From Glutinoglossum americanum (lineage: Eukaryota; Ascomycota; Geoglossomycetes; Geoglossales; Geoglossaceae): a stretch of 64,000 bases of DNA. Below, piece by piece: positions 1 through 64,000 of this stretch (positions are counted from its first letter, which is position 1; the number at the start of each line of letters is the position of its first letter). Location of the stretch: assembly GCA_020080175.1 (NCBI GenBank), contig JAGHQL010000146.1:1-64000 (forward strand), written 5' to 3'. The position numbers and the translations under genes were made by a program. The notes under the pieces are model-generated. The model worked only from the letters and a program-made list of their open reading frames with translations. It was not told the origin of the DNA and searched no databases.

Positions 1-199
1 CAATCCAGCGAGGCAAGTGGAAGCGGTATAGGCAACGCTAGCCGCATCCCTTACATAAACGATCGGGTTATACGGCGTTACGCCTTCGTGGTGCGGCTAT
101 ATAGAGAGCTAGAATCCGTTGTCATTCAATATGTAATAGAACTAATCGCTGTCCTCCTAATGAGGCCAGCGACCCCCTTCAAAAGGGGCGCATCCCTTA
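1..199 (+). repeat. Unclassified repeat R1, tail plus shortened copy
   Basis: Positions 1-56 match 1727-1781 with only a couple of changes. Positions about 57-188 are identical to about 1529-1660. The word CGCATCCCTTACAT ends each block (43-56, 187-200, 1768-1781). The copy at 57-199 lacks roughly 110 bp that the 1529-1781 copy has between its GGGG run and the CGCATCCC tail. I cannot assign a family: no transposase, reverse transcriptase or tail is visible. The near identity of the copies suggests a recent duplication or conversion. Confidence 0.7.
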
Positions 200-299
200 C
201 ATATGGACAATAATGCGAAATGGCATACAGCAAAATTGGCGATTATATGGAGGACAAAAAATCAAATTCCTCGCATGTGGTGGCCGGCTCAATCACCAG

Positions 300-597
300 T
301 AGGCTGCGCATCGGGTCGGGTAGGGTCGGGTTTTGGCACCTCCAACCCGGCCGCTTGGCGACCCGCGGGTAGGGTCGGGTTGAGAGCCTCCAACCCGACC
401 CTGCAAAACCCGGCCGACCCGCTCGCTAAAGTTGCCCAAAGCGGTAAAACCAACTGTTTTAGGCAACTTTAGCGGGAGCGCATTGGAAAACCCGGCCGAC
501 GGGTTGGGTAGGTTGCCAAAATCACAACCCTACCCTATCCGATAACCGGGTTTTACCCAGGGTCGGGTCGGGTACCCGAAACCCGTTGCGCAGCCTA
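300..597. mobile_element. hAT-like MITE, complete, 298 bp
   Basis: The element starts TAGGCTGCGCATCGGGTCGG and ends with a near-inverse terminus finishing GCGCAGCCTA. It is flanked by a perfect 8-bp direct repeat ATCACCAG (292-299 and 598-605). Terminal inverted repeats plus an 8-bp target duplication are the hallmark of hAT-superfamily insertions. The inside is built from GGGTCGGGT-type words and inner inverted repeats and codes for nothing recognisable, so it is a non-autonomous element needing a hAT transposase from elsewhere. The intact target duplication argues for a fairly recent insertion. Confidence 0.85.
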
Positions 598-605
598 ATC
601 ACCAG

Positions 606-1052
606 ATCTTAACCCTATTGAGAGCCTTTGGTCTATTCTCAAGTGAAAAATAAATGCTAGAAGGCACAGAATTCGGAGTATTGAGGAGATGCAGCAGGCT
701 GCTCAAGAGAGGAATGGGCTAAGTTATCAACTGTGGAGGTGTTGGCATGCACGCGCAGTATGAGGAAGCAAATAGACATGGTTTTTCTTAACAAAGGAGG
801 TCCCATTAAGTACTGAAAGGATCATATAGCCTATTCTCTTTTTTTTGATTCACTTTTTTACCTTAATCCGACAAGAATTCGGGTGTATGAACACTTTTTT
901 GACACTACTGTACTTAAACCCATAGTTTAGCAACGTGATGTCGGGGTTGGCTTGCAACCTGACCCGAGCCACGGGTTTTGATAAACCCCAAAGTGCAGCC
1001 AAAGAAAACGCACCGAATCAACACAAATAAGACCATATTTTTTGCTGGCGGG
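606..1052. other. Spacer between MITE copies, no gene seen
   Basis: The stretch is moderately AT-rich, with a poly-T run near 840-850. Near 940-980 there are GGG/CCC-rich words resembling the MITE interior, possibly remnants. I see no coding region or RNA gene. Confidence 0.5.
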
Positions 1053-1108
1053 TAGGCTGCACATCGGGTCGGGTTTCGGGTACCCGACCCGACCCGATGC
1101 GCAGCCTA
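1053..1108. mobile_element. Back-to-back MITE termini (56-bp palindrome)
   Basis: A TAGGCTGCACATCGGGTCGG arm is followed almost at once by its inverse, ending GATGCGCAGCCTA. This is two termini of the 300-597 family joined with almost nothing between. Flanking octamers do not match, so this looks like an internally deleted or rearranged copy rather than a fresh insertion. It can form a strong hairpin. Confidence 0.7.
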
Positions 1109-1238
1109 ATTTTGACAGCCCTACCCGACCTACCAGTTAAGTTTTCCTATATAAAGTCACTAAAAATTGACTAAAATAGCTAATCTTGCTGTTTTGGGCA
1201 AATTTAGCAAGCGGATTGGATGGTTAGTCGGTTGGAGC

Positions 1239-1380
1239 TAGGCTGCGCATCGGGTCGGGTAGGGTCGGGTTTTGGCACCTTCAACCCGGCCGCTTGGCGA
1301 CCCGCGGGTAGGGTCGGGTTGTAGGGTCTCAACCCTACCCTATACCGATGGTGGGTCGGGTTTTGCCAAGAAACCCTGTG
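1239..1380 (+). mobile_element. Truncated copy of the same MITE family
   Basis: It repeats the left about 85 bp of the 300-597 element almost exactly, from TAGGCTGCGCATCGGG through the CCCGCGGGTAGGGTCGGG block, then diverges. No right terminus is found. The preceding 1109-1238 also resembles parts of the MITE interior, so 1053-1380 is probably a composite of broken copies. Confidence 0.65.
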
Positions 1381-1528
1381 CTAAACCAAATTGGGTAGAT
1401 TTTTGCCAAGACATTGTGCGCTAAGCTGAATTGGACAAAAGGATTGAAATTTTAATTGATGCTGTAGGACCTATGGGTTGCAGTGGCAGTGTGCCAGCGT
1501 CTATGCAGTCGGTATGACCGCTACGGCT

Positions 1529-1781
1529 AAACGATCGGGTTATACGGCGTTACGCCTTCGTGGTGCGGCTATATAGAGAGCTAGAATCCGTTGTCATTCA
1601 ATATGTAATAGAACTAATCGCTGTCCTCCTAATGAGGCCAGCGACCCCCTTCAAAAGGGGTGCGGGATCCGCGATACATGACATCACACCCGAAAGCCCT
1701 CAGAACGAAGGTGCTGCGCTGGCACCAATCCAGCGAGGCAAGTAGAAGCAGTATAGGCAACGCTAGCCGCATCCCTTACAT
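1529..1781 (+). repeat. Unclassified repeat R1, longest copy
   Basis: This is the fullest copy of the repeat seen at 1-199. It includes the segment (about 1661-1767) missing from the 57-199 copy. The left limit is uncertain: sequence from 1463 may belong to it. It abuts the truncated outer LTR of the nest at 1782, so its insertion or a rearrangement may have removed that LTR's end. Confidence 0.65.
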
Positions 1782-2111
1782 ATAATACATTAAGTCAGTA
1801 ACATATGAATAGAGCCTACAAGGCCCTGCCAATGATGTTATGAAAGAACTCCACATAGAAGTACAGCTAGTAGTGAAGGGTACAGCCAGTAATAAAGAAA
1901 CCACATGAGTAGTATGAGAACTTTATATAGGAGTACGACTAGCAGTAAAGGAACCATATGGGTATCATTAAAACTTTACATAGAAGTACAGTCAGCAGCA
2001 AAAAGTATAGTCAGTAGTGAGGGAACTAAATAGATATCATGAGAACTTTACAATAGAAGTATAACTGGTAGTGAGAAGTCTATACACATATATAGAGGGA
2101 ACTAGATGAGC

Positions 2112-3392
2112 TGTTATGGTAGCTACCAAGTAAGGGCCTAGTAGGCTACCAAACAAGCTGAGAAGGAAGGCTAGCCCTAAGGAAGGATGGCAAAGTATAG
2201 GGAAGACTACTCTATATATAATATACTAAGCCAGTGGTAAGAGAACTACATGGACATCATAAGAACTTTACAATAGAAGTACAACCAATAGTGAGGGGTT
2301 TGTATATATACATAGAAAGGACTAAGTAGGTCTCTACCTATGGGTCCCTCAGGGCTATTAGTATATATAGAAAGCTGAGGAGAGTCCGAAAGGGAACCTC
2401 ATTAGTCAATACTATAATGTCACGTCGCACAGAGCCGCAAGGGGCAGAGCTTACGAGCTTGGACCAATATGTGATCCGTGCTTGAGTCAAGCCCGCAAGC
2501 TTTTTTTTCTAACTGACGGAGTTGACCCTTCAACTTCTATCGGTTAACATACCTCTTATATATAGTTCATCTAATAGGAGCCACCCGGTAGCTTCATATC
2601 TATCTTCCTACTCAGTCTATCTACCTCTGACATCCTGCCGGACCTCCTGCCAAGCTGTGACACCTATTCGAGCTCGAGAACTCATTCGCAAATCTATAGA
2701 CGACTTCCCAAATGACTCCCTCGAGCCTCAAGTGCCTGCGGCACCCCCCTAGGACCTGACACATAATCACTCTAGATAGATGTAAGAACTCTCAATGCCA
2801 AGGTGACACGAAGGCACTCTGACATCGAGGGATCTAGGGGGTTCGATAATAGTGTGACGTCATACCCCATAGCGATGACGATGGCTAGTCGACTGGTCAG
2901 CGTCTAGGTAAGGTCTAGATGTATGAGGACTAATGGATAGACTTGATGGTCAATGGTTTAGGATGACTTGATGTCGGCCTGATTTAGAATGTAGAGTAGA
3001 CGGAATAGACTTGATTCTAGTAAGCAAGAGATGTAGAAGAACTGATCGCTGACCTTTAGCGGGAAGCCAGCGAGCTACTTATATACACGACGGGCATTCA
3101 ACAATGGACCAGATGTTATAAAGCAATAAGGATGTACACTTGCGGAATCCATATAGTCATATAGTCATATAGGCGAGTTGCCGTTTGTGTAACCCGAGCT
3201 AGTTACCCGGCCGCGGAGGCCTAAATGGCCTCGCCGGGTAACCAACTACGGGTTATGACAACTGACCATTAAAACTATTAAGCTTACTCCTTCTGTCATA
3301 CTACACAGCTGATCTCCTTTACTCTTTCATGACTGATTCTGACACCTGCAGCATCCAACCTTTGTAGTTAGCTTATATAAGTAGCCATTACA
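2112..3392 (-). mobile_element. Solo LTR, family B, nested
   Basis: It begins TGTTATGGTAGC and ends, on the complement, with the family start TGTAATGGCTACTTATATAAG. It sits inside the outer family-B LTR. The flanking pentamers (2107-2111, 3393-3397) differ only by transitions, so a decayed target duplication is plausible but not proven. It is itself interrupted by a family-A fragment (about 2421-3260). Confidence 0.75.
2421..3260 (-). mobile_element. Family-A LTR (2781-3260) with a stub of internal sequence
   Basis: Positions 2781-3260 are a 480-bp family-A LTR in minus orientation, judged by the TATA-like TATATAAGTAGC in its complement. It is bounded by TG and CA. Positions 2421-2780 match neither LTR family and lie directly downstream of this LTR in its own orientation. 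They are best read as the start of the element's internal region, cut off where family-B sequence resumes. No matching target duplication flanks the piece. It is a broken fossil with no recognisable gag or pol. Confidence 0.65.
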
Positions 3393-3691
3393 CAAGCCCC
3401 TACTTATAAACCTCTTAGGATTATTAATATATATAGAAGACTAAGAAGAGTCTAAAAGGTGTGACAGCTACTTATATAAGTTGGGCCATGAAGGTTAGAT
3501 ACTATGGGCATCAGAACCAAGTATAACGACTACTTATATAAGCTGGACGTGAGTGCCTGGGTGCTGTGGGCATCAGGGCCGAACTAGTCCTAAAGGGCCA
3601 GTCACGAAGGAGTAGAGGGAGGCTAGCTACGTGGCATAGTGAAGGAGTCTATTAATCTTACTAGTTTATTTAGATAGGTTATAGGTATTGA

Positions 3692-4163
3692 TGTCATGAC
3701 CCGCAGTCGGTTACCCGGTGAGGCCATTTAGGCCTCCGCGGCCGGGTAACTAGCTCGGGTTACGCAAACGGCGACTCGCCTATATGGCTATATGGATTCC
3801 GCAAGCGTACATCCTTATTGCTTTATGATGTCTGGTCCATTGTTGAATGCCCGTCGTGTATATAAGTAGCTCGCTGGCCTCCCGCTGGAGGTTAGCGATT
3901 AGTTCTTCTACATCTCCTGCTCATTAGAATCAAGTCTATTCCGTCTACTCTACATTCTAAACTGGGCCGACGTCAAGTCGCCCTAAACCATCAACCATCA
4001 AGTCCATCCATTAGTCCTCGTACATCTAGGCTTTACCTAGACGCAGACCAGTCGGCCAACCATCATCATCGCTGCGGGGTACGACGTCACACTGTTATTG
4101 AACCCCTTAGATCCCTCAATGTCGGAGTGCCTTCGTGTCGCCTTGACATCGAGAGTTCTTACA
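3692..4163 (+). mobile_element. Solo LTR, family A, 472 bp
   Basis: It begins TGTCATGACC, ends GAGAGTTCTTACA and is flanked by a perfect 5-bp duplication ATTGA (3687-3691 and 4164-4168). It has a TATA-like box (GTGTATATAAGTAGC) and a strong palindrome near its start. Flanking family-B sequence continues uninterrupted across it, so this is a genuine solo LTR. Length, TG/CA ends and 5-bp duplication fit Gypsy- or Copia-type elements; the superfamily cannot be told without internal genes. Confidence 0.9.
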
Positions 4164-4240
4164 ATTGACTAATAAGGTTCCCTTCCAAGTCCTCTTCAAC
4201 TTTCTATATATACTAATAGCTCTAAGAAGCCCAGAGGTAG

Positions 4241-4904
4241 TGTGACAGCCACTTATATAAGCTGGGCCACGAAGGTTGGGTGCCGCGGGTGTCGAGGCCG
4301 AGCTAGCCCTAGAGGGCTGGTCACGATAGAGCAAGGGAGGCCAGCTGTGTGGCACGACAGGAGGATAGGCCTAATGGTCCTTAATAGTCTATCTAATGTA
4401 ATTATGGTATTGACTGATAAAGTTCCCTTTCGGACCCTCCTCGGCCTTCTATATATACTAATGGCCCTGAGGGGTCCACGGGTAGGGACCTGCTCGGTTT
4501 CCTCTATGAACACGTACGGACCCCTTGCCTCCGGCCGTGCTTCCATTGGGAAGTCCTTATGATGCCCATATGGTTCCCTTACTACCGGCCATGCCTTCCG
4601 CCGCTGGCCGTGCTCCTATGTGGAGTTCCTATGATACGCGTGCGGTTCCTTCGCCACTGGCCGTGCTCCTATATGGAGTTCCTATGATGCCGTGCGGTTT
4701 CTTCGCTGCCGGCCGTACTCCCATGTGGAGTTCCTATGATGACGTTATTGGTGGGGCCTTGCGAGCCCCCCTCGTATGTTATCGGCTTAGTGTATTATGT
4801 ATAGGGTGGACCCCCCTATGCTCCGCCGGCCTTTCTCAGGGCTAGCCCTCCTTCTCAGCTTGTTTGGTGGCCCACTGAACCCTTACCCGGTAGCCACCAT
4901 AACA
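4241..4904 (+). mobile_element. Solo LTR, family B, 664 bp
   Basis: It starts TGTGACAGCCACTTATATAAG, ends GTAGCCACCATAACA and has a perfect 5-bp duplication GGTAG (4236-4240 and 4905-4909). This copy is the most GC-rich and probably the youngest of its family here. Near 4540-4745 it carries tandem units of roughly 55-60 bp, each built around GGAGTTCCTATGATG. The number of units appears to vary between copies. Confidence 0.9.
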
Positions 4905-5462
4905 GGTAGGAGCCCACCCAGTCCTCCTATAATTGACTAATAATTAAATTATTTATTAGCCTCATACAGGCCCTTTAGCTAATGTCCTTTATCTATATTC
5001 ATATGTAGTTTCTTCACTGCCAGCTATGTTCTTATATAGAGTTCCTAATAATATTATCAGTGGGACCTTATAAGGTCCTTTTTCTTCGCCACTAGCTGTA
5101 CTTCCATGTTGAGTTCCTAATAACGTTGTCAGTGAGATCTTGTAGGGCCCTACTCATGTGTCATTAGCTTAGTATATTATATATAGAGGTGGCTTCTCTT
5201 ATACTCTATTAGATTTCCTTAGAGCTAGCTCTCCTTCTTAGCTTATTCAGTAGCTAACTGGGCCCTTACCCAGCAGTTACTATAACATTAAACTAGTTCT
5301 AAATAGCTAGTTATGAAAGAGCAAGGAAGGCCAGCTGCGTAGTATGATAGAAAGAGTAAGCCTAATGGTTTTAATAGTCTATTTAAGATAATTATGATAT
5401 TGACTAATAAGGTTCTCTTTCGGACCCTCCTTAGTCTTTTATATATACTAATAGCTTTGAGG

Positions 5463-5922
5463 TGTTATGACCCACAGTTGGTTACCCGGCGAGGCCATTT
5501 AGGCCTCCGTGGCTAGGTAACTAGCTCGGGTTATATAAACAGCGACTCACCTATATAGCTATATGGATTCCGCAAACGTACATCCTTATTGCTTTATGAT
5601 GTCTGTTTCATTATTGAATACCGTTGTGTATATAAGCGGCTTGCTAGCCTCCCGCTGGAAGTCAGCGATCAGTTCTTTTATATTTCCTGATTACTAGAAT
5701 CAAGTCTATTCTATCTACTCTACATTCTAAACTGGGTCGACATCAAGTCGCCCTGAACTATCGACCATCAAGTCCATCTATTAGTCCTCATACATCTAGA
5801 CGCAAACCAGTTGGCCAGCCATCGTCATCGCTGTGGAATACGATGTCACACTGTTATCGAACCCCCTAGATCCCTCAACATCGGAGTACCTTTGTGTCGC
5901 CTTGGTATCGAGAGTTCTTACA
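5463..5922 (+). mobile_element. Solo LTR, family A, 460 bp
   Basis: It begins TGTTATGACCC and ends GAGAGTTCTTACA. The flanking pentamers TGAGG (5458-5462) and TGAGA (5923-5927) differ by one transition. Compared with the copy at 3692-4163, its differences are mostly C-to-T and G-to-A, the pattern left by repeat-induced point mutation. That suggests an older insertion. Confidence 0.85.
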
Positions 5923-6549
5923 TGAGAGGCTTATAGATAGAAGCTTACTCAGTTCCCTCTATATATACATATGGACCTTTTACTACTAGCTGTACTTCTA
6001 TTGTAGAGTTCTCTTGATATTTATATAGTTCCTTTGCTGCTAGCTGTGTTTTTATATAGAGTTCTAATAATACCTGTGTAATTCCTTTATTATTAGCCAT
6101 ACTCCTATATGGAGTTCTTATACTATCCATATGGTTCCTTTGTCACTGACTATGTTCTTCATTACCAGCTGTACTTCTATATAAAGTTTCTTCATAATAT
6201 TATTAGCAGAGCCTTGTGGGTCCTATTCATATGTCACTAGCTTAGTGTATTATATGTAGGGCAGTCTCCCTTATACTTCACTGACTTTTCTTATAACTAG
6301 TTCTCCTTCTTCACTTGTTTGATGACCAACCAGACTCTTACCTGACAGCCACCATAATAAAAGGAAACTTTATTGATCAATACTATAATCATTCTAAATA
6401 AACTATTAAGACTATTAAGCTTATCTTTTCTGTTATACTACATAATTGACCTCCCTTACTTCTTTATGACCAGCCCCCTGAGACTAGCTCAGCTCTGATA
6501 CCTGTGGCATCCAATCTTTGTAGCCTAGCTTATATAAGCAGCTGTTACA

Positions 6550-7489
6550 GTAAGGTAAAGCTTAAGCATAACCTTATATTACTTAAAAAAAAACTCTTTA
6601 AACCAGTAAGAGAAGATACTTTTTCAGTATCTAATATATGTTTATAAAATATTTTTCAGTATTGAGTAAAATTTTCAATATACTAAACTACAGTACCTAG
6701 CACTTAGGTCCTATGATAAAACATAACTTTTTCTGATTAACTTCATGAGCTCTATCATAGGCCTGAGCCTACCGAAATAAGATGCAGACTTGCTATCTAA
6801 TATTTTACTAATTTATTATTAAATTATATAAACTTAAAAATTTATTTTTTATAATTATTAATTATTTTATTTGAAAAGGCCCTTTACTTGATTCTATCAT
6901 TAAGAAAAAAAAAGTCAAAGAAAATTTGTTTTTAAAGTACCTAGTTTTGAGATAAGTACTTACTCGAGTAATGTGAATCATCGGCTTGGCATCCACCCAA
7001 GAAATCGCACTACTATGCAAAACGCGTCTACCGTATCGATAAGCTAGCCTCCTCCCGGATCTTAGGTCGCTTTTATGGAGCTAACATAGTGATCCCAACG
7101 ACCAAGTGCTCGACTCTCTCTAATGAATCGGATTAGTATCCTTCTGGTGTAAAATTTGAAGTCGAGGTCCTGGCAAAGTCAAGACGTCCGGCCTGTGGTG
7201 AACCCCACCCGAAAGCAGTCCTCGAGGCGCTGCCCTACCTCTGAACCCCCAATGGTACCGCCATCGATACCGTTTTCGCACCTCAGGATATACGGTGCGA
7301 TAGCCCAGGAGATCAAACAAGAATTTGGGCAAAGGTCAACGTCCGTGAAACTTATGAACTAGCTCTTCCCCGTCACTGCAGTTCTTTTGCAAGGGTTTTT
7401 CCTGCACGATGCAACAAAGGTTTGATTGATCTCGCCTATAATTCCCCAAGTACATATCGAGCTGTTGACACAACACCGACCACAGAAGA
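6550..7489. other. AT-rich spacer, then GTPase upstream region
   Basis: Positions 6550-6960 are strongly AT-rich, with runs such as ATTTATTTTTTATAATTATT, and contain no long reading frame. Positions 6960-7489 return to normal composition and should contain the missing first exon(s) and promoter of the GTPase. I could not find a convincing ATG-bearing exon there. Confidence 0.5.
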
Positions 7490-8515
7490 GAATATCACAT
7501 AGTCGTACTTGGTGCTGGTAAGACGTCGCTTCTCAGGGGATCCTGCATTCTACCTCTTATATCACCTATCGTATGCTAATGGTTTTCGTTAAATAGGCGG
7601 GGTCGGAAAAAGTTGCCTCACAGGTACGCCTTCGAGACCATTATTACCTGACCAGGTCTAATAAGTATGTGGACGAAAATCAGCCCAATTCGTTCAGAAC
7701 GTTTGGATAGAGAGCTACGATCCGACAATAGAGGATTCGTACAGGAAACAGATTGAAGTCGATGTAACAACCACCCCCTTAGTTCGGTATAGGATATAGT
7801 GGAACTAATGCATTTTAGGGCCGCCAATGTATTCTAGAGATGTACGAAAAGAGCTTCTAATAATCCTTGAAATAGGACCGCTTAGCGCTGAATTTGTCAT
7901 AGACTGGATACCGCGGGGACAGAGCAATTTAGTAAGTCTTCCGTAACGCTGACAGGATGATTTATTGTTCTGACCGTACTAGCCGCGATGCGGTATGTCA
8001 CCTCAGATCGTACTGGCCCCTTCACGCAGGGCAAGTGCTGACAAGGACATAGGGAATTATACATGAAATCAGGTATACCTGCCTGGAGCTTTTACTGCCA
8101 ACGAACTGACCCAGACGTAGGACAAGGGTTCTTATTGGTTTTCTCAATCACGAGCCTAAGCAGTTTGAATGAACTTGCTGAATTGCGAGATCAGATCATT
8201 CGAATGAAAGATGATGAAAATGTCCCGCTAGTGATTGTTGGTAACAAATCAGACCTTGAAGAAGATAGGGCCGTGTCTCGAGCTCGAGCGTTTTCAGTCT
8301 CTCAGCACTGGGGTAATGCGCCTTACTATGAGACTTCTGCTCGACGGCGTGCAAATGTCGATGAAGTCTTTGTGGACCTTTGCAGGCAGATCATTCGCAA
8401 AGACATCACCGCAGCACAGGCCAGGGACCAAGAGGCTTATAACAGGAGAAGGGAACGTCCGAGCAGACATGGGAGAAGGCGGAGACGAGAGAAACAGAGA
8501 TGTACCATTTTGTAG
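7490..8515 (+). CDS. rsr1: Ras-family small GTPase, Rsr1/Bud1 (Rap-like)
   Basis: Membrane-anchored GTP switch of the Rap/Rsr1 type, which in fungi guides polarity-site selection. Exons read 7490-7517, 7597-7623, 7684-7763, 7819-7841, 7903-7931, about 8049-8072 and 8121-8515. They give [18 protein letters not shown] (P-loop), [11 protein letters not shown] (effector loop), LDTAGTEQF (switch II), NKSDLEEDR (guanine-specificity NKxD), ETSARR, a basic tail and a C-terminal CTIL CaaX box. Two points are unclean. No in-frame ATG is found before the first recognised exon, so an upstream exon is unresolved or lost. At about 8049 the bases before RELYMK do not give the expected TAM. The gene lies next to an LTR nest. 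Family identity is firm; whether the copy is fully functional is uncertain. Confidence 0.8.
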
Positions 8516-9064
8516 ATCAACTCAGCATTAGGACACTGGCGTTGCTGGAATCGGAGTGATGGGAGGAGTTGTTGGAGCCTTGCATTTGCATGTAGAAATT
8601 CTCCAGTTGATATTCTCAAAATACCACTATCGTCCGCTATCCTGAACTATATCCCAATTACGGGATTTGGCTGTGGTCTATAGCCGCTGCCTGTCTTTTT
8701 TTTATTTCCTGCCTTCTTGTGAGTTGAATAGTGGTCTAGCCGAGCTCATCCGAGTGGTATTAAAATTTTTTTTCAAGGTTCCAGCGGGAGTCCTATGGGC
8801 ATGTTGGTACTGAATTGGAATCTCCGCCCGTAGAAGTTATCTAACAATTTCGCTAATCTGTAAGATCTCAGAATTTGGACACCGCTGGTAAATGCCTGCC
8901 CCTTATCCCAAGACGATTTTGAGCGCTAGTCTCTAAATGTGAGCTGAGTGCCTTAAGTATGCTAGAATACAAGAGGGAGCGTTGCTTGTATGGTAATATT
9001 TAATACACTTAATACGATCGGTGAGAGATTGGAGGGTAAACTATGTCAGGAAATGCTCTCATTC
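8516..9064. other. Convergent 3' spacer
   Basis: This lies between the 3' ends of the GTPase gene and mccB. It is AT-leaning with a few T-runs (8697-8703, 8767-8773). I see no gene. Confidence 0.5.
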
Positions 9065-11200
9065 CTACATCCTAAAGATGCCAAATTTTGTTGACGACTC
9101 CTCGTATCTGCCGCCGAGAGACACGGTGAGGCCCAGGCCCAAGACCTTCCTGGTTTGTGATGGTAATATTATTCCATCGTCCCAGAGTCTAGCCGATGAG
9201 AATATCGCATCGCTCTCGCGCTCAATGCGGTTTTCGAGTTCAGGGTCTACCGATTTACCTACGGCGCTCATGACGGAACTTAGCTGCTCGGAACCCATGA
9301 CGCCAATTTTTGCGTTCGGCCACATCCAGAGGAAGCGGGGAGAATATGCCCGGCCACTGAGTGATAGTCAATATGGCGAGGCGAATAACTGCCAAAGTGG
9401 ACACCGGTTTCGGACGTACCACATCCCATAATTCCCTGCGCCTGCGCTAGCTCCAAATACCACGGTGAATTTTGGGACATCAGCACAAGCCACTGCGGTG
9501 ACAAGCTTGGCTCCATTTTTTGCGATCCCCCCCTTTTCGGCGTCTGCTCCGACCATGAAACCACTGATATTCTGTAGGAATACTAACGGTATGTGTCGTT
9601 GAGTACACAGTTCTATAAAATGGGCTCCTTTAAGGGATGACTCTGAATGCAAGATCCCATTGTTGGCGATGATACCAACCTGTTGCCCGTATATCCGACC
9701 AAAACCTGATGATGTGCTCTTAGCTTAGAGGCCAATGTACTAGGGAATGAATGGCCCTCACCTGTTACGAGAGAAGTTCCATAATCTCTCTTGAATTCTG
9801 CGAATTCGCTCCCATCAACAACTCTGGCAATGACCTCATGAACAGGGGTTTGTTTCCTCAGGTTGGTACTGGCAATACCTTCAAGTTCTTCTGGGTCATA
9901 GAGCGGCTCTAGCCATTGCCTCTGGCTTGGGGCCTTTGTTGGCCAATTCAGGTTGCTCACAGATCTCCTTGCCAAAGCTAGTGCATGAGCATCATCGACT
10001 GCCAGATAATCGGTGACCCCGGAAATGGAACTATGCAGCCTTCCTCCACCAAGATCTTCAGCGGTAACAACCTCCCCAGTCGCTGCCTTGACTAGCGGAG
10101 GGCCTGCAAGGAAAATATGGCCTTGGTTTTCGACGATAATAGACTCATCGGACATAGAAGGCACGTAAGCTCCCCCTGCCGTGCAAGGACCCATCACAAC
10201 GGATATCTGGGGAATACCCAATGAACTCACTACTTTTGTCAGTGCCTATAACACATGTAAGCGGTGGACAGCAGGCCTAACTTCTTGCTTGATTATAGAA
10301 TATTCGACCAAAATGCTCTCTGTCAGGAAATACATCTAAGGCCACATTAGAAACGCCCGGCCTTAACCAGTCAAGTCAACTGACCGGCTTGATAAGGCAA
10401 GTTCGCTCCGCCGGAATCAACGAGATAGACGCATGGCAATCCTAGAATCAAGGTTAGCACAAGGATCAGAAGAGGGTCCTAGCACGTCTGTGTACGGTTT
10501 TCTTTAGCTATCGTTTGAGCGCGTAGGTGTTTTTTCACCGTGATAGGATAATATGTGCCCCCCTTGACCCTAGAAGGCTGCTGTAAGCAAAGTTACGTCG
10601 GTGGTTGCGGTGGACAGTCATACGTGCTGTCGTTTGCTACGACTATACAAGTCACCCCCTCTATCACGCCTAAACCGGTAATAATACCACCAGCCGGCAC
10701 GTCTTCATTAGGGTATACTTCATGTCCTGCTAATGGGGATAGCTCGAGGAAAGACGTGCCCGGATCTATAAGAGTAGTAACCCGGCTGGGCGTAGTCCAA
10801 GATTTAGTAACGGCAGACCCATGCGGTCAGATAGCTCACAGAATCGCTACGACAACACTTACTCGCGTGGGAGCATCTTGCCCCGGGCTAGGTGTTTGTC
10901 CCTCGCCTTTTTTGGACCACCTCTTTCGATGTTCGTGTGTAGATCTTTCAATGATGCTATAGCCGCAGCCGTCTTCTCTGAGTTCTCCAGAAATTCTGGA
11001 CTCGATCTGTCAACCGATGTAGGCAACACCGAGATTGTAGCTGCATGGTGCGCATAAGGGTGTGTTGTGATATGTCGAGTAGTCATTCCAGCGAGGGGAC
11101 ATTGCGCTCGTAAACATGTCTGTTGTCTCGCCCTTACTGGTCTTGCAACAGACCGGCCCAAGGCTATCAATAGTGGTGAGCGTGGGCTAACTGGTGACAT
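9065..11200 (-). CDS. mccB: 3-Methylcrotonyl-CoA carboxylase beta subunit
   Basis: Carboxyltransferase subunit of mitochondrial MCC, which converts 3-methylcrotonyl-CoA to 3-methylglutaconyl-CoA in leucine breakdown, together with MccA. Read on the minus strand across several introns. The blocks include [87 protein letters not shown]-like segments, [26 protein letters not shown] and a C-terminus ending FGIFRM, the usual family ending. The start at 11200 gives an Arg-rich mitochondrial presequence ([20 protein letters not shown]). An in-frame ATG at 11239 is an alternative. It is divergent from ivd with only about 110-150 bp between start codons, so the two share a promoter. Confidence 0.93.
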
Positions 11201-11281
11201 CTTGTATGAGAAGGTAGAACAGTGCTGCGAATTGTCCATGTATTAGAACAATATGGATGTTTAGTTACCAAAGCTCTTAAG

Positions 11282-11294
11282 CCGCTTCTAGCCG
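11282..11294. promoter_or_regulatory. Candidate Zn2Cys6 site, CGGCTA-N4-CGG (IVD/mccB promoter)
   Basis: The plus strand reads GCCGCTTCTAGCCGAA at 11281-11296, a direct repeat of CCG with a 7-bp spacer. The complement contains CGGCTAGAAGCGG. The same 16-mer, inverted, occurs upstream of mccA. The site lies 58 bp before the ivd ATG, and 43 or 82 bp before the two possible mccB starts. Its function is inferred from conservation and position. Confidence 0.6.
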
Positions 11295-11351
11295 AAGCTG
11301 GGTCAAGATAAACACCAAGGTTGTGAACACCGAGAAATCATCACCCTAACG

Positions 11352-12961
11352 ATGCGCCTCATTGTGTTCACTGCGATCCGTCGGGCCGCCGGATTTTCCA
11401 GATCGCGACCCGCGTTCTTGCATCAGCGTCGTGCTGTGTCAACGAGGCATCCGAAGGGTTTTGCACCTCCAGGTACAGAGGAACTTCAAGAATTACGGGA
11501 GCGAGTCCAAGAGTTCACCAGTGAGCCTCGCATGTAAAAATCGAACCTGAATTGGCTCTGAACGCTTGAATAGGACGTGAGATACCTGAGGAAATCGCTA
11601 CAACAACAGATCAGAGAAATGAATTTCCAATGGAGCTGTGGAAGAAGCTTGGTGAAGCAGGGTGGGTGCTGCGGAAGTATTCTCCTGGTGATCGCAAGCT
11701 CACATGCTCTAAAGGCTGCTGGGGGTTACTGTGGATGAGGATTACGGTGGCCTCGCCATGGGATACCAAGCCCACTGTATAGTGATGGAGGAAATAAGCC
11801 GAGCATCTGGTACCTCATCCGAACCAATAGACTTGACATTTTATTTACGAAGCTGGCGACTGATTTAGCTAGGTAGCATTGGGCTCTCATATGCCGCTCA
11901 TTCCCAATTGTGCGTGAATCAGCTTTCCCTGAACGGATCTACCCGGCAAAAGCAACGCCTACTTCCTGGCCTTGTATCTGGTGACAAAATTGGGGCGTTG
12001 GCTATGTCAGAACACTCCGCTGGCTCTGACGTAGTTAGCATGAAGGCAACAGCCAAAGCGGTAGATGGCGGGTGGATCTTGAATGGAACTAAGATGTGGA
12101 TCACTAATGTTGGTCCCTTGCCCATCTTGGCGCGGATTCGATGTCCACTAATAGCACATCATTGCAGGGACCAGACGCAGATTACGTTGTTGTCTATGCA
12201 AAGACGAATCTCCAAGCAGGCTCAAAGGGTATCACGGCGTTCATAGTGGAGAAATCTTTCCCTGGCTTTTCCTGCGCGAGAAAGCTCGATAAACTTGGGA
12301 TGCGGGGATCTAATACCGGTGAATTGATATTTGATAGCGTGTTTGTGCCCGAGGGAAATCTCCTCGGGGAGGTTAACGAGGGCGTAAAAGTTTTGATGGA
12401 AGGACTAGATCTTGAGAGGCTCGTTCTCAGCGCCGGGCCACTCGGGTAAGACTCCAGTGTGGCTAAGTATCGCAGTCGCTCACAGCCTCGACGTTTTAGC
12501 ATTATGCAAGCAGCGATGGACCTCGTTCTTCCGTATACTCATACCCGGCGGCAATTTAGCACACCTATTGCTCATAACCAACTAATCCAAGGTAAATTAG
12601 CCGACATGTATACCAAACTTCAGGCGTCCCGTTCCTATACCTACGCTACCGCGAAGGTAATTGATGAAGAAAGGACTATACCAACGAAGGACTGTGCTGG
12701 CGCGATACTCTATGCTGCTGAACGCGCTACAGAATGTGGCCTAGATGCCATTCAGCTGCTTGGAGGTAATGGGTATGTTAACGAGGTCCCTGCTGGACGA
12801 CTACTTAGAGACGCTAAGCTCTACGAGATCGGTAAGTCAGGCGGCTCAGTATCTAATAGCCTGAGGAGATGCTGACTGTGCTAGGTGCTGGAACAAGTGA
12901 GATCAGGAGAATAGTAATTGGGAGAGCTTTTAACAGGGCGTATGAGAACTACAATATTTGA
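11352..12961 (+). CDS. ivd: Isovaleryl-CoA dehydrogenase, mitochondrial
   Basis: FAD acyl-CoA dehydrogenase that oxidises isovaleryl-CoA to 3-methylcrotonyl-CoA, the substrate of MCC. It is spliced from about seven exons. It has an Arg/Ser-rich mitochondrial leader ([19 protein letters not shown]), [32 protein letters not shown], the FAD/substrate segment [45 protein letters not shown], and the IVD-specific [14 protein letters not shown], whose Glu matches the known catalytic base of IVD. Then follow [21 protein letters not shown] and the last exon, [17 protein letters not shown]. It ends at TGA 12959-12961. All expected blocks are present and in frame. It shares a bidirectional promoter with mccB. 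Confidence 0.93.
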
Positions 12962-13426
12962 TTAAGCGTAGCTCCCACATGTGAGCATACCGCTTTTGTA
13001 ACATAACACAGCTAGGCGGGGGCGGGTCTCAACTCAATTGGGTAAGCTAGCCCAATTCTACCGTCAACTGTTATTTCTCTCTTCACGGTGGCGGCGCAGA
13101 TCCTAGGGAATATTGATGGCCGAAATGGCTCGGCTCTGAAATCACCTTGAAGTGTCGCCGTGGTCTGGAAATAGATGTGTGACATAGGGGTCTTGGAAAT
13201 ACAAGCCAGGAACCCTAGTGGTCTTGCAAGTGTAATTGCCGTGATACGGACGCGTTATATAGGGCGGATCAATAGAAACGTCGCTGTTGTGTATATTTGG
13301 TGGATGCTGATACAAAGCAAATACATGCGATGGTGCGGTCTACCCTTGGTAATGCGAATTCCACTCTACCGCCGGAACAAAGAGGATATCCTATAGACCA
13401 CCTTCACTACAAGTAGCCCTCACCAC
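12962..13426. other. Convergent 3' spacer
   Basis: This separates the ends of ivd and the minus-strand gene at 13427-14443. I see no gene or repeat. Confidence 0.5.
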
Positions 13427-14443
13427 TCACTCCGCTTCTATGTTGCGTCCGTTGGATGAACCCTTTTTCTTACTCGTCCGGTCGTTCTCCTTTGGTTCTG
13501 GAGCCTTGCGTTTCTGACCGGCTCCACCGGCGTTTCTTGCTGATCTGGTTGTTGCGCGTGCCACCTTGGGAACATTTTCCGGAGGGCCCATTACCTTGCT
13601 GTTGGACTTCTTCATGATACCCTTGTCGGAAGGTCCTTCTGGCAGCGGAATTACGCTAAGTGCGCTATGAGGAACCCCGTTTTCTTCACCTCCAGCAATC
13701 GCCCTTGCATTGATTTCCTCGATAGGGAGGTGGGATCTAAGTCTCGCGCTCTTCCGAGCTGGGGTCTGTGTACTTCCCAGCGCAATATTGCTGGTGACTT
13801 TTACTGCATTCCTGACCTCTCCCCCGGCGGGCTTCGCTGTTGTTTTACTCTCTTCGCTTCTATGATTGGTATGGCTAGCACTCTGAAGTCTTTCTCTCCA
13901 GTCCTTCAACACTGAAACCTCTTCGGCTTCCTCGCTGTCGTGTAATAACGGCCTTTCCGGGCTTCCCTTTGCTCTCCAGATAACTATCGGTGCAACCAGC
14001 CCCACTTGAACTGCAGAGGCGTCTAAGGAGTCCCCAAGAGATAGACTAGGTGTTCTCTCCTCTCGTTTTCGCCTCTTTCGTCTAACACTGTCACTTATAG
14101 CTCTCTTCCTCTTTTCTCCCGGCTTTGGCGAACTCCGAATGCCATTGCCCTCAACTTTAGTGCTCTTCCGAGTATCGCCATCGTAGTAGTCATCTGAGTA
14201 GTTCTCCCAATCACTCCAAAACTCTTCCATCTCAAAATTTGGATCGATATCCGCCCAGACAGGCGAGTGGATTGTGTGTTCAGCTAGGTCATCGGCCCAA
14301 GCCGCCTGCGTCAAGTTAGCAACAGAACAAAGCCAAATTTCGGGGCAACAGTGCAGAACAGCTACAGAACTTACGACTCCGTCGTTTGGGCAGTCTTCAT
14401 ATTCCCAATATTCATCATCGAGGAAGTCTTCTTCATCCGACAT
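13427..14443 (-). CDS. Unrecognised acidic-then-basic, probably nuclear protein
   Basis: I do not recognise a family. It starts at a clear ATG (MSDEEDFLDDEYWEYEDCP). The N-terminal 90 residues are very acidic and aromatic (EEFWSDWENYSDDYYDGD). The rest is basic and low in structure, with nuclear-localisation-like clusters (KRKR, RRKRRKREER, KKKGSS) and repeated RKSARLRS/TTRSARN patches. Just after NDGV there is a good intron (GTAAGT ... GCTAAC ... GCAG, about 14302-14370). It is 69 nt long and stop-free, so the frame reads through whether or not it is spliced; splicing removes 23 residues. It sits between ivd/mccB and mccA, and its 5' end faces mccA. Confidence 0.75.
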   Translation of the reverse strand: MSDEEDFLDDEYWEYEDCPNDGVVSSVAVLHCCPEIWLCSVANLTQAAWADDLAEHTIHSPVWADIDPNFEMEEFWSDWENYSDDYYDGDTRKSTKVEGNGIRSSPKPGEKRKRAISDSVRRKRRKREERTPSLSLGDSLDASAVQVGLVAPIVIWRAKGSPERPLLHDSEEAEEVSVLKDWRERLQSASHTNHRSEESKTTAKPAGGEVRNAVKVTSNIALGSTQTPARKSARLRSHLPIEEINARAIAGGEENGVPHSALSVIPLPEGPSDKGIMKKSNSKVMGPPENVPKVARATTRSARNAGGAGQKRKAPEPKENDRTSKKKGSSNGRNIEAE

Positions 14444-15068
14444 GTCGCCTCCAACAACTTTCGCAACGCGACCCAGCGAATAGACGTCGGCAGTCGTCGA
14501 GAAACCGGCTTTTGCTCTAAAAGTAGTAGTGGAAGTTAACCCGAAATAGTAGGATCGGGGCGCGCCGTATTGTAGATTTTAGGCTAACCCGTCTCATGAA
14601 TCGCCCAAGAGGCCTACAGAGTAAATGCCAACCTGCGGGCATGCGGGGTTGTCAGAATCGTAGCTGTCCTACACCTTATAGGGATTGAAAAAGGAACGAA
14701 AATGCGAGATGTAGACAAGGATCAATTGAGATAATGTGACGAACCGGATGCGATCAGCAGGCGGGACATAAGCGGCATGAATGATGGTAACACAAACTAC
14801 ATGGGTGATTTTGTGATTTGGCCCATTTCGTGCATCTAAGCTTTGTGCGACTTGGTCGTAAGCTATCCAGCTCGACCACGCTTTGCTGGGGAGGTGTTCG
14901 GCTAGAAGCGGCCTACGATGCGTGCTATACATACTTGTAACCTCTCCCAGAAAGCAAACAACCATTCAACCTTGCTCAGAGACTACACCACGGATTTATC
15001 TGCTGAGCGGTCTCTACCCTAGGCTCCGTTTATCAGTCTTGCTCTTCTACTTGAATTTGGGCTTTCCA
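14444..15068. other. Divergent promoter region before mccA
   Basis: This holds the upstream regions of the minus-strand gene (14443) and mccA (15069). It contains the CGGCTA-N4-CGG word at 14899-14911. No gene is recognised; overlapping reading frames here have no family features. Confidence 0.6.
14899..14911. promoter_or_regulatory. Candidate Zn2Cys6 site, CGGCTA-N4-CGG (mccA promoter)
   Basis: TTCGGCTAGAAGCGGC at 14897-14912 is the exact reverse complement of the 16-mer between ivd and mccB. It lies about 157 bp upstream of the mccA ATG. A CGG direct repeat with a 7-bp spacer is a form bound by fungal binuclear zinc-cluster regulators. The regulator is unknown. Confidence 0.6.
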
Positions 15069-17535
15069 ATGTTGTTACGTCCAAAGTTATGCCGGTCCCG
15101 GCATGTGCGAGGTCTCATACTACCATTTGCGAATACCTCCTATCGGAGAAGCAATTCGACGCTGAGGGATGGGCTGTTCGATACTACTCCGTTGGCATCT
15201 GTACTAATCGCTAATCGTGGTGAGATTGCCCTGTAAGTGTGTAGAGTTCATAATAGCTTATTTGAGACTGACCCTTATGCTTCCTGTGCTTTATAGACGG
15301 ATCAATCGAACTGCGTTACAATACGGGATTCGGACCACAACAGTTTATACAGACCCGGACGCCCAATCGCAACATGCCCTCTGCACTCCATTTGCCGTAA
15401 ATATCGGAAGCCCCTCGGCGTATCTTGATGGTGACCGTATCATAAAAATTGCAAAACAAGAAGGTTGCTGCAGCATCCATCCGGGTTATGGCTTTGTATG
15501 TGCTCGGTCTTGATTGGAAGCCATACCCAGCACTGCAGATTTGGCTTACAAGTCTCCCGCGTGATATAGTTGAGCGAGAACTCGGCATTTGCAAAAAAAT
15601 GCACAGAGGAAGGTCTCATATTTATCGGGCCACCGTGGAAGGCCATAGAGGCGATGGGCAATAAGAGGCGAGTTTTGGTACGGAATGTCTTTGGTGGCGT
15701 TTTTGGTGCTAATATAGCAAAGTCAATCGAAAGACATCATGATCGCCGCTGGTGTTCCCTGCATCCCAGGATACCATGGCCCAAACCAAGACCCGACGTT
15801 CCTCGAGGCTCAAGCGGAAAAAATTGGCTTCCCTGTTCTACTCAAGGCCGTCAAAGGAGGGGGTGGGAAGGGCATGCGTATAGTTCGGGCGATTGATGAA
15901 TTCCACGAACAGCTCGTTTCTGCCAAATCAGAGGCCAAGAACTCTTTTGGTGATGATGTGATGTTGGTCGAGAAATATATCACTACTCCGCGACATATAG
16001 AGGTTCAGATATTTGCTGACAAGTATGGGAACTGCGTTTCTCTCGGGGAAAGGGATTGTAGCATTCAAAGGAGGCACCAAAAAATTCTAGAGGAATCGCC
16101 AGCTCCGCACTTGGCTCAGGATATACGGGAAGACCTCTGGGCTAAGGCTCGGGCTGCAGCTCTAGCTGTTGAGTACGAAGGCGCTGGAACGGTGGAATTT
16201 ATATTTGATAATGAGACTGGGAGATTCTTCTTCATGGAAATGAACACCAGATTGCAGGTTGAACACCCAGTGACAGAGATGGTTACTGGGTTGGATTTGG
16301 TACGATGGCAATTTACCGTTGCGGAAGGAGGGAGACTCCCTCTTACACAGGATGAAATCAAGACACGAATTGCGGAGAGGGGATGGGGGATCGAGGCTAG
16401 GATATATGCCGAGAATCCAGACATGTATGTCCCGAGCGAAACACCCACTACTTTCCCCTCCCTGCCTCTAGGTTCTCACCTCCCTCTAGGAATTTTACAC
16501 CTGACTCAGGTCGGCTTGTTCACATGCGAACTCCAAGTCAGACAGAAACTGTACGCATTGATGCCGGATTCATTGTCGGTGATCAAGTATCCTCCTATTA
16601 TGACCCGATGATATCAAAACTAATCGTCAATGCCCCATCACGGCGAGAAGCAATACAAAAGCTCGAGGCAGCTCTGAGTGAATACGAAATTGTGGGTCCG
16701 GCTACAAACATCGAATTCTTGAAGAAGCTCTGTCAGAGTCCCGCATTTGTTGCTGGTAATGTCGAGACAGGCTACATCCAGAAACATAGCGATGAATTGT
16801 TTGCTCCGGTTCTTCCTGTGGATGAGGTCTTCGCCCAAGCGGCGCTCGGGTTGCTGATGCAAGAAATGGCAGACGGTAAAGTGGAGGGTGTTTTTGGCTC
16901 GCTTGGTACAACCGTGGGGCCTGTGTTAGGCTTACAACGCCGTCACGTACCGTTTATTCAACCCTCTCCTAACGGTACGGGCGAGGCGGTGCAAATAGAT
17001 GTCGAGGTGAATCAAACCGGACCCGCTACTTTTGACGTGAGGGTGAATGATTCCCTCTATTCAAGCGTCACAAGCCGCTATGAAACCTTTTCCAGAGTTT
17101 TGACGAGTTTCTTTCCTCATACGCGACTGTCAACTACCATTGTCCGCAACGGCAACTCGGTAACAGTTTTTCATAAAGGGAAGCAATACCGACTAGAATG
17201 TGTGCTTCCAAATTGGGTTGAGAAAGCCCTGGGAGTCAAAGATGTGGCAAACAGTGTCTTGACACCGATGCCTTGCAAGGTTCTTCGCGTGGAGGTACGC
17301 GAAGGAGACAAAGTGACCAAGGATCAATCGTTGGTTGTAATAGAGAGCATGAAGATGGAGATGGTGATACGAAGCCCACAAGATGGAGTCATTTCAAGAG
17401 TTGTCTACGGAGAAGGAGTAGGTGCACTTTCTAAAACACTAGATGCCACCACGCTAGGTGCTTACATTTATCCAGGACATGTGTAAGGCGGGAACAGCTC
17501 TAGTAGAGTTTGCGGACAGCGAAGAGGCTTCATGA
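15069..17535 (+). CDS. mccA: 3-Methylcrotonyl-CoA carboxylase alpha (biotin) subunit
   Basis: Biotin carboxylase and biotin-carrier subunit of mitochondrial MCC. The start MLLRPKLCRSRHVRGL gives a basic mitochondrial leader. Then come the biotin carboxylase domain (SVLIANRGEIAL-RI, SIHPGYGF, LSENSAFAKKC, the glycine-rich ATP loop KGGGGKGMR, EKYITTPRHIEVQIFAD, RDCSIQRRHQK, EMNTRLQVEHPVTEM, RIYAEN), the YYDPMISKLIV segment, and a C-terminal biotinyl domain with the lysine in ESMKMEM. At least five short introns are inferred. The one after NKRRVL (about 15679-15731) restores the frame to QSQSKDIMIAAGVP and implies a few extra residues compared with the family. It ends ALVEFADSEEAS at 17533-17535. 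Confidence 0.92.
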
Positions 17536-18642
17536 GGTCGGCGAGGAGCTAAACTTCCATTGCTGTCATGTGAACGGCAGGACTATATGATAGAGAATGA
17601 CGGCACGGAAGGGCTAGAGCTTTCATGCAGAACATAGCGCAATCCTGGCCGGATTCACACTTTGAGATTGGTCTAATGACAGGTTTAGAAGATAAAAGAA
17701 GATATAACCTCCGAGATGGTATCTTTTTTAAGCTAGACATAGCGCATACACTATATGTATTCGTGGGCTCCGCGGGCCCTGGTCGCGGGGGGAGTCCGAG
17801 ACGGAATTTCGAGTATAATTGGTAAGCGCCGTGGGGATGGTTGGAGGAGTAAGGGGGATGGAAGCATTCGTAAACTGTCTATGTAGATGGGGCGCCTGAG
17901 TCAGAATAGAAGCTTGAGAAAGAATAGATGCGGCGACTATTCCATGCGAGCAGATTCTCCAGCTATTGTGAGGTCGACGCCAGCAGGAGCCAGTCGTTAC
18001 CCGTCATTTCCTTGTCGTGAAACAAGGGTGGGCGGTTGTCGATTGGGCATCCTCTGGGTATGGCTTTGCCGAAACGAAACGAAGTGAAACGACGACCCTA
18101 ATCTGACCCTATTGTCCTTCTTGTACCTCAGGGTGCAAAACACACACGCCTCTACCCTCCGCGGTGATATGTATATGCGCCAGTCTGGCGGAGGAGTGAG
18201 CCAATGAATGCCGTGTAACCAAACTAAAGTGAGAAAATAGCCCTGCAGCTCACCCTTGCTAGCCAATTGGGCGAGACGCGGGGCTTCGCGTGAGTTCCGA
18301 CATTTGCGTCATACTACCCCCGCGGCTTCCTACTTTTAACAAAAAGACCCGCTAGGTCAATCCTATAAAGATCGCCATGCTTTCACCACAGCTCTTTCTT
18401 TCCTTTCTGCCACAGTAGTCTGGACACTCTGAGCATTTCACACTTCAACGTTCTACATTCACGAGTCGTAACGCATTCATTCGACGCTTCGTACATATTC
18501 ACTACACCCCGCTCTGTGACATTATATACCGGAGAATTTCTTTTTTCGCCGAAAGCCCACTCCCCGATTTACTTCATTGATTGAAGGAAGAGAGGCCTCA
18601 TAATCGTAATCCATACCAACTTCGACATCAACAACAGCAGTC
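17536..18642. other. Intergenic; 5' region of the MARVEL gene
   Basis: No gene is recognised. Positions 18350-18640 look like a core promoter and leader: a TATA-like CTATAAAGA near 18362, then pyrimidine-rich tracts up to the ATG at 18643. Confidence 0.5.
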
Positions 18643-19248
18643 ATGGGATTTAGAGAATATAACCTATCGGCTGGAGGGTCCGTCCACATCATCCCCCGCG
18701 CCATCTTGCGACTCCTTCTGTTCGTCTTTGCGTTGGCCGTGTGCGGGCTCTACGGGACTGATCTCAGCAATGCGCATGAGCATGGCATTGGCGCGAATCC
18801 AAAATGGGTATGTTCTCACAAAGCCGCGGCCCTCGTTCCCGTTGTGGGTACTCGGATAAAGTTTGCTGACATTACCCTCAAGGTCTACGCTGTCGTTGTC
18901 GGCGGCCTCTCAGCCGTGACAAGCTTAATCTACGGGATCCCGCTTGTCAAATCCCACTTCCTCTTCGCCTGGGATGCGATCCTCTTGTAAGCCCTCCCGG
19001 GTGTCCTATGCGCGGAACCCTAGCTTATCTTGTTATATAGTATCCTTTGGATAGCTGTCTTCGGCATATTCGGCAAGATGTACATCCACGAGGACCCCGA
19101 AGGTAACGCTGATATCATGCGGATGAAGAATGCCGTGTGGGTCGACCTAGTCAATGCGATCTTATGGCTGATCAGCGGAATTTATGGAGCGCTGTCCTTC
19201 AGGAATCGCTCCCCCCGAAGCCATCACACTGGGCGGGCTACAGTGTAG
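18643..19248 (+). CDS. MARVEL-domain four-helix membrane protein
   Basis: Small tetraspan protein of the fungal MARVEL type, probably in the plasma or another membrane; its molecular function is unknown. There are three exons: 18643-18807, 18883-18986 and 19041-19248. Helix 1 is ILRLLLFVFALAVCGLYG, followed by NPKW-VYAVVVGGLSAVTSLIYG, FAWDAILF-ILWIAVFGIFGK and VWVDLVNAILWLISGIYG. This matches the family spacing, including a W-V-Y-A join across intron 1. Intron 1 is 75 nt, a multiple of three and stop-free; retention would insert 25 polar residues between helices 1 and 2. A second MARVEL gene lies 3.4 kb downstream on the same strand. Confidence 0.85.
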
Positions 19249-20112
19249 AGAGCTTTTGCAGGTCAAATGAGAGAGCCATAAAATGTTGGAGAGACAGCAG
19301 ATAGAATTGTACTCTCAATCAGCTAATGTATCACCACGACCAGATTTTGCTTATTTGGCGCCCCGTTTCAACATCTCTTCCATGGAGTAACGATTCCTAT
19401 GTTTTAGAGGGCTCGTACTCAATTTCCTTTTCCTTTTCAAGGCTTTCATGACGAACTAGATCCGCCAAGCGTTTTCATGTATAGGCAGAACGAATTGCAG
19501 TAATAACTGGAAAATTATGGTTGAGCCTAGCTTCCGGGACTTCCGGCATGTCTTAGAGCATGGCCCCTCCAGACGACAGACGTTGGAAGTTCATTCCCTG
19601 AATTTGGGCAACGCCTCATGTGATAGCCACGATGGCCGATGTGAGGAGTAATTAAAAAGCCAAAAAAGCTGCTGTTACACCCAGCTAAATCAGACAGCAT
19701 GAGGAGGAAGTAGGTGATGGATTCTATCAGCCTTTCTAGCAGCTGATATAGGTGGCGATTAATTAATCACCCTATCAGGCCAATCTACAAATCGCCCATT
19801 TCAGTATAAGCAAACATTACAGGGGCGTAGCTATGACAGCTGCTGACAACATTGCTGTTATCCATTCATCTCGTTACACCGTTGTTTGAATATGACCCGA
19901 GCGAGCTATAGAATGTTGAACTAATTATACGTATAAACCTTAACCTGATGGGATTAACAGTGTAGGAAATGTCCGTTAAAGTAAGGCAGGTGCGCCGTCT
20001 CCCGACCTAACGTGTAATGATCCGACCTGTAGAAAGCAACATACTAAAAGGGAAAGGCTCCTCTTCTCCGCTCTTTCAATTTCCTATGCTTTGAGTCCAC
20101 GGCTCGGCACGC
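19249..20112. other. Convergent 3' spacer
   Basis: This lies between the MARVEL gene and the minus-strand DUF4336 gene. No gene or repeat is recognised. Confidence 0.5.
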
Positions 20113-21010
20113 TCACAACTTTTGCACAGCCTGCAAATGCCACTCGAAAACTTTCCTAAATATCCCCTTCCCACCGCTCTCTATCACATCTCCGTGACAC
20201 ATGACGATCTTGTCAAAGTCCCATTTTTCGATTCTGGCTATGCTCCTGTTGAATGCTGGCCGGTCTTTGCTGCTGGAAGCATACCAGATAAACCGCTTCT
20301 GCCAGGTGGCTGCGCCGTAGGTGGAGTTTATTGAGGTGAAGAGTTTTGTTAGAAGTCCCGAGCCATTGGTCTCGCCCCCGCGAGAGTACTGTTCCTTGGC
20401 TGGGAGGTTGAACATCAGATCTGCTTCGATCAACGTTTTTTCTGGCTTGTAATTGAACACCAGCTCCTTGCCCACATGGCCATAAACGTACTCGTAATCA
20501 AATTCGGCGTCGAACTCGGGGTCAATTTTTAAGTCCTTGCAGTTATTCGGGGTGAAGACGTGAGAGAAAGGCACGGTTTCGTTTTTCTGGTGTGCGCGCT
20601 TTTCTGGCAGCCCACCCGGGCCAATGACCTTTGCTTCCGGGAACGCCTGGTGCCACGGCCCGAGAAACAAGTGGTGCTCCATGTCGGGGGCGATCATATA
20701 GCGCAAATTGCCCCCAAGGGCTGTGACGACGTCTTTGACCTCGGGAGTGAGTGCGACAGGCGAAAATACAGCAAGAGCGCCAGAACGTAGTCGGACTACC
20801 TGATTGTCAACATCCCGTCCGAAGAGCAGATATAGCCCTATGTAGCGTAGGCAGGGAGCGCATACCGATGGTTCCTCTTCCACCAATCCTGAGCTTTCCG
20901 AATCTCGCAAATGGCAATGAGAGGGTAGTAATGTTGGGAGAAAGTTTGCGGATGACCATCACATCGGACGCATTAGCTGGAGCGAGATTCGATGCATTGT
21001 CGGCAGACAT
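20113..21010 (-). CDS. DUF4336 (metallo-beta-lactamase-like) protein
   Basis: Two exons (20866-21010 and 20113-20795) are joined by a 70-nt intron. They give IGGRGTIVRLRSGALAVFSP, then VVTALGGNLRYMIAPDMEHHLFLGPW, with the DxEHH arrangement typical of this lactamase-like fold, then EAKVIGPGGLPEK, KELVFNYKPEKTLIEADLMF, and a late MCHGDVIESGGK. The protein is about 275 residues. The biochemical role of DUF4336 proteins is not established. The start at 21010 (MSADNAS) is chosen as the first ATG near the conserved region. An in-frame ATG at 21154 would add a 48-residue Arg/Ser/Leu-rich leader. Confidence 0.85.
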
Positions 21011-21154
21011 CGTTATGGAGCGAGTTAAACTCAGTGCGGAGGGTCGGCGGTATGTAGTTGGTATCAAGTTTCGACCGCTTAGGCGGAATGGGAGCTCTCT
21101 ATTTATTCTAGTCTCAAGAGTGTGGATAGACAAACAAGCAAGTGGAGCGGCCAC

Positions 21155-22620
21155 CTACTTATATCCGCAGACAGCCGGCGGGAGCTGGTAGCACAAAAAT
21201 GCATTCAGCGCGATGGTGCGGGATGGAGACATTGATTGCCCGAGATGCAGCTAGAGGCAGGATAGGACAGGACGAATATTTGGAATAAGGCGGGTCTCAG
21301 GGTTTAGGATAATTCGGCTTCAATAGCTCTGGTGCTGCATGTGCGGCTAGATTGACAAGGGATTACTAACGCATGTGGCTTGATGCCGAACCCGTCAATG
21401 GAGGATCCGTTGTTCGTACGGAACATTTGGGCCATTAAACCCCTTCTATCCAAGTAAATTACGCCGCCATGTTAGTCGGACGTTTATCCAGCTTACTCAG
21501 GGCTTGGCAGGACTTGGTAACTATGAAGTTGTTGCCTCGGTCGGGCATCCCGAAATTTGGATTTCGTTCCAACTCGCCATGTTGTCTCGCGATACGGTTT
21601 GATAGTGACTTCCCTGCACTCCTTAGAGGTGGATAAGACTGAAAGTTAGGGGAGTGCGCTAGAAGTGCTCTAGAAGACGAACGATACTCTGGATGCGTGT
21701 ATGTGTGTCGTATTACGCGAGGGTGCCGGCTCTTTTGGTGGCGGGGTTGTGAGAATGGCAGCAACTGGGCCTCGGAGCATACATACAGCGGGGTCCATAA
21801 CAGCAGGAGTGCTCCCGAGGCATGTTTAGTAGTATCCTCGGACTCTTGGTAGTTGTCAAAGGACGAGCCAAATTGTGTGCGGAGTAATCACCAGCATGGA
21901 TGCAGGCACAAGTAGTTCGTATGCACTGTGACATCAGGCCCGCCTCCGTCGACCCGCGAACCGCTTGGGCCGACGTCATGGCGATGCACAGCGGCAAGCT
22001 GTCCTGTGGGTAGATTGGACAAGTGCTCGTCGAGGAGGAGCGTCGACTACCAATCACGATACATAACGCAACCTAGAATAGGATCTACACATACCTGACC
22101 TTGTTTCAAATTCCCCGGGTTGAGCATATGGGGCAATGCGAGGCAAAGCTCGCAGCATCGATGTCATCTGTCATGTACACGCCCTCAATCCCTTCGAGTG
22201 ATTCGGAGGGATCGACTCACGATTTGTTTGCTTGTGCAGCATGAGAGGCGGTCGGCGAATTAGCATTTTGCTGGGACCTTCAGGTTTTAGTCTTCAGGCT
22301 TTCCTTGAGGTAACTCTGTATATGTGATGCACGTTTGTACACTATACCCCCAGATATCAGGAAGCCAAACTCAGTATGAGTACTCCCTGCGGCCGTTTCC
22401 TATCGAGATTCGTCATAGTGGATGCGTTCAGGTTTTCATTACCGCATATCAATCCATTGAGTCTCGCAATAACATAAATACACGGAGCCCCTTCTGGTGA
22501 GCTGTGAAGCCCTCCACCATTGCCCTCTGATTAATATAACATTCTCTGCCATTTGCAAAGTCGAACCCGGCTTTCTCTCACTCTTGGCACCTCACTAAAC
22601 AAATCATCTCCAACTTCAAC
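21155..22620. other. Intergenic, 1.5 kb
   Basis: This contains the promoters of the DUF4336 gene (to the left) and the second MARVEL gene (to the right). Reading frames here lack family features or plausible splicing. I see nothing further. Confidence 0.5.
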
Positions 22621-23168
22621 ATGCCTATCATCTCGCGTCTATTGTCCGTTGTCCTTCGTATTGGGGAGGTTGCATTTGCTGCCGTGGTTGCTGGTATCGT
22701 TGGAGAGTACCTCCATTTGTTCGACAAGGCCAACGCATGGCCCCAGAGCCGGTTCATCTATACGGAAACTATTGCTGGTCTCTCTATACTACTGGCTTTG
22801 TTCTGGCTGCTCCCCTTTACAAGTTCGGTGATCAACTGGCCTGGTGATATTATATTCTTTCTCCTGTGGATTGTAGCATTTGCGCTCTTGGTCAACGTAA
22901 ATTCACTCCTGAGCCACTCTTTCCACATTTTCTAAACGATCTCTGATCAATCTCGTGTCAATAGTTTATTGAACCACTTCAGTGCGGATCGATCTGGGCG
23001 TGGGGTGGCATCAACCAGCCCGGAACATGTTCGAAATGGAATGCGGCGATCGCATTCTCGTTCCTCTCCGCGGTGTTTTGGCTTGCTAGCGCTCTTCTAG
23101 CCTGCTGGTTCATTCATCGCGCTACTGGTAGCGTCCGGCGCCCCTGGTACCGGTCTCACTACGTGTGA
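22621..23168 (+). CDS. MARVEL-domain four-helix membrane protein (second)
   Basis: Two exons (22621-22895 and 22965-23168) with a GTAAAT...CAATAG intron. The four hydrophobic segments are around VLRIGEVAFAAVVAGIVGEY, ETIAGLSILLALFWLLPF, IIFFLLWIVAFALLVNF and AFSFLSAVFWLASALLACWF. Conserved features of the fungal group are WPGDIIFFLLW, the Cys-containing CGSIWAWGG and CSKWNAAIAF, and a basic C-terminus (RRPWYRSHYV). It is about 159 residues. It differs enough from the 18643 gene to be a separate subfamily rather than a recent duplicate. Confidence 0.87.
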
Positions 23169-23833
23169 GCCACACCGTCGGATCAAGAGCTGGCAAACCG
23201 GGAGGTGGATATTTGTTTCGCATTGCACGATAGTATCGGATCAGAGATTGACTAAATCCCATTCTTTGGAGCTTTTCACGTGAAGCTATGCGAGGCGTTG
23301 GTCTTGGGGCTGGTACCTCCGGTTGCGCAATATTATGCCATCTTAGTAATGATACTACAAAGCGTCTTCTTGATGTACGATCACCATTATTAATTTTTCC
23401 GGTGACTGTCACATGAATCTTTCCTCACGCGTGGTGCCAGATATGGCAAACTGCTTGATGGTGTGACATCTCTGCCGGCTCGCCCCGCCCCGTAATGTGA
23501 TAGAAAGTAGTGGAGAAGGCGCACCTGAACAGATGGCCTTAAGGTGGCATGGAATTGTCTTGATTCTTCGTGCTCTTTGCTATTTTCCACCCCAAGTCGC
23601 TCGGGAGCCGAGCGGGTAATCATAAAGGTGAAAGCATGTGTACAAGAATATTCATTACAATACGCTTGATAGAAAGCTAGGTATCTGCATTTGTATGCTT
23701 GCGTAGTCACAAAAGAGGGAAGGGCCGATAGGACATTACGGAAAGATCCCTTGAGGTCGCCCGGTGTAGATAATACGCTAAAGTTGCGAGACCAGTACCT
23801 TTAAACGCTCTAGGCTAGACCAAGGCCTCACTA
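23169..23833. other. Convergent 3' spacer
   Basis: This lies between the second MARVEL gene and ssk1. I see no gene. Confidence 0.5.
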
Positions 23834-26193
23834 TCACCCAGTCGCCGTTATCGCCTTACCTACATCGAGATTGTCCGTACTCTGAGGGATTGTGATGCTG
23901 TTCCGGGGTTTATCTTTCCTCCCACCAGACTTCCCACCTTTGCCCGAGGCTGGGCCGGACCCCTTTCCGCCTTCGTCCTTAATAGAGTTCTGAGGGAAAT
24001 CCTTCCACTTTCGCCATCCGTCAAAATCAATGAGAGCTTGCATGCATCCCCATTCCATGACTTTTCGCTCAAGCCAAACAAAGTTGACCGGCTGTTTCGA
24101 GTCTTCGTCAGAACATCTGAGACAGAGCTAAAACATGCGCATGACCTTCGATGTGCGCGGCAGCCAAGAGGTGGGAGGTAAGGTTGACGTACCTTTGTCA
24201 GAAAGTCGTTACATCCGGCTGCTAAAGCTTCATGACGATCACTTTGCAAAGACGATGCAGTGAGCGCAACGATGATGACTGGCGATTTGAAGAGGTAGGT
24301 ATTTGTAAGCTTATCGCCTCCTATAGGGCCAGCTTCAGATTCCGCCTCTGGCGCTGAGGATGACACCGGCGATGAGAAAACCCCAATGGAGTTCAATCGT
24401 TCCAATCTCCTAATTTCTTTGGTAGCTTCAAGGCCATTCATGACGGGTAGCTGAATATCCATAAGCACCAAATGAAAACCGCCAGTTCTCCATTTACTGA
24501 CAGCTTCCTTTCCATTCATTGCTGTCTGCCACCTGACTTTCAGGCGCTTCATGAAGGCCTCAAGCAATCTGAGATTGATAACGTTATCTTCAACGATCAG
24601 AACATTGATGGGCGGTACATTTCCATCTAGTAGGCCTGCAGGTAGCTGTGGATGGTCTGTCTTGATTTTATTTTTTTTGGAAGGGGCTGGTCGAGGAGAG
24701 GCAACACGAGGTGGGGTAGAAGACGCAGCCTTATGAGGGGTTTCTGATGCGGAAGTGGTTGGTAGTGGAGGAGCGGAGGGAGGAGGTTGTTTGTAGTCTG
24801 ACGCGTTGGAGTTAACACTTGACCTTGACGATCGAGTTTGGGTGATGGTACCGTTGTTTGGTGTCCCAGCAGCCGACGTCATTATAGTCGGAGATGATGT
24901 ATGTGTCCTGCCCATTCGGGGTCGGTGGTGTCGAGAGCCTCTCCCAGGTGATGGCAAAGAAGGTACTTGGCCTGTGGTGAGCACTGACATGGAGTGTACC
25001 GACGGGTGCTGTGAGCTCCCACCATGGCTGGCATTCGATATGGAGCCTGTGGGGAGATGCGGTGAGGGGGCGGCTACTGGCATAGGGGGGAAGTAGTCTC
25101 CTACTTCCCCCAGTCGACTCTCTTCGGAATAATTCTGCATATGATGCCCTGAACGTGGCGACGGCTTTGGCGTCCGTCTCGCGGGCACCTCGATCACAAG
25201 GGCCTCATCGACGGATTGGCCTCCTGGATAATAGGTATCTAATGCACGGGAAATCGATTCGTCTGGTGCCAGAACTCGCTCCTTCTCAACCTCTCGGTAG
25301 TGCCGCTGCTGGTGACCTCGTGGGAATATGCGTAGTGTAATGTCTGGAGCATCAAAAGTTCGGCCTAGGGAATTCGCATATTTTTTTAGGATCACTTCGC
25401 GTGCATCATCCACCAAGTCATCCTCATGTATAGATACCAGAGTCGCTGAAGCGCCGGTCCGCTTCACCCATATCTTCCGGTTAACCATACTCGTACTCAA
25501 CTCCAGCGGAAGGTGTTCCGCGATATCTTGATTGCCACTGCGCGACGGAGGAGGAATTTCGGATTCCAGTAGCGTCCGTATCAACCTTGTCTGCGTCGGC
25601 GGAACCAAGGACTGCCGCCGAAGGAATTCCTTGGTAGGTCGAGTCTGTGTCAGTTGAGCCGCCGACAACAGTGGCGGAGCTTTGTCTTCGTGCTCAGTCT
25701 GCCAGCGATCAACAGCTTCCTGAGCAAAATCCCGTGCACTGAATTCTGACAGTGCAATATCCGTGAAAGGGGTATCCGGTGAATGCGGCTGGTCAGTTGA
25801 CGAGCTGGTGGGATGTGTGGGGCCAGCGGTGGTGATAGTGTTGTTGGCTCGGGAGACTGGTTGCAGGTCTGAGCGGTTTGGGTTCTCGGTACGGGGATCA
25901 TTGTGGCTGACACCAGCCACAGGAACCCCCGAACTCTCATTGCCAACAATATCAGGACCATCGATGCACTGCTCCTCCTTTTGCTGCCAAGGCTGTTGCT
26001 GTGGCTGCTGCTGCCATTGCTCCTCCTTTTCCTCCATGGATCTTTGGTTCTGCTGGCTGCTCGGTCTTGCCTGCTTTGGCTGACCCACCTCCTCGTCACC
26101 TCCCCGGGACGATGCAGAGGGTGTTCCAGACGAACGCCTCAGAAGCTTTGCCCTCGCGCTGCTTAACCGTGTTTTTAGGTCAACCATCATCAC
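23834..26193 (-). CDS. ssk1: Ssk1-type response regulator of the HOG pathway
   Basis: Cytosolic phosphorelay receiver that, in its unphosphorylated form, activates the SSK2-type MAPKKK in osmotic and oxidative stress signalling. Exon 1 is 24193-26193, exon 2 is 23834-24091, and the intron is 101 nt; the join gives DFLTK-PVNFVWLERKVMEWG. The protein is about 752 residues. The long N-terminal region is low-complexity (Q-rich near residues 45-75, Ser/Pro-rich later). The receiver domain starts near residue 520 with INVLIVEDNVINLRLL, with the phosphoacceptor Asp in LVLMDIQLPVMNG and the switch Thr/Lys in VALTASS and DFLTK. A family-typical insertion of about 35 residues splits the receiver. A Gly/Lys/Ser-rich tail follows. 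Confidence 0.93.
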
Positions 26194-27030
26194 TAGCAGG
26201 CCCTCCCAGGCTCATAGGCCTCCCAGGGGACCGGTTAGTCCCCAGTATGGAGTATTGTGCCGCGGACTTGGCGCTGGCGATGAGGGCAAAAGTAAAATTG
26301 CGAATCGTACAGAGAACTCCCCTTGGAAAAAGAAGAAGCGATGGCAGTTGCACAGAGTGTGAAAGTACCTCATTAACTGAAAGAGATATTCCGCCGGTGC
26401 GCCTCATGCATGTAATAGCCGATACCAATGAGGGTTTCTAAGAAGTGCGACATGAAATAATATCGCTGTCGTCTTGTCTGCCTATCCGTTTTCATGCTGC
26501 TCGCTCAGCCAACCAAACAAATAGCTAAAAAGTATTCTCGACTTCCTCTCTATCCTTCGCTCGACACTGCAATGTTATAACACACTAGGCTTACGTGCCA
26601 TCAAGACTAGTTTTAGAGCTGCCACACACATGCGACCTACCATGATACTATCAACGTGCGCCGGTTCATCTCGTGGTAGGTGACGGGAGATCTATTTGGC
26701 ACTTTGTAGTTCGTGGACATCAACAAAAGCAATTAATATTTACATAGGCCATTCCACAACTCGACCAGTCCAGTTTCCGAACTATCATTGGGCCAAGATC
26801 AAAGCCGGATTAACATTCTTTTCCTGTCCGCGCTCCCAGCCCTGCCGCGATTCCACCTTTGCCCTCTAGAAATAAGCCTAAACTGTGACATTAAAGAGAA
26901 CCACTGTTTCTTTCCAAAATCCAAATTTCACCACCGATTTCAATGGATGCTAAAAGAGGTGAAAAAAAATAAATAATATATCGTGACGCTTTACGATGCC
27001 CATACCAGGTTATGCTTGGTGGAAAGGACC
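26194..27030. other. ssk1 upstream region
   Basis: No gene is recognised. The 5' leader of ssk1 is expected at 26194-26700. The rest is AT-leaning with nothing identifiable. Confidence 0.5.
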
Positions 27031-28007
27031 TCATTTCTGCACAAGGTCAAACGCAGTGCAGGCGATGAGGTTGATGATGATGACAACGACGAGGAAGCCA
27101 CCCGAACTATGATATAGAACACGTGCGTTACGCTGAAATCTCTTCGTCTTCACCTCTACCCCAATGACTCGCAGAAGGACTTCGCCAACCCCAACACGAA
27201 CGCACTGTGTAGATATCAGACCGACGAACAGCACCTATAATGAATAACGACTATGAAATGCAGAAACGCCTATGGCATACAGCACTGATTTGATGATTGG
27301 AATTTCAAGCTATCTCAAGGGAAAGTCAAGATGCTGCCAAGCACCACAATGTCCATATTTAAAGAAACGAAAGACATCCCTGAGAACGTTATGGCGTACA
27401 ATTGACGATATCATGCAAAGATATCTTGAGTTTGCCTCGTGGGGATTAGGTTGTAGGAGTACACGGATAGTAATGAGCGCAAGCAGCAGATAGTCATCCC
27501 CCAGTATCCCGTATAAGAAACATGAGGTGACGCGTGGTGTGAGGGAATGGCCAGCAGAATACATTTTTGGCGAAGGATGTTTTTCGGCGCAGTGGCGCAG
27601 CCACTTGCTGGTTTTGAAAGACCGCTGCGTAGAAATGGAAACAAGCACCAGCAACGACGGATGCAGAGATAAACGAAACAGAAAGGAAAAGACCATGGCG
27701 AAGAGGTATTGTAACACCTACGAATGCGCCCAATTCTTATTAAGCTCCGCAGCATTGCGACAAATCCGGAGAATCGCACGAATCCATGTAACATGCCCAG
27801 AGATGACACCCAGCAATAGAAGACAATTACACCCAGAGAAGACATGCAGAGGCTGCGAAACGCATTCCGCATGTCGCCGGACTCCGCGCGTGTGCCGGAA
27901 AGGAGCAAAAGAAAGCAACTGATGAACCGAATAAAATCGAGCCTGCACAAGAACACCTTGATCGCGCCGTCGATGAAACTCCGGATTTTTCCTAGCCCAT
28001 CATACAC
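27031..28007 (-). CDS. Possible multi-exon membrane protein, unresolved
   Basis: The minus strand has an ATG-led segment (MYDGLGKIRSFIDGAIK at 28007-27957) with a GTGTTC donor-like site after it. Then come several hydrophobic frames (for example around 27720-27500) and a terminal frame at 27234-27031 with a strong hydrophobic helix (GGFLVVVIIINLIACTAF). I could not join these into one protein by consensus splice sites, and I recognise no family. It may be a small membrane-protein gene or chance hydrophobic frames. Confidence 0.22.
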
Positions 28008-28049
28008 CGTAATTGCGAATGAGCGAAAAGAACCGATCGAAAAGCGCCT

Positions 28050-29873
28050 TCATCTCCCCATCATATAATCTGAAAATCCACCATTACCGTTGCCAATGAC
28101 TCCTGTGTTAACTGGAATTCCGCCCATAGGCCCTCTTAACCCATTCAAACCTTGGCCATTCATTCCTGCGTTACCATTAGGGAATGTTCCGGCCGTGGAC
28201 CCATTGATTGAGCTATTGGCCATAATATTCATTGAATTACCGTTCGTGGTCGAAGGCACAGGGAGGCCTGGTGGTGCCAATCCAGGAGGCGCATGAAGGG
28301 CAGTGGCAAACGGCTGGCCTGGTAGTCCGCCCATACCACCGTTCATGCCAGGCGGCCCACTCTGCGGGGTAGCTGGCGTGGCCAGACATGCGCCATTTGC
28401 TGGTTGGCCTGAGCGCACCCCTAATGGATTTTTCGAGAAACTAAGTCTGATTCCTCCCTTCTGGCTGTTAGATAGAGGGCGTCCGTAAAGTTCGTTAAGT
28501 GCCTTGGTGGCAAAGGAAACATCCTCAAACTCGACAAAGCACATTGGACCATTCTGTTTAGTCCTGTAGCAAAGCCTTCTGTATCCTCGCTGTTTGGAGA
28601 AGAGCGCTTTGAGCTCATCCTCAGAGGTATTGATGGGCAGGTTACCAACGTACAGAGTGTTACAAGGAGGATTTTGATCCGCTGGATTGACTGGCGGGTA
28701 ACTTGGACGTTGAAAGTACTGATTCGAGAGCTGATAGTTAGCATTCGGACCCATGCTGCCGAATCCCATTGTAGAGATCGCCGACGCCGGGGTTGGAAGG
28801 GTCGAACCAGGCATCGTCGGAGACGTCATAACGGGAACCGGCGGAGGGGCAATGTTCGTGGCTAGAGAGAGGCCGGCGAGGCGAGGTACAGGCAACTGCG
28901 GATTCGTAGTACGGCGCATTTGGCCTACAGCTCCTGTGTGGCCGTTCTTGGCATATGCGAGAGGGTCCTTCAACAGCTCTCCAGTTTCATCGTCCTCGAC
29001 GGAGTCATCATTGATGACCGACTTTCCAGAACGGACCCCATTTAGCTGGCCACCGATTGGAGATTGCGGAGAAAATAGATTTTGAAAGTGGGTGCTAGAC
29101 TCTGGCACGGGAAATTCGCTGCCAGTCATTCCACCTCCACCAGTAAATCCGTTAGGAGGGGAAATTCTCTCTAAGGGTTGGAAACCACCATTGAATCTGT
29201 AGGGTTGGCGATTGGCCTGACCATTTGATGAATTTGAAGATGAATTTGAACTAGACAGTCCGCGATTTACCGTCCCATCGTAGGTGTTTCGTCTTCCAGC
29301 ATGTTGCGCACCAGTCAAGACCTGAACAATAAGGTTGGCGTCGCCGGAGGAGTTTGGTTTTCCATCAAGGGCATTCCTGACCTCATGTGCTCCGGCAAGT
29401 GATTCAAATCGCGCGATAGCTGAGATAAAGCGTCCTTCTTCAGAGTGTTCTGGAGGCAGAATGTCGACACCCACAAAATCCTTCGCAAATAACAATAAGC
29501 TGCGAAGCTCTCTTTCGGATATGTTGCGCGGCAACCTATGAATGGCAACGGACGAGTATCCTGCGGTGCCGCCATTTGCGCTCGAGATATCGTTTTCACC
29601 AGAAAATGGCCGTATTGAATCTCGGTCGAACGGACTCATCTCTCCTATGGTCGACATGCCATAGGATGAAGTAGAAACAGGCGGTTGATGCGATTGACTA
29701 TGCGCAGGCACAAAGACAGCCGCAGATATTGCAGTTTGCGAAATCGCAGAATGCTTCGCCGTCGATGCGGATTGAGGTGGTGAGGAGGTTGAAGATGATG
29801 CTGACGTTGATTGATATGGATTACTTGAAGCAGATGGACTCGAGCCACCCGAAGTCATCGGCCCTCCGGCCAT
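28050..29873 (-). CDS. whi3: Whi3-type RNA-binding protein
   Basis: Single exon, 607 residues. This is the fungal homologue of Whi3, which binds cell-cycle and polarity mRNAs and can form condensates. The Ser/Ala/Gln-rich N-terminus is followed by an RRM-like segment at about 110-190 (YSSVAIHRLPRNISERELRSL, then GRFISAIARFES). After a Pro/Ser-rich linker, the canonical RRM at about 405-485 has RNP2 TLYVGNLP, RNP1-like GPMCFVEFEDV and QKGGIRLSFSKNPLG. The C-terminal tail is Gly/Asn/Pro-rich. The ATG at 29873 has an in-frame TGA two codons upstream (with AGC between), so it is a real start for this exon. The gene has an unusually long 3-kb upstream region. Confidence 0.88.
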   Translation of the reverse strand: MAGGPMTSGGSSPSASSNPYQSTSASSSTSSPPQSASTAKHSAISQTAISAAVFVPAHSQSHQPPVSTSSYGMSTIGEMSPFDRDSIRPFSGENDISSANGGTAGYSSVAIHRLPRNISERELRSLLLFAKDFVGVDILPPEHSEEGRFISAIARFESLAGAHEVRNALDGKPNSSGDANLIVQVLTGAQHAGRRNTYDGTVNRGLSSSNSSSNSSNGQANRQPYRFNGGFQPLERISPPNGFTGGGGMTGSEFPVPESSTHFQNLFSPQSPIGGQLNGVRSGKSVINDDSVEDDETGELLKDPLAYAKNGHTGAVGQMRRTTNPQLPVPRLAGLSLATNIAPPPVPVMTSPTMPGSTLPTPASAISTMGFGSMGPNANYQLSNQYFQRPSYPPVNPADQNPPCNTLYVGNLPINTSEDELKALFSKQRGYRRLCYRTKQNGPMCFVEFEDVSFATKALNELYGRPLSNSQKGGIRLSFSKNPLGVRSGQPANGACLATPATPQSGPPGMNGGMGGLPGQPFATALHAPPGLAPPGLPVPSTTNGNSMNIMANSSINGSTAGTFPNGNAGMNGQGLNGLRGPMGGIPVNTGVIGNGNGGFSDYMMGR

Positions 29874-30091
29874 GCTTCAAATGATTTTGCGAAAAGGACA
29901 CGGCTGGTCTCAATGTGACTTGTCGGAGAGTTGGTTCCGGTTAGAACCGAAACGCGTGTGGGACCAAGAGATAGTAGAACAAAGACCACCTGGAATCGAA
30001 AGAGCCTGATACGATCGTGAACAGCTCAGAAAAACAATGCGCGCCGAGAATTCTACATATGCGCTTGTATCAGTGAGTGATTGACAGGGCT

Positions 30092-30508
30092 CTACCAGAA
30101 AACAAAATCGCGCAAGATAGTTGATGAATGGAGTTTGGACGAACCTTGAGGGGAGCCGCGTTGCGCAGTGAAATTGTAGAAGATTTCTTCAGAATGCGAA
30201 CCAGAAGGCGCCGCGCGAAGACGAAGAATGGTTGGTACTTTCGGAAGGAAACTAGTTGCGTAGAATATCTGCGGTGCTGATCGAGCCTCCCAACTGCGGG
30301 TCAGGTTCGAGAGAGCAGAAGGTGATGAGTTGCGGCCGTGATTGTTGCGGGAGTGCGTGTGCGCGACGGCGGCGAGAGAGTTGTTCGGTGATGGGGTTTG
30401 CGAGTAGGACGATGTGCGGCGCGAGGGTTGATCCGTGGGATGACCAGTGGATAGCAGGCGATACCTTTTACCGACAGGAGATGCCTCTGCGGGACGGGAC
30501 TGGCCCAA
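30092..30508 (-). other. Upstream reading frame before whi3, 138 codons
   Basis: An ATG-led frame is rich in Ser/Asn/Arg, with a PSRRTSSYSQTPSPNNSLA-like stretch and a QIFYATSFLPKVPTILRLRA patch. Its composition is protein-like, but no family is recognised. The obvious donor CAAG|GTTCGT inside it does not join in phase with the whi3 exon. It could be a translated upstream ORF in the whi3 leader, a separate small gene, or chance. Confidence 0.25.
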
Positions 30509-32933
30509 GAATTGTTAATCTCTAATTTTTGCTTTTCCCCAGTTATTGCGTTGGGCCTCGCCGAATGCAATTTCGCTCTAGATCCACCCCGCGAAACAAC
30601 GGGAGGTCGATCGATTGGGTTCGTTCTGTTGGAATGTGCTTAGAAATTGCAACAACCAGGTACTAGTCTAGGTGGGTGGGAAAAGAGTGCGAGAGACCGC
30701 GAGAGACCGCAAATGGGTGGCGAGGTCGAAGGAGTGACGGACACACGGATTGTCAAGTAGACGATGCGAGAGGTAAGGCGCACGAGATAGCGCGGTGTAG
30801 CACAAGGGCCGATGATGCACGATCGTCGATACTCTAGCGTGACCGACAGGCGGGCTGGCACTGGGATTATTGGCTGTGTAGAAAAGGTTGGTGCGTCTTC
30901 GTAGGCAACTCTGGCAGCAGATGAACGAGCGAAACTGAGCTGGAGAGCTGGACGTGATGGAGAGGGGGGCAGCAACTACAGAGGCGAGAGGGAAGGGCAG
31001 GGATTTCAACGAGGTTCGTTGAATTTCGGTGGGGAAGCATCCGATCGGGTAATAGAGCATGGAAAGGAATGAACGACGGATGGGGATGGCCCTAACCTTA
31101 GCTAGCTCGGGTCAACGATGCTGATAGCTGGGTTGGGTTTCCCAGATCTAGGACGGCAAGCCGCGCCATATCGTACACCATATAGTCCATGGAATGGTAG
31201 AAAATAGTGGAGTTGCTCAATGCTCCACTCTATCATCGCACAGGGTACGCGCAAAGAGCTACGGAGCACTGATTGTATGTACATACGACTGCTCGTTGGA
31301 TGTTGTACATGCTGATATTATTACTTCATCAAACCGTTGACTCTTCTTCAGTCGTTGTCGTTCGCCCCACCCAACCCACACCCGCGCCATGAGCTATCCC
31401 ATCCTATCCTAGCTCGAGCTCCACAGCAGCGCGCGATTGAACTTTCTTTCAGTATCGCTTTGTTCAACCTGCACGTTGTGGCTTGGAGGGGCGAATCACG
31501 GTTGTTGAGTGGTGGACCCTCCGCAACCAAAACCCAAGATGGTTTCCAAGCACACACATCTCGGTTCCGACAAAGTCACCCCAGTCTTTTCCGGGCTGCC
31601 TCCTTGCAGTTCATCGTGGGTGCCAGCATCGTCACATGAGTTGTTGCCTTGAGCGTTGAGTGGCCGCAAGAAGGAAGCCATCACACGAAAAAGGGGAGGA
31701 TTTAAGCTCTATCCCGATTCCCCAGTGCCGGGAAATTCATCGACGAAATGATTTTCTCCGTTTGAATCCATCCCATCTGTCTGGTGTGCTCTGGGTGAGC
31801 CGCATGTGCGACCATCACCCAACGAACAAGACTGCGCGGGCACACCACCCAGGGTATGACTCAAACGCTATCCTGGTTATCCTGGCCACCTACCCTTTCT
31901 CCTTGACGGCGCTAGGGCATCCAATTGCTTATCGATACGAACTGGGCCTAGCACCATTAACAAAAAGCACTCTACAAAACGTTTCTTTTCGACACAGCCT
32001 GCGACACTCGGCTTCGGCTGTCTCAGCCCCGCACACTCCTTGGTCTCCCTGGAGCTCCGTACTCGAGAAAACTCGTCGAGGAAAACACGCTCTTTCTGCC
32101 AGCACCTTACTGACCGTGGCCTGGTTGGTCTATCCTTCGACATTCAACCTTTCACAAAAACTTAGGCGCTTAGAGCTGAGTGCCCATGCATGCGTACTTG
32201 GGAGACCTGAAATAGACTTATTTCGAGCTGCCGCATATTGTCACTGAATTTTCATTGTCACACTCGCGAACACCTCGATCAAATACTTCGGTATTAAGGG
32301 CGCTGCGCCCATGTGATGTCGACCCAACAGAATCGAGCAGGGGTGCCCAGTAAGGAGCCTTGCACTAGACCTTGGGTTGATATTAAAATATTTCATTTAA
32401 CTTGAGCTTCTCAATGCCGTCCAGTTGATTGGAGTTTCGACACAACAATACTTTGTGCTTCATCGAAATTCGGTGATTAGTCTTCAGCTGGGAATACACT
32501 ATGTAGGTAGTGTCACAGCTGAAGACTGATTGTCACTCTTTCAATAGCGGTCAAACTCCATGCCGAATCAAAAGATAGAAAGTTTCCGAGGCGCTGCAGG
32601 AAAATTGTTGCGTAGTTACAGCTTCGCACTCACGCTGCTTTTAAGTCGTTTGCACTTCTCTTCAAAGCTTTGCTGTTAAATACTATCGGGTCCCCAGCCT
32701 GCGATTTGGGGCCCGCCCACCAACTAGTCCCAGGGATCCCTCCCGGGAATACACCACTTGATGCCAGCGTAGCAGCTAGAGTGAAAAACGGTTATTATGG
32801 GGGGCTTTACGAACTAGCAGTTACATTGAGTCAGTACGAAGGCGTTTAGGCCAATATCTCCGTAGACTCGGGGAATTCACGCTCACCCTGCATATACAGT
32901 CGATCTGATTACTTAGGGCCCGAGTTATATTGG
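30509..32933. other. Long intergenic region, 2.4 kb
   Basis: No recognised gene. A 195-codon frame at 31660-32247 has no family features. CT/GA-rich stretches at 30650-31060 look like promoter or leader of the whi3 gene. A strong hairpin lies at 32479-32527. Confidence 0.45.
32479..32527. other. Strong hairpin
   Basis: AGTCTTCAGCTG (32479-32490) pairs perfectly with CAGCTGAAGACT (32516-32527). Inside, ACACTA (32496-32501) pairs with TAGTGT (32508-32513) around a 6-nt loop. It lies about 400 bp past the 3' end of the acyl-CoA synthetase gene and in the far upstream region of whi3. It could be a small-RNA hairpin, a tiny foldback element or a terminator-like structure. Confidence 0.6.
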
Positions 32934-35284
32934 CTACTCAAGTCCGTAGCCTTGCCGAACTTGCTGGATTCCAAGCTCCCTTAACTTGAATTTCTGTATC
33001 TTTCCGCTCGCAGTCTTCGGATAGCTATCGACAAAGAACACATACTTCGGGACTGTCGCCGTTAGCTGCAATTCAACAACCCCGACTAGAGATATGGGCA
33101 GACCAAGGTGATGGGACAGCTTATCCCTAACCCAATGTCTCACTTCACTTGCAGAGACCTTGGAACTTTTGTGGCAGATAACATATACTGCAACGACCTC
33201 ACCGTATCTTTCGTCCGGAAGCCCAACCACTGATGCCTCTGCAATCTCGGGGTGGCCGAAGAGACAGTTTTCAATCTCTAGCGGATGGATATTCTCTCCT
33301 CCTTTGATGATGATGTCCTTTATACGACTGGTAATCTGTATGTAGGGTCTTAGTCGCCCGGTGCCAATAAGAATGCAATCAGTATTCTCCCCACCTTAAT
33401 GTAGCCGTCGTTATCCATTTCTGCCTCGTCCCCAGTCTTTCGTTGATTAGTTAGTCGCCCGGAGCCCACATTACCTTTATTTACTTACGTGCATCCAGGT
33501 TTTCCCCTTATCATCAGAAACCAGGACCTCGGCCGTGCGGGCTGCATCTCTCCAGTAGCCTTTCATGACCAGATACCCCGAGACGGCCAGTTCCCCCCTC
33601 GCTCCGATCGGCAGGGTTTTTTTGCGGTCAGAGGGATCAACGACTTTCGCTCTACTCCAGTCAACATCTAGATTGACACCAGGTTCATTGGTGGTATGTC
33701 ATACTCCACATGGGGTAGAAGTCTTCCGACAGTTTCGATTCTCTTTTCAAGTGAATCGTCTGTCATTGTCATTGCGGACACAGGGCTCGTTTCTGTCATC
33801 CCGTAGCAGATAGCTATTAACCCGTTACCAACCGACTCTGAGTCTTTCTAGATCGGAGGCTACCCACTAAGCTCTGTGAGGTTAAGAACCCTATGAAGCT
33901 TTCTCATCAGTTCTGCCGGGATACTTGATCCTGCTGCAATTCCTGTCCTCAGAGACTGGAACCCCTCCGGTGATATAGTGCCATTCTGAAGAAGCTCAAG
34001 CTCGGCCACGAACATGGTCGGAACCCCATATAGCGCCGTGCATTTCTCTTCTTGAACAGCTTTTAATGTGGCAGCCGCATCAAAAGCCTCTGCCGGGAAA
34101 ACTATCGATGAGCCGTGCGTTGCAGTGGCCATATAGCCAAGGATGCATCCAAAGCAGCTAGGGCAGTTGAGCATTCATCTTCTTCGGACAAAAGAACAAA
34201 CTCACTGGAATAGTGGCGGTGGACAGCACACAATATCCTGAGGCGTCAATAACATCCTATCTCCAATGCTGTTGCCGTTGTTGAGGATTGAAGCATGGGT
34301 CAAACAAGCTGCTTTAGGCATGGACGTTGTTCCAGAAGTGAACTGGATATTAATTACATCATCTGGGCATAGGGTTTGACTGGGGAGTACTGTTTCTGAC
34401 TCTCCATCCATCAAAACTTGTTGGTATTTCCGGATAGCCTTCCAAGCACTGATACCAACCCGCCCGCTTGAATTGTCCACAACCACTACTTCCTTCAGGG
34501 ACGGGACAAGTTCCGATTCGAGCTTGCTGCTTTCGATCCCTGGAAGGATATCCCTAAGTAAAGCCTCATTCCGGCGGGGACTCTTTCGGGGCAAATTAGT
34601 CTCAGTAGAAATGATGAGATGTGAAGCATCCAGATGGGTAAGCGCGGCTACCACTTGAGCAGTATTGAAAGCTGGATTTAGAGGGACCTGTTCGTCTTGA
34701 GAAAAGGGTCGTTTGGGCACACAGCATAGCTTTGACGTACAAGTATCGCACCGAGCTTGAACAATGCATATGTTGCCTTTGAAAATTGTCAAATAGAAAT
34801 AATTGAGATTGTTAGATCTAAGGATTCCTACAGTAGCATACTCGATATTATTACCCAGCGACACGGCAACCCGAACCCCCTTCACCACACCAATCCTCGC
34901 TAAACCGCGTGCTAGGGAATCGCTCCTGCGGTTTAGCGCATCGTAGCTAAGCCGCTCATTCTGGTGCCGCGAAACGACCCTGGAAAAAACATAGTATGTG
35001 TGAAATTCCTTAACACGTGCCGCATCCAGCAGGAGAGAATGTTTTTCTTACGCGGTTCGATCGCCATATCTCGACACCACGGACTCGAAGTGCTCTCCGA
35101 CGGTAAGGTTCAACAAGGGTGGCTAGGCATTGATCCATCAGTGGTTCGCTGTCGAAAAATTGGGTTTGCTCTAGTTCACCTCGGATGGACCCTTGGCGTA
35201 GGATTCTGTGAGGAGGGGTCGACGCTGGGCGGGCCTCGCCGCGGAACAAGCGGCGGGTCCCAGTCGTAGCAGGGCGCGTCTCAT
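32934..35284 (-). CDS. Mitochondrial AMP-forming acyl-CoA synthetase (ACSF2-like)
   Basis: Activates a carboxylic acid with ATP and CoA; ACSF2-type enzymes act in mitochondria on medium or branched acids. The exact substrate is unknown. The start at 35284 gives an Arg/Ala/Leu-rich presequence (MRRALLRLGPAACSAARPAQ). Exons then join as KGPSE-PPLLNLTVGEHFESVV, SRYGDRTA-VVSRHQNERLSYD, and onward. Motifs: INIQFTSGTTSMPKAACLTH (ATP-binding A3, with Ser where Gly is usual), ICYGMTETSPVSAMT, VMKGYWRDAART, TGDEAEMDNDGYIK, RIKDIIIKGGENIHPLEIEN and a catalytic-lysine motif YPKTASGKIQKFKLRE. There is no C-terminal peroxisome signal (ends GYGLE). At least seven exons are inferred. A CGGCTA-N4-CGG word lies 53 bp upstream. 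Confidence 0.85.
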
Positions 35285-35336
35285 TTTTCGAGCTCTTTTA
35301 CACAAAGCAGAAAGCAACGAAGAAACCGTGGATGGC

Positions 35337-35349
35337 CGGCTATCGACGG
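35337..35349. promoter_or_regulatory. Candidate Zn2Cys6 site, CGGCTA-N4-CGG (acyl-CoA synthetase promoter)
   Basis: CGGCTATCGACGG lies 53 bp upstream of the acyl-CoA synthetase ATG. It shares all nine fixed bases (CGGCTA, CGG) and the spacing with the sites at the ivd/mccB and mccA promoters, but the four spacer bases differ. Confidence 0.5.
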
Positions 35350-35940
35350 CTCTCTGTTATCCTTTATATCCTCGACCCCGCACTAGCCCCTGTCGAGACG
35401 CTAATATCGCAGGGACACTAGGGCGCTTCCCGTGCCTGATCTAATGCAGCTTTTCCCGCTAGGATTCTTCAAGGATGGTGGTTTTGAGTTCTGTGAAGCT
35501 GATGTAACCTTGCAGCTCATAAGCACCTTAGGTGTGTAATCCCTAACACGTAGAAGGTATCATAGCTCTAGTGTGTACTGAATGGTTTCACGTTGATGCA
35601 CCGGCGGGTGATGCGCAGGGAATCCCTCCGCCTATCTGTTTTGAGGCTCGACAGGACTACTTCGACCTCTGTATCATGGACGCAGCCAAGGCCTGACGGG
35701 TGAACCGGTTAGACTAGATGGCAAGTGTCAGGGAATCATTGAAGGGGAGACTGAAGTTTTCTCGAGGGTGCGAGCACTCCTCGGACATACAATGAGCACG
35801 CTAGAGACCGAGACATCCTTCGATGTCACAGGAGAGCTTCCAATTGCGGTAGCCCTCCTTGCTCCCCGTGTCTAATGCAAACGGTTTTCCTCTAATAGTT
35901 CTATGCTGCCGTTTTCTCTATGGGGGCTGGACGCCCAATT
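35350..35940. other. Spacer between synthetase promoter and FMO 3' end
   Basis: I see no gene. It contains the upstream region of the acyl-CoA synthetase and the 3' flank of the flavin monooxygenase. Confidence 0.5.
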
Positions 35941-37630
35941 TCAGGGGTCTATCCCCTTTTCATATGGCTCCTGTGGTAAGCTCCTAGCTGCCTGCTCTCC
36001 TCCCTCTTTCCATTTCTTATAACTGAATCCTAGATCTTCCGGCCTTTTCACCCGGTGCCTCGCCATCTTCCTATTACTATACGCCTTTCTCATGGCTCTA
36101 AATTCCGCCCTAAACCACTTCTCCCTACCCCCCCAAAGTGGCGGTAGCTTCTCGCCCTCTATCCTGGGGATTGCCTGCAGACACCACGTATGCATTTCAT
36201 TGATATAATCTGCCTCAGTCGGGTAGCCCATCCTGTGGAACCGCGATACGGTCCCCTTGCTAGCAATCTCTTCTATCTCCCAACGGTCCATCTCAGCCTT
36301 ACTGGGCAGTGGAATCCGGTTGCTCCATACCCTCGCGATAACGGCTGATTGCGATTCAGCAATTTGGAAGGGAACAACCTCCCGCGGCAGGCCAACAAAG
36401 GCGAGCGTCGGGCGCGGACTGAAAAAAATATGTCTATAGACATGCTGTACGCGCGAGCCGTCAGGGGTGTCGGGTGAGGGCTTGAGGGAGGAGAGGTAGG
36501 GGTGAGAGTATAGGTAGCCAGTGCAGAAGACGACAGCATCGATTTCTGTTTCGATATTGTCGTTTGCGAAGCGTACAGCTCGAATGCCATCCGATGGAGG
36601 TAAAAATGCGGTAATCTCGGGGAGCTCTTCCTTCCATACTGTTGTGCCTAGACCGGAAGGGATCGAGGAAGGTGGACTGCGCTGGGATTCTAGAAGGGGG
36701 TGAGCACAGGCTGTGGCGATTTGGTTCCCGATGTCGAGTCCTGAGGCTGAGTTACCTACAATGATGACTTTCTATGCACACTATTCATTGAGCTCTCTCT
36801 TGCTGAATATGCGGGGAGAATTGGTGTAAGAAGCAATAAATTAGACCTACTTTGCCTTTAAAATAATCTGGTTTTCTATATGCCTTTGAATGAGTAGCGA
36901 TACCCGGATAATGCTCATTCCACTCCGCTAGCCCACATATGTCCGGCACGTAAGGCACATCAAAGTTCCCGCCAGCCACAACTACAGCGTCATAATCCCG
37001 CACATCTTCAAGCTGCGTGCCTGATTTCCTCGTTTTGACTCTCCAAATTTCATGATAATTCCCTTCATCAGAATTACGGGAGTCCAGCGGTCGCACGTCC
37101 AGGACTTGGGTCGAGAAATGAATCAGGTGCCGGATATCATTTGCATACTCTTCAAGGTACTCCTTCACTACCTCGTATGGCGGAAACAGCGGAACCTCTA
37201 TGGAGAACGGGAGATCTGAATATTTCATCAACTCATGTGGGATGTTTGTTTCTAATCCTTCGTACATTGGGGACGGAAATATCGCTTCTCCATCCGCGCG
37301 TTGTTGGGGTTTCTCCACGGGTATGTAGGGACTGATCTGAGGCAGTGTGGAGTAGGACGGGATCTCTGGTGAAAAGTTCCAAATCCCCCCAATAGTGCCG
37401 CGTTGTTCGAATATATCGACCTGGGGGAATGAACGCTCGGCAAGGAGGTACCTTTACGAAGGGTTATTTATCTGTTTCATTCTCGTGGATTTGACTGAGA
37501 TTCTAGATTTGGCAAATAACCACCGCTGGCCAGGCAAGCAAACACTAACATACTTTGCAGTAGCAAGCCCGGATGGTCCTGCTCCAATGATGGCGATCCT
37601 TCTGATCTTGAAGGGCTTTGGGGCACTCAT
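35941..37630 (-). CDS. Flavin-containing monooxygenase (FMO family)
   Basis: FAD- and NADPH-dependent monooxygenase that oxygenates soft nucleophiles (N or S); the substrate is unknown. It starts MSAPKPFKIRR, followed by the FAD dinucleotide motif IIGAGPSGLATAK. A short intron follows, then ERSFPQVDIFEQRGTIGGIWNFSP. Exon 2 continues to the FMO signature-like YPGIATHSKAYRKPDYFKG. An intron at 36774-36848 joins this to KVIIVGNSASGLDIGNQ, the NADPH-binding site, then VVFCTGYLYSHPYL (the FATGY-like element), FFSPRPTLAFVGLP and a C-terminal helical region ending at 35941. It is divergent from the glycosyltransferase-like gene (37934). All diagnostic motifs are intact. Confidence 0.9.
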
Positions 37631-37933
37631 CGCTATAGATTGTGCGGAGTAGGCATCAGCTGGTCACAGTAAGATACTGCACCGACAGAATCATTATGCT
37701 CATGTACTACAAAAGGGCCAAGCCTCGTCATTTATAAATGACTTATCGGAAGCAGCGCTTTTTAATACGATAAGTCCCGCTCCAGTAATAACCGAAAGGT
37801 TTTCCATGTATTTTCTGCAGTTGCTGGGGTAACCGACAGCGGGTAACATTGTCGACAACTGGACTCTATACTTGAAGTCTCATATTTGCATCTGCATTTC
37901 CACCACCGTATCCTAAAAGAAGGTTGCTATGCC

Positions 37934-39073
37934 ATGCTGCTCGCAAGCTCTCACATATCTATGACCATTTCTGCTTCTATCGGTACTTCTCGCTCACCAA
38001 TCAATTAATTTTTGGGAAAGCCACTAACTCAGTCTCCAGTTTTCCTCTTTACTAGTGTACTTTTCCTCTCAGGTCTCTTCCTGCAGCAACAAACAGTCAG
38101 GCAATTCCACGATGCTCTTGAAACCCAAAAAACCACCCATGATTCATCTCCCACTGTCAGCGGTCCATCTCCTACAGCAACAAAAGCGGCCTATGCGCAA
38201 CTTGTGGTGGAGTATCATGACATCTGCGACTCCCTAATGCTGTTTTCTGAACTCCACCGGTCGGGCAGCCGATTTGATAGGATTTTGATGTATCCAAAGC
38301 CGTGGGATGACATGAACGAAGAGGATCCACGATCAGAGGCGGCCAGCTGGCTCTTGAAGGTGGTGGCTGAGCAATACAATGTGATACTGAGGCCTATGGA
38401 GCCAACTTTCGTTGGCATTGACGGTAAGGCCATAATGCTTGTGAATCCCGTGGAGTATTTTTTTTTTCTACCAAAGCGCTAACTCTCTTCTCCCGCTCAA
38501 GAACGACCTGAGATCCTCTATCCCGACGCTTATTTATGGTCTCTAACGGACTACGCACGCCTTCTCACCGTCGCCCTCCCTGGCCTTATTTTTAACCCTG
38601 AGCCTCTTGACCGCGCCCTTGTCACTATTCAACCTAAAATACACCCTATTTCTCTCAATTCTCACTTTATTCTCGTTCAACCCAATGCCACGGAATTCGC
38701 CATACGGGCCAAGGACCCCACATCTTCTAATCGAAACAGTAGCGGCCATTTCCGTACAGAGGTCACAGTGGACCAAGAAGATGTCAAGGCATTTGACAGC
38801 CGCGACCTCCCCAGAACCAGCGCTGCTGTCACTGTTTCCGATGCCACATATATTCATATTAATTCACCATCGCCTGGGCGTTATCTTCCACGCGAGGAAT
38901 TACTGGCTCACAAGAACGCACCTCCAGAGGGGGAAACGAGAAATGTATGGGAGGGGCTATACGAAAGGTACAAAAACGAGAGGTTGGAGGTCTGCGGGCT
39001 GGGCTTGGAAGAATGGGATCGCTTCCGCTTTCTATCGGACGACAATGGAGGAATAGATGAGCTGAAGGTTTGA
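37934..39073 (+). CDS. Glycosyltransferase-like type II membrane protein (GT8-type)
   Basis: Three exons: 37934-37982, 38040-38423 and 38502-39073. They encode a short N-terminal cytosolic stretch, one signal-anchor helix (SIVFLFTSVLFLSGLFL), then a lumenal domain. VVEYHDICDSLMLFSELHRS and SRFDRILMYPKPWD resemble the opening of fungal nucleotide-sugar/GT8-like transferases, and ERPEILYPDAYLWSLTDYARLL resembles the central part. No clear DxD is seen, so the assignment is by overall resemblance only. It is about 334 residues, likely in the Golgi. It ends IDELKV at 39073. Confidence 0.65.
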
Positions 39074-39762
39074 GGGTTTGTTCAGGACTAGGGCTAGTCC
39101 TGCAGGTCTCTTTTGGGCGTTTTAGGAGGACTTCTTAAGGTCATGGTGGGATGGTGGAAAGGTATTCTGAATTTGTGTTATATCAGGCATTTTCTGGGAT
39201 GGAGTTTATGAGTATATTCTTTGCTATGTATGGATTACGGTTGCTCGGTTATACCTCTAGGCTGGGTTTCGGTGGAGGCACGGCAGATATTCGCTACGAG
39301 TCAACGATTTTGTAATTGATTTGATACTCAGCAGAGGGTGATTATAAGGGGTAATTTCTTGAATACCAAGACTCCTATATTTTACCTAGATACCACGGAA
39401 ATCTTGCTAGGATACTGGGTCTACACGCAAAACATTACTGACATTGTGATTTGAGGACGCTGGGGGGCATCCTTGTAGTCACAGGAACCCCTCCGAGGAC
39501 CACCGTCGCATCAAAGCATATATAGGTTTGGGAGGGACGCCCTTTCTCACAACGTCCTTGTGTATATAGGATAGTCAAGGAAACATGACCCCAGCACATT
39601 AGACCGTACAAACGGCTGGTAGAGGTAGTCTCCAGGGCAAGCCGTGAAATCTCACTATATCCTTTGCCCCATTCCCATGAAATATGTCCTTAAGAACGCC
39701 CCCTAAAAGCCCCTGCAGCTTCTATCCCAACCATTTTTGAATGAGAGAAAGACTATAAATAC
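39074..39762. other. Convergent 3' spacer
   Basis: This lies between the glycosyltransferase-like gene and vms1. I see no gene. Confidence 0.5.
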
Positions 39763-41838
39763 TCATGTTGCCTCCCCCCCTCCACGCATCTTCCTAATTC
39801 TTTCCTCAGCAGCCCTCGCCCTCCTCTCCCTTTCCAGCCTCATTCTCATCTCCGGCGTCATACCCCTTGCCTCTTCCTCCCTTTTCTCTGCCCCCGTTTT
39901 TGCAGCTCCTAGGCCCAACGACCTTCCCCCATTCCTGCTACTCCCCTGCTGCTCTTTTTGTTTCGCCACCGCCTGCTCCTCTCTCAGCCTTGTTACCTCT
40001 ACCTTGCGTCTCTCCGCTTCCTTCTTTTCAGCATCCTTTCGCTCCTTTTCCTCTCGTTTGTCAGCTTCGCTTTTAGTCAGCGGAGCCGGTACTCTTGCTT
40101 TATCCCAGCCCCAGCGCTTCTCGCCAAGTTCACCCCTCGCAACACGAAAGGCATCTCTCGTTGCTCTATCTCCAGCTAGTTCGAACGGTGTCTTTCCTTC
40201 TCTGTTTAATATAGTTGGGTCCGCAGATAACTTTGTCAATAGCGCGAGCACCACTGCCGGAGTATTAGTGCTAGCTGCAAAATGGAGGGGAGTGGGTGTA
40301 TGGTGGTTTTGCTGGTTATTTGAGGGTTGGAAGAGAAACTCAGGGGCTAGAGAGTTAGACGAGAGGTAAGAGAGCACGGCGGGAGCCTTGGAGCGGCGAA
40401 TGAGGGATTGAAGCTGTGCGGTGTGGGAGACGGCTATCTCCTCTTCTTTTGAAGCTTTAATCATCGCAGACGAGCTGTTGGATGATTTGTTAGGTCTGAT
40501 GGAGGTGGTAGATTGACCCGTTTTTGCTGTTGCGGCGGCTGCCAAGGCAGCCTCATCAATACAACTGACCTTCGCTCTCGTCAGCTCCACAAATGCACGC
40601 ATGAGCTCCGCCTGCGTTGCACGCCGTGTGTTAAAGGGAAACCCGCGGATTCTCAAGTCGTTATACTGCAAGACCTGGCCATCATAGGGGCCATACAACG
40701 TTTTACGGTTCGAGTTTCCAGTGGCGCGAACAAATAACAGCTCAGCGGAGTCGATCAGAGGTTTCCACTCCGCCAGCAACGCACGGATCTCGTTTGTTAG
40801 TGCAACTTCGTTATACCTTCGAAGAGTTGATCCCGCGGAATGAGCAGCACCCTTCGCAGCATCACTGGCTGATTGTGCTCCTCCTTGTTTACGGCGAGTG
40901 GTGTAGCGGTGGAAGGTCTTGTGAGCAAGAACGCTTGCTTGCCGTTCTTCAACACCGAATGCATTCTTCACACCAGACTTGGGGGAAAGAGAGACGACCA
41001 TAGCAGCAAAGTGCCCTCCGCCTATCATACAAAGGAAATAATGCGGGCTCTTGTTTGCCTGCTGGTTTTCGGTATGGGGGTCTTTCGGTGATGATTTGGA
41101 AGTAGGTATCGGAGCGTGCTGTTTATTGAGGATCACAGAAATGATGTCATTCCCCTCTTCTTGTTCGGCATTTGTAAAAATGGCTCGATAGATTCCCAAT
41201 GAAGTATTTGAAGGGAGTATCGGGGTGCTAAACCATAGAAGTGGTTGTTTGCCGGTTCCTCGCTCTTGTTTTCTAGTATGAGCGTCTTCCTGGTAATTCG
41301 CAACGGAGATGTTGGCTTGTTTCTTGAGCAGTGTGGCAAGCATATCTCCCTTTTCGTGGGCGTTGTTCTGGCCCACATCGTCCTCCGAATTTTCATCAGA
41401 ATCTGAACCAGAGATACTCTCATCGAGATCTGTCCTGAAGTCAGCAATAACCAGATATCTGCACCCTGCTTCCAATAATCAAACCTTCTAATAATTTTTC
41501 GAATTCTGCTTCACCAACTGGTTGACGTCCCCTCATTTTCTGTTTCAAGTTGTACCCATGAAAGTCAGACTTAACATGGCCTCGCTGCTCTTGCACACTA
41601 CTAAACTTGACCCCGCATAGACCGCATGATGTCGATGGCGTGGCAGTTTCATCGTTGCTTCGCGTCTCTAGGACCTGTGTTTGATTTGCGATCTCGTTGT
41701 CTTTAAGCTGCAGGGTGGCTAGTATTTCTTCTGGAAGATCGAAAACTGTAGTATTTCGTGGTCAACATCGCACAGCTATAAGGGTATTGAGTACTAACCA
41801 TATAGAGGGCGTTTGAGGAGCTCTTCAGCTTGCGCCAT
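39763..41838 (-). CDS. vms1: Vms1/ANKZF1 peptidyl-tRNA hydrolase of ribosome quality control
   Basis: Releases stalled nascent chains from 60S-bound tRNA and links ribosome quality control to mitochondria and Cdc48. Exon 1 (from ATG 41838) MAQAEELLKRPLY joins VFDLPEEILATLQLKD. A C2H2-type finger (CGLCGVKFSSVQEQRGHVKSD) follows, then GRQPVGEAEFEKLLE. A second intron joins to DLDESISGSDSDE. The VLRF1 catalytic domain has FLCMIGGGHFAAMVVS and RRKQGGAQSASDAAKG, with the Gln of the GGAQ-like loop. It ends in ankyrin-like repeats (TPLHFAASTNTPAVVLALL) and a long charged coiled-coil tail with a VIM-like end (RERRARAAEERIRKMRG), typical of Cdc48/p97 binding. It is divergent from the DUF2439 gene, 210 bp away. 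Confidence 0.92.
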
Positions 41839-42048
41839 TGCTGTTTGTTGTTATTGCCTAGCCAGTGGAGACAGAACTCAAATCTTATCGCGATATCAAG
41901 AGGCTCTGAATTATTCGAACCTGCTAAAGCGGCCACTGTCGCTAGCTCTCTAAAACGCGCCGTGGGACGTCTCAACCTCATACCCCAAATACCATAACAG
42001 CATCTCTGCTCCCCCTCTTCTCTCTAACAGCATGTGTACGTAAAAAAA

Positions 42049-43752
42049 ATGTCAACCTTCCAGCGCAGTTCGGCGATAACGCTCCCGCCCTCGCTCCCCC
42101 TGACCCAAAACACAGCGCCCGCCAAAGAGTTCAAGTGCCTTTATACACATGACAAGCGCCAGAAGAAGAAACGCTGGCATGATGGCTACCTCCGTTTTCA
42201 CACCTTCAATAAACGTGTTATGGCCTACGATGACGCCCGCAACTTCATAGGAGACATGCACTACACCGATTCTGGAGAGATATGTGAAGGCGACGATCTT
42301 GTCTTCGAAGCATTCTTGGTCCAAGTGTTGGAGTACACCAAGACCCTTCAGCAGGACCTGACCCCATTATTTGCGCCGAAGCTTAGGAGAAGAGAAACGA
42401 TCCACGAAGAAACTAGTGCAGGGGTTGGAAGGACACCAACGGTGAGAACGTCGGCACAACTACGGTTATGCCAAAGCCGAGGCCTTCCGCAGATGATAAC
42501 ACCACAGACACCCCTTTCCCAACTGAAAGCAAAATCGCTTAATGCGCTCCTTGGTACGGCCAAAGGCCCACATGGCAGAGCGTTACTGCCTGCGATCTCG
42601 CCTTTCGAAGAACGGCAGCAGAAATTGGATTACACTCGTGTTGAAGGACCGCCCACAAAGCGTCAGAAGCGTAGCGTTCCCATAGCAAAGGCCGGCGATA
42701 ACGATATGGATAGCCATATTGCGCTAGCGGCTCCAGTGCAAACTGGCCAGGCAGAAGTGCGTGAGAGGCTACCTTTGCATAGGGGAACTAGTCGACAGGA
42801 GCAACAGAATGGAGGTAAAGAGGTTTTATCTGAGGGATTCAAACGGCCTACATCTCGCACGAAAGAGGCTTACCAGAAGCCACAACCGCCACGATCGCCG
42901 AATAGCTCGGAATCGGTCTTGCAAGAAAGTAGGCGACGTATCCAGTCTCTCCCGATATCCATCGAGTCAGACTCCGAACCTACGGAAGGCCCCTGTAGAC
43001 TGACCACTGGTCGCGGCCGAAAGGATCCCACCAAGTCTCTCAGGGCTCGCAAGGGGAAAACACCCCCACTTTATGAAAAATACCCTCTCCAGCCCCTTCG
43101 CATATTGACAGCCCACTCAAGCCGTAAAACGAAGCTTCTCTGCCAAGAAGCGCCCCCCAGGCCACCAGAGGACGAGATTGGTTCTCGTGCACGTTCTAGC
43201 CGCCAACAACAAGCAGGGCTGCAAGATCGGATGGAGAAACTGCACTGCACCCGAACAACCCCCGACATAAGTAGACTGGCACAATCAGGCGATAGACCAG
43301 ATATCGCACAGTGGACAAACGATAACTCTAGACAAGCGGAGCGAGGAAATTCAACTTCCTTACGTTCATCTCCACAAGCTAGTTGGAAGAAACGTGGCGG
43401 AGTTGGGCGGGCAAGCCCACCTCTGGGGCATGAACGAACAAACCGGCAGCCATCGGCAGTGGACAAAGCGAGCTCTAGACCGGAATTTCCAAAAGGCGAG
43501 TCTCACTCTAACTCAAGAGAAATTGTTGGTCAGCCGGCCCGTTCTCGCCAGGAGAGACACAGGCTTCCCGAACAGAGCAGTAAATTTCGGCAATCCGTCT
43601 CACATATGCCAAAGTTTGCAGCAAATGCCCCTCCTACGTTTAATGGTGGTCACAGTGCCGTGGTAGAGGAGAGTCCTGAAGACCCGTGGAGTAAAGAGTC
43701 TGTCGATCTGTTTGATTGGCGCCCTCCGCCCATGATGGAGAAGGCGGTATGA
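42049..43752 (+). CDS. DUF2439 protein (ZGRF1/Mte1 N-terminal-like)
   Basis: The N-terminal 90 residues match the DUF2439 domain (KEFKCLYTHDKRQKKKRWHDG, then HTFNKRVMAYDDARNFIGD and LVFEAFLVQV). This domain is found at the start of ZGRF1-type helicases and in fungal DNA-repair proteins such as Mte1. The remaining 470 residues are disordered, basic and Ser/Arg/Pro-rich, with no helicase domain. Near the end is DPWSKESVDLFDWRPP, a conserved-looking C-terminal motif. The start MSTFQRSS at 42049 is preferred; an ATG 15 bp upstream is in frame. The protein likely acts in the nucleus on recombination intermediates (inference). Confidence 0.8.
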   Translation: MSTFQRSSAITLPPSLPLTQNTAPAKEFKCLYTHDKRQKKKRWHDGYLRFHTFNKRVMAYDDARNFIGDMHYTDSGEICEGDDLVFEAFLVQVLEYTKTLQQDLTPLFAPKLRRRETIHEETSAGVGRTPTVRTSAQLRLCQSRGLPQMITPQTPLSQLKAKSLNALLGTAKGPHGRALLPAISPFEERQQKLDYTRVEGPPTKRQKRSVPIAKAGDNDMDSHIALAAPVQTGQAEVRERLPLHRGTSRQEQQNGGKEVLSEGFKRPTSRTKEAYQKPQPPRSPNSSESVLQESRRRIQSLPISIESDSEPTEGPCRLTTGRGRKDPTKSLRARKGKTPPLYEKYPLQPLRILTAHSSRKTKLLCQEAPPRPPEDEIGSRARSSRQQQAGLQDRMEKLHCTRTTPDISRLAQSGDRPDIAQWTNDNSRQAERGNSTSLRSSPQASWKKRGGVGRASPPLGHERTNRQPSAVDKASSRPEFPKGESHSNSREIVGQPARSRQERHRLPEQSSKFRQSVSHMPKFAANAPPTFNGGHSAVVEESPEDPWSKESVDLFDWRPPPMMEKAV

Positions 43753-45554
43753 ACTAGTTTATTTTTGCTGTAGAGCGAGAGACCCGGGACACCATAGTGG
43801 TTGAAGATGTTACTGAAAACGAGTATTTACGGCTATTTGCGCTTGGCAAGAATGGAACCTTGGGATAGAGGTCAATCGTTGGGCTACTTCGGTACCAGCA
43901 ACACTTCACGTCTCTTTCCGGAGAACAACGAGAAGCACTGGGGCAAGGGCAAGTCTTTGAGTCTATGTCTACTGGAATGTGAGCTTTGCAGGGATGAAGC
44001 GTTCGTGAGGGGCCTAGTCGCGTGTGTTTTTGACACAGCGGCCAGTAATTCTCCAAGGCGATATAAAGGATTCTTAATAGCTCGAATATTAGTAGCTTTT
44101 GGGCCTACGGCCTTTGCTTTCAGAATAGTAAAGCTGCATCAATAGTGCTTAATCTTAAATTTATTCGGATGAAGGTATTCCTATCATCGAATTGGCCATT
44201 GTTTTGGAAGAGCTAAGACTAGGACACTCCATCTGCAGAATGCGGCACTTGTAGCCCTGCTCAGAGCCAGCAGCTCCCATCTCCTGTCCGGATTAGGGTT
44301 CTAGAACATTTCTTGGAAGCCTCCATGGAGTATCAGCACACAACACTGACGCTAAGGCTGAGAAATGGGACAACTGGGGCCGTTTTCTCTTATAAAAGAC
44401 AGTTAGATGCAAACGAAGCCAGACGTAATCCCATTTTCCCAGGTGCCATGAAAAGTCTACTGATGTACCACATCCGCCTACCTAACTTCAAATGCAGCAT
44501 GTTATCGAAGTTGTGTATACTGGGGAGAGATCCCTGAAGACATTGTTGCATGGTGGTGATACATCTAGGATGGACTCGCATGATCATAGGCACCCCCGGC
44601 TGCAGGAAAGAGGAAAGTATAGCATGCGCTTGAAGGGCGGAGAGCGGGCTGAGATCGCGGTGGTATCAGGATAAATAAAATGGAAATTCATGGCATTCCG
44701 ATAATTGTCCCTTCCTTTAAGCCTTGCCCATATCTTAACACCTCGTGAAATGGAAGTATCTAGAATATGAATGTTACAGAGGCCCGCTAATGGCCCGGCG
44801 GTTGAACTTGGTCTGGAAGGATATGGTGTGGGGAAATTGACTAGGATAGTCATTCTCGATCGGCTCAAGCATCTACAATTTTGAACGCCACTTCCCTCGT
44901 ACATTCGCTAGGTGACATTCTTTTCCTACCGAAAAATAGATCCGACTTCGCAGTAAGAAACCGTTTGTTTTCCCATTACATCTCGAGGAAAAGACCATTC
45001 CGGCCAATGAGCTGGGTTAAAAGACAGACCAGCGTGTTCGGTGCGTGTAGGTAGTATCCACCACAGGAAGACTAAGGGGAAAAAAGAGCGAATATTTGGT
45101 ACAACAAAGGAAGGTCCAACAACCATTTATAAAAGGAAAACCTTCGGATTTAGATGTGTGGCGTAATGGTGGTGAGCGACCCATGAATAGACCTCTGGAA
45201 ACCCCGACTCAGCGCGAGAATGTGAATTAAGGGATTTTCATTTAGGAGGTCAATACTGGATATCCTAAGAATAGTTGAGGCAGAACAGAAGCAACGGTGT
45301 TAAGAAAATAATACGCCATTATGCGCCGTGATGGATTCCACGAGAAAGATAACAAAGGAACGAAAGGAGAGAGGTAGCACTCTGCGGTGCCATCGGCGGT
45401 AACCATGCTAAGGAACAGTCTGTTCTGTGGCGTGGTGATGGTTATGTGTATGGTGCGAATATCTGCTTGCTTGAGAACTATGCCTGCCTGTCTTGGCTAA
45501 TGACCCAACGTCATGTTTCCCTGTTTCCAAGCCGGGCATTAGTCTTCCCTTATT
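43753..45554. other. Convergent 3' spacer, 1.8 kb
   Basis: No gene is assigned. Just after the DUF2439 stop, a coding-like frame at 43776-43868 (ETRDTIVVEDVTENEYLRLF) could be a final exon; see findings. The rest shows nothing recognised. Confidence 0.4.
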
Positions 45555-48500
45555 TTAGACACACGTCAATGGAGGCTCACCATCACAACACGCCCTCACG
45601 TTCTCTAGTTTATCAGCCTCTCTATCTTGCAGCTCAATCATCTCCCTCAAATCCTCGGCTGAATTATGAACCTCACTCGCATCATAGAGGCTGGCGCTCT
45701 TCTCGCTATACCTACTCCTTCTACTAGAAAAGGAACCTCGCATTGAAGATGTGGGCCTGAACATGTTTGATAGCCTTGACATTGAGCCTTGTGACTGGGC
45801 AGGTTGCTGGTGATATGAGGCAGCAGATGCGGCTCCTGATCGGCGTTGGGACATACTGGAAGTATTGCGTTGCGGTGAAGTCATACGAGTGTGGCTATTG
45901 TACGAGGATAGGGAAGCGGCGGCGGCACGGCGCGATTGTTCATAGGAAGGATTAAACTCATCGACATCCTCCATAGTTATAACATCCTCTGTCCCGTTGA
46001 CGCCGTGCTCGGCGCCTGTTCGCAGCAACAGGTAGGAGAGAGCGTTGAACCATGTTTCGTGCCTCTGGCCCGTAGTTGCTGTAAATTGTACGGCTCGTCC
46101 CGGTGTAATTATAACCAGGCTTTTCCGATGCAGCCCCGGTGGCATTGGGTTATCATCTGTAATGACCCTTACTGCTTCAATCGCAACGCTCTTTGCCTTC
46201 AGCTCTGTTCTGCCCGCCATTTGCGGATCTCTCTCGCTCCAGTATAACGTGCGTGTATATGGATGCACCCAGAAGAACCGCCGATGTCTGTTAGCAGACA
46301 TCTCGCCACGGCCGGCTTTTCGAGTATACTTCCAGAGGTATTCCCCAATCATTGTTTGAGTGATAGCTTGGATCATGCGAGGGTCAGTGCCGCTTTCAAT
46401 GTGTTGAGTCACTGGCATGCCGTCGGTGCCAATATTAAAGCGCTGATTAAGCTCTGATGCGAATGATGAAACGGACGAGCGACGGGTGGGGACAGGTGAG
46501 GAAACCTCGCTTCTACTGCCGGCAGTCGGAAATCTCGGCCGAGGGGTCGTGCCACTTCTCGATCCGGGGCTGTACTGCACGGCAGCAGTCGGGGTGCGTG
46601 GCCGTAGGTGGAGATTTCTATTGAGGGCAGAAGCTGGTGCTAATGGTGGCCCCATGAGCCCAGTAGCCCCCTCAGAGGAAATCCTTTGCGCTGCAGCAGC
46701 GATAGCCTGCTTGTGATCTGGGGGTAGTGGAGGATGGGCTGATGATGAGCTGCGGACACTACCGGAGCTGCCAGGCCGTTTGGCGGGCTTTAGCGGTATG
46801 CCATCATCGGGACGATTGATTCCTGACTCCACTGCCCCGGCCTTTGCTCCTCCAATGCTACTAATGCTGTCTTGTGATTGCCTGGACTTTAGTAGAGGTG
46901 GCACTATTTGGGCACCGCCATCTCGTGGTGATGGCATAACTTGCGTATCCTCAGTGGTTAAACCAAGCCTCTTCCCCTTCTCTTTTTTGAGCATATTCTC
47001 AAATGACTCCCAAGACACTGTAGTCTGAGCGCCTTGATCTACCATTTCTGGTACCATACGCTTAGCATCTACAGCAGAGTTCTTATTTTGTAAATCCCTT
47101 GGGCCGACATTGTTTGAGATATCCTTGAAAGGGTGTTTCGAGTCATCAGTTGCACCGCGAACCGCTTGTGGTGGTTCATAGCTGCTTTCATCCTCTACAA
47201 TATCCGGCGGCGGTGCCTTGCGTGTCTTATTGCGATCTGGAGCCGACCCGAGGAAGCTGGGGTAGTCGGATGATAACTCAGAAATTGCATTTGTATCCCA
47301 CGGATTGGGAACGTCTTTCTCAGCCTGGTTCGAAACGCTCCCAAACGGTAAGGGAGCAGCCACAATGCTACTAAGCCGTCTTGAATCACGCGGAGGTGGA
47401 TGTAGTACCGGGGAAACAGGTTCAACTTCTTCCGCGTGGATTGAAGAGAAGTCCAACAATAACGAATTGGGGTCCGATACTGGGCTGGACTTGGCAACCG
47501 GCTCCTCCGTTTCTTTAACGCGTTCCGGTTCTGTATGCAGACTTTGAATTCCAGACAACGCAAATGGCGCAACATCGAGCTCAGTTGCTGGCTCCTGGAC
47601 GGGCTCTGTATGTAGAGACTGAATGGAAGATATCTCTAAAGCGACAGTTGATGTCGCTGCAGGTAAAGCAGCCGATGGAGCATCGATGGAGGTAAGTTCT
47701 TCACTAGGCTCCTCGCCATCTGTCTGGGTAGATTGGCTACCGAAAATTGGCGCTGGTAGCGAAGGTATCTTTGCTTCCATTCTAGGGTCGTGCTGGACGG
47801 CCATGTCGGATGTTTGTGGTAGTAGGGGCGCATCGGACTGGGTTCCCACGTCCAACTTCTCAGCCGCAGGAATCGATGCCTCAGACCATTGACTCGATGC
47901 GTCTAAGGTGTCGACTTTGGGGGTCGTACTCGGTTCTCTGTCAGTTCCATTGTCTAACGCCGAGGTTCCCGCAACAGCAGCCACAACCATAGGGATCGTT
48001 GAAATAGACGTAGCGGGTGGCGGTGTCGGATCCCAAGGATCGGTCATGATACCGTAGTCCCTTGTTTCAACATTCCGGATAGGTGGTGTATAATTTCCGG
48101 ATGTGGTCTGGCCCTTTCTCGCAGTTATGGGCCTGGATCCTGGAGAAGATGCCTGTGAGAGCATGAACTTCTTGCTGGGGGTGCCTTCTAGCATATCCTC
48201 CTCTTCTTCCTCCTCCTCATCGGTATCGACTACACCTAGGTCTCCTAATTCTGTGAAGAGGCTTTGACCACCTAAAGCAGCTCGGCTTCCATTGCTGATA
48301 AAACTCGATGGAGAATCCTTGGGACTTGAGAAATTACTATTGAACATGCTTATTTCGCTACTAACCCTCGAGCGCCGATAAAGAGCGCCTCGGTTGATCT
48401 TGAGACGAAGGCGCTGCTGCTGTGGCTGGACGGGGGTTCTGATATCATGTTCATCGTCGTCATCGTCGTCAGCAGATGTAGACGCTGTGCTCTCGCATGA

Positions 48501-50489
48501 ATCCCTAGGGCGTGGTTTGGTCATTGAGATAATTTGCGGGCGTTTGGCACGCAAATTGCTACCCTTGGTAAAACCACTCTCAGTTTCAGTGAGCTCATCG
48601 CTACTCTCAGTGCCCAAGCTCTCTTCGACGGTTTGAAATGCTTCGGACTCAGTGAGAGTGCCTTCTCTCTCATTGGCGGTTTCAAAAGCGTCACTGGTCT
48701 CGTCATTGGCCGTCTCAAAGGCATCACTGCTTTCTGTCGTCATCCAACTCCCGCCTTCGACTGAGGCCGGCATCGGCTGCACAGTATGCCCAGGTCGTTC
48801 TTCGCCAGAATGATCTTCCCAGCCTGCCTCGTCCAAGATTACCTCACTCTTACTATTCCTCCCGGCGCCAAGAAGGGCCGGCTTGGCTGGCTTTTTGAAG
48901 AGCTCCCTCTCTGAATTGGCTTTGCGTCTTTTGCTTGCACTACTGGGAACTCCGACTAATCCGCTGTCACTCCTCCGTAGTTCCAATTCGTCTCTAGCTT
49001 CCTGTAGCATACGCTTCAACTCAAGCTTTTCAGTCTTCTCACGATGAATATTGCCTTTGAGATTTTGGATCATGCGGTGGGCGTGATGTAGCGAACTCTT
49101 CAGCGTCTCGGATTCTAACATGCTGTGTCGTGGCGTTGCTTTAGTGGGTGACGGTGGCGGGGAATTCTCGGGAGTCGCATGCTCAGCGAGAGGATCTGGA
49201 ACCTCCGCATCTAAATCCTCCTGCAGGCCTGTGTCTTCTTGTCTAAATCGGCCAGCAACTGCTCTCGCAAGCTCCTCATTTTGAGAGTTCAAGTCCTCAA
49301 TCTTTCGTTGGAGTGCAGCCCGCTCACTCTCGCACATCGTGAGGTTTCGTCTTATGCCCGATAGATCAAGCTCATAGTGCTTTTGACTTGCTGCATAATC
49401 GTCGTTCAATTTTCCGCTTGCCTGCTTTAACTCATCAAGCTCCCTCTGGACGATGTTCTTATCCCCACTCAGAGCACTCAAACTCTGAGTGAGTTTCTGC
49501 TCACGATCAGCAGCGGCCTTGACTTGGGCAATGAGGTCGTGTGTTTGGGTCTCCAGAGCCCAGTTCTCGTCTTTGTACCGTTGCTCGCTCTCGTCAAGAG
49601 CCCGGATACGTTGAGCGAACCCCTCTGCCTCAAGCTCAAGTCTCGACTTATCCAGGTCTATGGCCTTTATTGACTCATCCCGCTCAGCCAGCAGGGCTTG
49701 CAGATGGCGTACTTGCGACAGTAGGGAAGTGCTAATTTCAGTTGCAAATTCGATATCATGTACCCGACTTGTAGGCTGGTTACGCTGTTTTCGGGAAGGC
49801 ACATTTAGCTTAGAGGGCGAGCTAGTTGCTTGACTTGAGAATGTCGCAGGACTAGCGGGATTCTTGAGATCGCTACATTAGCGGGTGGCCCAAAAATATG
49901 GTGTAAGCCGACCTACCCGTCCGTCCACTGCAAACGGAGACTCTGCACTAGAAACTCTTGACTTTGGTCCCAACAAAGCTCTCACACTCTCTCTACCTAC
50001 ATCATTATACTCTTTCTCAAGGTCAATAAGCTTCTGTCGCAGCTCTGGGCCTATCTCCCCTTCACCCTGCTCTTTCTCCACTTCCCTTAATCTCTCCGTC
50101 AGTTCCTTCTGTTGCTGCAGGAGTGTCGTGCCGAGTTTCGACGCATCTTGTATCCTTCGCTCCGTCTCCGCCAAGTGAACTTCAAGAGCGCGCTTCGCTT
50201 GTGATGGCGAAGTCGAGGGATTGAGTGCGAACAGGTGAGCCCCAAAATTTGAGAAGCGATACGGATGGTTACTGTGTGACGAAGGAGTAGTCACGAAAGG
50301 GTCCTCTGGGACGTCTGGAAGTTGTTGCGTGCCCCCAAGATTCGACCCCCCATCACGCATGCCTTCCACAGGCGCGTTGGAAAGAGGATCGGACATCTTT
50401 GGGGGATCTCCTTCGGCGCTGTCTAGGCCTGGTGCTGCCAAACGTAGCAGGTTGATCAGAGAGTTCCTGGTATATCCTTCATCCAACAA
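45555..50489 (-). CDS. apsA: ApsA/Num1-type cortical nuclear-positioning protein
   Basis: Large cortical protein that anchors dynein for nuclear migration. Exon 1 is 49917-50489 and exon 2 is 45555-49808, with a 108-nt intron joining VDGR to LNVPSRKQ; about 1608 residues, close to the length known for Aspergillus ApsA. The N-terminus has coiled coils (AKRALEVHLAETERRIQDAS; ISTSLLSQVRHLQALLAERD). The middle is disordered and acidic, with short repeats (SDAFETAN twice, IQSLHTEP twice, several xxTD motifs such as YGIMTDPWDP and STQTDGEE). The C-terminal PH domain includes IGEYLWKYTRKAGRG, HRRFFWVHPYTRTLYWSERD and VQFTATTGQRHETWFNALSY, which binds membrane phosphoinositide. The start at 50489 is the first ATG; an internal ATG at 50397 (MSDPLSN) is possible. 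Confidence 0.93.
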
Positions 50490-51348
50490 GTAATAGGGCC
50501 AAAAAGGCTCTTAAAGTACGTCTGTATCTCGAGCGTGGTGGATAATAGCCGTTAGATGAATTTGCAAATGATATGCCGACCGACCCACCAATAGTAGATT
50601 GTGGTAAACGTAGTCAGTGATAGAGGCAATGGAGAAAGCGACAACCTTAAAACCCCCCGATGTGCGGCGTGCGCGTAAGGTAGAAAGTAGGAGCTCAAAG
50701 AAGGTAGTTGTGATTGGTGATGGATCGGATTGGTCGTGCGTTGTTCAATGCACTGCGACGCGACTTTTCGAACGTTTCAAATTTGACTTCCTATTTGCGG
50801 GGTTGAGCATCAGCAAGCCAACACGGCGCTCGTAACGCGTCTTCTATGGCTTTCTGGAGTTCCCCATCATGAAGGACACGTTCTCGTTAACACGTCTCAC
50901 CAACAGATTGATAAAGCAAAAATTTGGAAGAAGAGGGTGATGGCGCACACGAACTGAGTTGTTGTGAGATATCGCGAAAACGATTGGCTCTAGGCCACTC
51001 TGAAATTAGCGTCATCCCAGTTCCCGTTTCCGATTATATTACTTGCCTCTTTAGCGCGGATACTTGGTGCTACGTAATATTCGTGCGGAGTCCTTGGTAG
51101 CACATGTAGTAAGTACAGGTACTTAGAGTAATATATGATCGGCACTTGTGCCGCCGTACCTCGTACAGTATGATAGAAAAACAAACTGAACCGTGTTTTT
51201 TCGGCCGTGCTGATTAAATCAGTACTTACTACTTCTGACGTTGTCTGTAGCTTTCTGTGTGGCGCAGATTACATACATAACCGATATTTGTTTCTTTCCC
51301 AATCAATTCTATCTTTTGTCTATTTCAACTACCGCCATTTAGTTCGCA
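50490..51348. other. Divergent promoter region
   Basis: This lies between apsA and cwc24. No gene is recognised. A C/T-rich leader precedes the cwc24 ATG. Confidence 0.5.
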
Positions 51349-52371
51349 ATGGAGCCAAGTGAACCTCCTATCGTTTTGTTCAGTAAGCGGTCATCAAAGC
51401 TGAAGTCGAACCTCCGTAAAAGGCCCACAACCCCTCCGCCAACACATTCTAACTCCGATTCCGAAGAGTACTCGTCAGACGACGGCAGCGGTCGAAGAAT
51501 CAAAAGGCGGAGAAGGAACGCTGGTATTATCACTGCATCATCTGCTACGGTAAAGACCAGTAGTGATGCTCTAGGAGCAACGCAGTTCGAAGCAGACCGA
51601 TCGAAGACAATCGAGTCTACAAATGACGCAACAAAACAATCCAACTGGTTTGACGAGGGTTCCAAGGACGATATCGGCTCTAAGAACCTGCTCATTACAA
51701 CACGAGGGTCCTCTGGTCCCGCTACTGAAGCTGAAATGGATGATATCTATAAGGGCACTGCAAATTACAAGTCTTTCATCCCCAAGAATCCCAATGCGCC
51801 GTCTCGCCAAGTAGGTCCTGTCAAAGCACCAACCAATATCAGGACAATTACCGTCACAGATTTTGCGCCGGATGTATGTAAAGATTACAAACAGACTGGA
51901 TTCTGCGGCTTCGGGGATAGCTGCAAGTTTCTACATGCAAGAGAAGACTATAAACAAGGCTGGGAATTAGATAGGGACTGGGAAATTGGCACCAAGGGCA
52001 AGAAGGTTGTAGGGACGACAGTGGCATCGGCAAATAGGCCAGGAGTCGGCGGTGGTAACAATGATGTTGACGATGAGCTATTAGAGAATATCCCATTTGC
52101 ATGTATCATTTGCAGACGGCCTTACATCAACCCTATTCTCACAAAGTGTGGCCATTACTTTTGCGAGGCTTGCGCATTAAATAGATACAGGAGGAACCCG
52201 AGTTGTGCCGCTTGCGGAGCGGGGACAGGAGGTGTATTTAATAGTGCAAGGAACCTACAGAAGCTTCTGGAGAAGAAGAAAGATAGAGCTCGGAAGAGAA
52301 AAGAAGAGGAGAAGGCGTTGGGCCAGGAAACCAGCGACGTGGGGTCAAGTGAAGGGGAGCTGGATGCTTAA
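51349..52371 (+). CDS. cwc24: Cwc24 pre-mRNA splicing factor (CCCH + RING)
   Basis: Spliceosome-associated factor of the RNF113 family, needed around the first splicing step. Single exon, 340 residues. The Ser/Arg-rich N-terminus contains LFSKRSSKLKSNLRKR and a TANYKSFIPKNPNAP segment. A CCCH zinc finger follows at about 175-195 (VCKDYKQTGFCGFGDSCKFLH), then EDYKQGWELDRDWE. A RING finger lies at about 250-287 (CIICRRPYINPILTKCGHYF and CALNRYRRNPSCAACG) and the tail is basic. All zinc ligands are present. Confidence 0.95.
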   Translation: MEPSEPPIVLFSKRSSKLKSNLRKRPTTPPPTHSNSDSEEYSSDDGSGRRIKRRRRNAGIITASSATVKTSSDALGATQFEADRSKTIESTNDATKQSNWFDEGSKDDIGSKNLLITTRGSSGPATEAEMDDIYKGTANYKSFIPKNPNAPSRQVGPVKAPTNIRTITVTDFAPDVCKDYKQTGFCGFGDSCKFLHAREDYKQGWELDRDWEIGTKGKKVVGTTVASANRPGVGGGNNDVDDELLENIPFACIICRRPYINPILTKCGHYFCEACALNRYRRNPSCAACGAGTGGVFNSARNLQKLLEKKKDRARKRKEEEKALGQETSDVGSSEGELDA

Positions 52372-53358
52372 ATCCTGCCTTGTCATGGTGCTCGGGGTGG
52401 CGTATGCGAGCCTGAGGGAAACGGGAAGAAAAGCTGACTCCGAGCCTAGTCTTTTAGAAGTTGAATATGATGGCCAAATCAAAAATTGTGGCTACTCCAG
52501 TCATCCAACACGGTCCGAGCAAGATAGAGAAAGTCTGGAAGAACAACGTCGGCTTGATAGTTCTAGTGAATTCCAGCCCTTAATGAGAAGAGATTCCTCA
52601 AATCCCAGCCACGTTGGCCATCACGATCCACGGTAAATACTACGGAAGAGCCTGCGGAGTCGCATCTCGGTGTACTGGCAATCCCTGAATACATGGGAGA
52701 TTTGCTCGCACTAACTCGTAGTCTTGACGCCCTGTCCGGCTGAGGGTTACATTGAAGGAACGGACACAAATCAGGAGGTGAGGCCTTACGTTAGTGCTAA
52801 GATAGTGGTCTTGGTGGTTTGTCTAGATGAGTGACACTAAGATCGGTGCCGACAGAAAGAAAGATGCTACATTGGCTTCTCCTTTGCAAAGTTCAGGAAT
52901 GCGATGAGCGACGTTCCTATGTAGTTGAGACGTTTCAACAAGTTGCGACATGTTACTTTTTGTCAATATTCTCTGAAAATGAAGCGCTAAATACACAACA
53001 CCACCCATTCTATGTGAAGGGTTACCGATAATCGTCCAACGCTAAGCCCGAGAAGTAGTCATGAGGTGAGAAGAAAAACGGAAGGCAGACTCTCCACAGG
53101 CCGACCAAGTCGAACTCAGGGCAGCACACAACGGTGCTCAAGCCGAGGATCGCCGAGCGACGACAGGCTCGCCACCGAGACCTAGGTTCGACGCCTCAGG
53201 GGGATGCTCTCGCCTCTCGACTGAATCTTCCAGATGAATGGAACTAACCGGCGGAATCAACCCATCACTTAAATGATCGAAAGGGGGTTCTAGCGACTAT
53301 CGGGGAACAATGCTGCCCGAGTTAATCACGGCCTTTGTGCCGTTGTATAATCGAGGGA
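52372..53358. other. Intergenic, 1 kb
   Basis: This lies between the 3' ends of cwc24 and the minus-strand SANT-like gene. I see no gene or repeat. Confidence 0.5.
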
Positions 53359-54216
53359 TCAACTGACCTTTCGACTCCAGTCTGAATGCTCACCCCGCGG
53401 CCCCCCTACGCCCTTCATCCACGGATAACGGCGGTTCGTTCTCGCAATAACGCCATAGTGGTGGCGTATTCTCTTCGACTTCAACGACTTGGGTCGCTTT
53501 CGAATCTTTGGCACCCCTTCTACCTCCAGGACTCGGTAGTACCGGCTCTGGATCCCCTGGCGTCCGATCCGGGGCCGGCTGGGGAACTGAGCGTTATATG
53601 CTTTGCTCACATCATTCCATTGCATTCCAAGATCATCGCGGTGATACCAGATGAAGGTGTCTTCTTCAACTTGATAAGCTGGTCGAGATTCACGCCTTTC
53701 ACGAGCGGTCTGTGGACTCAGAGATTTGCTGTACTCACGACCATGACTTCTTGCGAAGGAGGATGATGTCGATTGCGTGCTGACACTGCTTCGACGCGAT
53801 CTACCTTGGCAGATCTGATGCGATGCTGTGGGAGGAGCAAGACTTGAGAATAGAGTTGTTTCGTTTGTTGAAGCACTCCGCGGACGGGCCGACGAAAGCT
53901 GTGTCGAGACATCACCTGAGAACCCGGTGAGACTCTCGGTGTGGCTGCAGCCGTGACGCTGGTATAGCCCCTCATTGTTGTTAGGTTCAACTTCACGAAT
54001 CCGCTGTGAGGACCAAATAGGCTTTGAGGCTTCAGATGCCGCCGTCTGAATCACATCACCACCATGACCACGAACGGGCTCATTGCTGTCATTAATGAGA
54101 TCTGAGATCTTCAGACTACTGCGGTGATATGAGTGCTGTCGTGGCGCATCGGGATCTCTCATTTGGCCGTTCGGGGTTCTTGACAAACTGTTGGCGGAAG
54201 CAGAAGACTCGGCCAT
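53359..54216 (-). CDS. SANT/Myb-like domain protein, uncharacterised
   Basis: Single exon, 285 residues. The N-terminal 180 residues are disordered and Ser-rich. At about 185-235 there is a helix-rich domain with tryptophan spacing like fungal SANT/Myb modules (EEDTFIWYHRDDLGMQWNDV, then SKAYNAQF, GRQGIQSRYYRVL). A basic C-terminus follows (RKRPKSLKSKRIRHH), ending near TNRRYPWMKG. It is probably a nuclear DNA-binding protein. The target is unknown and the family name is uncertain. Confidence 0.75.
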   Translation of the reverse strand: MAESSASANSLSRTPNGQMRDPDAPRQHSYHRSSLKISDLINDSNEPVRGHGGDVIQTAASEASKPIWSSQRIREVEPNNNEGLYQRHGCSHTESLTGFSGDVSTQLSSARPRSASTNETTLFSSLAPPTASHQICQGRSRRSSVSTQSTSSSFARSHGREYSKSLSPQTARERRESRPAYQVEEDTFIWYHRDDLGMQWNDVSKAYNAQFPSRPRIGRQGIQSRYYRVLEVEGVPKIRKRPKSLKSKRIRHHYGVIARTNRRYPWMKGVGGPRGEHSDWSRKVS

Positions 54217-57200
54217 GGCATTAAATTGTCATCAAAACCAAAAAGATAAAGCAATATGACCGTAATTAATGAAGAAAATGCTGGTTACAGTTTGTATATT
54301 ACCGCTCCAGATGAAGGTGCGCCTTCTAAAACTCGTGTTCAGCAAGTCGATCTGCTAAAGAACAGCGGCAGATCCTTTACGACGGGCCGTTCTACTCACC
54401 AACAGCTGCAAGCTTTGTGATATACCATCAATAGCACTGACATAGCATCTTTGGGTGTACCATTGAGAACCGGACTCATTCTGACCCGCCCACCGGACTT
54501 ATGCTGTGCCGTATGAGCGTAGCTCGCTTTGCAGGGTGAAAAAATATCCTCAGGGTGCAGGTTGGGAACTAACCCGCAGCTGGATTTGGAGCCCGCGCAC
54601 CAGCGGAAGGCTTAGGAAGGTGAAGAGACACCAATTCGCTTCGAAGTCGCTTCTTGCGCAAATGATCTCGATTTAGACTGTCAATAAGGGCTTCAAGAGG
54701 CGCCTCGCATACTTAGGTAATGACAGACAGACAATAGGAAAGCTGGATAGCATCCCTGTGGCTACAGGCATCAAATTATTCAACGCCCTGTTGATGTCAA
54801 CGAGGTCTACCCCATTGGCGGAATTCAAGTGCAACCGCAGGAGAGATACATTGCAGAGTGCATAATTGCTACATATCACATGGATCCAAACGACAATCCA
54901 CACTATTCATCTCCCTTGTGGATCCTTCGATGCACGGCTGGGGAAGGTGTCGATCCTGGATGCTCGCCTAGCCCGTGGATTGGAGACGTTGGCGGCTATG
55001 CAGGGCTACGAACTTCCTTCAATCACTGTCTGCCACCTCTACAAATCTATCACCAGAGGTATCCCTACTCGCCCGTTTGTATTATGCCCTACCGAAAACA
55101 TTTAGCATCTCGTTCTTGTTGTTGTTCAATCTCCCTAAGAATACAAACCTAGCCGCCCGTGGAAAATACATGGTTTCCATTTTTATACTTTTCCGCCTAC
55201 CGCGCCGCAACCTCACGTTAAATTTCATGGCTGATACAATTTTGAGAGGGTGGTGCTCCCTGCTCATTGTGCTTTATCCTGGGTCCCTAGGCCGGTAGGA
55301 TCACCCTAAGTCACCTGTTAACATTAGAGCGCCAGAAAGAGAAGAGCTGTGGTTAAGAAACGGCGGTTCTAGAGGCACACTAGATACGGGCAGTCAACCC
55401 ACCGGCACCTTGCGGCCATAATTCCACACGATTGTAGGTTGCCGTCACGTTGTGATTCGTTGGGGGACGGGGACTAATGCCATCACAAATACGCGGTCGT
55501 GTGGCACAGCAGTCTGCCTTGTTATAGCCTCCTTGGCTTTTTCTTTTGGGATGGCTAGGACCTAGATTTGTCCGTTTACTCACATCTAGCAAGCTTATTT
55601 ACAGCTAGGCTGAGAACCGGCCTTACCTTTGTATCAGGTTAGCAGTTCTGTCCGGCTAATAAGGTCAAGGCGGTTACCCAGGCCAAACCCCGGATATGAG
55701 CTTAATCAACACAGCGACTCAGGCGCTTGTTGATCGTTAGATTTATAGCGAGATGCGCTGCAGACGCGACGCTGCCCTCTAAAAGGTCAGAGGATGCCTA
55801 CTGAACCTCTTCGTGGTAAGTTTCGTCGACGTTATCCTTGGCGGCCAGTCCTATACGTTAGACTGCGGCGTAGGATCCCTCAACCGTTTTCACACTCGTT
55901 ACCATATCATACTCCCTTTATCCACAACTAGGCCTCATGACCCAATTGCTATCCCGAACTGACCCATCAGTCACAAAACCGAATAACTGAGAGTTCGAAG
56001 ATGGCTCAGCTTAAGAATACCCTTCGAGAATGATATCCCATCTCAATACATTGTGGCCATTGCCTTCTATATCACGGCTAGTGAGCACACTACCGGGCCG
56101 CCACCAAAAAGATTAGATCCTGATATCCTCACACAAGAGTACATTCGGAAATCGGAGTTATCGCCCCTAGGTAGAGCTAGACTAGCTTCGGGAGGCGCAG
56201 CACACCGATTACAAAGAAAAATAGTTCCCGCCTAAGCAAGATCGTTTCCTTGGTTCTGGTAGAATGGCATCCCCGGATCAGTATGGGGGTCAAATGTTCG
56301 AAGAGTCATCCATCAAGGAAAGGTGACGGGGAAACCACAAATGAACTCGCACACAACGCCAAAGCGGTGCCGCAGCCCCAACGAATCCACACCATACGCC
56401 CCGCCTAGCTGACCAACAAGCAGAGTATCTCGGCATCTCTTATGGTCTCCATCCTGTCTAACTCGTGGGGGCCAGACACCAGAAGATTGCTTATTCCAGT
56501 GTCCGGCTGAAGAGCAAACATGGGGGAATCCAGTGGTTCCCATAACTAGTTGAGCCTTAAGCTTAGGGATTGGACCGCGGGCTTGAAACTCGACATCGCC
56601 ACGTCACAATCAACACTCTGGTCTCGAAGCCCGGGTATCTGCTCCATACGTTACAGGCCCCTACTCCTTGGAAATGCGTACTGTGCCGCTCGGGCTATCT
56701 CTACCGAAGTGCGCCGGATACAAACAATCTGCGGTGAGACGTCCACATTCCGTAGACTCAAAACGACGACACCCTGCATCCTAGTAACAGCAATGCTGAA
56801 AAATAATCCACAAGCCCCAAAGGGCTGAGACCGCCAAGCGGTATTCGTGCTGTATTCCAACAAAAGATAAAGCCTCAAGGCATAGTTCCAAGATTGCACG
56901 ATACAATGATAGCGGCAGAAAGGGATGAATGTGCAGTCATAGCCGATGGGCCTTGTGTGGGCGAGAGGATTTCCCAATATGTGGTTATCTCTAGAATAGA
57001 TGAGATCAAGGAATCGAGAAATATGGGTCGTGAGAAAATAATCATTTCTATCCATCCAGACCTCAGCCAATGTGGAAGCTCCCCATAACTCCATTCGACA
57101 ACGTGCGTGGGTACTGCCCTAGCACTAGACAGGGAACACACAAATGCGAAGACTTTCCGGAACAGTGAGCGTCTCCCGTAGCCGATGCGATGCATTTGAG

Positions 57201-57413
57201 GACAATTCCCACGATTGTACTCCGCAGTATCCCTAAACTCACGACCCTCCGCAACGCCGAATGTTCTACCCACTTTAATTCGCCGGCGATCGATTCACGT
57301 GCTCAGAGATATGACTAATGCTCGTTTACGCAGCGGTATTCGTCATTCACCAGGCAACTTCAAACTTATAAAAACTACCTTTGTCGGGTGGACAAACCCT
57401 CTTTCCAGCAGTC
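54217..57413. other. Gene-poor stretch, 3.2 kb
   Basis: No recognised gene. Short frames (for example near 54257-54420 and 54800-55150) look weakly protein-like but match no family and do not join by clear splice sites. No inverted termini, LTRs or tandem arrays were found. It may hold decayed genes, a long non-coding transcript, or the distal promoters of the SANT-like gene and atg3. Confidence 0.4.
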
Positions 57414-58560
57414 ATGAATGTGTTACATTCTACACTCTCCTCCCTGCGGGAGAGGTGGGCTCATATCTCTCATACCTCGACTTTTCGAGCAACTGGACAG
57501 ATAACGCCTGAAGAGTTTGTTCTCGCTGGCGATTACCTTGTGTACAAGTTTCCAACGTGGTCCTGGTCCGATGCTTCACACCCCAGTAAACGAGTAGCTC
57601 ATCTCCCTCCAGGCAAACAGTTCCTTGTCACAAGAGGCGTGCCCTGTCATCGGCGCCTCGACGAAAACTTTGCGGGTGATGCAGGGATTGATGAAGCTAT
57701 GGTTCAGGATGGTTTTGCGGCGGGAGAAGGAGGCGAAGGAGATGACGGTTGGCTAAGAACGGGGGGTCTAGCGGCAAGCCAAGAAGCGAAGGTTAGGGAC
57801 GTGAGAACAGTGGATGAGAGTGGAAATGTGGGAGAGAAGGAAGACGAAGAGGATGACGATATCCCAGATATGGAGGATGAGGAAGATGACGAGGAGGCTA
57901 TCATTCGTGACCCGAAAGGCGGTGCTGGAACTTCAGCGTATGCTTGCCACTTCTATCCTTCTTATATAGCAATAAGACTAACCTTACAGACCACTTCGCA
58001 CCTACACTCTCTATATTGCCTATACGGCTTACTACCGTACTCCACAGCTCTACCTCTCTGGATACCTCGCCACTTCGGAACCGCTCGCCCCTCATCTGAT
58101 GATGGAAGACATCGTTGGTGACTACAAGGATAAAACTGTCACCCTAGAAGACTTTCCCTACTTCGAGGGTGGCGTTAAGATGGCTAGTGTACACCCATGC
58201 AGACATGCCAGCGTCATGAAAACACTCCTCGACCGTGCTGATGCCGCTCTAAAAATTCGCCTAAGAAAGCACAAAGAAGGACAATCGGACACTGGGAGAG
58301 TCGAAAGCGGACTTGAAGGGCTGGTGGATAACACAGCAAATTTATCACTGGATAAGAAAGCAGGAGGTACTGGTTTCAATACGGGAGTCGCAGCTGCGGG
58401 CGGTAATGGTGGGGATGAGTGGGAGGTATTACAGCATGAGGCTGGCTCGGCGGAGGAAGACGAAGTAGCAATACGAGTGGATCAGTATTTGGTAGTTTTC
58501 CTGAAGTTTATGGCGAGTGTAACGCCAGGGATCGAGCATGATTTTACTATGGGTGTCTAG
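57414..58560 (+). CDS. atg3: Autophagy E2-like conjugating enzyme Atg3
   Basis: Transfers Atg8 to phosphatidylethanolamine during autophagosome formation. Two exons (57414-57937 and 57990-58560) with a 52-nt intron; about 364 residues. It starts [15 protein letters not shown] (the amphipathic N-terminal helix), then [27 protein letters not shown] in the conserved order, an acidic disordered insertion ([19 protein letters not shown]), and across the intron [20 protein letters not shown]. The catalytic cysteine is about residue 245, in [16 protein letters not shown] motif at about residue 319 fits the Atg8-interacting motif. The usual C-terminus [20 protein letters not shown] completes it. An in-frame ATG 33 bp upstream is less likely. 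Confidence 0.96.
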
Positions 58561-60888
58561 TTGATCGGGTCGCCGAGATCAACAGCTACCGCCCCTATGG
58601 TTTTGGTTGTATCCCTTTTGCATATTTTCCCATTACACAGCGGTGGTATTGGCTACATATAGTAACAGCTCTCTTTGCTCGGGCAAGTATCTCGCTGGTG
58701 TTCCCACGGTTCTAATTTGGCGGTCTAAATTTAAGGTATTCGATGGAGCAATCAATGGATTTGCACTTGATACCTTACTCATCCCCCTTCTTCCCCGGTT
58801 ACTCTTGTTAGTCAGCTCAAGTTGAGGCGTACTCCGTTCAGGCATCACGAACTGAGACCGATTGTGACCTCCTGCGACACCAGGTGCTGAACTTCTCTGT
58901 CAGTATTCACCTAGGCTCCAGCGGACACTTGGGTCAAGCACTGCGGGTTTTCGCCCATCACTTGGGGTTTCGGCTCGCCGAGGAGGTAGCATTTCGAGAA
59001 ACACCTGGAATTGTTGCCTCCTAAAAACGCCATGAGGGTTGCTCCGGCCAGGAATCCCTAACCTATGGCGATACGCTTAAGCATCTCCACGGTCGTCAAA
59101 CAAGAAGGGGGGCGCAGAGGCACGAGTCCACCAGTATCGGCAACCCGTATTTGGCCTTTCCGACAGCACGATTTAGTATAATCATCCCGAAACGAAGGGG
59201 CTTCGTTTGAATCCCAATATAAAAAGGTTATATCGGCACGTAGGGCCAAATGAGGAAGGCCACAAGTCGTGATATGTAATCATCCACAATTCCCGTCACG
59301 CAGAACAGCATAGAAGAAATTACCAATACAAAAGGGACACCAGCACCTGCGGTATGACCTTCGACGCTCCTACGGGTTCCTCTTTCTAGCCGGCAAACAC
59401 CAGCTGTAGCACATCATGCCCTCCACATATCCATCCCCACGCTCTTCCGGCACCCCAGAGCCGGCATGGGACCCGCGGCCCGCAACGGTGCCCCGGATTT
59501 ACCCAGGGGGGCATTAAATGCCCCCGGCGGCACAACCATAGACGTTAGTGCACCCATTACGGGTTTTGTAATTTCTGACAGGTGCGTCTGGGCTCTCGCA
59601 TCGGGTTGGGTTGGGTTGGGTTGGGTTATTGGGTTCGCCATGTTGCTTAGACGACCGATTGAGAGGTGAAGGGGGGGGGCCGAGGATGCCTGTAAGGGGC
59701 GGCCAGCAGGCTCCGGGCTTGAGATTAAGGGAGAAAGAAAATATACTTTGATTTTAATGGCGAACTAACGTACGAGCGTACCATAAATTATATGCACTAC
59801 ACACCTGCCTTGGTTTTCCGTAACTGGAAAGAGATCTTCTTTGAAATATACGTGTACAGGGAATGCGCAAGGCGAGGGCCCACTGTCCATATGCAGCCCA
59901 GAAGCCTCGGAATGTGCATCGGCATCAAGGATGCTAGGGGGTTACCACGCCCCTTGCTTCGTGGAGATAGATGACATATTCAAGAGGAAGGCGTGTTCTT
60001 GACATTTAACATTCTGGCACTATCAGACCCCTCTGAATAGTACATAATTAACTACCCAGGAATCCCAGTCGGAAACACCATCCAGCGGGACATCCAGTTA
60101 CAGAAACTAAAATGCAGAGTCAGTGCCAATTGATATGTCGCACCTAATTCCCTCCACTTCTAGTTTAAGTCTTACTAACCACCCTTTTCTTATTTCTTTT
60201 TAAGTACTCTCACTCCATTTATGTATAAAAAGTACTGCCCGGCTCCCGCAGGCGGTCAGCTAAAGCGCCTCCAATACAGAGAGAGAAGCGCTTCCCTAAA
60301 GGAGGATTCCACCCTCCCCTTTCCTTTACCCGCCCCTTCCACCTGCTGCTTGCTAAAACACCAAAAATAAAAATAAAAGTATTAGAAGAGCACAAGCGCT
60401 TCTCTACCATCGCCGAAAAGGGCAAACGAAAGGGAAGGAAGAAAACCTATACAAAGACCAGTCCAGCCCATAGCAACAAGAAAACCCTTGTTGTTGTAAC
60501 ATCTCAATAAGGAGAATTCTAAAATAAAATGTCCCTCCAGATATCGAGCTGACCTCCCGTGGAAAAGGAAGGAAAAGCGCGAGCTACGCAATTGGCGCCG
60601 CAAGCATAAAAGACATAAGAAGCATAACCGTCCCTGTCCCATCCTAATGATTTCAGTAACCCAAGTCGAATAGCCTAAGACAGCATTAATAAGTAAAAAT
60701 ACTTAGCCCCTGACGTCGCCCGAAAGCTGTTTCAAGGGTGCACATACACAACGTAGGTTAGGGTGGTATTTCCCAAGCCCAACAGGAAAAGAAAGAGAGA
60801 GAAAAAAGGTATAGAAGGGAAAAGCGAAACAAGTACAATGAGGGAACGGAAAAAAAAGACCGGCCCAATAAAGATGCCACCACGCCCG
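58561..60888. other. Convergent 3' spacer, 2.3 kb
   Basis: No gene is recognised. It contains a GGGTT x 5 microsatellite (59603-59627), a G-run near 59670, a small perfect hairpin (GGGGGCATT/AATGCCCCC near 59507-59525), and A/T-rich tracts at 60170-60240 and 60360-60380. Confidence 0.45.
59603..59627 (+). repeat. GGGTT pentanucleotide microsatellite
   Basis: Five perfect copies of GGGTT, followed by ATT and one more GGGTT. It is not the TTAGGG telomere repeat. It lies in an intergenic spacer. Confidence 0.8.
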
Positions 60889-62328
60889 TCATTCTGAACT
60901 AAAGCCAGTCGAGCCAAATGGCCTTCCAAAGTTCATGCTCCTCTTGAACCGAATCTGGACCTCAGATTCCGCTTGGTGATGCATATCAATAGACGCGTTC
61001 TCCCCGTCTGAAGAGGAAGGTGTCTCTGGGAAGATCTTGTGCGCCTCCTGAAGGAGCTTCGAGTTTAGCTGATTTAAAAAGGCGGCATCTTTCTCGCCAT
61101 TATTGGTGATGCCCAGCGGGGCCGCGAGGGCTGGATCTTCTTCTAGGGGAGAATCAGATGACAGGCCGTCTGGAAGAGGATAAGCGATGGAGGGGCGATG
61201 AAGGTGCTCGGGCTGCTTTGGGGTTGCTTGTTCGCTATCTTCGAGGCTGAAGCGCTCAAGAGTAGGAGGGGTATGTCCAGCATCTTTCTTCAGGTTGAAC
61301 AAACCTCCTGGCGATATGCCTGACGAGTTGTGGCCGCTTGAAGGTGATACGCCAGGAGATTCTGGTGGTGGCGGTGAGCGCACCTTTGCTAGAACTGCTG
61401 GATGCAGCGAGGAAGCTTTGAGACTGATCCCATCTAGATCCTTTTCAATCAGAGAAATGTCGATTCCATTCCCAACAATATTCGACGTCGGTTCTACAAA
61501 GCGAACACCGCTTTCAGAATCCTTGCGACCCCGTAGACCAGGTCGCTCGATGACTCTGTTTGGACTTATGCTCCCGTTCTCAGAGATGCTGGGTAGATGT
61601 CCTTCCTCTGACTTCTGGGGAGGCGAGAATGTACGGGTAGCCGAGTTCTTGTGTGAAGAAGATCCTTCCCAGAATTTGTCTCCCGTGTCGTTCTGTCCCG
61701 GCTGTAATCTAATGCTTCCACTAGAGCCTGCATTCCCAAACGTGCCGCGATAGTTCAGCTGACCGAACGTAGACACCGAATCAACCGATGGCCTCCCAAT
61801 AGTGGACTCTGACACCTTCCTTCCAGAGCCATTATTGCCTCCGAGCGCCGTCTCTAGTTCTCTTATCCGTTCATAGAGGGCCTGTCGTTCGGTCTCCCAC
61901 ATTTCCCGCTCTTGAGAGAAAAGAGAACGCTCCTGCTCAAAGAGATGACGTTGTCGTTCTAGGAGAGCCCGAGACTGGTCGATGAACGAAGCCGGGGTGA
62001 CATTTGATAACGTGGCTGATAGGCTCGGAGACGTAAAGGGCTGGCTAGAAAGCGATGGGCGAGAAACAGCACTAGAGATAGACTTCGCAGTAGAGTTGTA
62101 ATTAGGAGACACAAAGTGAGAGAGGTGGCCGTTAGAGCTCAAAATATCGGAAGGAGTTCTTCGAAGCCCTGTGTGCGCTGAGATCGAGGACCGCGTCAGA
62201 GGAGAGGTTAGGGTTTCTACCAAAGTTGTCTGAGTAGGAGACAGCGGTGGAAAGTTCTCGTTACCACCGGCGGGCAATGTAGTGGTCGGCGAAGGCAAGA
62301 AAGCAAGGGGAGAGGATTTGGAAGTCAT
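60889..62328 (-). CDS. Uncharacterised coiled-coil protein
   Basis: About 479 residues from the ATG at 62328 (MTSKSSPLAFLPSPTTT). The N-terminal 120 residues are Ser/Thr/Pro-rich. A short, strongly charged coiled coil follows at about 120-165 (SRALLERQRHLFEQERSLFS, then QEREMWETERQALYERIREL). The remainder is disordered, with conserved-looking islands (GISLKASSLHPAVLAKV; KDAAFLNQLNSKLLQEAHKI; a final VQIRFKRSMNFGRPFGSTGF). The layout recalls conserved but uncharacterised eurotiomycete proteins. No function can be assigned. Confidence 0.75.
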   Translation of the reverse strand: MTSKSSPLAFLPSPTTTLPAGGNENFPPLSPTQTTLVETLTSPLTRSSISAHTGLRRTPSDILSSNGHLSHFVSPNYNSTAKSISSAVSRPSLSSQPFTSPSLSATLSNVTPASFIDQSRALLERQRHLFEQERSLFSQEREMWETERQALYERIRELETALGGNNGSGRKVSESTIGRPSVDSVSTFGQLNYRGTFGNAGSSGSIRLQPGQNDTGDKFWEGSSSHKNSATRTFSPPQKSEEGHLPSISENGSISPNRVIERPGLRGRKDSESGVRFVEPTSNIVGNGIDISLIEKDLDGISLKASSLHPAVLAKVRSPPPPESPGVSPSSGHNSSGISPGGLFNLKKDAGHTPPTLERFSLEDSEQATPKQPEHLHRPSIAYPLPDGLSSDSPLEEDPALAAPLGITNNGEKDAAFLNQLNSKLLQEAHKIFPETPSSSDGENASIDMHHQAESEVQIRFKRSMNFGRPFGSTGFSSE

Positions 62329-63288
62329 CACTGAAGCATCTGACAGCAAACGGGGGACCTGTGGATTCACTCAGGAAACTGAGCTCTCTACAAATAATAC
62401 GCGATCAAAGACTGTACGTACCAATATATACACTTTCCCAATTAGAAGTAGTAAATTAGGTTACTAGCGATCAGACAGCCAGCCCATTGAACAATATCCG
62501 ATGTTGAAAAAAAAACAGCCTACAAGGGAATAAAAGCAGGCGACAGCGGCTTATCTCGAAGATAAAACTATCTCTTCAACCAGCGAGACTCTGGGATTGC
62601 TGGCAGAATGACATACTAGGGTTGAACCGCCTGCCTATTCGGGCAGAATAACTATAGACTTGGCGATTTGCTTGCTGTTGCTTGATTGGGCGGTGGTCAA
62701 CGAACTGGTGCACTGTATATCCTTTACTGCTGAGATATCAAACTGTGACTTACGAGCTCGCGGCCTCACGATAATATCTAAAAATAACAACGCACCTACT
62801 AGCGGAGCTATAGCAGAGATTAGCAGAGATAGTGCTGTAGGTAGAGAGACATGAATACCTGATTCAGTCTCCTCCTAATCCACATTAACATATATTGTAC
62901 AAAGCCATGATGTACGAGGGCTGCGGCCAAGTAGTGACACAAAACCAAATCCACCAACTTTCACATTCCACCCATGATATGCAATTCATATTCAGGTAAT
63001 AGCCTTACCGTCATTTCGAATTCTCCCGAGAGTTAATTCAATTGTATGTTTATTGCGATGTTCTATGGGGACTAGCTGTCTGGACCTCAGTTAAGGCTCA
63101 ACTAGTGGAGCAAAGCCTAAGAAAAGCCTAAAGTGCTAGGCTCTAAAATCCCTCTTGAATTCGTAGCTAAGGCGCGGGCCGTGCTCGCTTACAGATCCAG
63201 TTCTGGGTTAAGTTACCATCAAGTCAACCAGCCGTCTATATGTTCCCAACCACAGATCTCCGAACATGTTCTACGAAACGTCGAGTAC
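62329..63288. other. Intergenic, 1 kb
   Basis: This lies between the start of the coiled-coil gene and the 3' end of alg5. No gene is recognised. Confidence 0.5.
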
Positions 63289-64000
63289 CTAATCCCTCCT
63301 ATAAACCCCTAGCACCCACGCTGCCCTCAGCACCGCGAGTCCCCACGCCATCCCAAGGCTGTCCCAAATGACATTCAACTTACTACCCCCAACCTCCTTC
63401 CAGCCAACCGGGACCTCTGCGACGGGGATGCCTGCCAATTCGGCGAGCATGAGCATCTCGACGTCGAAAATCCAGCCTTCTGAATGCATGAATGGGATGA
63501 TGTAAGGCAGGCAAGAACGTGAGAAGAGCTTAAAGCCACACTGGGTGTCTTTGATTGCAGCAGTGGCGGTAGGTGTGAGTATGCGCAGGAGGAGATGGAA
63601 TGAGTGCATTAGGAAGTTGCGTAGGAAGGAGCGCTGGTTCAAGATAACTTAGTTTCATGTTTCGCAAGCGGGGATTGAAGCCGTACCTTAACTACAGCCT
63701 CGCTTCCCACCAAGTGCGCCCTGGACCCAACCGCCACGCCTCTACCCTGGGAGTCTTCAATCTTTTGACACTCCCCCACAAGCCGCCCTAGATCACTAAA
63801 TTTGCTCGCCCCATCCGCATCTGCAAAGACAATATATTCTCCACGTACGTGTCGCATGCCATGAACAACCGCGCCTCCTTTCCCTCTATTCTCCTCCAAC
63901 GAGATGACCCGTATTGCTCCAGGTGGAATCTGGGTTGAGTGATCGGGGTATGGCGTTCGAGGACCGGGAATAGGCTTAGGGTGAGGATATAACTGGTGAC
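63289..64000 (-). CDS. alg5: Dolichyl-phosphate beta-glucosyltransferase Alg5 (3' part)
   Basis: ER-membrane enzyme that makes dolichyl-phosphate-glucose for N-glycan assembly. The gene runs off the right edge, so the N-terminal membrane helix and the first GT2 motifs are missing. Visible segments: IRVISLEENRGKGGAVVHGM, GEYIVFADADGASKFSDL (with the DADG metal/nucleotide motif) and GVAVGSRAHLVGSEAVVK. A short intron follows at about 63640-63690, then RSFLRNFLMHSFHLLLRIL, IKDTQCGFKLFSR (family hallmark), EGWIFDVEMLMLAELAGIPV, VPVGWKEVGGSKLNVIWDSL. The C-terminus is GVYRRD. The order and motifs are those of Alg5 rather than dolichol-phosphate mannose synthase. Confidence 0.93.

What the first reader, a model, noticed from the sequence alone, without database searches (positions are those of the whole stretch)
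11282..35349. Shared promoter word CGGCTA-N4-CGG links ivd, mccB, mccA and a mitochondrial acyl-CoA synthetase
Seen directly: the 16-mer GCCGCTTCTAGCCGAA (11281-11296) in the ivd/mccB divergent promoter reappears exactly, inverted, at 14897-14912 upstream of mccA. A third site with the same nine fixed bases and spacing (CGGCTATCGACGG, 35337-35349) lies 53 bp before the acyl-CoA synthetase ATG. Scanning by eye I found no other match in the window. With equal base use, about 0.5 matches are expected on both strands of 64 kb, and all three fall in short promoters of mitochondrial acyl-CoA genes. Known: CGG direct repeats with a fixed spacer are a form of Zn2Cys6-factor site. Inference: an undescribed leucine/branched-acid regulon with its own zinc-cluster activator.
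Basis: partly seen in the sequence, partly recalled or inferred. Interest (0 to 1): 0.85.

Follow-up and report, generated by a model that had tools for sequence, protein, structure and literature searches.

The report
Shared switch site for branched-chain amino-acid breakdown
In the earth-tongue fungus Glutinoglossum, several genes that break down leucine and related amino acids carry the same short DNA word just before their start, which looks like the docking site of one zinc-cluster regulator, although which regulator binds it is still unknown.

Summary
In detail: CGGCTA-N4-CGG occurs exactly three times in the window (0.31 expected), 52-157 bp before the ivd, mccB, mccA and acyl-CoA synthetase start codons. 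Genome-wide it is not enriched (120 matches; 183 for the reversed control) and has no general promoter bias, so most copies are probably chance. It is nevertheless over-represented at this pathway. Of six further genes of branched-chain breakdown and its electron transfer, found by family search, branched-chain ketoacid dehydrogenase (BCKDH) E1-beta has the exact word (112 bp before ATG); E1-alpha and short/branched-chain acyl-CoA dehydrogenase have CGGTTA-N4-CGG (91 and 270 bp); BCKDH E2, HMG-CoA lyase and ETF-QO have none within 300 bp. ETF-beta, met while cataloguing copies, has the exact word at 112 bp. Three pyruvate dehydrogenase genes have none; 2-oxoglutarate dehydrogenase E1 has it at 314 bp. 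The geometry CGG-N7-CGG is the published AOD2/AOD5 (AcuK/AcuM) site, and candidate orthologues of both exist here, but the YTA core is missing from the sites I read at their classic targets. The LeuB site is absent. I conclude: probably a real branched-chain catabolic element of zinc-cluster type with unknown binding factor. Conservation in other fungi could not be tested.

The parts
11281..11296 (-). Site 1 in the 151-bp ivd/mccB divergent promoter; core CGGCTAGAAGCGG at 11282-11294 on the minus strand, 57 bp from the ivd ATG and 81 bp from the mccB ATG
14897..14912 (+). Site 2 upstream of mccA; core CGGCTAGAAGCGG at 14899-14911, 157 bp before the mccA ATG; the same 16-mer as site 1
35337..35349 (+). 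Site 3, CGGCTATCGACGG, 52 bp before the acyl-CoA synthetase ATG
9065..11200 (-). mccB, biotin-dependent carboxyltransferase (methylcrotonyl-CoA carboxylase beta by cluster position); 5' part and ATG read by eye, 3' end from the gene model
   Evidence: Carboxyl_trans PF01039; gene models; ATG
11352..12961 (+). ivd, isovaleryl-CoA dehydrogenase, 7 exons, 424 aa
   Evidence: Best PDB matches are isovaleryl-CoA dehydrogenases, 510 bits against 294 for the best other acyl-CoA dehydrogenase; model identical over all 424 aa to a Glutinoglossum americanum protein
13427..14443 (-). Gene of unknown function between ivd and mccA (no Pfam match)
15069..17486 (+). mccA, biotin carboxylase / biotin carrier subunit (methylcrotonyl-CoA carboxylase alpha by cluster position)
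   Evidence: CPSase_L_D2, Biotin_carb_C, Biotin_lipoyl; ATG read, checked
32934..35284 (-). Acyl-CoA synthetase (AMP-binding) with a mitochondrial-looking N-terminus; substrate not assigned
   Evidence: AMP-binding PF00501; feruloyl-CoA and fatty-acyl-CoA synthetases best in PDB; gene model

Best explanation
The word is a cis-regulatory site, CGGYTA-N4-CGG (a direct repeat of CGG triplets ten bases apart), that joins genes of branched-chain amino-acid breakdown: BCKDH E1-alpha and E1-beta, isovaleryl-CoA dehydrogenase, both methylcrotonyl-CoA carboxylase subunits, short/branched-chain acyl-CoA dehydrogenase, probably ETF-beta and the window's acyl-CoA synthetase. Inferred mechanism: a dimeric Zn2Cys6 factor other than LeuB, not identified, binds it close to the start codon and activates the set when branched-chain amino or acyl compounds are the carbon source. 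Shown here: the sites, their positions, their over-representation at pathway genes, their absence at the three pyruvate dehydrogenase genes. Inferred: binding, activation, inducer, and that the factor is not AcuK/AcuM.
For: Exact word in ivd/mccB, mccA and synthetase promoters. Genes located by family search, not by the word: exact word 112 bp before BCKDH E1-beta ATG; CGGTTA-N4-CGG 91 bp before E1-alpha and 270 bp before short/branched-chain acyl-CoA dehydrogenase. Names rest on best PDB matches. Up to one mismatch within 300 bp: 3 of 6 such genes (3 of 5 without ETF-QO) against 1 of 51 predicted control promoters, Fisher p 0.0026 (0.0014); 0.007 for 3 of 5 against 3 of 51 if the two control promoters whose word was the bait are counted. 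CGGTTA-N4-CGG occurs 0 times in the 268 kb of window and word-centred loci. All 7 CGGYTA half-sites in the ten pathway promoters have CGG at N4 and at no other spacing from 0 to 12 (four of the seven were found through the word). Among all 6-mer/N0-12/3-mer dyads in those ten promoters CGGCTA/N4/CGG ranks first (5 of 10; 60 draws of ten from 60 predicted promoters never exceeded 4; four of the five were found through the word). PDH E1-alpha, E1-beta and E2, OGDH E2, glutaryl-CoA dehydrogenase, cytochrome-b5 acyl-CoA dehydrogenase and homocitrate synthase have no word within one mismatch in the upstream stretch held.
Against: No genome-wide enrichment (120 against 183 control) and no general promoter bias. 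BCKDH E2, HMG-CoA lyase and ETF-QO lack it. The C-to-T relaxation was made after seeing the E1-alpha and short/branched-chain acyl-CoA dehydrogenase sites; with the strict word only 1 of 6 tests is positive (chance 0.008). Two genes met as paralogues of the pathway enzymes carry the exact word although they are not branched-chain catabolic: OGDH E1 (314 bp) and 2-isopropylmalate synthase (ATG unsettled). Exact words also lie before a PDX1-like, a subtilisin-like, a PFK2-like and an unnamed membrane-protein gene. No binding, expression or cross-species data; one genome only.
Confidence: 0.6

Rival explanations
1. The sites are ordinary AIM / CCGN7CCG elements bound by the AcuK/AcuM (AOD5/AOD2) heterodimer, and branched-chain breakdown is one more arm of that known mitochondrial and gluconeogenic regulon.
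For: Same architecture: AIM is CGGN7CGG and AcuK/AcuM bind CCGN7CCG. Two PAS_13 (PF24990) loci, candidate orthologues, are present (that this Pfam family is the ERT1/acuK PAS domain is recalled). One PEPCK gene has CGGGTAGAAGCGG, one base from the mcc site, in its first intron. OGDH E1, a TCA enzyme, has an exact word 314 bp before its ATG.
Against: The CGGN7CGG sites in the 0.5-0.7 kb read upstream of (or, for one, just inside) AOX and the two PEPCK genes here (CGGTAAAATTCGG, CGGATCTAGGCGG, CGGAGGGAAACGG, CGGGTAGAAGCGG) and the two acuF sites quoted in a review lack the YTA core that all 7 pathway sites have; whether these are working sites here is unknown. The N. crassa ChIP-seq table of 65 shared peaks names no ivd, mcc, BCKDH or ETF gene, though many entries are hypothetical.
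Confidence: 0.27
2. Coincidence: three chance copies in one window, enlarged by looking for more.
For: Word frequency is random genome-wide. About one repeated 16-mer pair per 64 kb is expected, and a second pair exists. The motif was relaxed after the fact. Poisson chance of 3 or more in the window is 0.0035 before allowing for the choice of word.
Against: BCKDH E1-beta was examined because of its function and has the exact word 112 bp before its ATG; E1-alpha and short/branched-chain acyl-CoA dehydrogenase have near-exact words while the pyruvate dehydrogenase genes have none.
Confidence: 0.1
3. The sites belong to a LeuB/Leu3-like leucine-sensing factor that covers both biosynthesis and breakdown.
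For: An exact word lies upstream of 2-isopropylmalate synthase, the leucine-biosynthesis gene (C279:2958-2970; L059:2885), though that gene's ATG is not settled.
Against: The published LeuB site is the everted CCGN4CGG or CCGN5CGG; 0 of the 10 pathway promoters hold either.
Confidence: 0.03

Closest known systems
Alternative-oxidase induction motif (AIM), AOD2/AOD5 of Neurospora crassa; AcuK/AcuM CCGN7CCG sites of Aspergillus nidulans
   Same: Two CGG triplets in direct repeat with seven bases between; Zn2Cys6 dimer; promoters of mitochondrial genes
   Different: Here the seven bases begin with YTA in all 7 pathway sites; targets are branched-chain breakdown, which is not named in the Neurospora ChIP-seq table read
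[quoted passage not shown]
   Same: Zinc-cluster type site, branched-chain amino-acid genes
   Different: Everted repeat, biosynthesis rather than breakdown; absent from all 10 pathway promoters
Leucine catabolic cluster mccB-ivdA-mccA of Aspergillus nidulans (AN4687, AN4688, AN4690)
   Same: Same three genes clustered, with one gene number between ivdA and mccA
   Different: No shared promoter word is mentioned in the passages that I read
XlnR/AraR sites (GGCTAA, CGGDTAAW; recalled, from no call)
   Same: Extended CGGNTA-like half-site
   Different: None of the 9 sites compared has A after TA; pentose genes (recalled)

Membership tests
AcuK/AcuM (AIM) regulon | CGGN7CGG direct repeat | tested here: met
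   All 7 pathway sites
AcuK/AcuM (AIM) regulon | Orthologues of both factors in the genome | tested here: inconclusive
   Two PAS_13 (PF24990) loci, C311 and C35, above the family cut-off; the family also matches one archaeal control genome, and a whole zinc-cluster motif was not resolved in either locus, so candidates only
AcuK/AcuM (AIM) regulon | Canonical targets carry the same word | tested here: not met
   AOX and two PEPCK stretches hold CGGN7CGG but no CGGYTAN4CGG in 0.5-0.7 kb upstream
AcuK/AcuM (AIM) regulon | Published in-vivo targets include branched-chain catabolic genes | tested here: inconclusive
   None named among 65 shared peaks of N. crassa, one species, many hypothetical genes
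AcuK/AcuM (AIM) regulon | Binding by the heterodimer | not testable with these tools
   Needs EMSA or ChIP
LeuB/Leu3 regulon | CCGN4CGG everted repeat | tested here: not met
   0 of 10 pathway promoters
Zn2Cys6 target site in general | Paired CGG triplets with fixed spacing in promoters of one pathway | tested here: met
   N4 after CGGYTA in 7 of 7 half-sites, four of them found through the word
Branched-chain catabolic regulon | Every step of the pathway carries the site | tested here: not met
   BCKDH E2 and HMG-CoA lyase lack it; BCAT, methylglutaconyl-CoA hydratase and the valine branch were not searched for
Branched-chain catabolic regulon | Conservation in orthologous promoters | not testable with these tools
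   No relatives of this genome are held

The most novel reading that the evidence does not exclude
A dedicated, undescribed Zn2Cys6 activator of branched-chain amino-acid breakdown, distinct from AcuK/AcuM and LeuB, reads CGGYTA-N4-CGG(CT) and couples BCKDH, acyl-CoA dehydrogenases, methylcrotonyl-CoA carboxylase and the electron-transfer flavoprotein in Geoglossomycetes and perhaps filamentous ascomycetes at large.
Probability: 0.38. Interest if true: 0.65.

Novelty: new member of a known kind. Interest (0 to 1): 0.5.

Why it matters
A regulator of leucine, isoleucine and valine breakdown in filamentous fungi did not turn up in the listings of the searches that I ran (openly licensed papers only, two of the lists capped). 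A defined site in front of eight genes gives a bait for one-hybrid or DAP-seq screens and a direct test of whether the AcuK/AcuM pair or a separate factor runs the pathway.

Tried and rejected
Whole-genome enrichment of the word: rejected. Promoter bias of all copies: not seen. LeuB site: rejected. A pathway regulator encoded beside the cluster: no complete Zn2Cys6 pattern in the window's open frames and no zinc-cluster match among the 20 frames scanned; a motif split by an intron would be missed. ETF-alpha: no match to PF00766, and PF01012 found ETF-beta only, so it is untested. The gene models merged genes or missed strands (they missed OGDH); the third set found OGDH and gave ivd identical to the public protein, but all miss short first exons (mccA, mccB, ETF-beta, BCKDH E1-alpha, short/branched-chain acyl-CoA dehydrogenase), whose ATGs I read by eye and checked. 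For the same reason the control promoters contain some mis-started models, mccA, mccB and ETF-beta among them, and the 60 also some pathway loci. In one search several 300-bp slices are off by 1-2 bases and the synthetase distance is counted from the wrong end; the distances in this report are those. Not examined: the third PF02780 locus (C307), the pyruvate carboxylase promoter.
Full report
WHAT WAS CLAIMED AND WHAT IS THERE. The word CGGCTANNNNCGG occurs three times in the window, where 0.31 are expected from dinucleotide-preserving shuffles and 0 of 100 shuffles reach three. The 16-mer shared by the ivd/mccB and mccA promoters is exact and inverted. The sites lie 57 bp from the ivd ATG, 81 bp from mccB, 157 bp from mccA and 52 bp from the synthetase (start codons read, distances). 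The organism is Glutinoglossum americanum (Geoglossomycetes): my spliced ivd protein is identical over 424 residues to a protein of that species on a contig of the same length, 69649 bases.

HOW SURPRISING IT IS BY ITSELF. In 25.77 Mb the word occurs 120 times, and 183 times when read backwards. Of the 47 copies that I could see with flanks (3 in the window, 44 outside), 19 lie in predicted exons, 2 in introns and 26 elsewhere; exons are 46% of those bases. So the word as such is neither enriched nor visibly promoter-biased. A repeated 16-mer pair is expected about once per 64 kb (arithmetic), and outside the repeat region at 1-6.1 kb the window holds one other such pair besides a simple tandem. 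What is unusual is that the three copies sit directly before functionally linked genes.

TESTS ON GENES CHOSEN BY FUNCTION. Twelve genome searches were available: one went to the word, eleven to families of pathway genes with their paralogues, of AcuK/AcuM and of their classic targets. BCKDH E1-beta (C296; 319 bits to a BCKDH beta subunit against 238 for the best chain named pyruvate dehydrogenase) has the exact word CGGCTACTATCGG 112 bp before its ATG. BCKDH E1-alpha (C82; 384 bits to BCKDH alpha against 175 for pyruvate dehydrogenase) has CGGTTATCATCGG 91 bp before its ATG. The short/branched-chain acyl-CoA dehydrogenase (C262; 438 against 318 bits) has CGGTTATCTGCGG 270 bp before its ATG. 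Three further genes of the set lack the site within one mismatch in 300 bp: BCKDH E2 (C146, none in 573 bp), HMG-CoA lyase (C168, no CGGN7CGG in the whole stretch with 1383 bp upstream) and ETF-QO (C240).

PARALOGUE CONTROLS. Without any word within one mismatch in the upstream stretch held: PDH E1-alpha (C24), PDH E1-beta (C201), PDH E2 (C18), OGDH E2 (C157), glutaryl-CoA dehydrogenase (C9), cytochrome-b5 acyl-CoA dehydrogenase (C20), homocitrate synthase (C35). With the exact word: OGDH E1 (C63, 314 bp before the ATG) and 2-isopropylmalate synthase (C279, ATG unsettled). Not read: pyruvate carboxylase promoter, third PF02780 locus. These names are my reading of the translations on top of the family match.

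COPIES FOUND WHILE CATALOGUING. ETF-beta (C68; PF01012; 224 bits to an ETF beta chain) has the exact word CGGCTATACACGG 112 bp before its ATG. Of the 44 copies outside the window, those within 500 bp of a start are at ETF-beta, OGDH E1 (314 bp), a PDX1-like gene (277), a subtilisin-like gene (261), a PFK2-like gene (404) and an unnamed membrane protein (368) (the last four named by eye from translations). ETF-beta is the only one of these within 160 bp. In all, 49 of the 120 copies were looked at (these 47, C279 and C296); 71 were not.

STRENGTH OF THE PATHWAY SIGNAL. Within 300 bp and up to one mismatch, 3 of 6 function-chosen genes carry the word (3 of 5 without ETF-QO) against 1 of 51 predicted control promoters: Fisher p = 0.0026 (0.0014); if the two control promoters whose word was the bait are counted, 3 of 5 against 3 of 51 gives 0.007. 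From the measured one-mismatch rate of 0.048 per 300 bp, 3 or more of 6 has probability 0.002; with the strict word, 1 of 6 has probability 0.008. The control starts are automatic and some are wrong (see Tried and rejected). CGGTTAN4CGG does not occur in the 268 kb of window and word-centred loci. In the ten pathway promoters (the six, ETF-beta, and three of the window) every one of the 7 CGGYTA half-sites has CGG at N4. Counting all 6-mer/N0-12/3-mer dyads without a hypothesis, CGGCTA/N4/CGG is the most widely shared (5 of 10 promoters), and 60 draws of ten from 60 predicted promoters never exceeded 4. In both of these checks four promoters had been found through the word, so they are consistency checks rather than independent tests. 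The bases after the second CGG tend to be CT: CGGCTY at ivd/mccB, synthetase, E1-beta and E1-alpha.

WHAT BINDS IT. Two CGG triplets in direct repeat with seven bases between are the AIM of Neurospora AOD2/AOD5 and the CCGN7CCG site of Aspergillus AcuK/AcuM (passages of PMC5295593, PMC11373862 and PMC12719309; part 1 of the ChIP-seq section of PMC5295593 with its Table 3). Two PAS_13 loci are candidate orthologues here. Against their being the factor: AOX and the two PEPCK genes hold CGGN7CGG without the YTA core, the two acuF sites quoted in a review also lack it, and the Neurospora ChIP-seq table names no branched-chain gene. For it: one PEPCK gene has CGGGTAGAAGCGG, one base from the mcc site, in intron 1, and OGDH E1 carries an exact word. 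LeuB sites (CCGN4CGG or CCGN5CGG; passages of PMC8262921 and PMC6221358) are absent from all ten pathway promoters. I therefore favour a separate Zn2Cys6 dimer but leave AcuK/AcuM open.

LITERATURE. The mccB-ivdA-mccA cluster is known in A. nidulans (AN4687, AN4688, AN4690; passages of PMC4117967). Searches for a regulator of leucine or branched-chain breakdown in fungi listed none that I recognised as such; two searches showed 15 of 40 and 12 of 183 papers. The one paper that searches listed, a Magnaporthe review, speaks of IVD in leucine catabolism and of a LEU3 factor of biosynthesis in the passages shown (PMC10055536). Passages of PMC2939540 and PMC11373862 gave no such regulator. The library holds only openly licensed papers, so this is weak evidence of novelty. 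Suzuki 2012 and Chae 2007 were not read (one of the latter is not held); what I say of them comes from the papers that cite them.

LIMITS. One genome, no fungal relatives, no expression or binding data; gene starts partly read by eye; motif relaxed from C to T after two sites had been seen; the mcc gene names rest on domains plus cluster position.

Noticed in passing
window 1-6100: Many shared 16-mers in direct and inverted order; a repeat-rich contig end.
   Followed up: no
L042:2439 (C63:56538): Exact word 314 bp before the start codon of 2-oxoglutarate dehydrogenase E1, which may link the site to the TCA cycle.
   Followed up: partly
L059:2885 (C279:2958): Exact word upstream of 2-isopropylmalate synthase, the entry to leucine biosynthesis; start codon not settled.
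   Followed up: partly
G000 C97:9002-10654 and C31:9008-10757: Two PEPCK genes; the C31 copy has CGGGTAGAAGCGG in its first intron, one base from the mcc site. C97 also holds a non-coding CGGCTAGAAGCGG about 3 kb beyond the PEPCK match.
   Followed up: partly
window 35326-35349: A second, overlapping near-copy (CGGCCATCCACGG on the minus strand, one mismatch, 35326-35338) abuts site 3.
   Followed up: no
window 13427-14443: Gene of unknown function between ivd and mccA; AN4689 would hold the same place in A. nidulans by its number.
   Followed up: no
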